A stretch of DNA of 64,000 nucleotides from Heterotrichella gracilis. Lineage: Eukaryota; Sar; Xanthophyceae; Tribonematales; Xanthonemataceae. The position numbers were made by a program, and so were the translations under genes. The stretch is from NCBI GenBank assembly GCA_032358255.1, contig JAULBX010013319.1, positions 35,893-99,892 of the forward strand, read 5' to 3'. The notes beneath the pieces were generated by a model. It was not told where the DNA came from. It worked only from the letters and a program-made list of their open reading frames with translations, and did not search any database. Positions 1 to 64,000 of the stretch are shown here, piece by piece (the stretch's first letter is position 1; each line of letters opens with the position of its first letter).

Positions 1-127
1 CATTCTATACCACACCACCCCCTCGGCAGAGTCTGCTCCCTACCCAACAATAGCAAGCTGTGCCAAACCAAAACCCTAGATAGGTCACAGCCTCGCAAAT
101 TTCAGCGTCCAAATCCATGCAGGCTGC

Positions 128-2948
128 TCACAGCAGGGCTGCGATGTCCTTCTCAATATCTGCTGGTGTGGTGGTGGATGGGTACCTACGTGCGGAGAAG
201 GGTTTAGGTTTTAGGATTTAGGGTTTCATGTGGTGGTGGGTGGGCACCTACAGCCGGCTAGGTATCATCACTCTCATTGCAGTGACAGGAAACTGCAGCG
301 GGCAGTAACATTCTGACTACATTGCCGCATAAAGTGCAAGGCAGTTTAGGGTTTACTCCTGCGCTGCTGCCAAAGCTGCAACATGCCCGGCTGCTCTGCT
401 TTTGCCGATACGCCTCTTGACCACATTGCCTGCTTTGTCCACCTGGAATTTGCTTTCACGGCTTGTGACTTAGGGTTTATGATTTAGGGTTTACATATTA
501 GGGTTTATGACTTAGGGTTTAGGGTTTTGGTTCCTCACCAGATACGCCTCTTGACCACATTGCCTCCCTTGTCCACCAGGAACTTGTTTCATAGCTTGTG
601 ACTAGGGTTTATGACTTAGGGTTTAGGGTTTTGGTTNNNNNNNNNNNNNNNNNNNNNNNNNNNNNNNNNNNNNNNNNNNNNNNNNNNNNNNNNNNNNNNN
701 NNNNNNNNNNNNNNNNNNNNNNNNNNNNNNNNNNNNTATGACTTAGGGTTTAGGGTTTTGGTTCCTCACCTCTTGACCACGTTGCCTTCCTTGTCCACCA
801 GGAACTTGTTTCACAGCTTGTGCCTTAGGATTTATGACTTAGGGTTTAAGGTTTTGGTTCCTCACCTCTTGACCACATTGCCTTCCTTGTCAACCAGGAA
901 CTTTGTGAAGTTCCACTTGATGTCGTTGGTCAGCAGGCCACCCGCCTTGTTCTTAAGGTACTCAAACACAGGCTCGGCTGCAGAAAAGAAAGGGATTGTT
1001 TTTGTAAAACAGGTAGAAAAATGGAAGTACGCAGCATGGACGTCAGGTAGTCAAATAGAGGCTAAGAAAAAATGGTTTCTGCTGCATACGAGCCACTCAT
1101 GCCAACACCCTAAACCCTAACCTTCAGGTACTCAGACACAGGCTCAGCTACAAACAGATCCATGTGCACATAAGCAAACCAACATGCATATACGAGGTCA
1201 CATGCAAGCTCCTGCAAGCTGTGGGGTATGCACCGTTGCTGTCCCACCACATGCACGCCTTGACCACAGACTTCCTTCAATTATGTACGTGCCCAATGCA
1301 TATTGCCTTGACCACAGACTTCCTTCAGTTATGCGCGTGACCATTGCATAGTGCCTTGCAAGAATCGGCAGCCTGATACCAGCAAGTTCATGGCTCTACC
1401 AGGTGTACAAGGGTCAATCCACCGCCCGTGCAAGCTGCATGATTTACCACTGCCACGTGTATTCACATATAGCCTTTGCTGGCGATGGCTGACCCTAAAC
1501 CCCAAAACCCTAGAATAAAACTCACCGCTGCCGCCGTTCACGTCCAGCTTTGCCGTCAGTGGAAACTTGGCCCCCAGCTTCTGTGCAATCCAAACCTTGA
1601 CCCTAAAACATCTCCTGTGCACAGGCCTTGACGTCCCTGTTGCTCCCAGCCTCCTTTTGTGCAAAGAAGTTGGTGTCCCTAACAGCAAACCCTAGAACCC
1701 TACTCCTGAAACCCTGTGCTTACCGCTGCCGCCATTCACGTCCAGCTTTGCTGTCAGTGGGAACGTGGCCCCCATCTTCTGCGCAAAGGACTTGATGTCC
1801 CTGTTGCTGCCTGGCTCCTGGGCGCCAAACTGGTTGCAGGGCGCACCCAGCACCACCAGGCCCTTGTTGTTGTAGGTGTTGTACAACTGAGCCAGGCCCT
1901 GTGGGATTCAAACCACGCGATTACAAGATGAGAGGATAGCGAGAAAGAGGCAAGCCAGATGGGCGCGGCGTGCCCAGGATGCTACGGTAGAGTGTGCGGC
2001 AATAGCTGGGGTCAGGTGTATGCCAGGGCGCACCAAGCACTACTAGGTCCTTGTTGTTGTAGGTGTTGTACATTTGAGCCAGACCCTGTGGAGCCAAGCC
2101 AAGCGATTATAAGGATAACGTTGTAAGAATAACAATAACAATGACTTTCATATTGAAGAGCACCCGCCGCGGCAACATGCCGGGGCCAAATGCTTAAACA
2201 GCCCTGGGATGACTTGGTAGAATGATTCCAGATGGGCGCAGCATGCCCAGGATACTAGGAACTGTATAGGGTGCGGCAGTGGCTGGGATCAGGCGGGTGT
2301 CAGGGTGCACCCAGCAGCACCAGCCCCTTGCTGTTCTAGGTGTTGTGCAACTGAGCCTGAGCCTGTTGAGTGATGTCTACGTTCCTCCTGGTTTAAGCCA
2401 CTTCTTCACCGAGTAAGGGTGCACTTAGGTACTTAGGCTCCCCAGTACTGCGTGCACAGTGTGGGTGGTCCTTGGGTGCAGGAGGGTGGGTTGGGCCCTC
2501 CAACTAGCAAGGCCTGCTTTGAGACCTCAAGGCTATGCACTGAGCCTCAAACTGTGTAAAGAACCCATAGCAACCCCTTACTGACCTTGTACTGAGGCGT
2601 GAAGCCACACTGCGAGGCCACGTTCACCACCAGGACCACCTTGTTCTTGAACTGCTCAGTCTTGAGCGTCTTGCCATCGATGTCCTTGACAGCAAAGTCG
2701 TAGAACGTCTTGGGCTCCGAGCTTGCGTTGGCAGTCCCGAAGAAAGCCATCGTCTGCACGTGGCTCCTGCTGAGCTTAGCTGGAGTAGCAGACTTGGTGA
2801 AGGCAAGGCGTGGTGACGCCCTGCCGATGGCAGCTACCGAGCAGAGTGACCTCGCTGGCGAGGCTACCGAGCTGCCCACGTGGCTCCTGGTGCTGCACAA
2901 GCGGGTTGAGGCCACAACTGTGCCCAGGCGGACGTTCACGGTCTGCAT
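128..2948 (-). CDS. GPX: Glutathione peroxidase-like (thioredoxin-type) peroxidase, probably plastid-targeted
   Basis: Four exons on the minus strand: 2948-2586, 1898-1724, 977-866, 185-128. All junctions are GT..AG and phase-consistent, giving 235 aa. The enzyme reduces H2O2 and lipid hydroperoxides. Visible family motifs are NVASQCGFT with the peroxidatic Cys (codon TGT, so not selenocysteine), the second Cys in GAPCNQFG, the Gln/Glu of AQEPGS and the Trp of KWNFTKF. Those two Cys fit the plant and algal class that uses thioredoxin rather than glutathione; this is family knowledge, not shown here. About 80 residues rich in Ser, Arg and Ala precede the domain and resemble a chloroplast transit peptide. 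I chose the Met at 2948. An in-frame upstream Met at 3017 would add 23 residues. The third intron contains the assembly gap and several decayed copies of exon 3; the second holds copies of exon 2. Confidence 0.93.
403..812 (-). repeat. Ghost copies of GPX exon 3 (donor end) with TTTAGGG tracts
   Basis: Three partial copies of the 3' end of GPX exon 3 with its donor region (source 866-977) occur near 410-452, 540-580 and 764-806. Each encodes decayed versions of the segment ending in NVVKR. They are separated by tracts reading ttagggtttatgacttagggtttagggttttgg. The gap at 637-736 falls within the array. Confidence 0.85.
637..736. other. Assembly gap (100 N)
   Basis: Exactly 100 undetermined bases, the usual placeholder for a gap of unknown size. 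It lies inside an array of TTTAGGG-like tracts and copies of GPX exon 3, which probably caused the break in assembly. The true distance across it is unknown. Confidence 0.98.
1526..1690 (-). repeat. Ghost copy of GPX exon 2
   Basis: This decayed copy of exon 2 (source 1724-1898) shares the [14 protein letters not shown] end and its donor, then diverges, with many substitutions in the middle and no intact open frame. It lies just 3' of the true exon in the sense of transcription. Confidence 0.85.
2015..2365 (-). repeat. Two ghost copies of GPX exon 2 (acceptor end)
   Basis: Near 2025-2092 and 2297-2362 are copies of the 5' part of exon 2 with its acceptor, encoding degraded [19 protein letters not shown]. 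The second copy carries an in-frame stop. The flanks also share the phrase about 'gatgggcgcggcatgcccaggat', so the duplicated unit included intron sequence. Confidence 0.8.
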
Positions 2949-3769
2949 CGTCGCGTTTGAGGGCCTTGAAGGGAAGCCTAGCGCCTGTACCACCAACACC
3001 ACACACCTCAACACCACCCACCAGTAAACCCGGCGACGTTCTCTGCAAGTCGGACTTATATATGTTGAATATGCATAGATTAGTATAGGTATTTATGGGC
3101 GATGAGTGCGTCTACAGTCATCGACGGCTTGGGTGCACAAATGCATTGCAACACATTGTGGCTAGGTTGGGCATGGCACCCACATTGCCCGATGCTTACC
3201 TTCTTTTGCGATCTTCTCTTGCAGGGAACAGTTAGATCACCTAGCGTTGAGTGAAGGACTCCTCCTTACGTTCAGTTGTGCACTTTATACCGCCCTGTGT
3301 GCGTTTATCACTGAACTTTCGACAGCCACTCGATTCTTGGGACACACCCCTTCCCCGGTCGACACCTGGCAACGTTGGATGCATATGTGCGATGAGTGTT
3401 GTGGAAGTTTTGGGTTTTAGAGCCTCCAAGTACTCTTTTGAAGCTAAGCACACTTTCGCCGTTTCTGTTTTTGGCCGCATCGCTCGTTTGATATTTCTGG
3501 CTGGCATTTGCTTGCATGCCATTCTGCCCACCTGGGTTCGACGACTGCCAAACCCACAAAAGATAGATAAGGCTGTAGCTATGTGACTTGAGCGTTGATC
3601 TGGGTTTTCGCAGCCGGCGTGGCTGTGCGCGTGTCAGGTTGCGATCCCGCACACAGGAGCACCATGGGGGACAATGACAGGTCAGCATGCACAGCAGCGA
3701 ACCACACGACCTGTGTTCCATCACCCTCCCCCACTCACATTCCACCTGATCCACGCGCACAGGGCCAAC
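2949..3769. promoter_or_regulatory. Divergent intergenic region between GPX and MRE11
   Basis: About 820 bases separate the two divergent start codons, so both promoters and 5' leaders should lie here. I see no recognisable element or convincing additional gene. Short open frames at 3251-3586 and 3308-3802 have no family-like features. Confidence 0.5.
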
Positions 3770-6700
3770 ATGTTTCGGATACTTATCGCCACAGACAACC
3801 ACCTGGTAAGCCCCAAAACGCTGTAACGTCGTGCCCCATCAAAATGGGGTCTCGACGGATGCCTTTTTGGCCCACAATCTTGACCACCGTTGCGCACCCA
3901 AACCCGCAGGGCGTGTGGGAAAGGGACGAGATCCGAAAGGACGACTCCTTCGTCACGTTCGAGGAGGTGTTCAACCTTGCCAGGGCACAGGACGTGGACT
4001 TCGTACTCCTGGGCGGGGACCTGTTCCATGACAATAAGCCATCGCGCTCCACCCTGGTCCGAACGGTGGACATCCTCACCAAGTACTGCCTTGGGGATCG
4101 TCCCGTGCCTTTCAAGATACTCAGCGATCAAGCCCAGAACTTTGTTAGCGGGTGGGATCTGCGCGCCACATCTTGTACTATATGCATGCATTGTGCGCCC
4201 CACTGTCCCACCCGTTACAAGTTTGTCATCAGTATCCAGCGCAATTGTTTTGTTAACCAAATGCAAGGCTGAGACTGTATAGCCCCTTCTGTGCTGGCAC
4301 ACTGAGTGCCACTACCCAATCACACAACTCTATGAAGGGCGGTTCAAACCAACACTGTCCGCGGATTTTGCGAACGAAGGGAGTGCCATTGGCCGATATT
4401 GGTGGATGCGTCCCCTTGGCGCATACATGCACCCATAGGTGTATCTTTTCACTTCGGACCGAATGAGTCCAAAGGGTGTTAGGGTTTAGGGTTTTAGGGT
4501 TGCGTGGGCTCCATCCTTGCTCATCGCACACCTCCCCATTTCAGGCGCGTCAACTTTGAGAACCCCAACTACAACATCGGCCTCCCCGTGTTCACCATCC
4601 ACGGGAACCACGATGACCCAGCGGGATCCCACAACCTGTCAGCAGTCGACATACTGTCCACATGCAACCTGCTCAATTACTTTGGCAAAGCGGTGAGGTT
4701 CGAAACCCTACCAAGTTCCCCTTTGTCGCCACCTGCTGCTTGGCTGCTGTGCCATTGCGATACCATATGTGATGACAACTGGCGTCTCCTGATTGGTGTA
4801 AAATACAACAAAAACAGCCGTACATGTAACGTGAAAATCCCTCGCAACCGCCTCACAACCTGTCAGCAGTCACCATTCTGTCCACCTGCAACCTGCTCAA
4901 TTACTTCGGCAAAGCGGTGCGATTCCACCACTTCATCGCCTTTCTTTGATCACTAGCGCTTAATGCCTTCCCTTGCTTCATGCCCTATCGCTTGCCTCCC
5001 ATCGATCCCGCCAATGATCACTACTTCTTAAGTGCCTTACGTGTGTGTGGCGTGCAGGCGCTGGAAGGGTCTGGCATCGGCAAAGTCAGGATAAGCCCTG
5101 TGCTCCTACAAAAGGTATTCTGCAGCCATCCATGAATGTGCACTATCCCCAAATGCATGCCAAGGGTTAGCACTATCCAGTTCATGCCACTCAGGGATGC
5201 TGCCCCTGTCCCAGCGTGTCGTCCATGGTCGTTCTGAGCCGCGACGGGTACATTATTATCCTATTGTAATATATTATGCCACCCACTGCCCGCGCCACAA
5301 TTTTGCATTGCCAGCTACCCATGCATGGGACTTAATGCACCACACTCATACCCACACCACCCAATGACCCATCGGCAGGCAAAACATTGGCATCCTGACT
5401 CCCAGGACCAAGCATGTGACCATCCCAGGGATCTCTTGTCTTTTCTTAATCTGGCACACCTAATGTGGTCATCCCAGGGATACACCAAGATCTGCCTGTA
5501 TGGACTTGGCAACATCAGGGATGAGCGACTGGCGCGCATGTTTCAAACGCCAGGCTGCGTGGAATGGTGAGTCAAACCCTAAACCCTTGCCCAGGGCCGT
5601 ATAAACCCAGGTAACAGCACGTATGCCCTGGATGAGTACACAAAAAGAGGGGGGAAATTAAAAGAGGGGACAAGGTTTGCCTGGAAGACAGCCCCGACCA
5701 TTTGATCAATTCATTATCACTGCAGGGTGCCTTCAAGAACAGCTCCTGACTACTAAATATCTCAATCTAATCAATTGATTGATTATTGTTTACCACTGCA
5801 GGGTACACCCCAAGAACCACTCCGATTGCTAACTAATTGATCAAATCATTACCTTCGCAGGGTGCGCCCCGAGAACAGCTCCGATTTCCCGCTGGACGAG
5901 TGGTTCAACATCTTTGTCCTCCACCAGAACCGGGTGGCGCACCAGCAGAACGCCAAGAACTGCATCCGGGAGAGCTACCTGGCCAAGTTCCTTGACTTTG
6001 TGGTGTGGGGCCACGAGCACGAGTGCCTGGCGGATCCAGTGGTGGGTGGTATGGTGTGGGTGTGGGTGTGGATGTGGCTGTGGCTGTGGCTGTGGGGGGG
6101 TTACAGGGGCATGTGCACGAGTGCCTGGCGGATCCAGTGGTGGGTGGTGGTTGTGGTGGTGGTTGTGGTGGCGTGGTGGTGGTGGGGGGGGATGCAGGGG
6201 CATGTGCCTGTCAAACTGTGGGTGTGGTTGGGGGTGGGGGTGGGGATGTGGTTGGGGGTGGGGTGGAGATCGACATTGTGATGTAAAACCATGCCATGAC
6301 AATTTGGCATGGCCTTATGATCGAAGTGCCTGGCGGGTGTGGGGTTGGGGTTGCAATGGTTACAGTTACGGTTTGCATATGTGTCACTTCCTCCACAGGA
6401 GTGCTCCGTGGTCGACCCCAGCTGCCCCTTCTCCATCATCCAGCCTGGGTGTAGTGTAGCCACAGCCCTGTCTGAGGGCGAGGCCAAGCGCAAGAATTTG
6501 GTGATGCTAGAAGTAATTAGGAATATTAGCCCCCACACTACTCTAACCCCAGCAAGAAAAATGCACAAAAGGCCAACTAGAAATCCCTCTTTTTTACTAT
6601 TATGCAGGAGTGCTCCGACCCCAGCTGCCCCTTCTCCATCATCCAGCCCGGCTCAAGCGTGGCCACCGCCCTGTCGGAGGGCGAGGCCAAGCGCAAAAAC

Positions 6701-9700
6701 GTGGTGATGCTGGAGGTGATGGGCGACAAGTGGCGCTGCGTGACGCTGCCGCTGACCAGCGTGCGGCCCTTTGAGTATGACAGCGTGGCGCTGGGGGAGC
6801 AGCATGAGCTGCAGCCGGAGGATGCAGAGGTAAGCGGGGGAGTAGTGTGCAGTGGGTAGGAATTTTACTGTGGTAATTTGAAGTGTCCTTGTTGGGTGTG
6901 TTTTTGAGGCAATTGGGCGATGGATTGTGTTTGTGGGGCGGCTTTTGGGATCAGGGTTTAGTTGGGGTGTTTCGGGGTGGTTTTGAGGTGCGGGTGGGAT
7001 GCATTTTGGCATGTAACGCTGCATTTCACCCCACATCGGCATATGTCAGAAATAATATGTGCTTCCCCAGGGGGTCACCGATTTCCTGGAGACCAAGGTG
7101 GAAGGCATGATTAGGCGAGCGGGGGGGTCAAACCCGGGAGCCCCCCCTGGACAAGCGCCCATGCTGCCACTCATCAGGCTCAAAGTGGACTACACAGGCG
7201 AGTCACAACCCTAATCCTAAACCCTAAATTCATACCTGTTGCCGTTCACCAGGCTAGTTTTGAGTTCAAACCCTAAAGGGTTTGATTGTCCAGGACTGGG
7301 ATCTGGGGAGTAGAGCCCTGGGGATGGGTTTGGCGTTTCTGCCCTTGCAAATTTTCTTCCCTTTCCTCCCTTAGAACCCAGCAACCAAATTGCTTCAAAA
7401 CTTATAATTTGATACGTATCATTCCTATCCCCCCTCCCAGGCTTCTCCACCATTAATGCGCAGCGATTTGGGCAGCGCTTTGTGGGCAAGGTGGCTAACC
7501 CCACTGACATACTGCTGTGGCAGAAGGCAGCGGCGCGCAAAGCCAAGGTGGGGGTGCAGGGTTTAGGGTTTGGGTGTGGGTTGGGGGTTTAGGGATTAGG
7601 GTTTGCGGAAACGGTGGCCAACCCCACTGACATTGCTGTGGCAGAAGGCAGCGGGCGCGCAAGGCCAAGGTGCGTATGATTTTGGGTTGTGTTTTTCATG
7701 CTTCCAGAAATTGGGCACCTGCACCTGAGTAGGAACCCTGCATTACACGCCTTGTTATTTTCCCTTCCATTCCCTGTTCTGTTTTTCATTGTTGACCGAG
7801 GCCCCCAGGGGGATGTTCCCGGGGAGGCTGATCAGCTGATTGAAGCTTTGGACAAATTCAAGATTGAGGACTTCATCAACAAGCATTTGCAACCAATGTT
7901 TTTTAAATATCCACCCGTGCACATCCATGTGCCGTTTGCTCCCAAGTTTAAACACCTCCCATTTTTTTCCTTCATTTTTTCCGTCTTTTTTGCAGCCCGA
8001 GGCCCCCATGGGGACGGTCCCCGGGGAGCTGATCCGCCCCGAAGCGCTGGATGAGTCCAAGATTGAGGACCTGATCGCGCAGCACCTGCACCAGAACCTG
8101 GAGATCCTTCCAGAAAACGAGCTGGGTACCGCGCTGCATAACTTTGTGGAGAAGGACGACAAGCAAGCCCTGGCCACATGCGTGCAAGGTACGGTCCCAT
8201 TCACTCAAAGCTCGAATACTTTTTGTGTATCCAAAATGAAAGGACTTGATAGCACATCACCTGCACGGGAATGTGAAACGTTGCCAATAGATGAGCTGGG
8301 CACCGCGCTGCATCATGTTATGAAGAAGGACGACAAGCAAGCACTGGCCACATGAGTGCAAGGTGAAGGCTGACAGTAACCAAGATGGAACCGCAACTTC
8401 ATGAAACAAAATTGATAATGAATGAGTATGCAATCGAGGACTTGATGCGCAACATCTGCACCAGAATTAGGGATTCTGCTGATGAGTCCATGTTACAGGT
8501 ATTCTGAAGGGAAGCGCACAACCTAACACCCTACACGCCAAACCCTAAAACCAGGCACTGCCCTAACAGGAATCCTGAATGCAACTTGACATCTTCAATA
8601 AATTTTTGTCCCCCTTGTATACAGGCATTCTGAAGGAGACCCAGGAGGCTGCTGGAGCTGACGAGCGCACCCAGGCCATTGAGCCAATGGGCTACACATA
8701 ATTGTTATGTGGCTTTTGGCTTTTTAACCTTTTTGGGTTCAGTGAGATGCAAGAGGCAGCATGTATATGCAACTTGTTGTCCCCATTTTATACAGGCATC
8801 CTGAAGGAAACTCAGGAGGCCGCTGGAGCTGACGAGCGCACCCAGGTCATTGAGCGGGAGGACGATGTGGGCACAGTGTTGAGTTCGCACCTGCAACAGA
8901 GGAAGGCGCAGCAGGTGGGTGGGGGCTGGCTGTGGTGGTGGCGTGGTGGTGGTGGTGGTGGTAGTGGGGATGGTGGTGGAGTGGGTGTTGGGTGGGGGGG
9001 GTACGCTACGCCAGCGTAACATAAATGAAGGGAGGAGATCAGAAGAATACACGACGTTGGCACTGTTCTCAACTCACACCTGCAGCAGAGGGCGGCGCAG
9101 CAGGTGAGTGGTGGTGGTGGTGGTGGTGGTGATGGTGGTGGTTGTGGGTGGTGGCGGCGTTGATGGTGGTGGTGGTGGTGGTGGTGGTGGTGGTGGGTGG
9201 TGGCTCGGAGGCGATGGAGTGGGTGTTGGTGCCGGGACGATACCTTAGTCCAACGGAAATGGTAGAAAATGTGATGTGGGGACTGTGCTTAGGTCGCACC
9301 TGCTGCAGAGGTGGAGGGTGCAGCAGGTGGGTGGCGGTGGCGATGGGGGTGATGACAGGTGGTGGTGTAGGGGGAGCCTGCAGGGGGAGAAATTGCTCGC
9401 TCTACCACCGCGCCTATCCAAGGACAGGCTGCGCAGTTACTCATGTGTCTCATTCAACATTTCTGTAGGATGTCCAGGCCGCCATGCGGCGCGCTCAAGA
9501 CATCAATCTGTCTGAGGTGGCGCCCTCTGACATGGCAGGGGGGGAGAGCATGGAGATGGATGGGGAGGGACCATCCACCTCGCACACGCCGGCAGCTGGT
9601 GCGGTTGTGGTGGTGGTGGTGGTGGGTTGTGGGGGTGGATGATGGGGAGGGACCATCCATATGCACACACTTGCAGGTACGGTGGATTGTAGTGGTGATG

Positions 9701-11110
9701 GTGGTGGTGGTGACGGCAGTAGTGATGGTGCACGACCAAAACCTTTACCCCCCTTTTTGCACTGCCCAACCCTCAACAAAACCCTAGACAGGCATCCCAA
9801 GCACCACTATATATCACTCCCCTTTGCACCACCCACAACCCTTTACCCTCCTCCACAGGGCGAGGCAGGGGCAGGGGCCGCGGGGCCAAGCAGACCACCA
9901 TGGCACAAGCCCTCTCCCGGAGCCGAAGCGGCCAAAACCCTCGACAAAACCGTAGCGCGGCCCCGGCAGCCAGCGGCGGAACCCTGGAAGGGTTTTTGGG
10001 GGCCTCGCCAGGGGCTACAGGCGGGGCAAGAGGCAGCCAGCGCAGTACTGCGGCGGGGGGGGACAGGCGCACCACCCGAGCGGCTACCACGCCCTCCAAG
10101 CGCGCTGTTGTTATTGATAGCAGGTAAGGGTGATGGGGTGGGGCATTGCGATAGGGTCCCCGCTGTGTTAACAGGTATCTAGGTTTGTCGGTCTCTCAGG
10201 TGCATTTTGGCTAGGGTATTGGTTAAGGTTTGCTATGCGCAGCACTGCAGCGGGGGGGGGCCGGCGTGCCACCCGAGCGGCCAACACGCTCAGCCAATAC
10301 GCTGTGGTGATTGAGAGCAGGTAGGGGGTGGGGGAGGGGAATTGAGTTAGGGTCAGTGGTGTACTATTATCTCTTTCTCTTTATCATTATAAAGGGTCCA
10401 ATGTGGCATCCTTTACAATGTGCATTTTTAATAATACACCTGTTTTTCCCCTTGCAGCGATGACGGGGAGGAGGATGTGAGCGAGGTTGAGCTGAGTGAC
10501 GTGGAGGAGGTGGAAGACTCGGAGGAGGGGGAGGAATACACCGCGGCAAAGAAGGGGAGGAAACGCGCCCTCCCCGCGGTGGCAAAGACCAGGCGGCCGC
10601 CGCGCGCCCCTGCCTCTTCAGGTCCGTGCAAATAAAGAAATGTATTGAAATAAGAAAGAAAAAAGGTAAAGATAAAATGACCTGGCGGCCACCACGCGCC
10701 CCTGCCTCTCAGGGTGGGGTTGTGACCCAGGACGGCCATTTTCCATCACAAAAGAACAAATGAAATTGTGGACTTAATAATCACACGTCGTCTTAAATGT
10801 CCAGTCCAGGAGGGGTGTTACTTGAGGGGTGTACTGCGGGGGAAAGAGGGGGAGGAAATGTACACGCCCCCCACCCATGGTGGCAAAAGATTAGCTTGGC
10901 CCCATGAGGTGTGTAAGGTCTAACTGTGCCTGTGCAGGCCCGGTACCCTCCGCCACGCCAATCCTTGTGCTGGACAGCGATGAGGAGATGGCAGAAGCCA
11001 CACCCGCCACTGGCGGGGGGCGCAGGGGGGGGAGGGGGGCGGCCAGGGGAGGAAGGGGCACATCCAGTCAAAGGGGGTCACAGGGGCGGGGCTGGGGAGC
11101 AGTGAAATGA
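3770..11110 (+). CDS. MRE11: MRE11 double-strand-break repair nuclease
   Basis: Fifteen exons, phase-consistent throughout, encode 750 aa: 3770-3805, 3910-4151, 4545-4692, 5058-5114, 5478-5566, 5861-6041, 6608-6829, 7071-7197, 7441-7547, 7996-8188, 8796-8914, 9469-9598, 9859-10123, 10458-10621, 10938-11110. MRE11 is the Mn-dependent nuclease of the MRE11-RAD50-NBS1 complex, which senses and processes DNA ends and also acts at telomeres. All phosphoesterase motifs are present: ATDNHLG at the N-terminus, GGDLFHDNKPS, IHGNHDDP, VLHQNRV and WGHEHEC. The DNA-binding/capping segment follows (IIQPGSSVATALSEGEA, RFVGKVANPTDILLW). The C-terminal half holds a GRGRGRGRG (GAR) tract, an acidic stretch, two candidate SUMO-interacting motifs and a second RGG-rich end. 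The intron after exon 8 uses a GC donor (ACAG|GCGAGT). Introns hold copies of at least nine exons. Confidence 0.94.
4853..4920 (+). repeat. Ghost copy of MRE11 exon 3 (donor end)
   Basis: Nearly exact copy of about 65 bases from the end of exon 3 (source near 4626-4694), decoding to a decayed NLSAVTILSTCNLLNYFGKA followed by the same GTG donor context. It sits about 225 bases downstream in the same orientation. Confidence 0.9.
5703..5832 (+). repeat. Two ghost copies of the intron 5 / exon 6 acceptor junction of MRE11
   Basis: The true junction at 5835-5885 reads ttgatcaaatcatt, acceptor gcag, then ggtgcgccccgagaacagctcc. Decayed versions with the same order occur at about 5703-5748 and 5776-5830, each including the polypyrimidine/acceptor part and the first bases of exon 6. 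Spacing is about 75 bases, so this is a small tandem duplication across a splice site. Confidence 0.85.
6103..6150 (+). repeat. Ghost copy of MRE11 exon 6 (donor end)
   Basis: Copy of the exon 6 end (GAGTGCCTGGCGGATCCAGTG plus GTGGGTGG) about 92 bases downstream of the original, followed by GT-rich simple sequence. Confidence 0.88.
6399..6514 (+). repeat. Partial duplicate of MRE11 exon 7, possibly still spliceable
   Basis: Copy of the first half of exon 7 (source 6608-6829) with an intact CAG acceptor. It is in frame and encodes ECSVVDPSCPFSIIQPG and on to KRKNLVMLEV, one residue longer than the source near its start. The copy then runs into intron sequence (gtaattagg). If spliced in, it would duplicate the capping segment or truncate the protein. 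I took the second copy as the real exon because only it continues to the family's next segment. Confidence 0.85.
7604..7676 (+). repeat. Ghost copy of MRE11 exon 9 (donor end)
   Basis: Copy of VANPTDILLWQKAAARKAK coding sequence with two small indels that break the frame, ending in the same AAGGTG donor context. It is preceded by a TTTAGGG/TTTGGG tract at 7558-7602. Confidence 0.88.
7795..7893 (+). repeat. Ghost copy of MRE11 exon 10 (acceptor end)
   Basis: Decayed copy of the first about 95 bases of exon 10 (source 7996-8188), reading roughly EAPxGDVPGEADQLIEALDKFKIEDFINKHLQ, with no usable acceptor. Confidence 0.85.
8226..8365 (+). repeat. Ghost copy of MRE11 exon 10 (donor end)
   Basis: Diverged copy of the segment ELGTALHNFVEKDDKQALAT with its donor; an in-frame TGA stands in place of the Cys codon before the donor. 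A further short trace of exon 10 lies near 8428-8476. Confidence 0.85.
8500..8700 (+). repeat. Ghost copies of MRE11 exon 11 (acceptor end)
   Basis: Short copy at about 8498-8515 (acagGTATTCTGAAGG) and a longer one at 8622-8692 (acagGCATTCTGAAGGAGACCCAGGAGGCTGC onward), both including the acceptor. The true exon starts at 8796. The longer copy loses similarity at the codon for Glu-Arg and runs to a stop. Confidence 0.88.
8925..9206 (+). repeat. GGT/GTGGTG simple-sequence tracts with a ghost of MRE11 exon 11
   Basis: Trinucleotide GGT-rich arrays at about 8933-9000 and 9100-9205 flank a copy of the exon 11 donor end at 9049-9105 (GTTGGCACTGTTCTC onward to CAGCAGGTGAG). Any Gly- or Val-rich reading through these arrays is an artefact of the repeat. 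Confidence 0.85.
9270..9332 (+). repeat. Second ghost of MRE11 exon 11 (donor end)
   Basis: Another decayed copy of the segment GTVLSSHLQQRKAQQ plus its donor GTGGGTGG. Three versions of this exon end therefore lie at 8872-8914 (real), 9054-9101 and 9274-9327, spaced by about 180-220 bases. Confidence 0.82.
9596..9735 (+). repeat. GGT-rich simple sequence with ghost of MRE11 exon 12 end
   Basis: Two GTGGTG arrays surround a copy of 'gggagggaccatccat' with a cacacac and caggtac boundary, matching the end of exon 12 (source near 9560-9600). Confidence 0.7.
10225..10326 (+). repeat. Ghost copy of MRE11 exon 13 (donor end)
   Basis: Decayed copy of the last about 85 bases of exon 13 (source 10036-10123), including the DSR codons and the CAGGTA donor. 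Runs of G have changed length and the frame is lost. Confidence 0.88.
10670..10905 (+). repeat. Ghost copies of MRE11 exon 14
   Basis: A copy of the exon end (cggccaccacgcgcccctgcctctcagg) lies at 10684-10714. A copy of its middle (gtactgcgggggaaagagggggaggaaatg onward) lies at 10828-10890. Both are broken relative to the source at 10458-10621. Confidence 0.82.
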
Positions 11111-13108
11111 TGAGGGAATTTTGGGGTACCATTGCGGTGCCTGCCAAGGGGGGATGGGGCATATCGATTATAGGGGCGATGCTTGGGAGTGCAATGAGGC
11201 AAACACCGCGCCTCTAATCGATGTACGAGCGGGTTTGGTATTGGTGCTTTGACATCTGGCGGCGCTGCTTGTGCGCAGGTTTCTCGTTTTGGTACACATG
11301 CGCGTTGTGGTGCGAGCGGAGTGTGGAATACTATCCAGTAGTGATTTTTTATGCTGAAAACAAGAAGGATTAGGTGGAAATGGCAACAGCCTGGACCTCA
11401 GTGCTGCACCATGCAAATGCACCATACAGCATGCGGCATGTAAATCTGTAGTGCTGGTGGCGGGAATGGTGCGCCTTTTCCGCACCCGCTCAGCAGTGCC
11501 AGTCAAGTGGTCTACCTGTTCAATACCCTTTCGTAGGGTTTTGCGGCAGATGCTGCCAACATTTGCCTGGTGAGCACACTTCGGGTGTGTTGTAAAGAGT
11601 GGCCTGGTCGGGGTTCTGATCCATCGCCATGGCGTGTACCTGGCTGAGGTCTCGACAGACAGCACAATGCACGTTGCGTCTGGCCAATCGTAAATTTTAA
11701 ATATATCCAAGGTAATAAAAATCAAAATAAAGGTCTAGAAAGCATGAACTAGGTGGTTCACATGCATGCATGCCAAAGCATAAACGCCAAAAAGTCGGAG
11801 GAAACAGAACTGTGAAAGCCAGCCACGGTCCACAGTATTGCTGATGCATAGTAACTTGCGTTGTTTGCAATAGTTTTCGTGCTCTAGTCCACCCAGGTTG
11901 TGCCCCATACTCGCAACACTCACGCACCAGCTGGTCTGCTTTGTTTAACCACAGTGGCTAACCTGTAGTACGTACAACCTAGCCTCTTCTCACCCGGTAT
12001 CATACAGCCATAGAAGGATCCACATCCGAAGTTTTGGGTCACATATAACGGTGGTGGCTCAGTATTTTGCCCACTAATTAGGTGCATTGGGTCGCCACAG
12101 TCGATTACCATGCAGTGCACAACCGTTTGCCTGGCCAAGGCCACACCCATGCGCACAACCCACGTTCGGCAACACAAGGAAACCAGCGCAACTGTCTCAG
12201 CCCCTCCTACGAGGCTGGCCTATGGGGCAGCTACAGCTCGCCCGTGGCCAAGCTTGACCAGAGGGGTTGCACAGAGGGCTCAGCGCATGCCTAGGCACCT
12301 ATGCAGGGCAAGCACCGAGCCAGACGAGGTATGGCGTAATTAATTTAGTGGTTGGCGTATTCAAGGCCTGTTCTGAATTAAATCGCGACCTTCAGGCAAA
12401 GAAAAACACCATAGCTATCCATTTTGAGAGGTGCATGTAGTGCATGCATGGTGGGAGGTGTTTCTCGGTCCTGCCAATGGGGCATTAATTGCTGCCATAT
12501 GGCTGCTGCCATGCATGACGTGACTGTATTTCTGAAGCTTTTTTTCCTTTTCCTTACCTGCTTGCCTAGATTAGAACCAAGCTACCATTGGCCTCTTGCC
12601 CCATTGCCATATGCATGCAAGGACCTGGCCATGGGCATGTTCAATTATGAAGCCCAGAACCTGCAAATCGATGACACTTGTTTTGGTGGCACTTATTAAG
12701 CTCCATGTAAGATGTGTGAAACCATATCATGTGGTTTTCATGGTTCTCCCCATAACGTTGTGAGAATGGTGCATCCACATCCTTGGGAGCTTCTACCTTA
12801 ACCCTAAACCCTACACCTTAAACCCTGAACCGGGTTTCGAGGTCGTCCGGCAAGGCAATTCACCTCATGTTACCCCTCCCCTCACTGTCAGTTTATTCGC
12901 TACTCCTCTAGAACTACTAGAACGGACAAGCACTCCAACCGCTAACTTTACTCCCCTTATTACTTACGTATTCGCATCGTGTGTTGTGCAGGGGCAGGCC
13001 CAGCCTGGCAAGGCCCTTTGCGAGGTCACCCAAGGACTGGCTAGACTGGCTGAGAAGGAAAAGTTTTTTTTCTGGTCTCAAGCAGCGGGTTGCTGCTTGT
13101 CTCCACAG
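11111..13108. other. Intergenic region without a recognised gene
   Basis: About 2 kb between MRE11 and the first supported exon of the next gene. It contains one copy of a dispersed repeat (about 11570-11960) and a small CCCTAAA-like tract near 12797-12830. Open frames here (for example 11168-11725 minus, 12424-12699 plus) show no recognisable domains. The unassigned 5' exon(s) of the gene that follows could lie in 12990-13060, which follows a good acceptor at 12990. Confidence 0.5.
11570..11960. repeat. Dispersed repeat A, copy 1
   Basis: About 390 bases alignable by eye to 16795-17190. Shared blocks include 'ttgtaaagagt', 'ctcgacaga', 'ggtggttcacatgcatgcat', 'gtgaagccagccacggt', 'gttgtttgcaat' and 'gtccacccaggttgtgtccc'. 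The copies have diverged with indels. No terminal inverted repeats or transposase are visible, so the class of element is unknown. Confidence 0.75.
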
Positions 13109-16040
13109 CAGCAAAAGTGGTTTTCCCAGACATTTGGGAGGACTTTGGGCTGGCTGAGCTGGGCCTGCAGGTATAGCCAAGCAAAAAGTACATAGATGAT
13201 GAATTAGAGTTTTTAGTTGACCTCATACAAGGATTTACAGGAAAGTGATTTGTCAAGAGGGCGCCCCAGCGAGCCCGAGCTAAAGTTACTATAGTCTAGT
13301 CACATAGCCTGCTGAAATCCTTTGCAATCGTCTTTAGGTATTGATTGTGCATGTCCAGAGTTACCTTTGCCGTTGCCATGGTAGGGCTGGTCATAATAAC
13401 GTCTATAACGTCACGTAATTATGCATACCCAGGCGGGTAAGGCATTATAATAATTAGGAGCACATTTACACTATTTACACTTGACGCTTATGTACCTAGA
13501 TGCAAGATTGTGCACCCAGCCCTTCCCCGCCGCGCACCCGGATATCAGGACTTTCCACCTAAAAAAACATACGTTGGTTTTGATCATGGGAGGCTGTAAA
13601 GATTTGCAAGGATGTTTGGTCTTGCAGGTTCTTACCCTTTTCGTGCTCATCCTCCTTGTGCTCGATGTTACGTGGATCGTCAATGACTTGATGTCAGAGC
13701 CCCAGCTGCCAGAAATTAAGACAGAGGATGATGCTGATGACATAGGGACAGTGTTTGTAAGTCGTTCGGACCCTGGTCCCTACATGGATATCTAGTTGTG
13801 TGCACGCTGGGGCCAGCACATGGCGGTTGTATTTTCCTGTCTCTAGCACTGCCCTGCAGCTGAGTTTAAGGTCCACTTACAAATGAACGCAGTAATTTGT
13901 AAGAAATCGAATCTAGTCATTTTTGCTAATCTTGCACATGTATGGCTACGCCGCCAAGCGGTCCTGCCACTGTCTACGCCATTTGTTGATCCTGCACAAC
14001 CCAAGAGCTCTTCCAGGTCACACCAGGCCATGTAGGCCATGTAGGGCATGTAAGCCATGTTGTATTAGGTTCACTTGCCCCCCTTGCCCCTTGGTCCCTA
14101 CCTAGTAGCGCACGCTGCGTTTTGCATGGACTCCAATTTTTTGTTGGGAAACAACAAAAAGCTAAGCTAATAGAACACTCGCATACATTGTATTGGGTAA
14201 CAATACCAGCTTATGCTTCCTTGGTGTTTATGGACCCTAAACCCAGCAGCTGAGCCATCTGCTGCTCCTGCGCTGCCTGAGAAACTTTTTAAGAGGATCT
14301 GTGGCGGTCAGACGATGTGATGTCAATTCATACTATTCATACTTGATTTGGGTGTACTGTGTGCAGGTGGATGTGCTCCAAAGGGGCGTGGTCATCGACA
14401 CCGTGAGCTTGGACCTGGTGGACATGGTGCAATAAAAAATGATTTAATACATTATCTGAAAACATGCTCATTCCCATTTGAGTCAGAAAATTTAATGATT
14501 TAAATTATTATTTGTTTCTAAAAGCAATATTGTATTTTAAACTTTCCAATCTACATGGAACCATGATCTTTACAAGTACTGTATTTGACATAATTTTACA
14601 GTTGAAGAGGAAGCATAAAAGCTTTGTATGTTTCAGGTGGATGTGCTCCGAAGGGGTGTGGTCATCGACACCGTGGGCTTGGACCTGGTGGACTTGGTGG
14701 AAGTCATTGGGAACAAGTGGAGTGGCCTGTTCCAGCACGTGCTGCATCAGCTGGAGCCTGACCTGCCTGAGCTGGCACCAGAAGACGTCCTGAGGCTGGA
14801 ACTGGAGTATGCCAATGGCACCATCGAGGCGCTGGACAAGGTCAAAGACATGCAGGTAGGGTAGGTAGGTAGGTAGTGCAGGTCCCCTGACTGATTGTCC
14901 ATATAGGCTATGCGCAATTGCAATGCCGCCTCTCCCACGCCTTTAGGATTTGAAGGTACCTGTCAGTACGTAGTGACACCTGCCAGATCTGAGAGATTTC
15001 TGCTGAATTGATTAACAATTCGATCTTGCTATATATATTTATATTTACATTCATATGTACATTTAATTTTACTATTTACTACTTCTATTCATATTTACAT
15101 TTAATACTTACAATAAATGCTTTTTTTTGTTTCGGGTGGACAGTGCGCTGCGCGAAGTCAGCAGCATCCGGGTGACGGTGGCGGACGGGTATGTGTGCCG
15201 CACACCTAGCACACCCCAGGTCATTGTGGAGGAGGGCCCAAGCCTGGAGCTGGTGTACCGCAATGGTCGCACCATCAGCATGCGCAAGCTCCGGCACAAG
15301 TACACGGATAGGGTGCTGCGGGGGGTCGAAGCCATCAATGTCATTCTGACATCAGCGCGGTATGTGAACCCTAACTCCACACCCTAGAACCTACGCGGTA
15401 CGTGTACCTCATCAATGATGGCAAGATGCGTAGGGTTTAAAAACAATAGATCCTGCACGTTTGGACCGCAGAAAACTCTTAAGTTGCAAACCCTTAAACA
15501 TACACCTATGGTAATATATAACCATTGTTGAGGGCCGCACTGTCACCATGCGCAAGCTGCGGCACAAGTTTATGAGCAGGGTGCTGCGGGGGGTCCAAAC
15601 AATGTGGGTCATGCTGCCAGCAACACGGTATGTGTGGCGTATGCCGCAAGGCGTCTAGGGTTTAGGGCCCTGGCATAAAGTCTAGAACCTAAACCCTGTA
15701 TCCTGAGCATAAATAGCATGAATCCACAGGGAGTGTACAGGGTACAGGGTTCATGGCGTGACCCCACAAGGTTAGCCATAAACCCTTGTTTAGGGTTGTG
15801 CAGGGCGTGATGCAATCGTGGCGCGCAACTTCTTCAGGATCAAGCCAATTCTTGTGCCTCATGCTGTGGCGGTGTCTTGCATTGTTTTAATTGGTTCAGA
15901 TTGCAAACAGCCAATTACAGCATGCATATGTTTGGTGGCTGATTCCTATTCCAAACGCACATGGTGACTGACGTCCACTTGTTGTGTGACACAGGGATAG
16001 CGCGGGAAATGGACATGGACATGGAGGGAATGGAGCCTGA
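13109..16040 (+). CDS. Unrecognised membrane protein (5' end unresolved)
   Basis: Supported exons are 13109-13170, 13628-13756, 14637-14860, 15144-15359 and 15995-16040; phases agree if the third exon uses the second of two tandem GTAGG donors (14861). The protein reads KVVFPDIWEDFGLAELGLQ, then one strongly hydrophobic helix (LTLFVLILLVLDVTWIV), an acidic loop (EIKTEDDADDIG), and about 150 soluble residues with charged, amphipathic and beta-like segments. It ends in a Gly/His/Asn-rich tail (AGNGHGHGGNGA). One membrane helix with a larger soluble C-terminal part is what I see; I do not recognise the family. The start codon is not located. Introns hold decayed copies of exons 3 and 4, the same habit as in the conserved genes, which supports its being a real gene. 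Confidence 0.6.
14366..14432 (+). repeat. Ghost copy of the third exon of the membrane-protein gene
   Basis: Near-identical to the first about 65 bases of exon 14637-14860 (gtgcag|GTGGATGTGCTCC onward), including an acceptor, then diverging into AT-rich sequence. It is 271 bases upstream in the same orientation and remains open, so it could act as a cryptic exon. Confidence 0.88.
15525..15632 (+). repeat. Ghost copy of the fourth exon of the membrane-protein gene
   Basis: Copy of the end of exon 15144-15359 (CGCAAGCTGCGGCACAAGT through GGGGGGTC) with donor GTATGTG, carrying several substitutions. Another short echo of the exon end with its donor lies at 15392-15412 next to a CCCTA tract. Confidence 0.85.
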
Positions 16041-16794
16041 GCTCAGATGTGACCCAATTTAGCAACTCCAAATTTGGGGTTCAAAGGTTGGGACCCGTTC
16101 AACCCAGCGGATTTAGCTGAAGGTGACTTGATTCCCCACCCTGCTCTTGGGATCCCAGATTTGGAACTCAATTTGAAGTTGATTGTGCACTCAAGATCTA
16201 TCTGTGGTAGACAACTGCTGAACATGAAATCTTCATTGGGTGGTAGATTGCTGCAGCGTCCACCATGTGGTCTATGTGGATATGCATCAGTCCAACTAGT
16301 AGGCTACTGATTGGCCTGTGACAGGTGTTGGATGCGAGTATGGTCCCATGCAGTTCATTTGGCTCATGCCTAGCACCTGGCCCAGGTGCTCGGATTTGAC
16401 ATAGGATGATATAGGAATGCAAGGCTCAACCATAGGCGGGAGGATGGGATGTTATCCATTGCAACAGCGCCAGCACCAGCGATGCCACTGACGCACACAC
16501 CCCAGTTTTTTGGTTTTGAACTTGCAGCCATCCATGGCACAGGCAGACACTGTGGGTTGATGGCTGAGATGAAGAATTTGGGTGTCCCGGTCAGGGATCA
16601 GCCTGATCAGATCAGTTGGAACAGTTCAGTCCATGGTCCCTACTGCATGGGGCACGAAAAACCGGATTGAAGATTTGAATTAGCAACGCGTATTGGAATT
16701 GTTTTGCGATCATGATCAGCAGCTCCTACTAAGGTCAGCTTGCCAGCCCCAGCACCTACCTGGTCATTACCCTTCACTAGGGTTATGCGAGTAT

Positions 16795-17190
16795 GCGCAT
16801 GGTGCGCACTTATTGTAAAGAGTCGCCTGGCATCTTTAAAAATAATTTAGTAAATGGCCGCGGCCTCGACAGATTTGCTTCTGGTCACACCGTATAACCC
16901 TAGCAAGGGAAAAGAAAAGGTCTAACATGCATAAACATTATTGAGAGGTGGTTCACATGCATGCATACCAAAACATCAACGTCAGGAAAGTTGGGTAAAC
17001 AAAAAATTGTGAAGCCAGTCACGGTGTGCAGATTCCAGGTCAGCTGCTGATTTACAATATCTCATGTTGTTTGCAATATTTTCTGTTTTGTAGTCCGCCC
17101 AGGTTGTGTCCCATTATCGCAACACCTGGTCTTCCACGCATGTCTGGCAGGCATGCCATTTGTTCTTACCAAGCCAAGCAGTTGCGTTGT
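16795..17190. repeat. Dispersed repeat A, copy 2
   Basis: Counterpart of 11570-11960 (see there), same orientation, diverged by substitutions and indels. Confidence 0.75.
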
Positions 17191-18321
17191 GCAACCCTCC
17201 AAAATAAAGCCAGTGCTCGTGCCCCAGGCCATGGTGTTGGCATTTCGTTGTGAAAATGCAATCAGCCACGTTGACTGACACAGCTTGTTGTGATGCAGGG
17301 AGCTACCCAGTTCAGCTAATTAGGGTTTAAAAGCTTGCGCTGGAGCTACCCAGGTTCAGCATGCTCTTGGGACTTTCAACTTACGGTGGCCTAGGTGAAC
17401 TTACAGCAAGGATAAAACTTTGCCGGTTGACTGGATGTGAGGATGTTGCTGGATGCATATGGGAGGATGTTGCAACCCAGCCTTCGCTATTTACCCTGCT
17501 GTTTGTGCTGTTGGACTTGCTCATGCCTGGCAGCTGGAAACAGCTCAAAGCATGTTCAACATCTGGCTGGTGGATGGGTTGGATGCATCCCAGTAAGAGC
17601 CCAGCGCTGGCACCTGACCAGTCAATAACCACCTCATACGGCAGCATGGTACAGCGACTGCACACGTGGATTGATGCCTTAGGAATGCAGGACCTTGTCA
17701 GTTTTCCCCATCGGGAGCAACATGTGTATGTGATGTTCAGCACCTACACACTGTCCTGTCCTGGACCAAACCGCACAAGAGTGACAGGCCTGGCTGCTAA
17801 TCTGGCTGTATAGCGGGGATGCCTGCTGTAGTGGCAGGCCAGAAGCCGCTGCCGTGAGTCACTGGCGCCATGCTTTCTGCCAAGCGCTTACCAATAGCTG
17901 CTTTGGGTGGCAAGTGTGCCCCTGTGCTAGAGTATGGAACAGGTTGTAATACACTGAATGGCATGCATTGTGGCGCAAGGTTACGATGGGCCATCGTGGT
18001 GCATTGGTGTCAATGATGACTGGCTGTGTCCTCAAATCACGTATGTGGCAACATGAGAGTGGCTCATTGACAAGCGCTTAGCAAGGTGGAGGCCTAATGC
18101 GGACAGTCCATGCTATGGTACCTCCCATATGATGCATGCATTATATGCATGCGTGGTGCTGCCATGCTTTGCCAGGCCAGGCCATCAGTGTACTACAATA
18201 CAGACGTCCTGTTGTTCTTTACGGGGGTTGAGGTGCGGAGACTGCGTGAAACCTCCACAGCTTCGGTGCAATGAAGCCAAGGAGGTGCGTTGCTACCTCC
18301 ACTGCAGGCTTCCAAGCAGCA

Positions 18322-18560
18322 CTGGCCCCATGCGCCAAGGGCGTCAAGGTGCCCTTCAGCAGCCACCACCACCAGTCATCAGCACCAATGGCGCAAAGCG
18401 CCAAGGGCATCGAGGTGATCTTCAGCAGCTCCCACCACCAGCTATCAGTAGGGCTGGCGCCATGCGGCAAGGGGGTCAAGGTGCACCTGAGCTACAGCCA
18501 CCAGGCACCAGCTCTGGCGCCATGCGGTCAGGGTGTCAGCGTGTGCAGCCTGCTGGTCAC
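18322..18560 (+). repeat. Minisatellite, about 66-base unit, 3.5 copies
   Basis: Units begin near 18325, 18391, 18458 and 18520, each with a version of 'gcgccatgcgccaagggcgtcaagg' followed by a cagcagc/caccaccac part. Two plus-strand frames stay open across it: one gives repeats of LAPCAKGVKV, the other of GAMRQGGQGA. Period near a multiple of three explains both, so openness is not evidence of coding. Confidence 0.8.
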
Positions 18561-19035
18561 TCCAGTGCAAGGTGCGCTGCCCTCTCTAGCTATCTAACAC
18601 GTTACTTGAGTTACTTGAGTGGCGTATCTTTACAATGTGCATGTTGCTATGATGCTTTGGCTAGTTTGGCTGCTGCTGTCTCTGCTGTCCATGCAAGGAT
18701 GGCCTGGACTTGAGGTTATAAATGTAATTTAATAAATGGATTTTTTTTAATAAATAGGTAGCTTTGATGATTGGCCTTGCTACTTCCCCTGCGGATCAGG
18801 GAGGCTGTGACAGTGTTCCTTGCTGCTGTAGTTGCTGCGGATCTGACCACATGTCTACACCACATTGAACACTGTACACATACAAATGTCTGCCCGTCAC
18901 GTTAGTAACGCAGTGATTATATACATGTGTGTGCATAACCTCTAAGCCCAAAACCCAAAACCCAAAACCCTGGTTTTGTTACCTTATTCTGTGCTTCTCT
19001 CACCTGCTTGTTCGCTTCCCCACGCAGGTGCTGCA

Positions 19036-20883
<1,848 letters not shown>

Positions 20884-22656
20884 TTGGAGCAGGCGGTACG
20901 AGTGGATGCCAGCATGCTTTGCGCAGGGTTTAGGGTTTGCCGCCAGCTGTCCCTAGTAGGTGATGTGGGTGGCACTGGTCAGGCGCGGGTGAAAGGGGCA
21001 TGCATGCAGGAAGTTTCTCATACTTTGACTATTTTACAGCGCGCCAGCAATAGGCCACCTTTTTATGCACACCAGCTTTACCTGGCAGGCTGTGCGCATC
21101 TTCCAGGCAGCCATTTCCCCCGGCAGGTGGCGCCATGCATTGTGTGGCTGGCAGCACTGCGCAGGGCTCATACCCTGGCAGTGCCGCTGAGGCTCACCAA
21201 GCACAATGCCATGGACGCACCAAGCTGCATTTGCCTGTATGCGCACGTAGCGCACAGGGCCTCCTTTTCCCAGTAGTGATCGATGCGCACAGGCTTGCCA
21301 ATATAAGTTGAGTGATGGCCGTTGAATTCCCGTACAGTCCCAACAATAATCGGTTGGCTGCAGCACTAAACGTTCGAATAAATGACTATTGCGGCACTGC
21401 ACAGCACATGTGCAGGTCAGCGTGAACAAATATTGACGGTTAGACAGGCAGATTGACAGGAGACGAGGTATGAAAGTAGCTAGGAATAATCCCTCAGCCA
21501 GGCAATAGGCAAGTTTTACCTCGAGAGACTTACCAGTTGTATGTTTGGCCCAGCTAGCCCATTACCGTCCCGGAGAGCTTTGAAACAATTGAATACAATC
21601 TACTGCCTTTGTAGACAGTGCATAAGTATAAGTGTTACAACCGCACAGTTTCCCAGGTTTCATTGCAGGATGTATTTGCAAAGCCAATTTGATTAAGCCT
21701 TGGATATTAGATTGCAAAACTATAGGGTTATAACTAGTTTGACGTTCTGCATGGCATGATAGTGGCTGCAAAGTTGACAACAAGTTTTTGGTGCTCACCG
21801 TATGTGCTACCTTTGAATAGCGTTGCCATTCAGTCAATTTTCGGAAATTGATCTAATTAATCTAATCTGATCAGTCAATTGCATTGATGCAGTAACGTGA
21901 CATCACAATTGAAATGCCAGGTGGTGGTGGAATTTACACGTCCAGCGTCTGGGTGACACACTGCAGAAGTGAAAGCTTGAGGTCAAACTCACAAAGTAGT
22001 GAGATAAATTATACTTTACTATGTGACAGTAATTCCGTGACGATCACCGCACCGTGTATGGACCTTGTCCAAAAGACCAACAGGTCAACATCTGGCAGGG
22101 CTGCTCCAACACTGGGCCTGGCATTGTCATGGCTATCCATTACAGTTTTGACATCAAAAATCTGTGAGAAAAGGACAAGAACGATGGCGGTCGCAAATTG
22201 CCTTGTTTGCCGCTTGTCAACCTTGAAAATGGCTCCGACATGCTAGTGGTCCTACTGGCAATAGGGCATGCGGCAGGACGCCTGCGCTACTCAGTGCTTT
22301 ACTGTGACTGAATATAGCATGGTACCCAATTATGTACAGTAACTGGCAATATGCTGGCCTCAATGGCATGCGCACCAACTCTTCAGAGCAACCTGTGACC
22401 ATTACTACAAAATCGCATTCAATATCTATGTGCTGAACATAAATCCTATTATCTAGAGGGATGGAGGCAATCCTACACTGCCGATACAGAAGCGGCCTTG
22501 GCCCAAAAAACACCGTTCAATGATTTGTCACCTGCCCTGGTGAGCACCCATTGCAACTTTGATAGGCCTCCTCTCAAATCGTCTTTGCAACCTTGACCAC
22601 TCAGCTGGCACTCATGGCTGGTATTCAGAGGATCCCCACCGCGCAATCACCCAAAC
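20884..22656. other. Convergent intergenic region
   Basis: About 1.8 kb between the kinase-like locus and the PQ-loop gene, converging. I see no gene, structured RNA or repeat family that I can support. The sequence is less GC-rich than the exons around it. Confidence 0.5.
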
Positions 22657-25600
22657 TCACAAATTTGGAGAGCCACCCCAGTGCGCCTCCCTAGCCTCCC
22701 CTTCCTCGCCACTCGTCCTCCTCTCGCCCCCCTCCTCCGCCATGAGATGCGCCCATGCAGCCCGCACCCTCCGCTCCGCGCGCCGCGTGCGCAGCCTGCA
22801 GTGCAAAGTAAGATAATCTAAAAGATTTATATAATTCAAAATTCCGATTTAAAGTTGTTAAACACTGCAGTTAAATGTGTTACAGGTATTCCCAGATGCA
22901 CAAAATGCAAATAAGACAAGTTAATTGAGCACTGTAGCTGTTTATAAATATACCCAGCCTTTCCTCAATCGGGCACATTGGACTTCTAGAGGAGAGTCTG
23001 GAGGAGGGCATTCCCCTCTGTGCACTACGCCAACTACCTAAACTACCCGCAGTGCGCCATCTTGCCCAGTATGGCGGCATCCAGCAGCAGGCACACAGCG
23101 CTGTCCACCAGCCAGGGTTCAGGTTTCTGGGTTTAGGGTTTAGGTTTACCTCCCCTGCCCCCTACCTGTAGTGCGCCATCTGTCCCAGTATGGCGGCATC
23201 CAGCAGCAGGCACACAGCGCTGTCCACCAGCCAGGGCAGATTGGGCAGCAGGCGGTGCCACAGCAGGCTCCTGTGCGGGGCGGGAGGTGGGGGATTGTGG
23301 AAATGGGCACACATGCTTGAGGTCATGCGCTGCTGGGATGGGTGAGTATGGTGAGTGTGCACCTGTCCTTGTGTACCATGCAAACACAGTCCCTGTGCCA
23401 TCATGTGATGGTATACTCCAGTGATGGTAGACTCCAAAATGTATCGTTACAACACTGGGATTCCTCGCAGAGCACTGCTGCAATGCAAAACCAGCCCACA
23501 AAGCGCAGGACAAGTCAAAATATCCTCTGTGGTACATACACACTCCTTGCTAGGTTTATTAGGGTTTTCAGTCCGCTGTGGTAAATACACACTCCTTGCT
23601 AGGGTTTTTAGGGTTTTCACCTGACAAGGATGGACCCCAGGTAGGTCCCATTGCCCAGCACTGCACACACAAACATTGCGCCTGACAGGCCGCGCGTGGT
23701 TCCCCTCCGGATGTTTTTCAGGATCTGCGGCACCCTCCCGAACAGGAACAGCACAGTCATGCTCCATCCGATGCAGAAGCCCCACATCTCTGCACCTGCA
23801 GGGGCGAAAGGGTTGCGACTGTTTTGCGTGTGCATGCTGCTCTGCGTGTGCATGCTGTTTTGCGTGTGCACACTCAAATCTGCTCGATTTGCAGTATGGC
23901 GGGCCACTTGCATGCAGGTTGTGCCCACAAGGCTTGCACAGCACATTTACAGATTCTTGAATGCAAGGGAGCACAAGTGCAGTCATGCTCCAGCCAATGC
24001 AGAAGCCCCAGATCTCGGCGCCTGCAGGGATGGGAAGGGTTTACAGTTAGGGTTAGGCTGCACAAACCCTAAACCCTGAACCTATCCAGGAGCCCCACAA
24101 CTTGGCGCGTGCAGGGGGTGAGAAGTGGCTGGTTTGTATGCACTCTGAACAACTTTGCACACGTGCATGTGCATTGCTGATTGCCATGTCAAAGAGGAGT
24201 AGGGTTTTGGGTCCACCTGTGTCAAATGGGAAGTGCGTGTTGAGCAGCCTGCGAGAATGGTGCCACATGCCGCTGCCACCTGTCACCCGCCATTGCACCT
24301 CCATCGGCTGCTGGCCAGATGCCCCACCCACCTCCAACCCTGCCAGGCGCCGTGCACTGCCCACTGCCAGAGGGCCAATTCCCGCCTGGCCTGGTTGCAA
24401 AACAGGTGAGGATTCTGACACTGAGGATAATGTGCGGCCCCATGTTTCAATTGGATGTGCTCCTCCCCTTGTACCCGAGGCCTGCCCCCGCCACATCACT
24501 TGAGAATGGCTAGCTCCCTGTGGCATAGAATAAACAGCTAAATGAATATACGATTAGATTTGTTTTACGGAGATATGTAATGGATGTAAGTGTTAAACAT
24601 TTTAATGACCAAGTACAGTGCCGCCTCATCTCAAGGTACAAGGGCATTAGTTCAGGAATATTTTGGGCAAGAACTAAATGAGGCAGTCTCAGAGGACTCC
24701 TCACTTACCCCTCACATGTCCTCACATGTCCTTGCCATTACCTGTGGCGCAAGGCAGAGCACCGAGCCTGTAGTGACCGCCAGCGCCAGCATGATCACCA
24801 CCACAAAGGGGGTAAACCCCAAGGAGGTTGCAGCAGAGGGCTGCATGGAGGTAGCACCGGACTCCACCGCACTGCCATCCACTGGCACACCCTCCCCTAC
24901 CCCACGTGCTGAGGCCTCGCCAGCTGGCACATCCCCATTGGCTGCTGACGCGCCATTTGCCAGCATTTCATTGGAATGCAAGGTGCTGACCACTTCACTG
25001 GGGCTCAGCTGCTGCACAGCAGTGGCCTCGTAGTATAGGTCGTATGGCGGGCCCAGGCGGCGCACAGGCTGGGGTCTGGAGGCGCCTGCATGGGCATGCG
25101 CACAAGTAAATACCCCAGAAAACGAGTGGAAAATAAAATAACGAATAATACTGCTATATCGCTCTGGGAATCTGGCTGTACTGCTGGCGCGCATGTAAGT
25201 ATAGGAAAACCAAAAGAAAACAATGAATTGAAATGACTGAACAAACGTAACAGGGCCTAATTTTGGAATTGGCATAGAGTACAAGGCAGGAGGGCAAAAT
25301 CCACATCAATTGCCATCTTGTCCACTCCTTCCCCAACCATGTACCTGTGTGGTCGTCGTGGCTGGTGGTTTTGCGTGGCGCAGGCGCATGTGTAGGGGTG
25401 AGAATGATTATTATGTATACATACGTAGAAGTCAAGACAGATGGGATGGGAAAGGCAAGGCCTGTCTGACAGGCTTGAAAACGAAAGCTGCTTCAGAAAA
25501 AAAGATCCCAGCAGAATGGACAGGCACTGCCCTCCTATCCGCTGTATCCTACCCTACATGTACCTGTGTGGACATCATGGCTGGTGTTTTCGCGTGGCGC

Positions 25601-26927
25601 ATGTGTACGGGTGAGAATGGGCGGTGGGTGTCTGAACCATGCGGTGATGAGGGCCCCGCTGTGTGCGCTGCTGTCTGCCGATGATGGCAGCAGGGGCTCA
25701 GAGGGTGCGTAGGGGAGCTTGTTGCACCGCTGCAAAACGCAGGGGAGTAAGTTAGATGCGGTGGATTTTGTGGGGAGGGGGGTACATCTCGTGCTTTTAT
25801 GTATACACCCTATAGCTATAGCGCAGATGCAGGGGCGAGATTGGGTGGTGGGCGGGTGACGCATGCAGTGATAACGACAGAGGGGGCTCAGAGGACGGGT
25901 AGGTGTAACGCTGAGTACATGGCAACGGAAGGAGGGTAGATAGGGTATCTCAAAATGCAGTGGGGGACCGGGGTGGCACCAATTTCTACAAGTGGCAACC
26001 CACCGCAGCGTGCATAATTTGCAGCTCCACCGCTGCAAACCCCCAGATTTTGCACAAGCTACAGCCCACCCGCACTACCCGCATTGCGCCTGCACCCCTC
26101 ACCCTCCTCCTGCTGAGCCTCTTGAGCGGCTGGTACCAGTTGTAGTAGATGTGCTGCGCGTCCAGAGCCAGGGTGACCAGGGTGTACAGCACTGCACTCC
26201 ACAGCTGCATGGGGAGCTGCGCACCAGGGCAGTGCATCTGCTCAGTTGCTCCGCTCAGATGCTAGACTTTATATAGGCTATTACGAACAAACAAACTTTA
26301 GGCTAGTACACCAATCTGCCAGTGGCTGTACGCAGTCTGCAGGAACGCATGTAACTTGGTGACCAGGTATCATATTATCAGCACTACTGGGCTGGCATAT
26401 TGGGTGCAGGTGCTCTGCACGGCATGTTACCAGCGCATATTGCTTCTGCTTTGCTTGCAAACTATGCAATTACTTCCATGCAAATTTTGTAACCATTACA
26501 GGTCCTGCAGTGCAGGTGCTGTGCATGCATGACGCCAACAATATACTGTGAACATCTGATTCTGCCTGACATGCAGCCTAGCTGCAAGTGACTTTAACTC
26601 ACATGCTGTAGTCATATCCTAGAACTTGTGAACTTGTGATGCTTTTGCATCTAGCCACAGGACACTCACCACATCAGCGATGATGCACCCAACCACATTC
26701 AGCAGGTCTCCAGCAGTCCAGGTGAGCAGCATAATCCCTGACACAGCCTGAGAGGAGTGGCTGGACCAGTTTGTCACTACCTGGGGAACCTCTGCCACTG
26801 CCCATGCTGTAATGGAAACCAGGCCCATGAAAAAGGAGACAGCATCACGCTTGGTGCACACACAGTCGTCAAAGACGTCTTCAGCCCAGCGCCAGCAGCC
26901 CTCTGGACAGCTGCTGGGATCTAACAT
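22657..26927 (-). CDS. PQ-loop vacuolar/lysosomal amino-acid transporter (PQLC2/Ypq-like)
   Basis: Eight exons on the minus strand encode 489 aa with all phases consistent: 26927-26670, 26216-26103, 25729-25564, 25085-24742, 24385-24217, 23795-23621, 23270-23166, 22795-22657. Two PQ-loop repeats are plain: ITAWAVAEVPQVVTNW near residue 45 and FLFGRVPQILKNIRRGTTRGLS in the sixth exon, each within helical hydrophobic segments (LYTLVTLALDAQHIYYNWY, FVVVIMLALAVTTGSVLC and others). Family members (SLC66A1/PQLC2, yeast Ypq1-3) export cationic amino acids from lysosome or vacuole; the substrate here is inferred only from that. A long low-complexity loop (exons 3-4, Ser/Ala/Gly-rich) separates the two halves. 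The tail is cytosol-like and Arg/Glu-rich. The start is the first Met of exon 1 in the family frame, MLDPSSCPEG. The exon 5 acceptor is the least certain. Confidence 0.86.
23043..23112 (-). repeat. Ghost copy of PQ-loop exon 7
   Basis: Copy of about 65 bases of the donor end of exon 23166-23270 (about 120 bases away), encoding VDSAVCLLLDAAILGQ with a substitution, next to a TTTAGGG tract at 23119-23140. Confidence 0.88.
23980..24118 (-). repeat. Two ghost copies of PQ-loop exon 6 (acceptor end)
   Basis: Copies at about 23984-24034 and 24080-24116 of the junction cctgcag|GTGCAGAGATGTGGGGCTTC, source 23750-23801. They are separated by an aaccctaaaccctgaacc tract. Confidence 0.86.
25328..25400 (-). 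repeat. Ghost copy of PQ-loop exon 3 (donor end)
   Basis: Degraded copy of the end of exon 25564-25729 with its donor (tacctgtgtgg motif), encoding a broken RTHAPRKTTSHDDHTG. Confidence 0.85.
25825..25925 (-). repeat. Ghost copy of PQ-loop exon 3 (middle)
   Basis: Diverged copy of the middle of exon 3 (gggcggtgggtgtctgaaccatgcggtgatgagg region), lying on the acceptor side of the true exon. With 25328-25400 this makes three versions of the same exon. Confidence 0.78.
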
Positions 26928-27867
26928 GGCTGGTAACAACAAGTAATACCTTGAAGACTGCTGCTGCCAGCTGTTTGGTAATATCAAGGACCCTCGTACC
27001 ACTGCCACAAAGTACCGTAGCTGGTAAGGCAAACTCGGCTTGCCTCTTAATTAAAGTAAACACAAACGCTTGATTCAACTGAGGTCAACGCTGCACCTAA
27101 GAAGGCAAGCTACCAGCAGCTGTCGCTGCAACGGTTTGAATGTGTGCCAGCTGCTGCTGCGAAATCAGGGACAAGCCCCTGACCGTATATATTGAAGGCA
27201 GAACAGTGGGCCACAACGCCGCTTGGCAGTGAAGAAAGGTGGCCACAGAAAACGTCAACAGCAGAAAAGAGCCTCCTCGTTGCGAACAGAGCCTAGTGGA
27301 ATCAGGCTGCAAACGTTTTTGGCCTCGAGAGGCACGTGTGTTGCGTTGCTCTGAGCAGGTGAGTCAACGACCTGGATTGGAAGCTGCATTCACATGGGGT
27401 ACAGGTGGAACTAAAATTGCCCATGTGACAAATCGTACCCACGGGGCACTGGTGGCCACTGCCTACCAGACAGCATGCTCGAGTCAGCTGGCTCTAGCCC
27501 ACATGACTAGAGCTGGTAGGTCCAATGTAAGTGACCACCCTAGCCACCCACCGCCACCACAGGCAGCACTGGCTAGGCTAGTAGAGAGCACCATATACAC
27601 CATACCTTTGTTTTCCAACATGCGCATGCGCGTGATATGCACAACACAACTGCCAGCGCCTGCAGGCACTTTTTGTTTGCCCATTGAATGCAGCAAAAAG
27701 GCATTGCACTTGAACAGCTGGACCACAGTCACCCACAGGACCGGTGCCCTTTCTGTTGCAGCACCACCGTGGCATGGCTCCTCACAGCCCCATGGGTTTA
27801 GAGTTTAGCAAACCCGTCACCTTGAACCCTATGCCCATCTCCACAAGCTCCCACGTCCTACCCCCAT

Positions 27868-28112
27868 CCCCAGCCTCACCATCCTCCAATGCAGACCCTG
27901 AGGGTTTCTAGGGTTTCCTCCCGTCCCACACTGCCACATGATTTCATGTGATGCCTTCACATGACACAAACGCTGTTCCAGCTGTGGCCCTACTGCGGTA
28001 CCACGTGGTGCGTTGGTCCAGCAGGACCCCAGTTGAGGGCAGTGGAATTGCTAGAAAATCCGCGTGCAACGCGTAGGCGCTGCTGCCCTGCCAGGGATAA
28101 CATGATATGCCT
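27868..28112 (-). pseudogene. Detached dead copy of the last exon of the ABC transporter gene
   Basis: About 240 bases alignable with 29150-29395: shared blocks are 'ctcccgtcccacactg', 'gttccagctgtggccctactgcggt' and 'cgctgctgccctgccagggataac' against the signature and Walker B coding region. Many substitutions and indels destroy the frame. It lies about 1.1 kb beyond the ABC gene's stop codon, outside the transcription unit, with CCCTGAGGGTTTCTAGGGTTT beside it. Confidence 0.87.
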
Positions 28113-28246
28113 GGGTTAAATTTGTCTTCGAAGACACGGTGACAAGGAGTAGCATCAGCCAATCAAATGGGAACAATTACCAGAGCTGCAAGACTGCTAT
28201 TGACAGTGATGTGGAAGGCAAATGGTAACTTGACACAACATTCCAG

Positions 28247-28409
28247 GGGGGCCGACGAGATGTGGAAGCGCATGTGGGCTCTCACCATCCACGAGCTATG
28301 CCACAACAGATGCCAGCACCACAACAAGGCGTTCATTGCAGAGTGGGAGAGGCTGTTTGAGGCCCACATCATGCAGCTCCACAAGCAGCCTGTGCTGTGC
28401 TTCATCTGA
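28247..28409 (+). pseudogene. Orphan exon of a WLM-type zinc metallopeptidase
   Basis: After a good acceptor (acattccag) comes an open segment to a TGA, encoding GADEMWKRMWALTIHELCHNRCQHHNKAFIAEWERLF. The spacing HELCHNRCQHH matches the HExxHxxxxxH zinc motif of WLM-domain (Wss1-like) proteases, followed by the expected Phe and amphipathic helix. Wss1/SPRTN-type enzymes act on DNA-protein crosslinks. I find no partner exons on the plus strand nearby, so it may be a relic, a captured exon, or the last exon of a gene whose other exons I missed. Zinc residues are intact. Confidence 0.55.
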
Positions 28410-29134
28410 TACTATATGTATGAAAGACTGCACTTTTAAAGTTACAATCTGACAATGTCCAGTGAGTGACCTGTAGAGAGCTACATCAACTTGAACGCCA
28501 CCGACAATTGTGCTAGTTAGCCGGTTTTAAGGGCTACTTCAGAAGGCATCTGCACAATTTCCTGCCATCACCATGCCCTCCTAGAGCGCAATTGCCCATG
28601 TCAATTTACAATAGTGAATCCATTTAGACAACTTTGATATAATGTTATTTCCAGAAATTTGCTTAGCTGTTTTATAGTAAATTTGGGGCCACAGTGGTCC
28701 CAATAATTCACGGAAAGTTTTAGCACTCGACGAGGTGTCACTGATTTCGTTAAGCGCCTCCAACAGTTTTGAGAGCCCGGTTTGGCTTCTTGAATTTTGA
28801 CGTCAGTACTGTCTAATAAATTTGTATTATATAGGCCAGGTCGTGTAGGTCTTAAGTGCATGTGAGTTGCATGCCGCTCATGAGATTACTGTATTTCAAA
28901 GGACGTACAACTGCAGGACTTGTCAAATGGTAGGGTTTGGAAAATTACTGTACGGTGTAACAAATTTGTGTTTTACAATCCCACCTTGAGGCACGCATGT
29001 GACTGTAAACGCAACTGTGCAGCATGCTTTGTTGGTAAAAGTAATTTCATTTCAGAAGCATCTCCACAAAAGTAAACTGAATAACAGTTATCCATATAAA
29101 GCGGTCCAAGGGTCCTTCCAATTGCCATGCCTAA

Positions 29135-32100
29135 TCAGTGCCCCACCTCCACCAGATCCCACCCCCCAACCCCATCGCCAGCCAGCCTCAACACCCTCCC
29201 ATGCAGAGGCCCCAGGGTCTCCTCCCGCCCCACACTGACCCACGTGATCCCATGTGACGCCATCACGTGGTACAGATGCTGCTCCAGCTGTGGCCCTACT
29301 GCGGTGGTGCTTTCATCCAATAGGACCAGTTGGGGGCGGTGGTACAGCACGCGCGCGATGCACAGCCGCTGCTGCTCTCCCGGGGATAGCATGCCTGGGG
29401 ATGGGGAGGGAAAAAATGGGATGGTAAGGGACAGAAAAGAACACGTGAGTGGAAGGCGTTAATAAGGCGGCATAGCAACTGCGCATGTTGAAATGATCAC
29501 CAAGCCTGCTCTTGACGTAAATTCAGTGGCAATTTACACCTTGAAAGCAACAATTAAAGGATCAATTCCTCAGGATCAATTATGTAAATTCTGGCAATTT
29601 ACAGAGCTCACACTCATTACATTACATAACATGCGTGCCTCCGCAAGGATGCATCCACACTCATGTTTTGGAGCAACGGCTGCCAACCTGCTCCCTCGTT
29701 GCTTACCTCCCCAATCACACTCCATGCGCCAATCCCCTTGCACCCTGTGCAGCAAATAATCCAGGCGCACTGCCTCTAGTATGTGCCGCAGCTCACTAGG
29801 ATTTTGCGGAGGGTCTGTAGGGTATGTCACCTGTTCAGCTAGGGTTCTACCAGGAGCCACCAGCGGCTGCTGAGGGAGGAACATCACCTGAAGATAAAAC
29901 GGGGATGGAGTTAAATATATACATAGGTTGCAACCAACTTGTGAAGGAGAGTAGTTGGCCTGGCAAGCAACATGAGGACAGTAGTGCCTGGCGCGTGACC
30001 ATAGTGATTGCATCGCATTGTAGTTCTACTAGCCAGTCCATCTCTGTATCTGTTTTCAATGTCTGGATCCTGAACCCTAACCACAGAAGTGCACTGAGCG
30101 GCACAAATGGATGACAAGGCAGAATCGTAGTGGAGCATGGAGCATGGTGTGCGCACCGATTGTTGGCTTTCCACCCCTATGGCCACTCTCCCTCCTTGCA
30201 GGCTCCACAGCCCCACGAGCCCCCGCAGCAATGTGGATTTGCCGCACCCGCTAGGGCCACAAATCAATAGGCCCTCCCCGGAAAACACCCGCAAATTCAG
30301 GTTTTTGACCGCCATTTGGCCCGCTGGCGCCAGGCATGTGAGACTCTCCAATGCCAGCAGGGGGGTGGCACCGATAGAATGGGCAGGGGAGGAGGGGGAC
30401 GGGGCATGCATGGCTCGCAGCGTGGCTTGCAAGCTGTGGTAAGGTGCTGAAGTAAACACCGTCACAGGGTAGGCACTGCTACCTGCAAAACGGGAGGGAA
30501 AGATAAGGCTTGTATGGGATGCAGCTGCAACCCAAACACTGATGATTTAGTTTCAGGGTCTTGGCTGCATCCACTTCAACTGTCTCGGCCATCATAACCC
30601 TAGGAGAAACAGGTCCTGAAACAACATGCTAGCCATATAAACACCATCATCACTCATGGGACGTTCTCACCAAGGGGGAAATGAAATTACATGAAATGGA
30701 ATGACACTGCATGAAACTCGCCGTACCGTGGATGGGGTGCAGCACCACAGGGCACATCCCCGCGTCCCGCTTCTCATACCCTAGCAGGGTTCTGGCCCCA
30801 GTCACCTCGCTCCACCGCATCCCCTGGCGGCCGTGCAGTGCCAGCCCTGTGCGTGGGTCAACGGCATTGCACCAGTGGCCCTGCAAAAATTCACATTCCC
30901 TCGTCATAAACGGTTTTGGCCAAACAGCATTGGCGGGATACCGGCCTGGAGGGACCTGATTCACCCAGGAAACTCACTGCAAAACACGAATGTCCCATCT
31001 AAATTGCCACATTTCCACTGCCTTAGAGCGAGATGCTTAAAGAAAGAGGAGTGCAGCGCCAGGCCTGTTTGTAGGTCACCGGCATTGCACCAGTGGCCCT
31101 GCGAGTTGCCAGGTTGTCTACGTCCCCATAAAACATACTACTTTGCATTGTATGGTGACAGCAACATGGCGGGAAACAAACCCAGTGCTGGAGGACATCA
31201 ATGCACCGGTCATGCATAGATGCTGTCCTACTGGAGGGACCTACTCTACTCCAAAAAAATACAAACTAGGCACCACATATTGCCACGCTTTATAGCTGAA
31301 AGCACTGTATTAACACAGTTTCACGAGCCACGGTAAGCAGCCCCTTACCTGTGACTCCAGTGCCTGCTGGAGGTGCCGGAACCAGTGCAGGAATGCCGCC
31401 AGCATGCGGTCCATCTGGTGCGAAGCCTGCAAGCAAGGCTTTGGGGTTTAGGGTTTTAGGGTTCAGGGTGTGGGCACAGCGCTGTGAGTCAACCACAGGA
31501 AGGGTCGGGGTCAAGGGGGTATGATGAGGTTTGCTGGGGTATGTGCTAGGATTTCTGGGATATGCAATGGGTTTTCCACAACATTCAATGGGAGCATGCA
31601 CGGGCGGAGTTCACACAGCCATACCACGTTGCAAGCACACTACATGATCAAATCTTCAAGAACATGCAGATTCATGCAAGGGAGAAAGCTGCAATATATG
31701 AGCATTCCTTCCTTGGTTTACTTCTATTGCCCCTTGCCCCACCTGCTGGAGGGTGTTTGCGCTGCTGTCGGGGGCCAAATCCACGCCCCCCTGCGCAAAC
31801 TGAAATGTGACGATGGCCAGCATTTGCGGGTGGGGGGGCGCATCCGGGAAAATGTTGAGTACCTCCCCCTGCAGGGATGGCATCAGGCGATGCACCGAGA
31901 GCTCCATTTCCACACTGCCATCCGCCAGCTGGAACATGCCAGGTGGCGCAACCATGTGCGCCAGGTCTGCAGGGGGAGTGCAGGAAACAGGCAAACATAA
32001 TGAAATACCAAACGGCGTCTGAGGAATTGTGGTATGGATGTTCATTTCCAATCAGACCACTGACATATACAGCATTATTGTGTTACATTTCTACATGAAA

Positions 32101-35100
32101 ACAGTTCACGCTCGACAAGATCATTACAATCAATTGGAAACCACCTCACATGCCGGCTTCATGGCACTACTCCTAAGCGCTAAACCCTAAAACCTGACCC
32201 CTTAACCCTAAACCAACTTACCCGTGTGCTTCATGTCAGTGCCCCCTGGCCCAGTGGGGTGATCCAGGGAGGGGCGCGAGTGGGCGACACCTGGCGGTCC
32301 CTCACATGCCAACACGTCATCCAGCGCCTGCAGGAGAAACCCCAATCAAGGGTTTTTATCAAGCTCCACGCATTGGTCAAGTCCTGGCGTACGTAGTTTG
32401 ATAACGGGACACGCTCAGACTTGACCATGAAGTCAGGTACGACATGGAAAGGTAAACAATTTGTGGCAGTGCATGCATTTGACACAGCCAGCGCGTGGTG
32501 GGTTCCTTCAGCATGGCAGACAGATCACCCTTCCTAAGGGTTTCCTGCCCAACCCACACTGCATTTGAGGCCCCCTAGGACCTGCAAAATGTCTTCCCAG
32601 GGTTGGAGGACATTACCCCAATCACCTGTGTCAGCTGTTGAGGGTGTAGGGTTTAGGATTCAGCTTTTAGGGTTTACGGTTCACCTATTTTCATACAAGG
32701 CCTTCCCACCCTCTCCTCTTTTGCACTTCACCAGCTTTTGCAATTCAGGGTTTGGGATTTACCTGCGTCAGCTGCGCCACACGCGATGCCAGCGCCCCCA
32801 ACTCTACTGCCTGTGGGGCTAGGTCCAGGAGCTGCGTTAGGGTATAGATTAGGGTAAGCGTGGCGAAGGAGGCGTTGGATACCAGCTGCGCCACTTGGCC
32901 GCTGTCGCCGCCGCCAGGAGTGAAATGGCCTGCGGGGAGGTTTGGGGTAATTGATGGAGGGTAGTCTGATGATTAAGGGGCTGCGGGAATGCGCACCCAT
33001 GCATGCATCATGCAAACAACAACGCTCCTGATGCACAGCACTCTACCTAGAACCCTAGACCCTACCTGAAAACACTACCAGCACCACGCAGCAGTAGTGG
33101 AGCAGCGACCCCGCATACTCAAGCCCCTTGCCGGTGGCCTTAAACCCTACCTAACTCCCTAAACCCCTACCCCAATCAAGCCACCAGCGCCACACACCAG
33201 TAGATTGAGCAGGGCGCTCACACACTCCATCCCAAACCCAAAACTCTACCTGGAAACACCACCAGCGCCACGCAGCAGTAGCTGAGCAGCGACACCGCAT
33301 ACTCCAGCCCCTTGCGGTGGCCCTAAACTTTACCTGAATTCCCCAAACCCCTACCCCTACAAAAGCCACCAGCGCTACACAGCAATTTGCTGAGCAGCAA
33401 CCCCACGTATCCCATCCCAAACCCTAAACCCTAACACCTAAACCCTACCTGAAAACACCACCAGCGCCACGCAGCAGTAGTTGAGCAGCGACCCCGCATA
33501 CTCCAGCCCCTTGCCGATGGCCCCCAGCAGCCAACCCCAGTACACCCGCCGCCGCTGCACCCCCAGCAGGCCAAACAGCCTGGCGTCCAGCTCAGCGCAC
33601 TCCACTGCCCACCCCCTCCACGCCGCTATCTCGGGTAGGTTTCGCCTGGCGCGCACGTGGGCGAAGCGCAGGTCCCCTTCTAGCCTCTCCTGGAGGTACA
33701 GGAGCTGCACCAGGGGCTGCATGACTGACCTGGGAGCATGGGGGGAGTTGATGGGGATTTGGAAATACGAGGGGATCAGGAAGAAATAAAAAGAAAGCTA
33801 CTGTACTTATTTGATTAGTGCTTTCTATATAATGGGGATCGGTCACCATGGGGATTGGAGATAGAGTGTGAGGTTTAGCCACAGCGGGGATTGCACGGTG
33901 GGGACTGCAAATCATGCACCGATAGATATTGCGTCACCTCTGCAGCATTACAGTCCGAGCAGCCCTTGTCATGCACCCATACATGCTGCGTTTACCTTTG
34001 CACAAGCGCCCCGAGCGCAAAGTATGCGTACACCACCAGCAGCGGCTGCCACCCCAGCAGGCCCCCTGCCCAGATGCTGTAATACACCACCTTGAAGGGG
34101 GTGCTGGCGACCACCTGGGGGAGGGAAAATGCGGGAAGTTTATTACGGTGACGGGTGGTAAATGCTGTATTTTCAGGAGGACTCTAATATATCACATATT
34201 AAAGTCCTCCAGTAATTTTTAATACCTATGGTAATACATACATGGGTAGAGGGAATGCGGCAAACTTTGGTGCGATGGCGGGTGACCAACGCTGTATTGC
34301 ACAACCTTGGAAGGGGCACTGGCGATGACCTGGGGGTGGGAAATGCGACGAATGTGGTGCGGCGGCAGGTGGCATGTTGCAATGCAGCGTGGTGTGGAAC
34401 CTAAACCCTTTATTACCTCGTGCACCTCTGCCAGTGCCACCGCAAATCCCGCCATATCCTGCGTGATGCACACCCTAGCACAAACACACTAAACCCTAAA
34501 CTCTACCTAGTGCCACACCTCCCCCACCTCCAGCACCTTGCAAACCAAAAGCCCTACACCATTACCCTCGTCAAAACCCTGCTCAAAACCCCACCCACCT
34601 TGAGCACCTCTGCCAGTGCCACCGCAAACCCCGCCACGTCCTGTGTGATGCACACCCTAGCCCAACACCCTAAACCCTAAACCCTACCCAAAACCCTACT
34701 CCAAACCCCACCAACCTTGAGCACCTCTGCCAGCGCCACCGCAAACCCTGCCACATCCTGTGTGATGCGCTGGTCGGGGTTGTCGAGTGAGGGATGGTGC
34801 AGCAGCTGCGCACCCCCCCGTCGCATGTGGTGGTGGTGGAGGTGGGTGGTGAGGGTGGCGCGCGCGCTGCGGGGGGGAAGGAGGGAGGTGGGTGGACGCG
34901 GGTGTGGTTAGGGATGGGGTAGAGGATTTTCCCAGCTCAAGTTATAAGCGTGTAATAATAATAATATGTTATAAGCGTGGGGGCAATCAGACAGAAGGTA
35001 GCCCAATAGTGTCTTGCATGCAATCCCCACATGCAATCCCCACATGTAATCCCCACACCCAACTGCTAATGCCCTCCCCAGCCTTGCCAGAAACCATTCC

Positions 35101-36814
35101 CCACACACCCATTGCGATCCCCCTCACTGCAGCGCCATCAACTCCAAAATCCGGTCCGTGGTGCTGCTCACCCCCACACTGACCCAGCTATCCATCCATT
35201 CCCCCACACATTCCCATCCAGGAACCAAAAACATGCCAGCAAAATCCCGATCCCAGGCACCAAATCCCCATTCCAATCCCCCTCATCCCCGCACCCCTCA
35301 CCGCAGCGCCATCAGCTCTGACACCCAGTCCGTGGAACTGCTCACCCCCGCACTGACCATGCACACAGCGGCGGCCTTGCCCAGGGTGGGGAGGAACTTC
35401 TCCCCCTGACCATCAACCAGGATGAGGTAGAAGGAGCCCGCCACCTCGCCCACTGCGCCAGCAATGCCCAGTTGGTTATGGTAACTACAGGGGGAGAAAG
35501 GGACACCAGCCGGGGTTTTGAACTAGGTTTTGGATTTCAGGTTTTGGGGTGCAGGGTGCAGGGGAAGGCACCTAGATTGGGGAGGAATTCTCCCCCTAGT
35601 CCTCCACCGGGATGAGGTAGAATGACCCACGACCTCGGCCACTGCGCCAGCAATGCCAAGTCTGGTTATGGTAGATACAGAATAAAATCAGGGACACCAG
35701 ACGAGGTTTTTATCTAGGTTTTGGGTTAAGGGTTTTGGGTGCAGACTGCGGTGCAAGGCGCCTAGGGTATAGGGTACTGTGGGCAGGGTCTAGTGTACCT
35801 TTGGCAGTGCATATGTATTCTATCAGCAAGACTGCGCGTGCCCAGCCAGCGCCAACGTTGATAGTGTTTTAGCTCGGTATTGAACGTGCAGGGTGTAAGG
35901 CAAGGCGCCTAGAGTGTAGGGTTTCGAGCCAGTCCCCTAGGGTTCAGGGTACCTTTGGCAGTGCAGTAGGCTTCCACCAGCGAGAGCCCAGCCAGCGCCA
36001 AGGCCAGGTAGGGTTTTGCGATGCCCACTAGGGTCCACAGCTGGCACAGCAGGCCCAGATTCAACCTCACGGCGCCACCTGGCGCCTCCTCCTCACCCCC
36101 CTGCACGCGATGCATTGGGAAAGGGTCCGCAAACCCGTGCAGGCATACAGCACAAGGGGCGAGGTGGCAGTAGTGAGAACCCAATATCCCCAATATGGCG
36201 AGAGGCCTACGGTCTGGTATGCTACCCTAGCAAAGGGTTTTGGTGTGCACTAGGGTTCCACAGCTGGCGCAGCAGCGCGAAGCCTCCCCCCCAATACCCT
36301 CCATGCACTTATCAATGCATAGGGCTGAGATGGATCCACGCATGCAGTGCAAGGGTAGCAGTGAGAACAGGTACAAAGAGAGGGCCAATATCTGCTACCC
36401 TAAGCAAGGGGTTTACGATGCCCTCTAGGGCCCACAGTTGGCACCTACGCGGGTTCAATATTCAGAGGTGTCCACGTCACCCCCCTGCATGCATCGATCA
36501 TGGACGCCTGGTGATGGAGAGTCAATGGGTGCATGCGTTCAGCGTTTGGGCGGCGGTAGAAAGGAGAATAGATATGGCAGAGGGTCTGTCACCTAGTTCA
36601 TGGCGCCCATGTGTACACTGGCAGGGTGGAGATAGTAGCGCAAAGAAACCACGGAGGTGGGAGCGAGTGGGTGGGGTGTGGGTGGGTGGGGTGGCACACA
36701 CACCTTGCAAGCATGGTTAGGTGGTGGTGGCGACAGCAGCGGCTCCTCTTCAGGTGCGTGGTGGTAGCCGTTGCTGTCCTCTGTGACGATGAAAGGATCC
36801 ACCATCCTCGCCAT
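29135..36814 (-). CDS. ABCD4-like (subfamily D) ABC half-transporter
   Basis: Fourteen exons on the minus strand: 36814-36704, 36100-35953, 35484-35302, 34866-34716, 34114-33996, 33729-33449, 32929-32763, 32327-32222, 31966-31743, 31426-31349, 30880-30727, 30482-30175, 29887-29707, 29394-29135; about 823 aa. The membrane part contains the subfamily-D markers DWVSELMALR, TTHLH, NPDQRITQDV and LEGDLRFAHVRARRN. The ATPase part has Walker A GPSGCGKST, a PQQP Q-loop, signature LSPGEQQRL, Walker B LVLLDEST and H-loop region. Relatives move acyl-CoA or vitamin B12 across peroxisomal or lysosomal membranes; which applies cannot be told. The N-terminus MARMVDPFIVTEDSN carries no evident signal. Phases agree at every junction except exon 2/exon 3, where one base is missing, so that boundary or the assembly is wrong there. 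A long Gly/Pro-rich spacer and a partial extra domain (exons 7-11) separate membrane and ATPase parts. At least five exons have ghost copies. Confidence 0.88.
31072..31110 (-). repeat. Ghost copy of ABC exon 11 (acceptor end)
   Basis: Copy of the start of exon 30727-30880 (ggtcaccggcattgcaccagtggccctgc), about 200 bases upstream in the sense of transcription. Confidence 0.85.
33060..33445 (-). repeat. Tandem array of ghosts of ABC exon 6 (donor end)
   Basis: Four decayed copies of the last about 75 bases of exon 33449-33729 plus donor start near 33065, 33180, 33249 and 33364. They alternate between well-preserved and strongly diverged versions, so the higher-order unit is about 185-190 bases. 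CCCTAAACCC-like tracts lie between units. With the true exon the junction occurs five times in 480 bases. Confidence 0.9.
34160..34205. repeat. Short AT-rich inverted repeat in an ABC intron
   Basis: Arms 'ggaggact' and 'agtcctcc' enclose an AT-rich loop of about 20 bases, and the internal 'taatat' parts are also complementary. It could form a small hairpin. Confidence 0.6.
34278..34345 (-). repeat. Ghost copy of ABC exon 5 (acceptor end)
   Basis: Copy of the start of exon 33996-34114 with its acceptor (cttggaaggggcactggcgatgacctggggg against caccttgaagggggtgctggcgaccacctggggg). The following context 'gggaaatgcg' is also shared, so intron was duplicated too. Confidence 0.86.
34415..34690 (-). 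repeat. Two ghost copies of ABC exon 4 (donor end) with CCCTAAA tracts
   Basis: Copies at 34418-34480 and 34599-34665 of 'gcacctctgccagcgccaccgcaaaccctgccacatcctgtgtgatgc' (source 34716-34771), each followed by ccctag and CCCTAAACCC-like sequence. Spacing is about 180 and 120 bases. Confidence 0.9.
35108..35178 (-). repeat. Ghost copy of ABC exon 3 (donor end)
   Basis: Copy of the last about 60 bases of exon 35302-35484 with its donor (ctcactgcagcgccatcaactcc against ctcaccgcagcgccatcagctct), about 190 bases downstream in the sense of transcription. Confidence 0.88.
35575..35695 (-). repeat. Ghost copy of ABC exon 3 (acceptor end)
   Basis: Decayed copy of the first about 100 bases of exon 3 (gaggtagaatgacccacgacctcggccactgcgccagcaatgcc), with an extra base and stops. 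The adjoining 'ggacaccag...gggttttg' context is also duplicated. Confidence 0.86.
36230..36455 (-). repeat. Ghost traces of ABC exon 2
   Basis: Short copies of 'gcaaagggttttggtgtgcactagggttccacagctggcgcagcag' (36228-36275) and 'gatgccctctagggcccacagttggcac' (36418-36446), matching 36014-36050 of exon 2. Further shared phrases around 'tatggcgagaggcctacggtctg' and 'ccaatatctgctaccctaagcaagg' suggest the duplicated unit was about 180 bases. Confidence 0.78.
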
Positions 36815-37517
36815 GGCTCTACCTACCCTTGCTTACATACACAGCGATGTAGAGAGGCGTGGAGAACATATGCATGCATCTTGCACCATATGCTTGTGTA
36901 GATAACTCTGAGATGCAGCGAACAAGTCGTGGCAATGAAACCCGAGACTTCTATGTGTTCGGAGTAACCAGAAACCCCTTCGGGAGGCCGCACAACCCTT
37001 TGTTGGCGCGCGTTTCAATATGCACGCATCTGCCAGAGCCGTCAGTCGTTCACAGTGCACAGGTCTGCTTGTTGTACTTCGTTGAAACAACAGCTTCCCA
37101 CAAGCGAACAAAGTAGACCCTTGTACAGTTGAACAGTGGCTGACAAGGTGGCCTGCACCGCCGGCCTCCTCTACTTTGTAGCCGAACGTTTGATCAATGC
37201 ATGCATATTGGCACTGCCACGTGGCTTCCTGTGGGTTGTCGAAGACATGTGCCTTTAAGGCACTGCTTTCGGGTCCGTTGCCCGCATATACCAACTGCTA
37301 CAAGGAACCAAGCCCACTACCTTGTTTCCTATCGACGCGCTGCAGCCAGTCGTCCCGCCATCCTTTGCCACACGCCGTTGCTCTCTGGGCGATTTCGAAA
37401 CGCATGCATGCATATGCCCGGTAAGGGTTTCGCCATCCACCCACCCTTTCCCCGCCCAGGCTGCTTGGCGACTGGACACACCCTGTAGCGAGCTCGTAAA
37501 CTCCTCAAGGGTCTACC
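36815..37517. promoter_or_regulatory. Divergent intergenic region, ABC transporter / small gene
   Basis: About 700 bases between two divergent starts. It contains 'atgcatgcat' palindromes at 36871 and 37198. No other element recognised. Confidence 0.45.
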
Positions 37518-37850
37518 ATGGCCCAGCCATCTGACGCTGTACGGACCTCTTTTTCGCGAACGGGGGAGCTCAAAACCCAATCCACCCAGGCATGGCGCGG
37601 GGACAACATATCCCAGCTGTCCAAGGAAAACAAGGGAGGCACCCAGGGAGAGGCGGCGGATCAATCCAGCCAGCCGCAGCAGCCAGCGGCGGGCACCGTC
37701 CATGGCGACGAGCCTCGGTCGCTGTCAGTGCCATCATCTTCTGCAGACCCAATATCACAGGCGATATCCGGGGCGAACTATGATGTGGCGATCAACAAGA
37801 GCCACAGCCAGCCCAGCATAACGGTGCACAAATTGGGCAGCGGGCCGTAG
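37518..37850 (+). CDS. Small hydrophilic protein of unknown function (110 aa)
   Basis: A single-exon open frame from ATG (context taccATGGCC) to TAG. The product is Ser-, Gln-, Gly- and Pro-rich with no hydrophobic segment, no Cys and no Trp cluster beyond one Trp, and ends ITVHKLGSGP. Amino-acid use is like a real, disordered protein and unlike the random frames around it. It could instead be a first exon: a donor-like GGGTA is absent at its end, so I read the TAG as the stop. No relative recognised. Confidence 0.45.
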   Translation: MAQPSDAVRTSFSRTGELKTQSTQAWRGDNISQLSKENKGGTQGEAADQSSQPQQPAAGTVHGDEPRSLSVPSSSADPISQAISGANYDVAINKSHSQPSITVHKLGSGP

Positions 37851-38445
37851 CATACCAGAGAAGCCACGTATCCTGGTACAATCTGGACTTTGCAGTTGCT
37901 GCTTGTAGGGGTTGGACCAGGCATTGCCTTGTAGTTTGAAAAGGAACAGTGTTGCTGTACTTGCCAGAGATTTCCTTATATTGTTGTTATAAGAGATACA
38001 TTCTCCACACTGCAAACTGTGAATTGTCCAGAGTTGTGCGTTGGAATTCTATCGCTGTTTTTTGCCAAGGGGATTGACGTGGCCCCGTTGTGAACTTTGC
38101 CCTGTGTTGTGTTACTGCAGCCAACTTACTTTATTTTCTTTCCTTTGCACCTACTGTTTTCCCCTATCTACATAACTCCCTGTTCAATTGGCCTTGTAAG
38201 AATAGCCTACCGTGCCTCAATACCCACACCATCACACCACCTGCCAACAGGCGCTAGCCCAACCCTCAGAAGGGTTCAATGCAGACACCACACTCCCCAC
38301 ACACCCAAAACGTTGTCGTTCTTTGTTCCATCCTTGACACCTTCCGTGTTCTTCTGCCCACGCAACTCCCTACAACACCTCAGCGCGCAATCTACTCGTT
38401 TGCACCAGCGAGGAACCGAGGGTAGAGCGCCCCACGCCCACACAC
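37851..38445. other. Convergent intergenic region
   Basis: About 600 bases between the small plus-strand gene and the end of DXO. Pyrimidine-rich, no gene or repeat recognised. Confidence 0.5.
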
Positions 38446-41400
38446 TCACACCACCTTCCGATGCTGAGCCAACGCTCGCTCGACCCTCCCCGGTAGATCC
38501 CCACCAGCCACCACGCACCACCGGATGCTCTGCTTCGCCGGCACATACTCAAAGCGCACGTGCTTGCCCTCGTGGGCAGCTGCCACCTGGCGCATCCAGT
38601 GCAGCGCGTCTTTTGCAAAGTTGATGAGTAGCCAGGGATCCCAGGGTTGCCCTGCCTGGGCTGAGATGGTGGGTAGGTGACGGGTGTGCAGGATGTCCAC
38701 ACGCTGCAACAAGCCCTGATCAGCATGGGCAAGGGGGCGATGTTAGGGTTTAGAGTTAACGGTTTACGTAGGTGGCGCACGTGAAGGATGTCCTGCCGTA
38801 ACTGCCCCCTCAGCAGCGTCGGGCCAGGGGTGCGATATTAGGTTAAGGGTTTAGAGATATGTGGCGCGTGTGAAGGATGTCCACTTGAAACACCACGCCC
38901 CAAACTTGATAATGCCATTGAAATAAAACTATCATGATTACATCCCCACCTGGTCGTCCCGCCCCCCTGCCGCAATACGCGGCACCCCTGCCAACCAGCT
39001 CTGCAACCACCACCTGCAACAGCAACAACAACCACTCAGCCTGGCACAACCAAATCCCTGGTCAATGTATAACAGCTGCAAGCAACCCTTAATGCTTTTA
39101 CACCAAACACCGCCATGTAATTGTGGTGTAGCGTTGTGCAACGCATGGTTGATGTGCATTGGCCCGACGTACTTATACCCTAGGGTCTCACCTGGGGTAC
39201 TTAAAGCGCTTCATGTTGTCGTCCTGCCGCTGGTTGCTGGGGATCCTGGCACAGCAAATGGGGATCCTGACAAAGGCAAATGGACAGATGTTCAACGCAT
39301 GCCTTGCACCATGACTTGTGCCCTCATGCCCAAACAGCCAACTTGCGTGCACAGAGAGACCACTTGGCCACACAACCAACTGCGGGTAAAACGTGCATTG
39401 CAATGTAATTCGCAACCGGGCATGTTTCCCATGCATGTGGTTGTGTGTCCCTCTCACCGGTAGGTCTTCAGTTCGAGGTATGACTCCAGCCCCGTTTGCT
39501 GGCCGCCCGCCTGGGGGTCGCAGCAGTCGATCTCGGCCGCCATGTAAACCCTACGCAAGGGTTTCAGGGTTATTTTTGCTATGCAAGTAAAACCCTGCGC
39601 AGGGGTTTCAGGGTCACACTTGCATCGCATGTAACCCTAACAAGGCTTCAGGGTTGCGCTTGCATGGCAGCTAAACCCTTCGCAGAGGTTCCAGGACTGG
39701 GCTTGCATCAGAAATTGATCATAATTTCCTGATTATAAAGTACCGGTAATAAATTCACCACCCACGCATTGTTGTGCTCGCCTGATGTCCCCAATGCAAA
39801 TCGCCACCACAGTGACTTACTCAGTTGTGGCCCTGAAACCCTAAACCCTAAACATAAGCCTGCATCGCCCGACCCCCCCCCACTTCCCAATCGCACAACC
39901 ACAATCAGTGACCCTACACCCAAGCCAGGAAGCAGCATCAACTGAACACCGTCCATTTACAATTTCACTCCTTTAGCGAGACATCAGGCAGGAATCAGAG
40001 TCAAATCAGCCTGTCAGGGATTGTTGTCCTCACCTGATGTCCCCAATGCAAATCGCCACCACAGTGACATACTCAGTTGTGGCCCTGAAACCCTAAACCC
40101 TAAACATAAGCCTGCATCGCCCGAACCCACCCCACTTCCCAATCGCACAACCACAATCATTGACCCTACACCCAAGTCATAAAGCAGCATCCACTGACCA
40201 CCGTACATTACAATTTCACTCCTTTAGCGAGATATCAGGCTGAAATCAGGGTCAAATCAGCCTTTCAGGAATTGTTGTGCCCCACCTGATGTCCCCAATG
40301 CGTATCGCAACCACCGTGACATACTCAGATGTGGCGTCAACAGCTTCCTCACCCGTGCACAACGACTCAAACCTGCGCACAGTACCGCGGGGATCAATTG
40401 GTCACAACTCTAATGACTGAATGACTGACTCAACTGTGGTGACAACTACATCCTCCCCCGTGCACAACAATTCAAACCTGAGTGAGTGAGTGAGTGAGCG
40501 AGTGAGTGAGTGAGTGAGTGAGTGAGTGAGACAGCAATCAAGTGGGTATACAGCTCTCGATGTCAGCTCACTTGTATCCATAGTAGGTGAATCTGTCGGC
40601 ATCAGGCTGGCTCTGCCAGGAGCTCTCCTCATTCTTGCGGATGTCCAAAAAGGTGGTACTGCTGTGCATGCATGCGTCAATCTGCCAGGGATCCTTGAGG
40701 TTGAGCGGTGTCATGATGAGCTTGTTCAGGTTGTTACGGAAGGTGCACACCTGGCAGGCGTCCCAAGGCGCACCGGCCTGCATCCAAGGGTTTTAGAGTT
40801 CTAGGTTTAGGTATTTTTCCAAATAGTTGCGGAAGGTGCACACGCGGCAGGCGTCCCAAGGCGCACCGGTCTGCAATTACATGGCGGGTTTTAGGGTTTT
40901 TGTTTAGATACTCCACCTTTAGAAACTTTCAATCTGCTGCGGAAGGTGCACATGTGGCAGGCGTCCCAGGGTGCACTCGACTGCAACCACAAGGAAGGGT
41001 TTAGGATTCAGGTCAATTTTTCCCTTAGGCAGCCTCAGTGGTGAGGCCTTTCTTGTTGCCGTGATCGCTGCACCAATTTATATTTGAATTCAAATTCAGA
41101 TTTAAATTTGAATCTAAATATACGATTTCCAGTGGGCAGTGGGCATGGACATACAGGGGTTAGGGGTTAGGGCACGCTGCCACGCCCTGTTGATGGCTTA
41201 GGGTTAGGGTACGTTGCCCCACCTTATTGATGGCTTCAACCACAGGCTCAATTCCCACTGCCTCGTCGCCTTGCTTGCGCACATATGCGTGAGGGTAGCC
41301 TCCATTCAGGTCAGCAGGGAGGGGTACCTGGATGTAGGTTGGCAACCCTAGGCAAGGGTTGCCGCACTGTTTAGGGTGTAGGGCATGGGACGGCAAGGGT

Positions 41401-41875
41401 TGCCGCGCTGTTTAGGGATTTGGGCTTGCGAAGAGAACCCTGGGCAAGGACAGATAATATGCGTTTTCACCACCTGTAACTCGTGACAGAAGCCCATGGC
41501 AGCAATTGGGCAGGAGTAGGCTGAGTGTTTTGGTCTCCAATCCACACTCTGTGCCCTGGTCATTGCAAGTGCTACCAGCCATGCTCCAAAGGACACGGGA
41601 CACCATATTAACTGCTAGGAGCCGTAGCGTCAAGGCACTAGCTACGAGCTGCAGTGTATGCAGGTGTTGCAGGTTTTCCCTGCGATTTTAAAGTCGCCCC
41701 CACCCCCTGCCCCATCCTCACCTGCTGCGCTGCCGTGGTGCACTGCCCCCCCCTGTGAGCTGCCGTCACGTGTCCAGCAGGCGAGTTGCCGGGGTTGTGA
41801 CACGTGGATCTCGCCAGCCTGCTGCCCACGCTCATAGCTCCACCTGCCAACGTCAAACCCAGGCTCCCACTCCAT
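38446..41875 (-). CDS. DXO: DXO/Rai1 decapping and NAD-cap exonuclease
   Basis: Minus-strand exons: 41875-41722, an uncertain exon within about 41571-41474, then 41327-41223, 40777-40572, 40372-40286, 39550-39458, 39245-39192, 39013-38950, 38715-38446. From the third onward phases agree. The family removes incomplete or NAD caps and degrades the RNA, with a catalytic site built from Glu/Asp residues binding divalent metal. Visible family markers are ADLNGGY, TFRNNLNKLIMTP, YYGYKFESLCT, VYMAAEIDC with LELKTYR (the ExD and ExK catalytic pair), WWLQSWLAGVPRI, and the C-terminal WLLINFAKDALHW with a segment ending RFEYVP. Total near 370 aa, usual for the family. The second exon is poorly defined because several acceptors are possible. 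It shares a divergent region with the TTC14-like gene. Introns carry tandem ghosts of four exons. Confidence 0.9.
38768..38905 (-). repeat. Two ghost traces of DXO last exon (acceptor end)
   Basis: Copies of 'gtaggtgacgggtgtgcaggatgtccac' (source 38669-38701) at 38769-38795 and 38859-38886, each preceded by a gtttagagttaacggttt- or gttaagggtttagag-type tract. Confidence 0.75.
39553..39700 (-). repeat. Short tandem copies of the DXO intron 5 / exon 6 junction
   Basis: Four versions of 'catgtaaaccctacgcaagggtttcagggtta' follow each other at about 39541, 39588, 39628 and 39668, period about 40-45 bases. Only the first adjoins real exon sequence. The unit itself contains CCCTAC...GGGTTT, so the acceptor region is built from telomere-like motif. 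Confidence 0.8.
39762..40300 (-). repeat. Tandem duplication, unit about 252 bases, spanning DXO exon 5 donor end
   Basis: Units start near 39768, 40021 and 40273, each with 'ttgttgt..c.cacctgatgtccccaatgc..atcgc.accac.gtgac.tactcag.tgtggc', which is the donor end of exon 5. The first two units then continue with near-identical 'ccctgaaaccctaaaccctaaacataagcctgcatcgcccg' intron sequence. Only the unit at 40286-40372 is joined to the rest of the exon. The first two units are the most alike and therefore the most recent. Confidence 0.92.
40482..40531. repeat. GAGT microsatellite
   Basis: About twelve units of gagt with one substitution, in the DXO intron just 3' of exon 4 in the sense of transcription. 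Confidence 0.97.
40812..40986 (-). repeat. Two ghost copies of DXO exon 4 (acceptor end)
   Basis: Copies of 'ttgcggaaggtgcacacctggcaggcgtcccaaggcgcaccggcctgca' (source 40733-40780) at 40827-40875 and 40937-40984, both including the acceptor ctgca and followed by TTTAGGG/TTTTAGGG-type tracts. Confidence 0.92.
41158..41440 (-). repeat. Ghost traces around DXO exon 3
   Basis: 'cacgctgccacgccctgttgatggctta' (41172-41199) copies the donor end of exon 3 (41218-41236). 'ggcaagggttgccg..ctgtttaggg' occurs twice, at 41353 and 41393. All are short and associated with GGGTTAGGG/GGGTGTAGGG tracts. Confidence 0.7.
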
Positions 41876-42698
41876 GCCGGTGGGGGGGGGTGGTGGGTGG
41901 TGGTGGTGGGATGGCGGGGTGGTGCAGGGCGGGGAGGCTGAGGCTACTTATATGACTTGATTGAAGCAGGTTAATGACGTGCTAATTGTGATGACGTGCT
42001 GATTGTGTTGGCTGTTAGTGGAGGTGCGGCAATGGAGGCAAGACTTGGTGTATGGTGATAGCCCAGGACCTGGGGGAGGGGGGAGGCGGAGATGGGGTTG
42101 ATGTGCCCCAGGTTGCTTGTAGAGTTGGCTGGTACTGGTTTAAAAAGAGTGAAAGAAAGAAGGCGTGGTGTATGTATGTTTATCAGTGTAGGGAAGACTT
42201 GGTTGTGTGCTAGTGTCTGGACACAGATGCAGCGTCAGAACGCAACTACCGTGCTGGGGATGGATGACATATGAGAAAGAGTACTTGCGCGGTCTATTAG
42301 GGCTATGCACTAAACGTTTCGCTGGTGAATGCAAACGGGTTTCCGAGTTTTGCTTGATGCCTGCAAACGAGCCTGCGATTTGGCGGGAAGCACCAGGCCG
42401 AGTGAACACGAGCCGGGGATTTAAGTGTCAACCGTTTCTATCGCCTGCACACTCTGCAGATGTGAAAAGGAATGCAAGTGTTGGTTGATATTTGTTGCGA
42501 GTTGCGAGTCTGTACCGGGTAATATTGTTCGAACCCACATGCATGCATAAGCATCTGCATATGCATGCATTCCAGTTACCACCCCTCCATCCCAACCAAC
42601 ACTCGCTGCCTAATAGGTATAGGTATAATACCGTTATGAAGTACCTTCAACGCGCGCAATGTTGGTGCTGATATTCAACACCTAATCGACAGCCCCTG
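41876..42698. promoter_or_regulatory. Divergent intergenic region, DXO / TTC14-like
   Basis: About 820 bases between two divergent starts. A short GGTGGT tract lies at 41881-41925. 'atgcatgcat' palindromes occur at 42538-42568. No defined element seen. Confidence 0.45.
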
Positions 42699-45600
42699 AT
42701 GGATGGTGGTCTGCCCACCTCCACGGGCAACCTCCCCCAACCCCCCGCCAGGAGCCAATGGTTGTGGGCACGCGTGGCTGCCCTGCCACCCACCCTGGTG
42801 TCAGAATGCCTAAGCAACGCGGTAGGTTGCCTCATGAAGGGTGTCAGTAGCGGCATGCTACGTCGCCTTGATGGCAGCATCCCTTGATAGTGTGCGCACT
42901 GAGGGTGTGGTGGGAGCAGCCTGGCAACTGGAAACTCATCAATACTATCCCTCCTTCTTCACTCATACAGTGCATTCATTCCTGCCAATTAACCATCACC
43001 CCATGCCACTGAGGCTACTCATTGCACACATGCAATGCCCAGCTGTGTGAAGGTTGGCCGCTGCATCGAGTACCACGTTACAAACCTGTGCATGCACACC
43101 AGGGCGTTACGCAGCACAGTGCAGCAGGTACCAGGGACATTAACTGTTCCAGTGCGCGGGTGTATGGTCTGGAGCGTTTAAGAACTCCTCTGCTCTTTGT
43201 ATTCACAGCAACTGCACTCAAAGACCCTGTGATTAGGCTCGCACTCATGCCAACAGTACACATATGTGTAAGGCTGACATAATTCGTGCACAACTTCATA
43301 TTGGGCAGCTCACGTTGGGACGGGGGGCCATTGAACCATGCTCGGAATACCTCTTTGCGTGCACTCTACAACCCTAGGCGCTCGTTGTGCACCAACAGTC
43401 TACAAATGTACAAGGCTGACTTGATACATCTGTGTGTGCACACCAGGGCGTGGCGCAACACAGCGCAGCAAGCAACAGGGATGTTGACCACTCCCAGTGG
43501 GGATTTGTGTCCCGGCTGCCGGGCGTCGACAAAACCCTGCAGGCCCTGTCGGCGCTGGATGGGCAGGACAGGGTGGGCGATGGGGCGGCGCTCGAAGAAC
43601 TCACCTCAGGTACGCTTGCAACGGAATGGTTTAGGGTTTAGGGTTTAGGGTTTTGTAGGGTTTGGTCTCTAGTGGCGCTGCTGGGCCACGTGCATCCATC
43701 ACAGCTTGCGGTGGATGGGTGCGGTTTTGAATGGAGATGGTGCACTGAATCGGCGGCGGTGCATATTAATGATAGGCGCGAGTGTGACTGGGGCGTATGC
43801 TGGAGGGGTGTTGGCAATGGCAGTGGGACAATGTATCAACCAATGTGGGCTGGTTGGGTATCACACCGTATTAGCATAGGCAATGCGTACCAGAGGTGGT
43901 GAGATCACACAGGGTCTTCCACCATGCCATGCGCACAGGCCCGATCGTCTGGTCTGTTGCGCAACCAAAGCTAAATACACAACAGAATGTACAGCTCTGC
44001 ACCACCTGCAGCGACCAGCGCACCCCCACTCCCACCCCCAACAGCCGCCTGACCCCCACACCACCCCCACCCTCCCACCTACCAGCCTACGAGGCCAGGC
44101 TGCAGGAAAGCTCCACCTTCCACTCCCCAGACTGCCCGGAAGCCATGGCGCAGTTGTACCACGTGCTCCCCGCCCTCCAGAACCTCAGCGGCTCTGTGGT
44201 GCGGCCACCTGGCGGCCCCGCCAGCGAGGCGGCGTTGGCGGATACCCGGCAGGCGCTGCGGGAGGGCCTGCGCCAGGGGTGGTCGATAGAGGCGGTGAAA
44301 AAGGGGGTGGGGTATGCCAAGGGGCGCGACTACCCCGCGGCACACAAGTGCTACGACCAGGTAGGAGGTGGCATCTGGGATTTACGGTGCAGGTTTAAGG
44401 GTTTTTCTCCCATAACATAGGGTTACCAGGGAATTTGCTCATGAGGTTCGCCACCAGGTGGCCCCCTTCCCTTGTGCTTCACAACCCTGGCATGGTGGTC
44501 GAAACCTTGCCATTCCTGGTGATGCACACCGCCTTGCCTAATGCTCACCACCTGATGCAAAACCACCATTCCTGGTGCACAACCCCTTGCTGCCAGGCAG
44601 GGCACTGGTACAAAACCCTTGGTGAGTTTGAGTGGTATTGAACTCTTGAACACAACGCATGTCTGGCAGGCATTGGAGCTGGATCGCCGCAACTGCGACG
44701 CCTACGTGGCAAGGGGGGCAGCGCACGCAAAGGAGGAGCTGTGGGAGAAAGCACTGGCGGATTTTGAGACGGCGCTAGGTACTGCCATGCGCATGTGCAT
44801 GCAATATTGCCAAAATGTTGACACTGTAAGTGTGATGCACACATTTAATGGTAGAAATAGGTGGAGGAATGATTGACCGAGGCTGTCTTGCTCCTACTCT
44901 GTCCCTCTCAACAAATGCCCTCGTCCTTCACACATATTCCTCGGTTCATAGATTAAGATTCTTCTGAAGTTTACTTATTTTGGCGCAGTTATTTATGATG
45001 TTTTTTATGATGATTTGCCTTTATTATATCGTGTTTAGTATAAAGCGATGCTTTTGGGGTTCCTCTGCAGAGATCGACCCTTCACACCCCAACGCCCAGC
45101 GCTACCTGGACTCTATCAGGGACAGAGTGGACACCAGATCGGCACCCGGCGCCACCACCACCGCCGGCCAGGCAGCCACTGCACAAAACCCTCGCCATGG
45201 TACCCACGCCAGCCAGGCAGTTGCACAAAACCCTCGCCAGGGTATCCATGCCAATATGCACGAGGGTGTGGCGGCAGAGGGTGCAGCCCACAATAGCAGG
45301 ACCTCCCCAGGAATGCACAAGGCTGGGGGCAGCACGCGCGTGGCGGATGATGGTGAGTTATGAATGTGCATTTGGGACATGACTGGCGTGGTGCGGCTGC
45401 ATGCACACCTCCCATTTGATTCAGTGGGAAGCAATGGCACGGCAAGGTGCTTTTATGTCTGTTGTGACTTGGGGCTGGGTTGCGGATGCATGCCGGATGA
45501 AGCCCAATGGCGCACCCTGTTTGTGCTGTACATTGACTTCACAAATGCGTGATGAAGTGTTGCCGTAAGTTGAAAGCCCTATCAGCACTCCACGGCATAG

Positions 45601-47190
45601 CGCAACCAGGCATCAAGCTCGTCTTTTACGGATCGCATGCATTGCTGGCGAATGGGGGTCAGCCAGCTGGCTGTGCAAAGCTTGTCAATTTATTGTCTTC
45701 TCTAATTAATGGGGCTTGCTGCCGTGTGTGGCGCAGGCAACGGCCACGCACAAGCCGCACTAGCAAGCGGTGCTGGGCCGGGCCAGGGTCCCCAAAGGAG
45801 TGGCAGTGGGGATAGCTCGGGCCCCGGGGATGGGGAAACCAGCAGCAGCTCTTCTGACATGGACCTTGAGACTGCCATCAAGATCGTCCAGGAGCACCAC
45901 CGGAAAAGGAATGGTCCTCTGCCCAAATACCCTCTGTGTGTTCCACCTGGCCTGTCACCTGGGGGCGAGTCCATACTTTTTTTTCTTTCAGGTGCATGCC
46001 CGCACACATGTGCAGCAAGTGGTTGCCTGTGTGATATGTTCCCCCACCATGCTTTCACTGGCACCGTAGCGTTACTCACAGGTGCAGGCATATTGTCATA
46101 TCGCCATGCACCCCTGCTAGAGCGACAATGGTGCATATCTGATCACTTTGCAGACAGGGAATATGCATTTCAAACTGTCGTTTATGTGCGTTTTGCCGCG
46201 TTGCAAAACGGCGACTATGTGCATATGATATGGTGCTTGCGAGGCGTGCACACAGCTGAACACGCACTTGTCAGACACCAGGTTAGCTGGTTACAATGCA
46301 TTCCAGCAATCAGCCAGAGTAGCAAGTGCATCTGTCCACCCCTGTTCCTGGCAACGGCAATGCAATTGGGCGTGGGTGGCGTGTTGTGTGCGTGCAGGGC
46401 TCCTAGCCCAAGGCACGCCAGCAAGAAAAAGGCCAAACATAAAAGGTGAGTGCATAGTCCCGATTAAAACGCTGCCCACCCAATCAAAACCCTGAACCCT
46501 GGCACCGCCCCTGTGCACGACATGCCGTGCATTGCATACAGGTAAACAAAATTGCATGAGCACAGACCCCGTGGAAATGGCGCATGCTGCTTGCATGTAT
46601 TAGTTAGTTACATGCATTCCAGCAAAATAGCCAGATTAGCAGTCAGTCTTGCACATGCGGCGCCACGCAGCTCTTTCCTGGCACTGTTTGAACCATCTAT
46701 TGATCCCACGCGACTTGAGCTTGCATGTATTGCTTGATGGTATGCAGTTAATCAGCGGTCTAATACATGAAAAATCTAACTTTGGCCCTTTGACTGTATT
46801 CGGTCATGGACACCACTTCATACCCTCCTTGCTGTAATGTCACCTGGCTATAATAGCACCAAAGATGACGTATGTAAAATAAACAACATAAGAAGAAAAG
46901 CACGAAATATTTGGATGGGACAACAAACCCATGCATCACAGCCCTGTGGCTCATGCAAGGCCACTAGCAACATCTTGGTAATATACATCCTTCACAAAAC
47001 CACACCGATATATTCACCCTACACCCCAAATTTGCCATAATGAAGCGGCACTGGCTGTGCCGCATGTGCAGGTCCAAACCCGAAACCCTAAACCCTACGC
47101 TGTGTGCGTGTGCAGGTCCAAACCCTCCAGGAAGCACAAAGCCAAGCACAGCAAGCACAAGCACAAGCGCCACAAGTCAAGCCACGACTG
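42699..47190 (+). CDS. TTC14-like tetratricopeptide-repeat protein with Lys/His-rich tail
   Basis: Exons: 42699-42821, 43447-43609, 44086-44360, 44670-44778, 45071-45352, 45737-about 45913, 46398-46445, 47116-47190. The first six join in phase; the link from the sixth to 46398 is unresolved and an extra small exon is needed. The core WSIEAVKKGVGYAKGRDYPAAHKCY, ALELDRRNCDAYVARGAAHAKEELWEKALADFETAL and EIDPSHPNAQRYL are two to three TPR helices in the order typical of TTC14 and its plant relatives. The family's N-terminal S1 domain is not seen here. After the TPRs come a Gly/Ser-rich spacer and a basic end, KKKAKHKR and RKHKAKHSKHKHKRHKSSHD, like the nuclear Lys/Ser-rich tail of TTC14. Function in the family is poorly defined; RNA-related is suspected. 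Confidence 0.72.
43088..43150 (+). repeat. Ghost copy of TTC14-like exon 2 (acceptor end)
   Basis: 'tgtgcatgcacaccagggcgttacgcagcacagtgcagcaggtaccagggaca' copies 43430-43485 across the acceptor. A TTTAGGG x3 tract lies at the other end of exon 2 (43628-43655). Confidence 0.85.
46601..46661 (+). repeat. Dispersed repeat B, copy 1
   Basis: 61 bases identical to 63940-64000 (from 'tagttagttacatgcattccagc' to 'cacatgcggc'). The second copy is cut by the window edge, so the true repeat is longer. Diverged relatives occur at about 46284-46350 and 63840-63900. It lies in the last long intron of the TTC14-like gene. Recent identity suggests a mobile or recently copied element. Confidence 0.95.
47042..47080 (+). 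repeat. Ghost of the last TTC14-like exon (acceptor end)
   Basis: 'gcatgtgcaggtccaaaccc' copies the junction gtgtgcag|GTCCAAACCC at 47108-47125, followed directly by gaaaccctaaaccctac. Confidence 0.8.
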
Positions 47191-47527
47191 ACGTGAAGCA
47201 TCGCAAAACAGCTGCTGCGCTGCTGCTGCTGCTGCTGCTTGTTACTGTCCTGAGCGCAGCAATCACCCCTTGTGCTCGTTTGTACTGCACCGTCAGCGCG
47301 GCCCTTAAGAGTTCCTAGCAGGGCTGTGACAAGGGTACGGCACTAAGCTGCGCACACCACCCGCATGGCGCTCTGCCAGCACTGACTGTAAGCTGTCACG
47401 ATAGCTCCCTTCCCGCCGGGACTGGATAGGGTTTGGCTAGGACTTTGGGCGTGATGTCTGCAGCGCTGAGAGATTGCTGTACGCATTCTTTCATTAGAAG
47501 TGTTGCCCAGGCTGTGCACTGGCGTGT
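47191..47527. other. Convergent 3' intergenic region
   Basis: About 340 bases between the stop codons of the TTC14-like gene and INO80C. It starts with a (CTG)n-like run (47213-47240). No defined terminator or polyadenylation signal recognised. Confidence 0.5.
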
Positions 47528-48277
47528 TTAGCGCAGCACTACAGCTGCGTTGCGCACTGCGAGCACTGACTGCACGGTGTCGTGGGACAGTGATCGGATC
47601 ACGGGGTAGAGGTCAGCAGACGCGTAGCGTAGCTTGGTTTTGGGGTCAGTGTAGGGCGCCTGCACAGCAGCAGGTGACTCTGATAGGGTAGAGAAGTTGC
47701 GCAATGCCAATTTAGAGCATTTAGATGCCAGTGCAAGATGTTGCTGGTGGTGAAGAGTAGTGGTGCGTGTCAGTGCAAGTGCAAATTGTTATTGCTGGGT
47801 GTTGCTGGTGAAATCAAGCTTTGGTGCCCAGGTTGGGTGCTTGTGATTTGCCTCACCTCAAAGCCTGTAATGTCACAGTACTTCTTGGCTGGATACAGAG
47901 AGGGTGCCGCCTCGATGTTCACATCTGCACAAGCAGGCCAGTGTGGTCAGTGCTGGCTTTCCATGACATGACAGTTTCCATGACATGACAGGTTCAGCAA
48001 CAAACACGGTCAGTGCACAAGCAGGCCAGTGTGTGTCAGTGCTGACTGGCTTTACATGACACGACAGGTTCAGCACCAAACACGAACAGGGCTGCTTACA
48101 GGTAGGCTCCGACACGGGGAGTGCTTCGTAGTTTTCAGCCTGCAGGATCTGCTTCAGCCTCTTCCACGTCCGCTTCTTGGCTGCCCCCGATTTGTGCTTC
48201 TTGAAGGATGTGTTCTCCAGCAAGAAGAGGTCCTCCAGAGGCACCCCTTCGTCCTGCACTTCCTCCGACTTCGCCAT
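47528..48277 (-). CDS. INO80C: INO80 chromatin-remodelling complex subunit C (IES6)
   Basis: Three exons on the minus strand, 48277-48100, 47924-47857, 47659-47528, phase-consistent, 125 aa. The protein holds a YL1-C domain: [25 protein letters not shown], followed by LYPVIRSLSHDTVQ and a short end. The N-terminal segment FKKHKSGAAKKRTWKRLKQIL is the basic, family-typical stretch before it. IES6 together with ARP5 forms a module of INO80 that couples ATP use to nucleosome sliding in the nucleus. The Cys of KYCDITG and the Tyr/Asp of PYTDP are conserved in the family. The 125-aa size fits the small algal and fungal members. The start MAKSEEV is the only Met in frame upstream of the domain. The Tyr codon is split by the first intron (T|AT). 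Confidence 0.93.
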
Positions 48278-48930
48278 GGGGCTCCTTTGTGTCAAACAAC
48301 CATCGAGGCTGGGCTAGATTGAAAACAATGTTAACAGTAATCGTGGGCTATGGCATGCCATATGCATGCATGCAGCCAGCGATGCATGCATATGTGAACC
48401 AAGTCGATTAGAGTTTATGAGCGAGTGCACGTATCACGCTGTCGGCCCTGAGCAACCTTGGTAACCTGTGCAAGTCTTGCTCCCATAAAGTTATGTTGGG
48501 AAATAAATGTAGCCACGACGCAAAACCCCGGGAAAAGTGCCAACTGGCCAAGGTGCCTTGACCCCAATCTTGGCATTGCCATAAAACGTGCCTGTAAGAA
48601 ACGCCCCTGGCAGACCAAAACAAATAGGAGAGTTGTTAAAGCCCCTTTTACTTCTGCTCATACACCCTGCTGTGCAACCCCTCGAGCGTACTGCTGGTGT
48701 CACAGTGTCATGTCCTCGGCATCTCGTGCACCAAATCGTGATCTTACAGGTGGCGTAGCAACACTGTTGCAAAAACGGCGCCTTTTGACTTGGAAGAACC
48801 TTGGTCTCTCGTGCTGATAGTGTGGTGCTAGTGGTTTGGTTAAAACCATGAGGAGCAAGCCTGGTTAGCGACACCCCTGGTCCGAGGATGTGCGGTGGCT
48901 CCTAACAGTGCTAGTGACAGACCTTCAACA
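48278..48930. promoter_or_regulatory. Divergent intergenic region, INO80C / GFAT
   Basis: About 650 bases between divergent starts. It contains 'catatgcatgcatgcagccagcgatgcatgcatatg' near 48358-48392, an inverted pair of TGCATGCA palindromes that could be a binding site. No other feature seen. Confidence 0.45.
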
Positions 48931-53400
<4,470 letters not shown>

Positions 53401-54623
53401 GGGCGGTGGTGTAGGGTTTAGGGTTTTGGGGTCCAGGGTGAGTGGTCACGGCTGAGACTGTGACGGTCATCGAGGAGAGCTCAAGGCTGTGGTGGTCACA
53501 ACTGAACCTGTGATGGCCACTGAGGAGACTGGAGGTGGTGGTGGTGGGTTGGGGTGGGACCTTGAAGTGGGGCAATTGGCAGGGCAGGGCATGGGGAGTA
53601 TCTGGGGACATAGTGACCTTGTAGCACAGTGGATTTGCAGCGCTGTTTTGTGCGGGTTTGGGGTTGGAACCGTAGGGTGAGGGTGGGTGTTTTTTCATGT
53701 AGTGGGCAGGAGGCAGGTGAGGTATGCATGCATATGAGGAGACAACATAGAACGGAAGCTTGAGCTCTGTGCGTGGTGTACGCCCGCGCGATTTACTATT
53801 GGCTTCAACGTATTGGTGTTACAACTAAACTACCTCTAGAACGGTAAGCAGGAGCAGCGCTAGCAGCGTTATATTTAAAACTATTAGAACCGAACGTATT
53901 CATGATTACACTTATATGTTTTTAGACACAACGCCCACAGGGCTTGGCCTACTGCAACGACCTGACTCGTATGACCAAGTATGCGTTCACTTGCGCGGGT
54001 TCGAACCATGGAACACTTGTTACTCCTGCCACCTGGACCACCCTGGAAACCGTTTTGGGTCAGTCGGGTGGGTGGTGTCCCAACAGACAAGATGTCATAC
54101 AACCTTTTATACAGAAGCAGGCAGCAGATTGTTTCTTGTGACCTTTCGCTCGCCCACCTTCTACTGTAGAAGGTCTGAAACAGGGACTAGATGTCGATAG
54201 TTGTACAGACCCCGTTCGGGCCAGTTTTCCACTGAGGAAGCGTCGTTGACGTAAACGTGGCCCTCGGGGCACCCAACGGGCGTGATCGATTGGCCTATTC
54301 GTGACTAATCGATGGCTGGCACTTGAGTTTCATTACAAGGGGATTGGCCGGTGAACGAAAAACCTGGTGTACCAGCTCAGCGGGCAGCCGTTTCGCCAAT
54401 AGTAGAAGTATCGCTCGCCGCTTTGCATTCAGATCACTAGTTGAGCTCGCTCAATCCTTCCAGCAACTCCTTACGGAATAGCGTGGAACCGGGTGCAACT
54501 GCCTGCGGTGTGATGGGGAGTAAGGGTGGTGGCTCTGCGCCGCGCATGGCTAGCCCTTCGAAAAGCTTCTAAAATTGCACCCAACTTTTCAACCCGTTGA
54601 ACCCCTCCCACTCTCAAGCTGCA
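53401..54623. other. Intergenic region, GFAT / SnRK2-like kinase
   Basis: About 1.2 kb between tandem genes. Beyond the ghosts of the GFAT end and a TTTAGGG tract at 53411-53432 I see no gene. A T-loop-like 'gggttcgaacc' at 53997 is not part of a tRNA cloverleaf. Confidence 0.5.
53440..53545 (+). repeat. Two ghosts of the GFAT stop-codon end
   Basis: 'gactgtgacggtcatcgaggagagctcaaggctgtgg' (53456-53493) and 'ctgtgatggccactgaggagactggaggtgg' (53509-53540) copy 53374-53408, which contains SVTVTEES-stop. In the first the stop codon is lost (TGA to TCA). Confidence 0.88.
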
Positions 54624-57600
54624 ATGTTGCTGCTGAACAAGTTTGTCAAGGGCTGGAAAAGCGGAAGCGGAACCAACAGGTGAGTTGGTAGCCGCGAGTC
54701 GCCTGCATATGGGCTGGTATCTACGCTGCACCCAAACGCCCACAATCGTGGCTACCCATCCCACCCTCACGCCAACGAAGCAGTACGTACTTGGGTTGTC
54801 AGCAAACGTGCTTTTTTATCTGTTTGCGCACGGTGTTGTTGCCCTGGCGTTGATAGTGTACTGTTTTTGAGATCCCCTGCCCTTGACTGCCCAGTGACAA
54901 GTACAGATCAATTGCAATCGGTCAACAGCCTTTTACTTCACCAGGCTGAGTCGCCCTGGTTGCGCCTGGATCATGGAAACGTATTCGTTCCGTTTTAACG
55001 CAAGGGGTCCCTGCATAGACCCAGAGTTTTAGACACCATTGCACGGCATTTGTGCCTAATAATCGTGACCCTGGCGTGGCAGGGAAGGAGTGAAGGGACC
55101 CCCTTTAAGCACGGCTACCAGTGCAGAGCAGCCCGTACACGTGAAGGCTCCTACTGAGAGCGTTATACGGTCTTCCTCTTGTGGGGCCCCTGCTTTGGAG
55201 GACAGCTCGTACATTCTTCCTGGCCGAGTGCCGATCAACGACAGCTCACACAACAGCCTGACAGAAGACACGCCTGGTGTCACAGAGCGGGTGTGGACAA
55301 AGCCCAACCTCGGAAGTAAGTGGATGTGGGGACGTTGGCGCCGTTGTTGGCCGGTTTTTGTCGCCATCGGCGATCACGCGGTTTGCTATGCACCTCTCGG
55401 AAGGATGCCTGAAAGCAATGTCTGCTGGGTGATAAGGCAACAGGGCGGCCTCTTTGGCTGTACAGTCCGCAATGTCAGTCCCCGGCATGCTTCGATTAGT
55501 TTTCCTGCCACGTCGTTTGTTGCCACTCACGTTGGTAGCTTCCCGGCCTCGTATGCAACATCGCACTTGCGTTCTCATCACTTCCCAGCTGCCATGTACT
55601 TGTCCTGGCTGTCCCCAACTTTGGGGCCCAAGCCTGCACAGCTGTCCCTTTTCACCCCACTCAACAGCCCACCAGCACTCACGCTTGCACCAGCACCACC
55701 CACACCGCCCACCAGCACAGTACCCACCCCCACCACCCCCCTCTCCGCAGGCAGCGGCCCACACAACAGGTCATGGCAGCAACAACACCACCAAACCAGC
55801 CCCAGTGGCAGCCCCCCCACAGCCCCAGCCAGCGCCCCCCCAGTCCCTGCAGCCAGCACCCCCACTGTCCCACCCAGCCCCCCAGCGGTCCCTGCCAGGC
55901 CCCCTCGGTTCCTACCCGAAGTGCCGGACGAGCCCCCACTGGGGGTGGTGTACACCCCCCGCAACGTGCCCCTGGATGACGCCACCGTGCACTTTAGCGC
56001 CACCTACTCCTTCGACAACTGGCCCTCCACCACCCTCCACGCTGCCCCCAAGCAGCAGGAGGAGCAGCCAGATGGCCGCACGAGCTCGGGGAATTTCAAG
56101 TGGTGCTCGCTCAAGACTGGGGAGGTCACTGCCCTGCAGCAGGCAGCCATAGAAAAGGGGCTGAAGTACACCACCACCTGTCGGCTGGGCGCGGGGGGCT
56201 ATGCCACGGTCTACCTGGGCAAGCACGCAGACTCCAAGGAGCAGGTGGGTTTAGGGTTTCAGGAATAAGTGTGAGGGTTCCATGTCCCTAATATTACACC
56301 CTGCAGTGGCGCAGTATCCCTGGGGAAGCACGCAGACACCACGGAGCGGGCGGGTTTAGGGTTTTAGGGTTTTGTAACTAGTACACCCTGCGGTGGTGCA
56401 GTCTACGTTGGAAAGCACGCGGTGCTAAGGTGCGCGTGGATGGTGGCCTGGGTTGGCGCAGGTGTATCAGTGTACCTGGGGAAGCATGCAGAGACGCCAA
56501 AAGGGAGGTGGACGGGTTGGGTTGCAGGTGTAAATATTTCACCAGAGCGCCAACATGAGATGCACTTGTCCGGTGCCTGTCCCTGCGGCGCAGCTCCATT
56601 CAAATTGTAGGATGGACCTGGGAAAGCATGCGTGCACTAAGGCGCACGCGTGTGGGGTTGACACCGAGAAAACTAAACCCTAACTGTAGCCCAATGTCCC
56701 TCTCCCCAGGTGGCTGTGAAGTTCGTTGAGGGTTGACACCGAGAAGCACTAATATTGAACCCTGACCCTGACCGCAAAACCCTAACCCTAGCCAATGCCC
56801 TCCTGTCCCCAGGTGGCTGTGAAGTTCATTGAGGTCGACACCGAGAAGCACTAGTTCGTGAACTCTAAAACCCTAAAGGCATCCCCCTCCCTGTCCCCAG
56901 GTGGCTGTGAAGTTCATTGAGGTCGACACCGAGAAGCACCTCAAGTACGTGGTGCGGGAGGTGCTCAACCTGCGGCTGTGCACGGGGCACCCAAACATCA
57001 TCGGCTTCAAGGACGTGTTCCTGAAGGACAACCAGGTAAACCTTAAACCTAAAACCCTAAATCCTGGCTTCAAGGACGTGTTCCTCAAAGACAACCAGGT
57101 AAACAATAAACCCTGCGCCATGGACCTGTAAAGCCTACTTCTTCCACTTTCCTTTCAATTCCATTCAAACCAAGCGCTTTATACTCACCACTGCACTATA
57201 TGTTCAGGGCATCACCCACCCACCCAGTTGCTGTGAATCTACCAGGGCCTCAGCGCATACTGCACCCATGTCAGTTTCCCCATACTGACGTAGTTCACCC
57301 ATGTCAGTTTTCCCCATTTCCTGGGTTCTTCCCATGCGGGTCATAAGTACTCCCCCAGGTTACCAATGTGGTGGACTATGTGCGCGCATCGGCAGCCTGG
57401 CCAGCATTTGATATCACGTTCCTTTTCTCAAACAAAAAAAACACTGGGATTAAGGGAGTAGGGGATTTACAACGGCCATGCGCCATAGCCATCCCTGGGG
57501 CTCCTCCTGCCCATGTAGGTAGAAGACTGAAACTCGTTTTTTTGGTCCCCCCAGGTTGCCATTGTTATGGACTACGCGCGCAGCGGCACCCTGGCTAGCT

Positions 57601-59599
57601 TTGTCAAGTCGCAGGGGCGGCTGTCTGAGAAGAGCGCGCGGTATCTGTTCCAACAGCTGGTGGCTGCGGTGGACTTCCTGGAGAGGAAGGGGGTGGCAAA
57701 CAGGTGGGGGGTGGAGGGGATGTGTGACAGGGAAACAGGGGGGGAGTGGGTAGGGTTTGGTGGGAAACTGGGGTGGGCTTCCCCCACAAAATGCGGCCTG
57801 TTTTTGGAGAAGAGTGTGATACCTCTTCCAGCAGCTGGTGGCTGGAGGGGACTTCTTGGTGAGGAAGGGGGTGGTAAACAGGTGGGGGATGTGACGAGGA
57901 TGTGTAACAAGGGGGGATTGGGTAGTGCTTGGACGGATATGGCAAATTTCTGCGCAAAAATGGACCTTTTGGGGACACAGCGCCAGGTTTTTGTTCCAGC
58001 AGCTGGTGGCAGCGGTGGGCTACCTGGACAGGAAGGGGGTGGCAAACAGGTGGGGTGGGTGGGGGATGTAAAAGGGATGTGTGACAGGGGGGAGAGGGGG
58101 GGATTGGGTGGAGTTTTGGCGCTAAAGCCCCACTAAACCCTGCTTCGTCTCCCGCAGGGACATCAAGCTTGAGAACCTGCTGCTGGACGGGTCCGAGGAC
58201 AACTGGCCCGTGCTGCGCGTGTGCGACTTCGGCATGGCCAAAAACATCGTCATCGACTCTGCGCCCCAGAGCCTGGTGGGGACCCCGCTCTACATCGCTC
58301 CAGAGGTGCTGAGCGAGTCCACCTATGACGGACATAAGGTGGATGTGTGGTCCTGCGGCGTGGTGCTCTACTTCATGCTGCATGCAAGGTGAGACCAAAC
58401 CCTAAACCCTAGGCAGAATGAGACCAAACCCCAATTATAAACCCTAACTCTAGGCGAGGTGGGCTGGGTGTCGGTGCATGGGAGGTGCAAAACCCTGGTA
58501 GAGGGTTTAGGTAAGACCCCAGAGGTGCTGAGCGAGTCCACCTATGACAGGCACAAGGTGGATGTGTGGTCCTGCGGCGTGGTGCTCTACTTCATGCTGC
58601 ACGCAAGGTGAGGAACAAGCCCTAAATGCTGCACCCTAGGCAAGATGGGCTGGGTCGTGGGGCAAAACCCTGGTGTGGGGTTTCAGTCAGACCAGAGGTG
58701 CTCCAGCGAGTTCTTGTATGACGGGCGTCTGGTCCTGCAGAGGGGGCTTTAGCTTGTGCTACGCAAAATGAAGCCAACCCTGCCGGTGCTGAAAACTATG
58801 AAGTCTTATCCTTTCCAGAGACATCACAGTTGAATTTGTTTGCTCGTTTTTTGCAGGCACCCCTTCAAGCAGGGCCGGGAGTTTGAGGTTGCCCAGAACC
58901 CGCAGATGCAGCTGCAGGCCTACTTCAAGTGCCTGATGACCAACACCTACCCCATGGCGTCAAACATCTCAGAGGGCTGCCAGTGAGTGCTAAGTCAGCT
59001 GGTTGGCTAGGTTTAGGAGGGGGATTTTTTGTGGAATGAATAAGAATGTCATGAGAATTTCAAAATGCATTGCTACATGTGTGGACGTCTGCCACAATAT
59101 GTAGTGCCACTTAAGCGGGTGGCTGACCTGACCTGCATGTTGTGATTGGTTACCTGAATATGCCAACAATTGCATCGGACCATGCTCCAGCTGGATTCCA
59201 AGAAGCGATGCACCCTCAACCCTAAATCAAACCCTACATGTGCACTCAAAACCCTGATCCCAAACCCTAAACCCAAAGCCCAAAACCCTGCATGCGCACT
59301 CAAACCCTAAAACCCTAATCCCGCCCCTATGCAGGGACCTCATTCGCACCATGCTCCAGCTGGACCCCAAGAAGCGGTGCACCATCGAGGAGGTCATCCA
59401 GCACCCCTGGTACAGCACCGACTCCTACATCCCTAACGTGGCGGCCGCCACCCACCAGCTCAACGAGATGCTGATGGACTGCACGCCGCCCCCCGGGCTC
59501 ATGACAGCGGAGGAGGTGCAAGCCACCATCCAGGCCTCTTTCACGCGGGCCCAGGGCCTGCAGGAGCAGAAGCAGCAGCAGCGGCAGCAGGTCCGGTGA
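54624..59599 (+). CDS. SnRK2/CAMK-type serine/threonine protein kinase with Pro-rich N-terminal extension
   Basis: Exons: 54624-54679, 55083-56244, 56901-57035, 57555-57703, 58158-58388, 58857-58982, 59335-59599, all in phase, 707 aa. The kinase domain (about residues 380-650) has the glycine loop [17 protein letters not shown] with the ATP-binding Lys, [13 protein letters not shown] (His of HRD replaced by Asn), CDFGMAK and [11 protein letters not shown], then [14 protein letters not shown] and EEVIQHPWY. Order and phrasing resemble plant SnRK2/SnRK kinases involved in stress signalling. The segment before the domain is about 375 residues, including a Pro/Thr/Ala-rich linker of roughly 100, probably disordered. 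The tail is Gln-rich ([11 protein letters not shown]). A strong GTAAGT at 55314 inside the long second exon suggests an optional intron removing part of the extension, though the frame stays open. I place the start at the Met of [16 protein letters not shown] because its exon joins in phase. Confidence 0.88.
56290..56520 (+). repeat. Ghosts of the kinase glycine-loop exon end
   Basis: Copies of 'gccacggtctacctgggcaagcacgcagactccaaggagcaggtggg' (source 56200-56250) at about 56308-56355, 56393-56425 and 56460-56500, separated by a TTTAGGGTTTTAGGG tract at 56354-56372. Confidence 0.85.
56690..56860 (+). repeat. Two ghosts of the kinase Lys-exon (acceptor end)
   Basis: Copies of 'ccccaggtggctgtgaagttcattgaggtcgacaccgagaagcac' (source 56896-56940) at 56704-56747 (with a two-base change and broken frame) and 56809-56852 (near exact, then ctagttcg). 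CCCTAA tracts precede each. The acceptor is therefore present three times. Confidence 0.92.
57062..57105 (+). repeat. Ghost of the kinase Lys-exon (donor end)
   Basis: 'ggcttcaaggacgtgttcctcaaagacaaccaggtaaac' copies 57003-57041 with two changes. Between original and copy is aaaccctaaatcc. Confidence 0.93.
57355..57410 (+). repeat. Ghost of kinase exon 4 (acceptor end)
   Basis: 'cccccaggttaccaatgtggtggactatgtgcgcgcatcggcagcctggcc' resembles 57550-57597 (gttgccattgttatggactacgcgcgcagcggcaccctggct). Confidence 0.82.
57800..58060 (+). repeat. Two ghosts of kinase exon 4 (donor end)
   Basis: Copies of the region 'gagaagagcgcgcggtatctgttccaacagctggtggctgcggtggacttcctggagaggaagggggtggcaaacaggtgggg' (57627-57708) at 57809-57888 and 57984-58056. 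Period is about 175 bases, and the following 'gatgtgtgacaggg..gggattggg' intron sequence is duplicated as well. Confidence 0.93.
58505..58790 (+). repeat. Two copies of the kinase APE/DVWS exon end
   Basis: 58516-58611 is almost identical to 58299-58391 (CCAGAGGTGCTGAGCGAGTCC onward) including the donor, and its frame is open. A third, badly decayed copy lies at 58691-58772. The flanking text 'aggcgaggtgggctgggtgtcgg' and 'taggcaagatgggctgggtcgtgg' is shared too, so the unit was about 200 bases. Confidence 0.93.
59172..59215 (+). repeat. Ghost of the last kinase exon (acceptor side)
   Basis: 'catcggaccatgctccagctggattccaagaagcgatgcacc' copies 59343-59384, followed by ctcaaccctaaatcaaaccctac. 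Confidence 0.9.
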
Positions 59600-62047
59600 C
59601 AGGGGCCCTTTTCCCCCTGGAATTGAGGCGGTTTGGCGGGGGGTTTTCCTGTGGAACTGCGGATGGGTTGCACCCCACCAGCCATGCTTGCTGGTGGCAG
59701 AGGAGGTGCGGGCCACCATCGAGGCCTCCTTCTCGCGGGCGCAGGGGCTGCAGGAGCAGAAGCAGCGGCAGGGGCAGCAGGTCCGGTGATGGAGGGTCTG
59801 GTTTTTTGGAGGATGCACAATCCTGGTGAGGTTTTTTCCAGCTGCTGCGTCGTGCCAGCTGTATGGAATTGCTGATGGACTGCATGTCACCGCCCGGCTT
59901 TTTGGATGCTGAGGAGGTGCGGCTCCAATCCTGGGATTGCAATAGCAGAAATTGCAGCAATGGCAGCTTGGGTGATGACGGAGGGGTCTGTTCTGTAGTG
60001 TCAAGGGTGTCGGTGGGATTTTTTGGCATTGTGTACATGTCGCCGGGGAAGTGCCCTGCCCAGCGCATGCCCTGCAAGGACCGGCGCGTAATTGTGTTTC
60101 GTTGCTTCTCTTCAAGCTTCTCAGCCTGGGACGTGGTGCTGTTAAGAGCGGTAATTCTGTTGTGTATGCTTCTTCTGTTGTGCGTTTGAGCAGGTTTGGT
60201 CTGTGTAGCCGCCCGGGCTAATTCGCAAGGCTTTTTTACAGCAGGTCAAGGCGTGTTTCCTGGCCAAACGCCAATAACAGTCTCTCCTGCACCATTCATG
60301 TGCAGCTCTGTTCAACTGGCCATTTGCAGGCGCCTTGCACCATGCATGGCGGACGCCAGGAATATGTGAAGCCTAGTTATCCCTTTCAAAGGCTTGGAAC
60401 CTTTTTGGCCGCATGCGTGGGGCCGCGTGTGCGCGTTACTTTCTTTTGCTGTGCCCCTCAAGCTTCTCTTCCTAGTGCTGCTTTAGCCCCCCGAGTGTTT
60501 GTGGCCAGCGGGTAAGGTAGGCGCTCGCTGGTGTGGGTGAGGTGTGGGCTGTCAACCATTTTGCGGAGAGTAGGACGATCCAGAACAGTGGTAGTTGCTA
60601 TCCAAAATGCAGTACAGTAGTACTATCAAAAAATGCAAATGTTTTTGGCAGGGCTTATGTGGCAGTGCAACAACAGAGTATGCGCCTGTGCTTGCTATAG
60701 ACCCTCCGTGCGCATCACTCTTTGTTGGCATGTGTCCATGGCGGGAGTGTTCCAGCTGGTTCCAAGTAAGTAGGCCCGCCCGCCACAGCAAGGTTTATTA
60801 AGGGCTTTTATTTTTGCCAGTGAAAGGGTTTACATGTTGTTGTTCAGGATGGGGTGGGGTGGTGTTGTACACAGGTGGTGACAACAGTCTTGCTTGGCAG
60901 CAGCTATTCAGAAGCACTTTCACACATTCATCTCGAACTGTATAGTATCTTTCGTGCCACGCTTGTCGCACGCCAGTGGAGTGGCCTATTGGAGCAGGTT
61001 TCAGAATGTAGCATACTTGCATTGAATCCTGTAGGTATCGTGAACTATTTACAAGCTTAGGTATCGTGAACTTTTTTGCAAGCTGTACGAAGGACTTTTG
61101 AATTTCCAGGTAGTCTCCCAAATAGTCTCCTCCTACGGTGATGTTCTGCTGGGGCATGCAGTACCGTTAGTGTTGTAAAAGTTATGAAAGTCGCTACCAT
61201 TACTTTTTGACAGCGCCAAACATGCTCGGGTGAAAAAGCCAGTGAATTAAATATGGCGGGAATGCACCACTTTCCTCCCCGTACTGAGTATAGTATTGAC
61301 CCCCCGGTCTACAACGGGTACCCGCCGAAAAAGCGCCTTTCGAGACAACAAAACAGCAGTGTTTCACGCACTGTTGAACAACAACGGCAGGGTGCGGGTG
61401 CTGTTTGCAGGTTGCAGCGTCTTTGGGTGCCATCCCCCTGCCCTCCAACCGTCCGAGGCGGCCCAATCACCCACCCATCTCGTGGCCATGGCATGCATGA
61501 CAGGCCACGGCCTGCCCGTTAAGGTAACACGCTTTGCCTCGTAGGGCTAGGCCTGGCTGTTGTGGTGGTTGTTTCGTAGAAGGGGGGTGGGTTGCACAGG
61601 TCATACTCCTACTTGCGCGGTAGCATGGCTTGGATGTGGTTGGGGGCACCCACGTCCCCCTTTTTGGGCATAACGTTGGATTACGGGGGATTAATGGCCC
61701 CGTTCGCGTTGATACCTGCAATACCTGTTTTGTAGCCGACCATATAATAAATGGGAGTCCGAGCTGGCGGTCAGGAGTCATGCATCACGCCAGTGTGGCC
61801 TCCCATCCGGGCATGCCATCTTGGGGGCTGCACTCACTAGCACAACTGGGCTACCCTCGTTACAAAAGGCTTGAGCAGGAAGCACTTCAGAAAATGTTCT
61901 TAATTGTGTGAGGGCAGGTCTGAGTGGCGCATGCTGGTGCACAGCTGACAGCTACTCTGGCTCTCTTGGGAATGCATGCAACTAATCAATGCCAGCTCAC
62001 CTCCTCCCCCACGCACCCCACCCCACCCATTGACTTGTCTCCAGGGC
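59600..62047. other. Intergenic region, kinase / cysteine synthase
   Basis: About 2.4 kb. After the kinase ghosts I cannot support a gene. A segment at 61253-61540 begins with ATGGCGGGAATGCACC and stays open in two frames, one giving TAVFHALLNNNGRVRVLFAG, which looks protein-like but matches no family I know; it may be an exon of an unrecognised gene. Confidence 0.45.
59640..59935 (+). repeat. Two ghosts of the kinase 3' end
   Basis: 59648-59790 copies the last about 130 coding bases including the CAGGTCCGGTGA stop context. 59858-59925 copies 'gagatgctgatggactgcacgccgccccccgggctcatgacagcggaggaggtgc' in decayed form. They lie downstream of the stop codon, so they are 3' UTR or intergenic. Confidence 0.9.
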
Positions 62048-64000
62048 ATGGCTGTCCGTCAATACCCTACCAGGACCTCAACTCTCTCTTCAGCGCCACC
62101 CAAGGGCCACCGCACCAGCCGAAGCCAGCTGATAGTGACGTCCACGGCAGAGGTGGTCGCCACCCGCGCCACCCAAGCGGATACACCCACCCCCGTGGTC
62201 AAGGGGGTGAAGGGGATCTCAAACAACGTGACCGAGGTCATTGGCAACACCCCCCTGGTGTACTTGAAGAAGGTCACCGAGGGGTGCGGGGCCACCATCG
62301 CCGCCAAGCTGGAGGGCATGGAGCCCTGCAGGAGTGTGAAGGACAGGATCGGGCTGAACATGATAGCGGACGCGGAGCGCAAGGGCCTCATCCGACCAGG
62401 TAGGGTGCCCTTTCTACCCCAAACCCTAAGTCCTAAACCCTAAAACCCTTTGGAGGTTGTAGCTGGCCGCCCGCAAGGGCCTCACCCGACCAGGTGGGAA
62501 CCTCTTTTACCCCAAACCCTAAACCCTAAAGGCTAAACCCTAAACTCGTTGGATGGCTGGCGCCGAGCGCAAGGGCCTCATCCGACCAGGTGGGCAACAA
62601 ACCCTACACAAACCCTACACAAACCCTACACACTGTGCAGGAAGTACACATACACGGCAGAATCGGGCTCAACATGATAGCGGACGCGGAGCGCCAGGTG
62701 GGGCCGCCCTTCACACCCTAATCCCTAAACCCTATCTTGAGGTGTAAACATGAGAAGAACATATAACCCTGCACTGCGATTTGGCTGGTACAAACATCCT
62801 CCCATGGGGCTACCTCGCCCCACCCTTAGCCACAAGTCCAGGGCGCACGCAATAGCTGATTTAGAGTGCAATTTAGCTATTGCATGCGCCCTGGACTTGT
62901 GGCTAAGGGTCTCATCGACCAGGTGGTGGCCTCCTGCGCACATGCACACCCTAAAACCCTAACCAAACAGCTCAAATACCCTGCAGGTGTGACCACGCTG
63001 GATGAGCCCACCAGTGGCAACACTGACATTGGCCTGGCCCTTGTGGCAGGGGCACAAGGCTACAAGCTCATCCTTGAAACCCTAAACCCCTAAGCCCACG
63101 GTATGACCCACTGTCCCTACAGTGGCGAAGCCAATCCGGCGTCAGCCCTAAACCCTAACTAAACACCCTAAATCCTTGCAGGTGTGACCACACTGGTTGA
63201 GCCCACCAGCGGCAACACAGGCATTGGCCTGGCCTTTGTGGCAGCTGCTTAGGGTTATCAGCTCATCCTCAAAACCTAAAACCCTAAACCTCGTGCATGA
63301 CCAGACCGGCCTGGCGGAGCTGCTTGGCGTCAACCCTCAACCCTAACAGTACATTGTAAACCCTGAACCATACCCTCCTGCAGGTGTGACCACGCTTGTT
63401 GAGCCACCAGCGGCAACACAGGCATCGGTTTGGCCTTTGTGGCAGCTGCCCAGGGGTACCAGCTCATCCCTAAAACCCTAAAACCGCAAACCCATGCTAT
63501 GACCCACTGTCCCCACAGTGGCGAAGCCAATCCGGCGTCAGCCCTAAACCCTAACAAAATACCCTAAACACCCTGCAGGTGTGACTACCTTGGTTGAGCC
63601 CACCAGCGGTAACACAGGCATTGGCCTGGCCTTTGTGGCAGCTGCTCAGGGGTACCAGCTCATCTTAACCATGCCTGCATCCATGTCGCTGGAGCGGAGG
63701 GTACTGCTGCAGGTATGAGGGGGGGAAATGGGCCAGGGTATAGGCTTATGGTTTTTAAAGTTGCCTCCGGAGCGGGGGGTGTTGCTACAGGCAGAGGGAC
63801 GTAGGGTCTTGTTTTTTTCTTGGGGGGGGTATTTAGTTACATACTTCCAGCAATACAGCCAGACCTGCGGTCAGTCTTGCACCTGCAGCGCCAAGCCAGT
63901 TTAGGCATATCTTTCATTGTTAGCATTTAGTTAGTTAGTTAGTTAGTTACATGCATTCCAGCAAAATAGCCAGATTAGCAGTCAGTCTTGCACATGCGGC
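62048..64000 (+). CDS. Cysteine synthase (O-acetylserine (thiol)lyase), plastid type; incomplete at the window edge
   Basis: Exons seen: 62048-62399 and 63579-63712, phase-consistent; the rest lies beyond 64000. The enzyme is PLP-dependent and makes cysteine from O-acetylserine and sulfide. After about 50 residues resembling a plastid transit peptide ([18 protein letters not shown]) come [18 protein letters not shown], the PLP-Lys motif RSVKDRIG, and in the second exon [21 protein letters not shown] with [11 protein letters not shown], all family hallmarks. About 160 of the expected 370-400 residues are present. Between the two exons lie three dead versions of the second exon and several of the first exon's end; I chose the copy at 63579 because only it has an intact frame and continues to TMPASMS. 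Confidence 0.92.
62460..62705 (+). repeat. Ghosts of cysteine synthase exon 1 (donor end)
   Basis: Copies of 'gagcgcaagggcctcatccgaccaggt' (source 62375-62402) at 62471-62497 and 62565-62592, and of 'atcgggctgaacatgatagcggacgcggagcgc' at 62662-62695. A CCCTAAACCCTAAA-type tract follows each. Confidence 0.92.
62823..62909. repeat. Near-perfect inverted repeat (33-34 base arms) in a cysteine synthase intron
   Basis: Left arm from 62824 'ccttagccacaagtccaggg' to 'caatagct', right arm 'agctattgc' to 'cttgtggctaaggg' ending 62908. The arms differ at one base and the loop is about 16 bases. The right arm's last part reads into 'gtctcatcgaccaggtgg', a ghost of exon 1's donor end, so the hairpin formed after or through exon-junction duplication. 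It could be a fold-back element or a small-RNA hairpin. Confidence 0.93.
62987..63470 (+). repeat. Three dead tandem copies of cysteine synthase exon 2
   Basis: Copies with the same ctgcag acceptor start at 62987 ([18 protein letters not shown], then diverging to LETL), 63182 (in-frame TAG in place of the Gln codon) and 63384 (one-base deletion in CCCACC). The intact exon is the fourth, at 63579. Spacing is about 195-202 bases. The intervening text 'ccgcaaacc..gctatgacccactgtccc.acagtggcgaagccaatccggcgtcagccctaaaccctaa' recurs as well. Copies 3 and 4 are closest. Confidence 0.95.
63940..64000 (+). repeat. Dispersed repeat B, copy 2 (cut by the window edge)
   Basis: Identical over 61 bases to 46601-46661; preceded by five tandem 'ttag' units. 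A diverged copy lies just upstream at 63840-63900. Confidence 0.95.

Follow-up and report, generated by a model that had tools for sequence, protein, structure and literature searches.

Why should the introns in one stretch of algal DNA be strewn with partial, decaying copies of the exons beside them? The question is raised by a 64-kb window (the whole stretch of DNA that was analysed, bases 35,893-99,892 of a contig that ends at 99,892, so that window end and contig end coincide) taken from an assembly of 68.5 Mb in 903 contigs. The original prediction held that nearly every gene in this window carries such copies and that a continuing process duplicates exon-intron junctions in place. For comparison we used a 200-kb sample consisting of twenty other 10-kb regions, giving 264 kb together with the window. 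Judging from protein similarity, the window DNA is most likely that of a trebouxiophyte green alga: the GFAT protein joined from its exons has its closest named algal counterpart in [Myrmecia] bisecta (69%), followed by Coccomyxa (66%) and Trebouxia (66%), and M. bisecta likewise provides the closest named algal protein for MRE11 (68%); Myrmecia and Coccomyxa both belong to the Trebouxiophyceae. Rfam and tRNA scans of the window returned no matches, nor did a search of the assembly for Photo_RC (psbA/psbD-type).

Local direct duplications in the window and elsewhere in the assembly

Before filtering, self-BLAST of the window returned 98 direct and 7 inverted repeat pairs. Low-complexity units, telomere-only units and redundancy were taken out (of 126 direct pairs, 41 were discarded as low-complexity or telomere-only and 1 as redundant), and self-palindromes were left out of the inverted count. 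There remained 56 non-redundant local direct pairs in the window and 28 in the sample, and the orientation over both is 84 direct to 1 inverted, a tally in which most pairs come from the window, a hot stretch chosen beforehand. Markov shuffles of 26 ten-kb chunks, which served as control, contained 0 direct pairs and 1 inverted pair. In the window, the duplicated unit (U) has a median length of 72 bp (40-125 bp, 5th-95th percentile), the gap between copies a median of 104 bp and the start-to-start distance a median of 197 bp, with the second copy starting at most 300 bp from the first in 48 of the 56 pairs. The copies are 85% identical at the median, their divergence running from 7 to 28% (5th to 95th percentile). 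The duplication is thus real and far beyond chance, and its dimensions agree with the predicted tally of more than 40 copies, 30-250 bases long and within 100-300 bases of their source.

Many contigs show the process, but unevenly, and the window is one of the hot stretches. Pair density per 10 kb is 8.8 in the window, 3.5 in eight mitochondrial-carrier genes, 1.4 in random DNA and 0 in eight kinase loci with long open frames, none of which contains a pair. The carrier genes, which lie on eight contigs and were taken from a list of exon matches before their sequence was inspected, hold 11 pairs in four of the eight genes; eight of the 11 touch an exon match and 0 are inverted. Nine of the 20 random 10-kb regions are without any pair. 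The expectation that nearly every gene is affected therefore stands for the five genes modelled in the window, all of which carry exon copies, but does not extend to the genome, given the carrier genes, kinase loci and random regions that are free of them. Within the window, 22 pairs fall in the 15.3 kb of modelled genes and 34 in the remaining 48.7 kb, a roughly twofold difference in density, although this remainder also contains genes. Gene density was rejected as the source of the patchiness, as duplication counts do not track coding-like content (rho 0.16, 26 chunks). A mixture of two species in the assembly is unlikely, since L009 and L010 lie on the same contig and yet carry 0 and 11 pairs, respectively. 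Telomere motifs lying outside the pairs rise with duplication count over 52 five-kb bins if the window is counted (rho 0.35, p=0.01), but the correlation vanishes once it is left out (rho 0.04, p=0.81).

Copies of exon edges in introns

Five of the window's genes named in the original prediction were modelled with a small spliced aligner of our own, and Pfam matches supported them: GFAT with 8 exons, MRE11 with 11 that were used, an SRK2-like kinase with 6, and GPX and a cysteine synthase-like gene with 2 each. Homologues served as templates for GFAT and MRE11 (62-69% identity) and for the kinase (41-44%); the MRE11 models diverge between templates past base 8914, and exons up to that base were used. 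Templates for GPX and the cysteine synthase-like gene were joined from the window's own frames, which makes their exon models partly circular; each joined model matches one Pfam family across the join (GPX and PLP-enzyme, respectively). By itself, the stop-to-stop frame of the GPX region matched no Pfam family and no solved structure, whereas the spliced model does match Pfam. The PQ-loop locus also has a Pfam match.

A copy of a flanking exon is present in 15 of the 24 introns of these genes (GFAT 3/7, MRE11 5/10, kinase 5/5, GPX 1/1 and cysteine synthase-like 1/1), and 21 of the 48 exon sides have been copied (Table 1). At the same 1% threshold, the controls gave 0/48 for inverted copies and 0/114 for non-adjacent introns of the same gene, and two of the 21 copies, scoring 27 and 29 where the highest control score was 28, are borderline. 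The two sides are balanced: 10 copies reproduce the end of the upstream exon and 11 the start of the downstream exon. As had been predicted, the copies cross the splice junction, which is included in 19 of 21; fifteen extend at least 7 bases into the intron, and four of the 19 pass the junction by merely 2-3 bases. Were every stretch that overlaps an exon free to be pasted into an intron, 6.5 of 21 would be expected to include the junction, assuming uniform unit placement, and the observed 19 was never met in 200,000 draws. In introns of 294-1,179 bp, ghosts of the upstream exon begin 18-275 bp past the 5' site and ghosts of the downstream exon stop 33-311 bp before the 3' site. Introns with copies have a median length of 454 bp, as compared to 243 bp for those without; longer introns also have more room for copies, so the link may run either way. 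Creation of an intron by duplication was considered as well, and 0 cases were seen among the 24 introns.

Table 1. Local direct duplications in the window: units, spacers and ghost copies
Feature	Position	Strand	Details
MRE11 exon 4545-4692, end with 5' splice site (4630-4701), spacer, intron ghost 4854-4925	4630..4925	+	90% identity; unit of 63 exon and 9 intron bases
Both edges of MRE11 exon 5861-6041: upstream copy of the start at 5702-5746, downstream copy of the end and 5' splice site at 6106-6207	5702..6207	+	upstream copy borderline, score 27
Start of MRE11 exon 6608-6829 (real copy 6605-6720), preceded by spacer and ghost 6396-6517	6396..6720	+	84% identity; 3 intron and 113 exon bases
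MRE11 exon 7441-7547, end, telomere-like spacer of 51 bp, ghost 7602-7672	7479..7672	+	
Both edges of MRE11 exon 8002-8188: upstream copy of the start at 7758-7877, downstream copy of the end at 8241-8364	7758..8364	+	
MRE11 exon 8796-8914, start: ghost 8600-8684, real 8771-8855	8600..8855	+	89% identity
End of GFAT exon 49720-49824, 5' splice site included, with ghost	49800..49982	+	
Start of GFAT exon 52095-52358 plus its 3' splice site (real copy 52056-52165), preceded by spacer 51957-52055 and by ghost 51846-51956 with a frameshifting indel	51846..52165	+	92% identity; spacer single-copy
GPX exon 1722-1898, start copied upstream at 2024-2113 and 2301-2366	1722..2370	-	
Three copies of the start of kinase exon 56901-57035; its end duplicated with telomere-like intron start (57003-57112)	56675..57112	+	
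Upstream copy of the start of kinase exon 57555-57703; more copies of its end downstream	57352..58116	+	
Kinase exon 58158-58388, end with 5' splice site, AAACCCT-bearing spacer partly homologous to flank, ghost	58300..58626	+	94% identity
Cysteine synthase-like intron (1,179 bp in model), repeated copies of upstream exon end and downstream exon start, AAACCCT stretches between	62344..63664	+	
Unit, telomeric spacer, unit; telomeric array absent within 70 bp outside both copies	23043..23236	.	95% identity
Cluster of ten local direct pairs, several spacers with AAACCCT	33054..36444	.	
252-bp unit, 2.3 tandem copies, includes AAACCCTAAACCC	39768..40335	.	
Units 14364-14432 and 14634-14702 flanking a 201-bp AT-rich spacer (25% GC)	14364..14702	.	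spacer single-copy in assembly
Cluster of three pairs, two spacers TTTAGGG-rich, around 100-base assembly gap (637-736)	407..903	.	

Decay of the copies

Divergence between the copies in their exon part is 0.080, 0.063 and 0.169 at first, second and third codon positions, respectively, and 0.145 in their intron part, and 14 of the 21 exon copies have acquired frameshifting indels. This codon-position pattern is what a ghost evolving neutrally (about 7%) would give next to an original that is constrained but free at third positions, with both copies drifting in the intron part. Junction bases differ by 6.1%, as compared to 10.9% for the exon part (p=0.035), and a single base of the 38 in the GT/AG dinucleotides of the ghosts has changed. 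The low junction divergence, close to the neutral ghost rate, probably reflects constraint on the original, and mild conservation of the ghost splice sites may contribute. Because the identities of the exon parts are spread over 0.80-0.98 (divergence of about 2% to 20%), the events are spread over time and do not form a single burst, which upholds the view that the process is a continuing one.

Spacers and their link to telomeric repeats

The sequence between the copies (the spacer, X) allows the 84 pairs to be sorted into 8 that abut, 8 that repeat the whole of U+X, 17 multi-copy arrays, 12 with a mainly telomeric spacer, 2 with a partly telomeric spacer and 37 others; the pair at 57003, classed as telomeric, also resembles a repeated U+X. 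In 51 of the 84 the spacer is unrelated to the flank of the other copy, giving a U-X-U form. The idea that spacers are diverged tandem copies of their flanks was rejected for most of them by an in-register comparison, in which similarity of X to the flanks is about that of the control (5/43 and 5/44 above the control 95th percentile). The 37 non-telomeric spacers are AT-richer than their units (median 45% versus 59% GC; introns have 51%), and each of the four that were searched against the whole assembly is single-copy, with no donor match. Non-local spacer matches within the 264 kb are nearly all telomere-like.

A link to telomeric repeats emerges from the spacers and is a new clue beyond the original prediction. 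Ranked by enrichment in spacers, the top four 7-mers are all rotations of TTTAGGG, the telomere repeat of plant type, whose necklace is 9.5-fold enriched relative to DNA outside the pairs, as compared to 2.4-fold for the best other necklace of the same letters, and 39 of 78 spacers contain at least one telomere heptamer. There are 122 interstitial telomeric stretches in the 264 kb and 1 in the shuffle. When telomeric bases were masked and N treated as neutral, 36 of 116 telomeric stretches proved to be flanked by direct repeats, as compared to 38 of 464 control points at the same loci, 1 of 116 for inverted repeats and 0 of 443 for swapped ones; the difference holds without the window (7/54 stretches versus 6/216 controls, p=0.006). 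The stretch lies at most 10 bp from a copy in 29 of these 36 cases, where random placement in the gap would give 20.8 (p=0.0001). In a set of 25 short spacers, telomere-likeness exceeds that of random stretches (0.21 versus 0.10), with no significant fall as the copies diverge (rho -0.29, p=0.17, n=25). Telomerase would be expected to leave the G-strand beside the left copy and the C-strand beside the right; the counts, 11 to 2 for the G-strand and 11 to 9 for the C-strand (Fisher p=0.13), are at most suggestive of it, and for the register of the break site with the telomere repeat there were 11 edges, too few to weigh. Clean telomeric-spacer cases with no telomeric array within 70 bp outside the copies occur in the window at 23043-23236 and 7479 and elsewhere at L027:6173-6367 and L010:8639-8747. 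Both the telomerase RNA-binding domain and Ku have matches in the assembly.

Origin of the duplications

On balance, we consider it probable that double-strand break repair, with telomeric or other filler, has left these local direct duplications, which are frequent and about 40-130 bp long, as its scars. The process would start from one nick on each strand, giving a staggered double-strand break; filling in both overhangs would leave each end with the unit U. Between these ends a filler X would often be set, made of TTTAGGG telomeric repeats, either added by telomerase or captured, and/or of other DNA, so that X would be new to the site and not native to it, and end joining would then yield the product U-X-U. 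Near an exon, such an event would survive only if U spans the exon-intron junction or sits in the intron. The real copy would stay joined to the exon body, whereas the ghost in the intron would decay neutrally and lengthen the intron. On this account the junction is spanned because a unit lying inside an exon would put X into coding sequence, and only junction-spanning or intronic units would be tolerated. As both kinds of junction are hit alike and the geometry is U-X-U, machinery that recognizes splice sites becomes unnecessary, and the proposal of a process aimed at exon-intron junctions can be dispensed with. In agreement with this, duplicated units in the genome sample are no more coding-like than controls (share of 0.14 versus 0.13, p=0.26). 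An equal density of duplicates far from exons, which would count against the original prediction, is seen in part: in the window outside the five genes the units are somewhat more coding-like than controls (0.15 versus 0.08, p=0.003), and the modelled genes are the denser part of the window. A constrained original may keep its copy detectable for longer, producing an excess near exons. Set against break repair are the 37 of 84 spacers without telomeric sequence, as well as the 33 of 84 pairs that abut, repeat U+X or form multi-copy arrays, which slippage alone could make.

Slippage during replication is the most substantial rival, though unlikely. The polymerase would stall at telomere-like G-rich or other hard sites, slip back and recopy 40-200 bp, the telomeric repeats being there beforehand as the cause. 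Direct orientation fits this scheme, as do the abutting pairs, repeated U+X units and arrays (for example 35387-35765 and 39768-40335), but the 51 spacers that do not recur beside the other copy do not, nor does the control-like register similarity of X to its flanks, and in the four clean cases no telomeric array lies within 70 bp outside the copies. A copy-paste route by template switching, in which a stretch near an intron break is copied into the break and X is native intron, appears improbable. Its non-telomeric spacers would be single-copy, as all four searched are, and their GC content would be near that of introns, as it is. X also has more short direct words in common with the sequence around it (45 10-mers) than with other loci (5.2), but these words come from 12 pairs, are mostly out of register and are probably derived from neighbouring duplications. 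Pasting should, however, have taken exon interiors too, whereas nearly all exon copies include the junction, and template switching is expected to yield inverted copies as well, which are virtually absent here.

The remaining two accounts carry far less weight. That selection keeps the duplicates as functional exons or splice sites, whether alternative or decoy, is very improbable; the near-intact GT/AG bases and the lower divergence at junctions speak for it, but first and second codon positions have diverged about half as much as third positions and intron parts, which is the pattern of a neutral ghost, and frameshifting indels affect two-thirds of the exon copies. An assembly artefact, with haplotypes or reads wrongly placed side by side, is scarcely credible. 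A 100-base gap does lie inside one cluster (637-736), and the window ends where its contig ends, but the copies differ by 7-28% in a codon-position pattern that collapse or expansion errors are unlikely to produce, most spacers are non-recurring, and the pattern appears on many contigs.

Relation to known duplication processes

Several processes resemble the proposed break-repair scars in part. Patch-type duplications in rice are direct and arise from filled-in, joined overhangs of staggered breaks, but are tandem without a spacer. Intron gain by tandem duplication, as in potato RdRp, reportedly produces direct exon duplications beside splice sites; the ghosts here adjoin their own exon, and the intron start is unlike the downstream exon start, a resemblance which that route requires, along with one between intron end and upstream exon end. 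Introner-like elements are said to have a mass effect on introns in one lineage, whereas the four spacers searched here are single-copy and form no repeat family.

Closer parallels come from break repair. Two mammalian studies (PMC2246262; PMC7215372) describe short internal telomeric stretches inserted at double-strand breaks, some with direct duplications read as staggered-break repair and others with random filler beside the telomeric repeats. In rodents 6 of 130 insertions carry such duplications, in primates 4 of 25 and in horse 3 of 66, and the loci are few, with 83 in human. By comparison, direct repeats here enclose 36 of 116 telomeric stretches (8% of control points), the repeat is TTTAGGG, and non-telomeric duplications are common too. 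In Daphnia pulex, direct repeats in introns are described as scars of staggered breaks that lengthened introns, with an exon edge repeated across the insert (PMC4202315); the exon-edge repeats given there are 4-12 bp long and lie in new introns, whereas our units mostly measure 40-125 bp and no intron among the 24 has the look of a new one made by duplication. Direct repeats of 4-30 bp (mean 11.4) at or near splice junctions, attributed to break repair, are treated as marks of intron insertion in another report (PMC11782384), while the present units are long and surround existing introns. CST-Pol alpha, which also serves telomeres, is described as filling in 3' overhangs of staggered breaks to produce small tandem duplications (PMC8355091); these lack a spacer, whereas 51 of 84 here have an unrelated spacer and 8 of 84 abut. 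Break-scar duplication, known from mammals and Daphnia, thus seems to be much commoner in the present genome, which may combine mammalian-type telomeric insertion, Daphnia-type scars and fill-in of the CST-Pol alpha kind. Among the papers listed in a literature search with subscription papers outside its reach, no earlier report of the pattern in algae came up, and the Coccomyxa genome paper does not describe it where its main text treats exons, introns, duplications and repeats.

Implications for intron growth

The ghosts have practical consequences, as their near-intact splice sites and exon-like sequence are liable to mislead gene predictors. The telomeric filler, in turn, ties the duplication process to a testable repair route. 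As a speculative and rather doubtful extension, telomerase-linked repair of staggered breaks could be a main engine of intron growth in this genome, with telomeric patches breaking again and hot patches, through repeated copying of exon edges and their splice sites into introns, doubling splice sites faster than these decay. Introns are usually held to grow by transposons or by single lucky cases. Here, the decaying, neutral-looking copies of exon edges carried by well over half of the modelled introns make many dated steps of intron growth readable in one genome.

Telomere-repeat orientation and inverted matches

Within the cluster of ten local direct pairs at 33054-36444, every exact telomere heptamer in the spacers (the DNA between both copies of a duplicated unit) reads AAACCCT on the + strand, and two degenerate telomeric stretches (35523-35563 and 35716-35740) have the opposite reading. 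The exact spacer heptamers in L010, a sampled region elsewhere in the same assembly, are TTTAGGG throughout. Telomere-repeat orientation looks locally uniform. The inverted count was 29 in one comparison versus 1 in another that excluded self-palindromes, and from these counts the random regions (twenty 10-kb regions sampled elsewhere in the assembly) seem to hold self-inverted stretches as well.

Other repeats and coding matches

Two direct repeat pairs (180-280 bp, 71-74% identity) are separated by 1-5 kb, which exceeds the range of the local duplication class. Among the four copies of a dispersed ~65 bp repeat, one pair is 100% identical, one copy is inverted, and one is carried at the contig end. 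A telomerase RNA-binding domain match, split in two pieces, is located on another contig (G000:C626:23723-24513).

Repeats and coding features in the window
Feature	Position	Strand	Basis
Direct repeat pair	11751-11919 with 16946-17125		Window self-comparison
Direct repeat pair	27834-28104 with 29142-29393		Window self-comparison
Palindromic stretch	41079-41122		Window self-comparison
Palindromic stretch	62822-62910		Window self-comparison
PQ-loop repeat protein exon	26622-27050	-	
Minisatellite, 66 bp	18315-18486		
Minisatellite, 72 bp	20735-20876		
Dispersed ~65 bp repeat	46600-46661, 61920-61985, 63830-63889, 63939-64000
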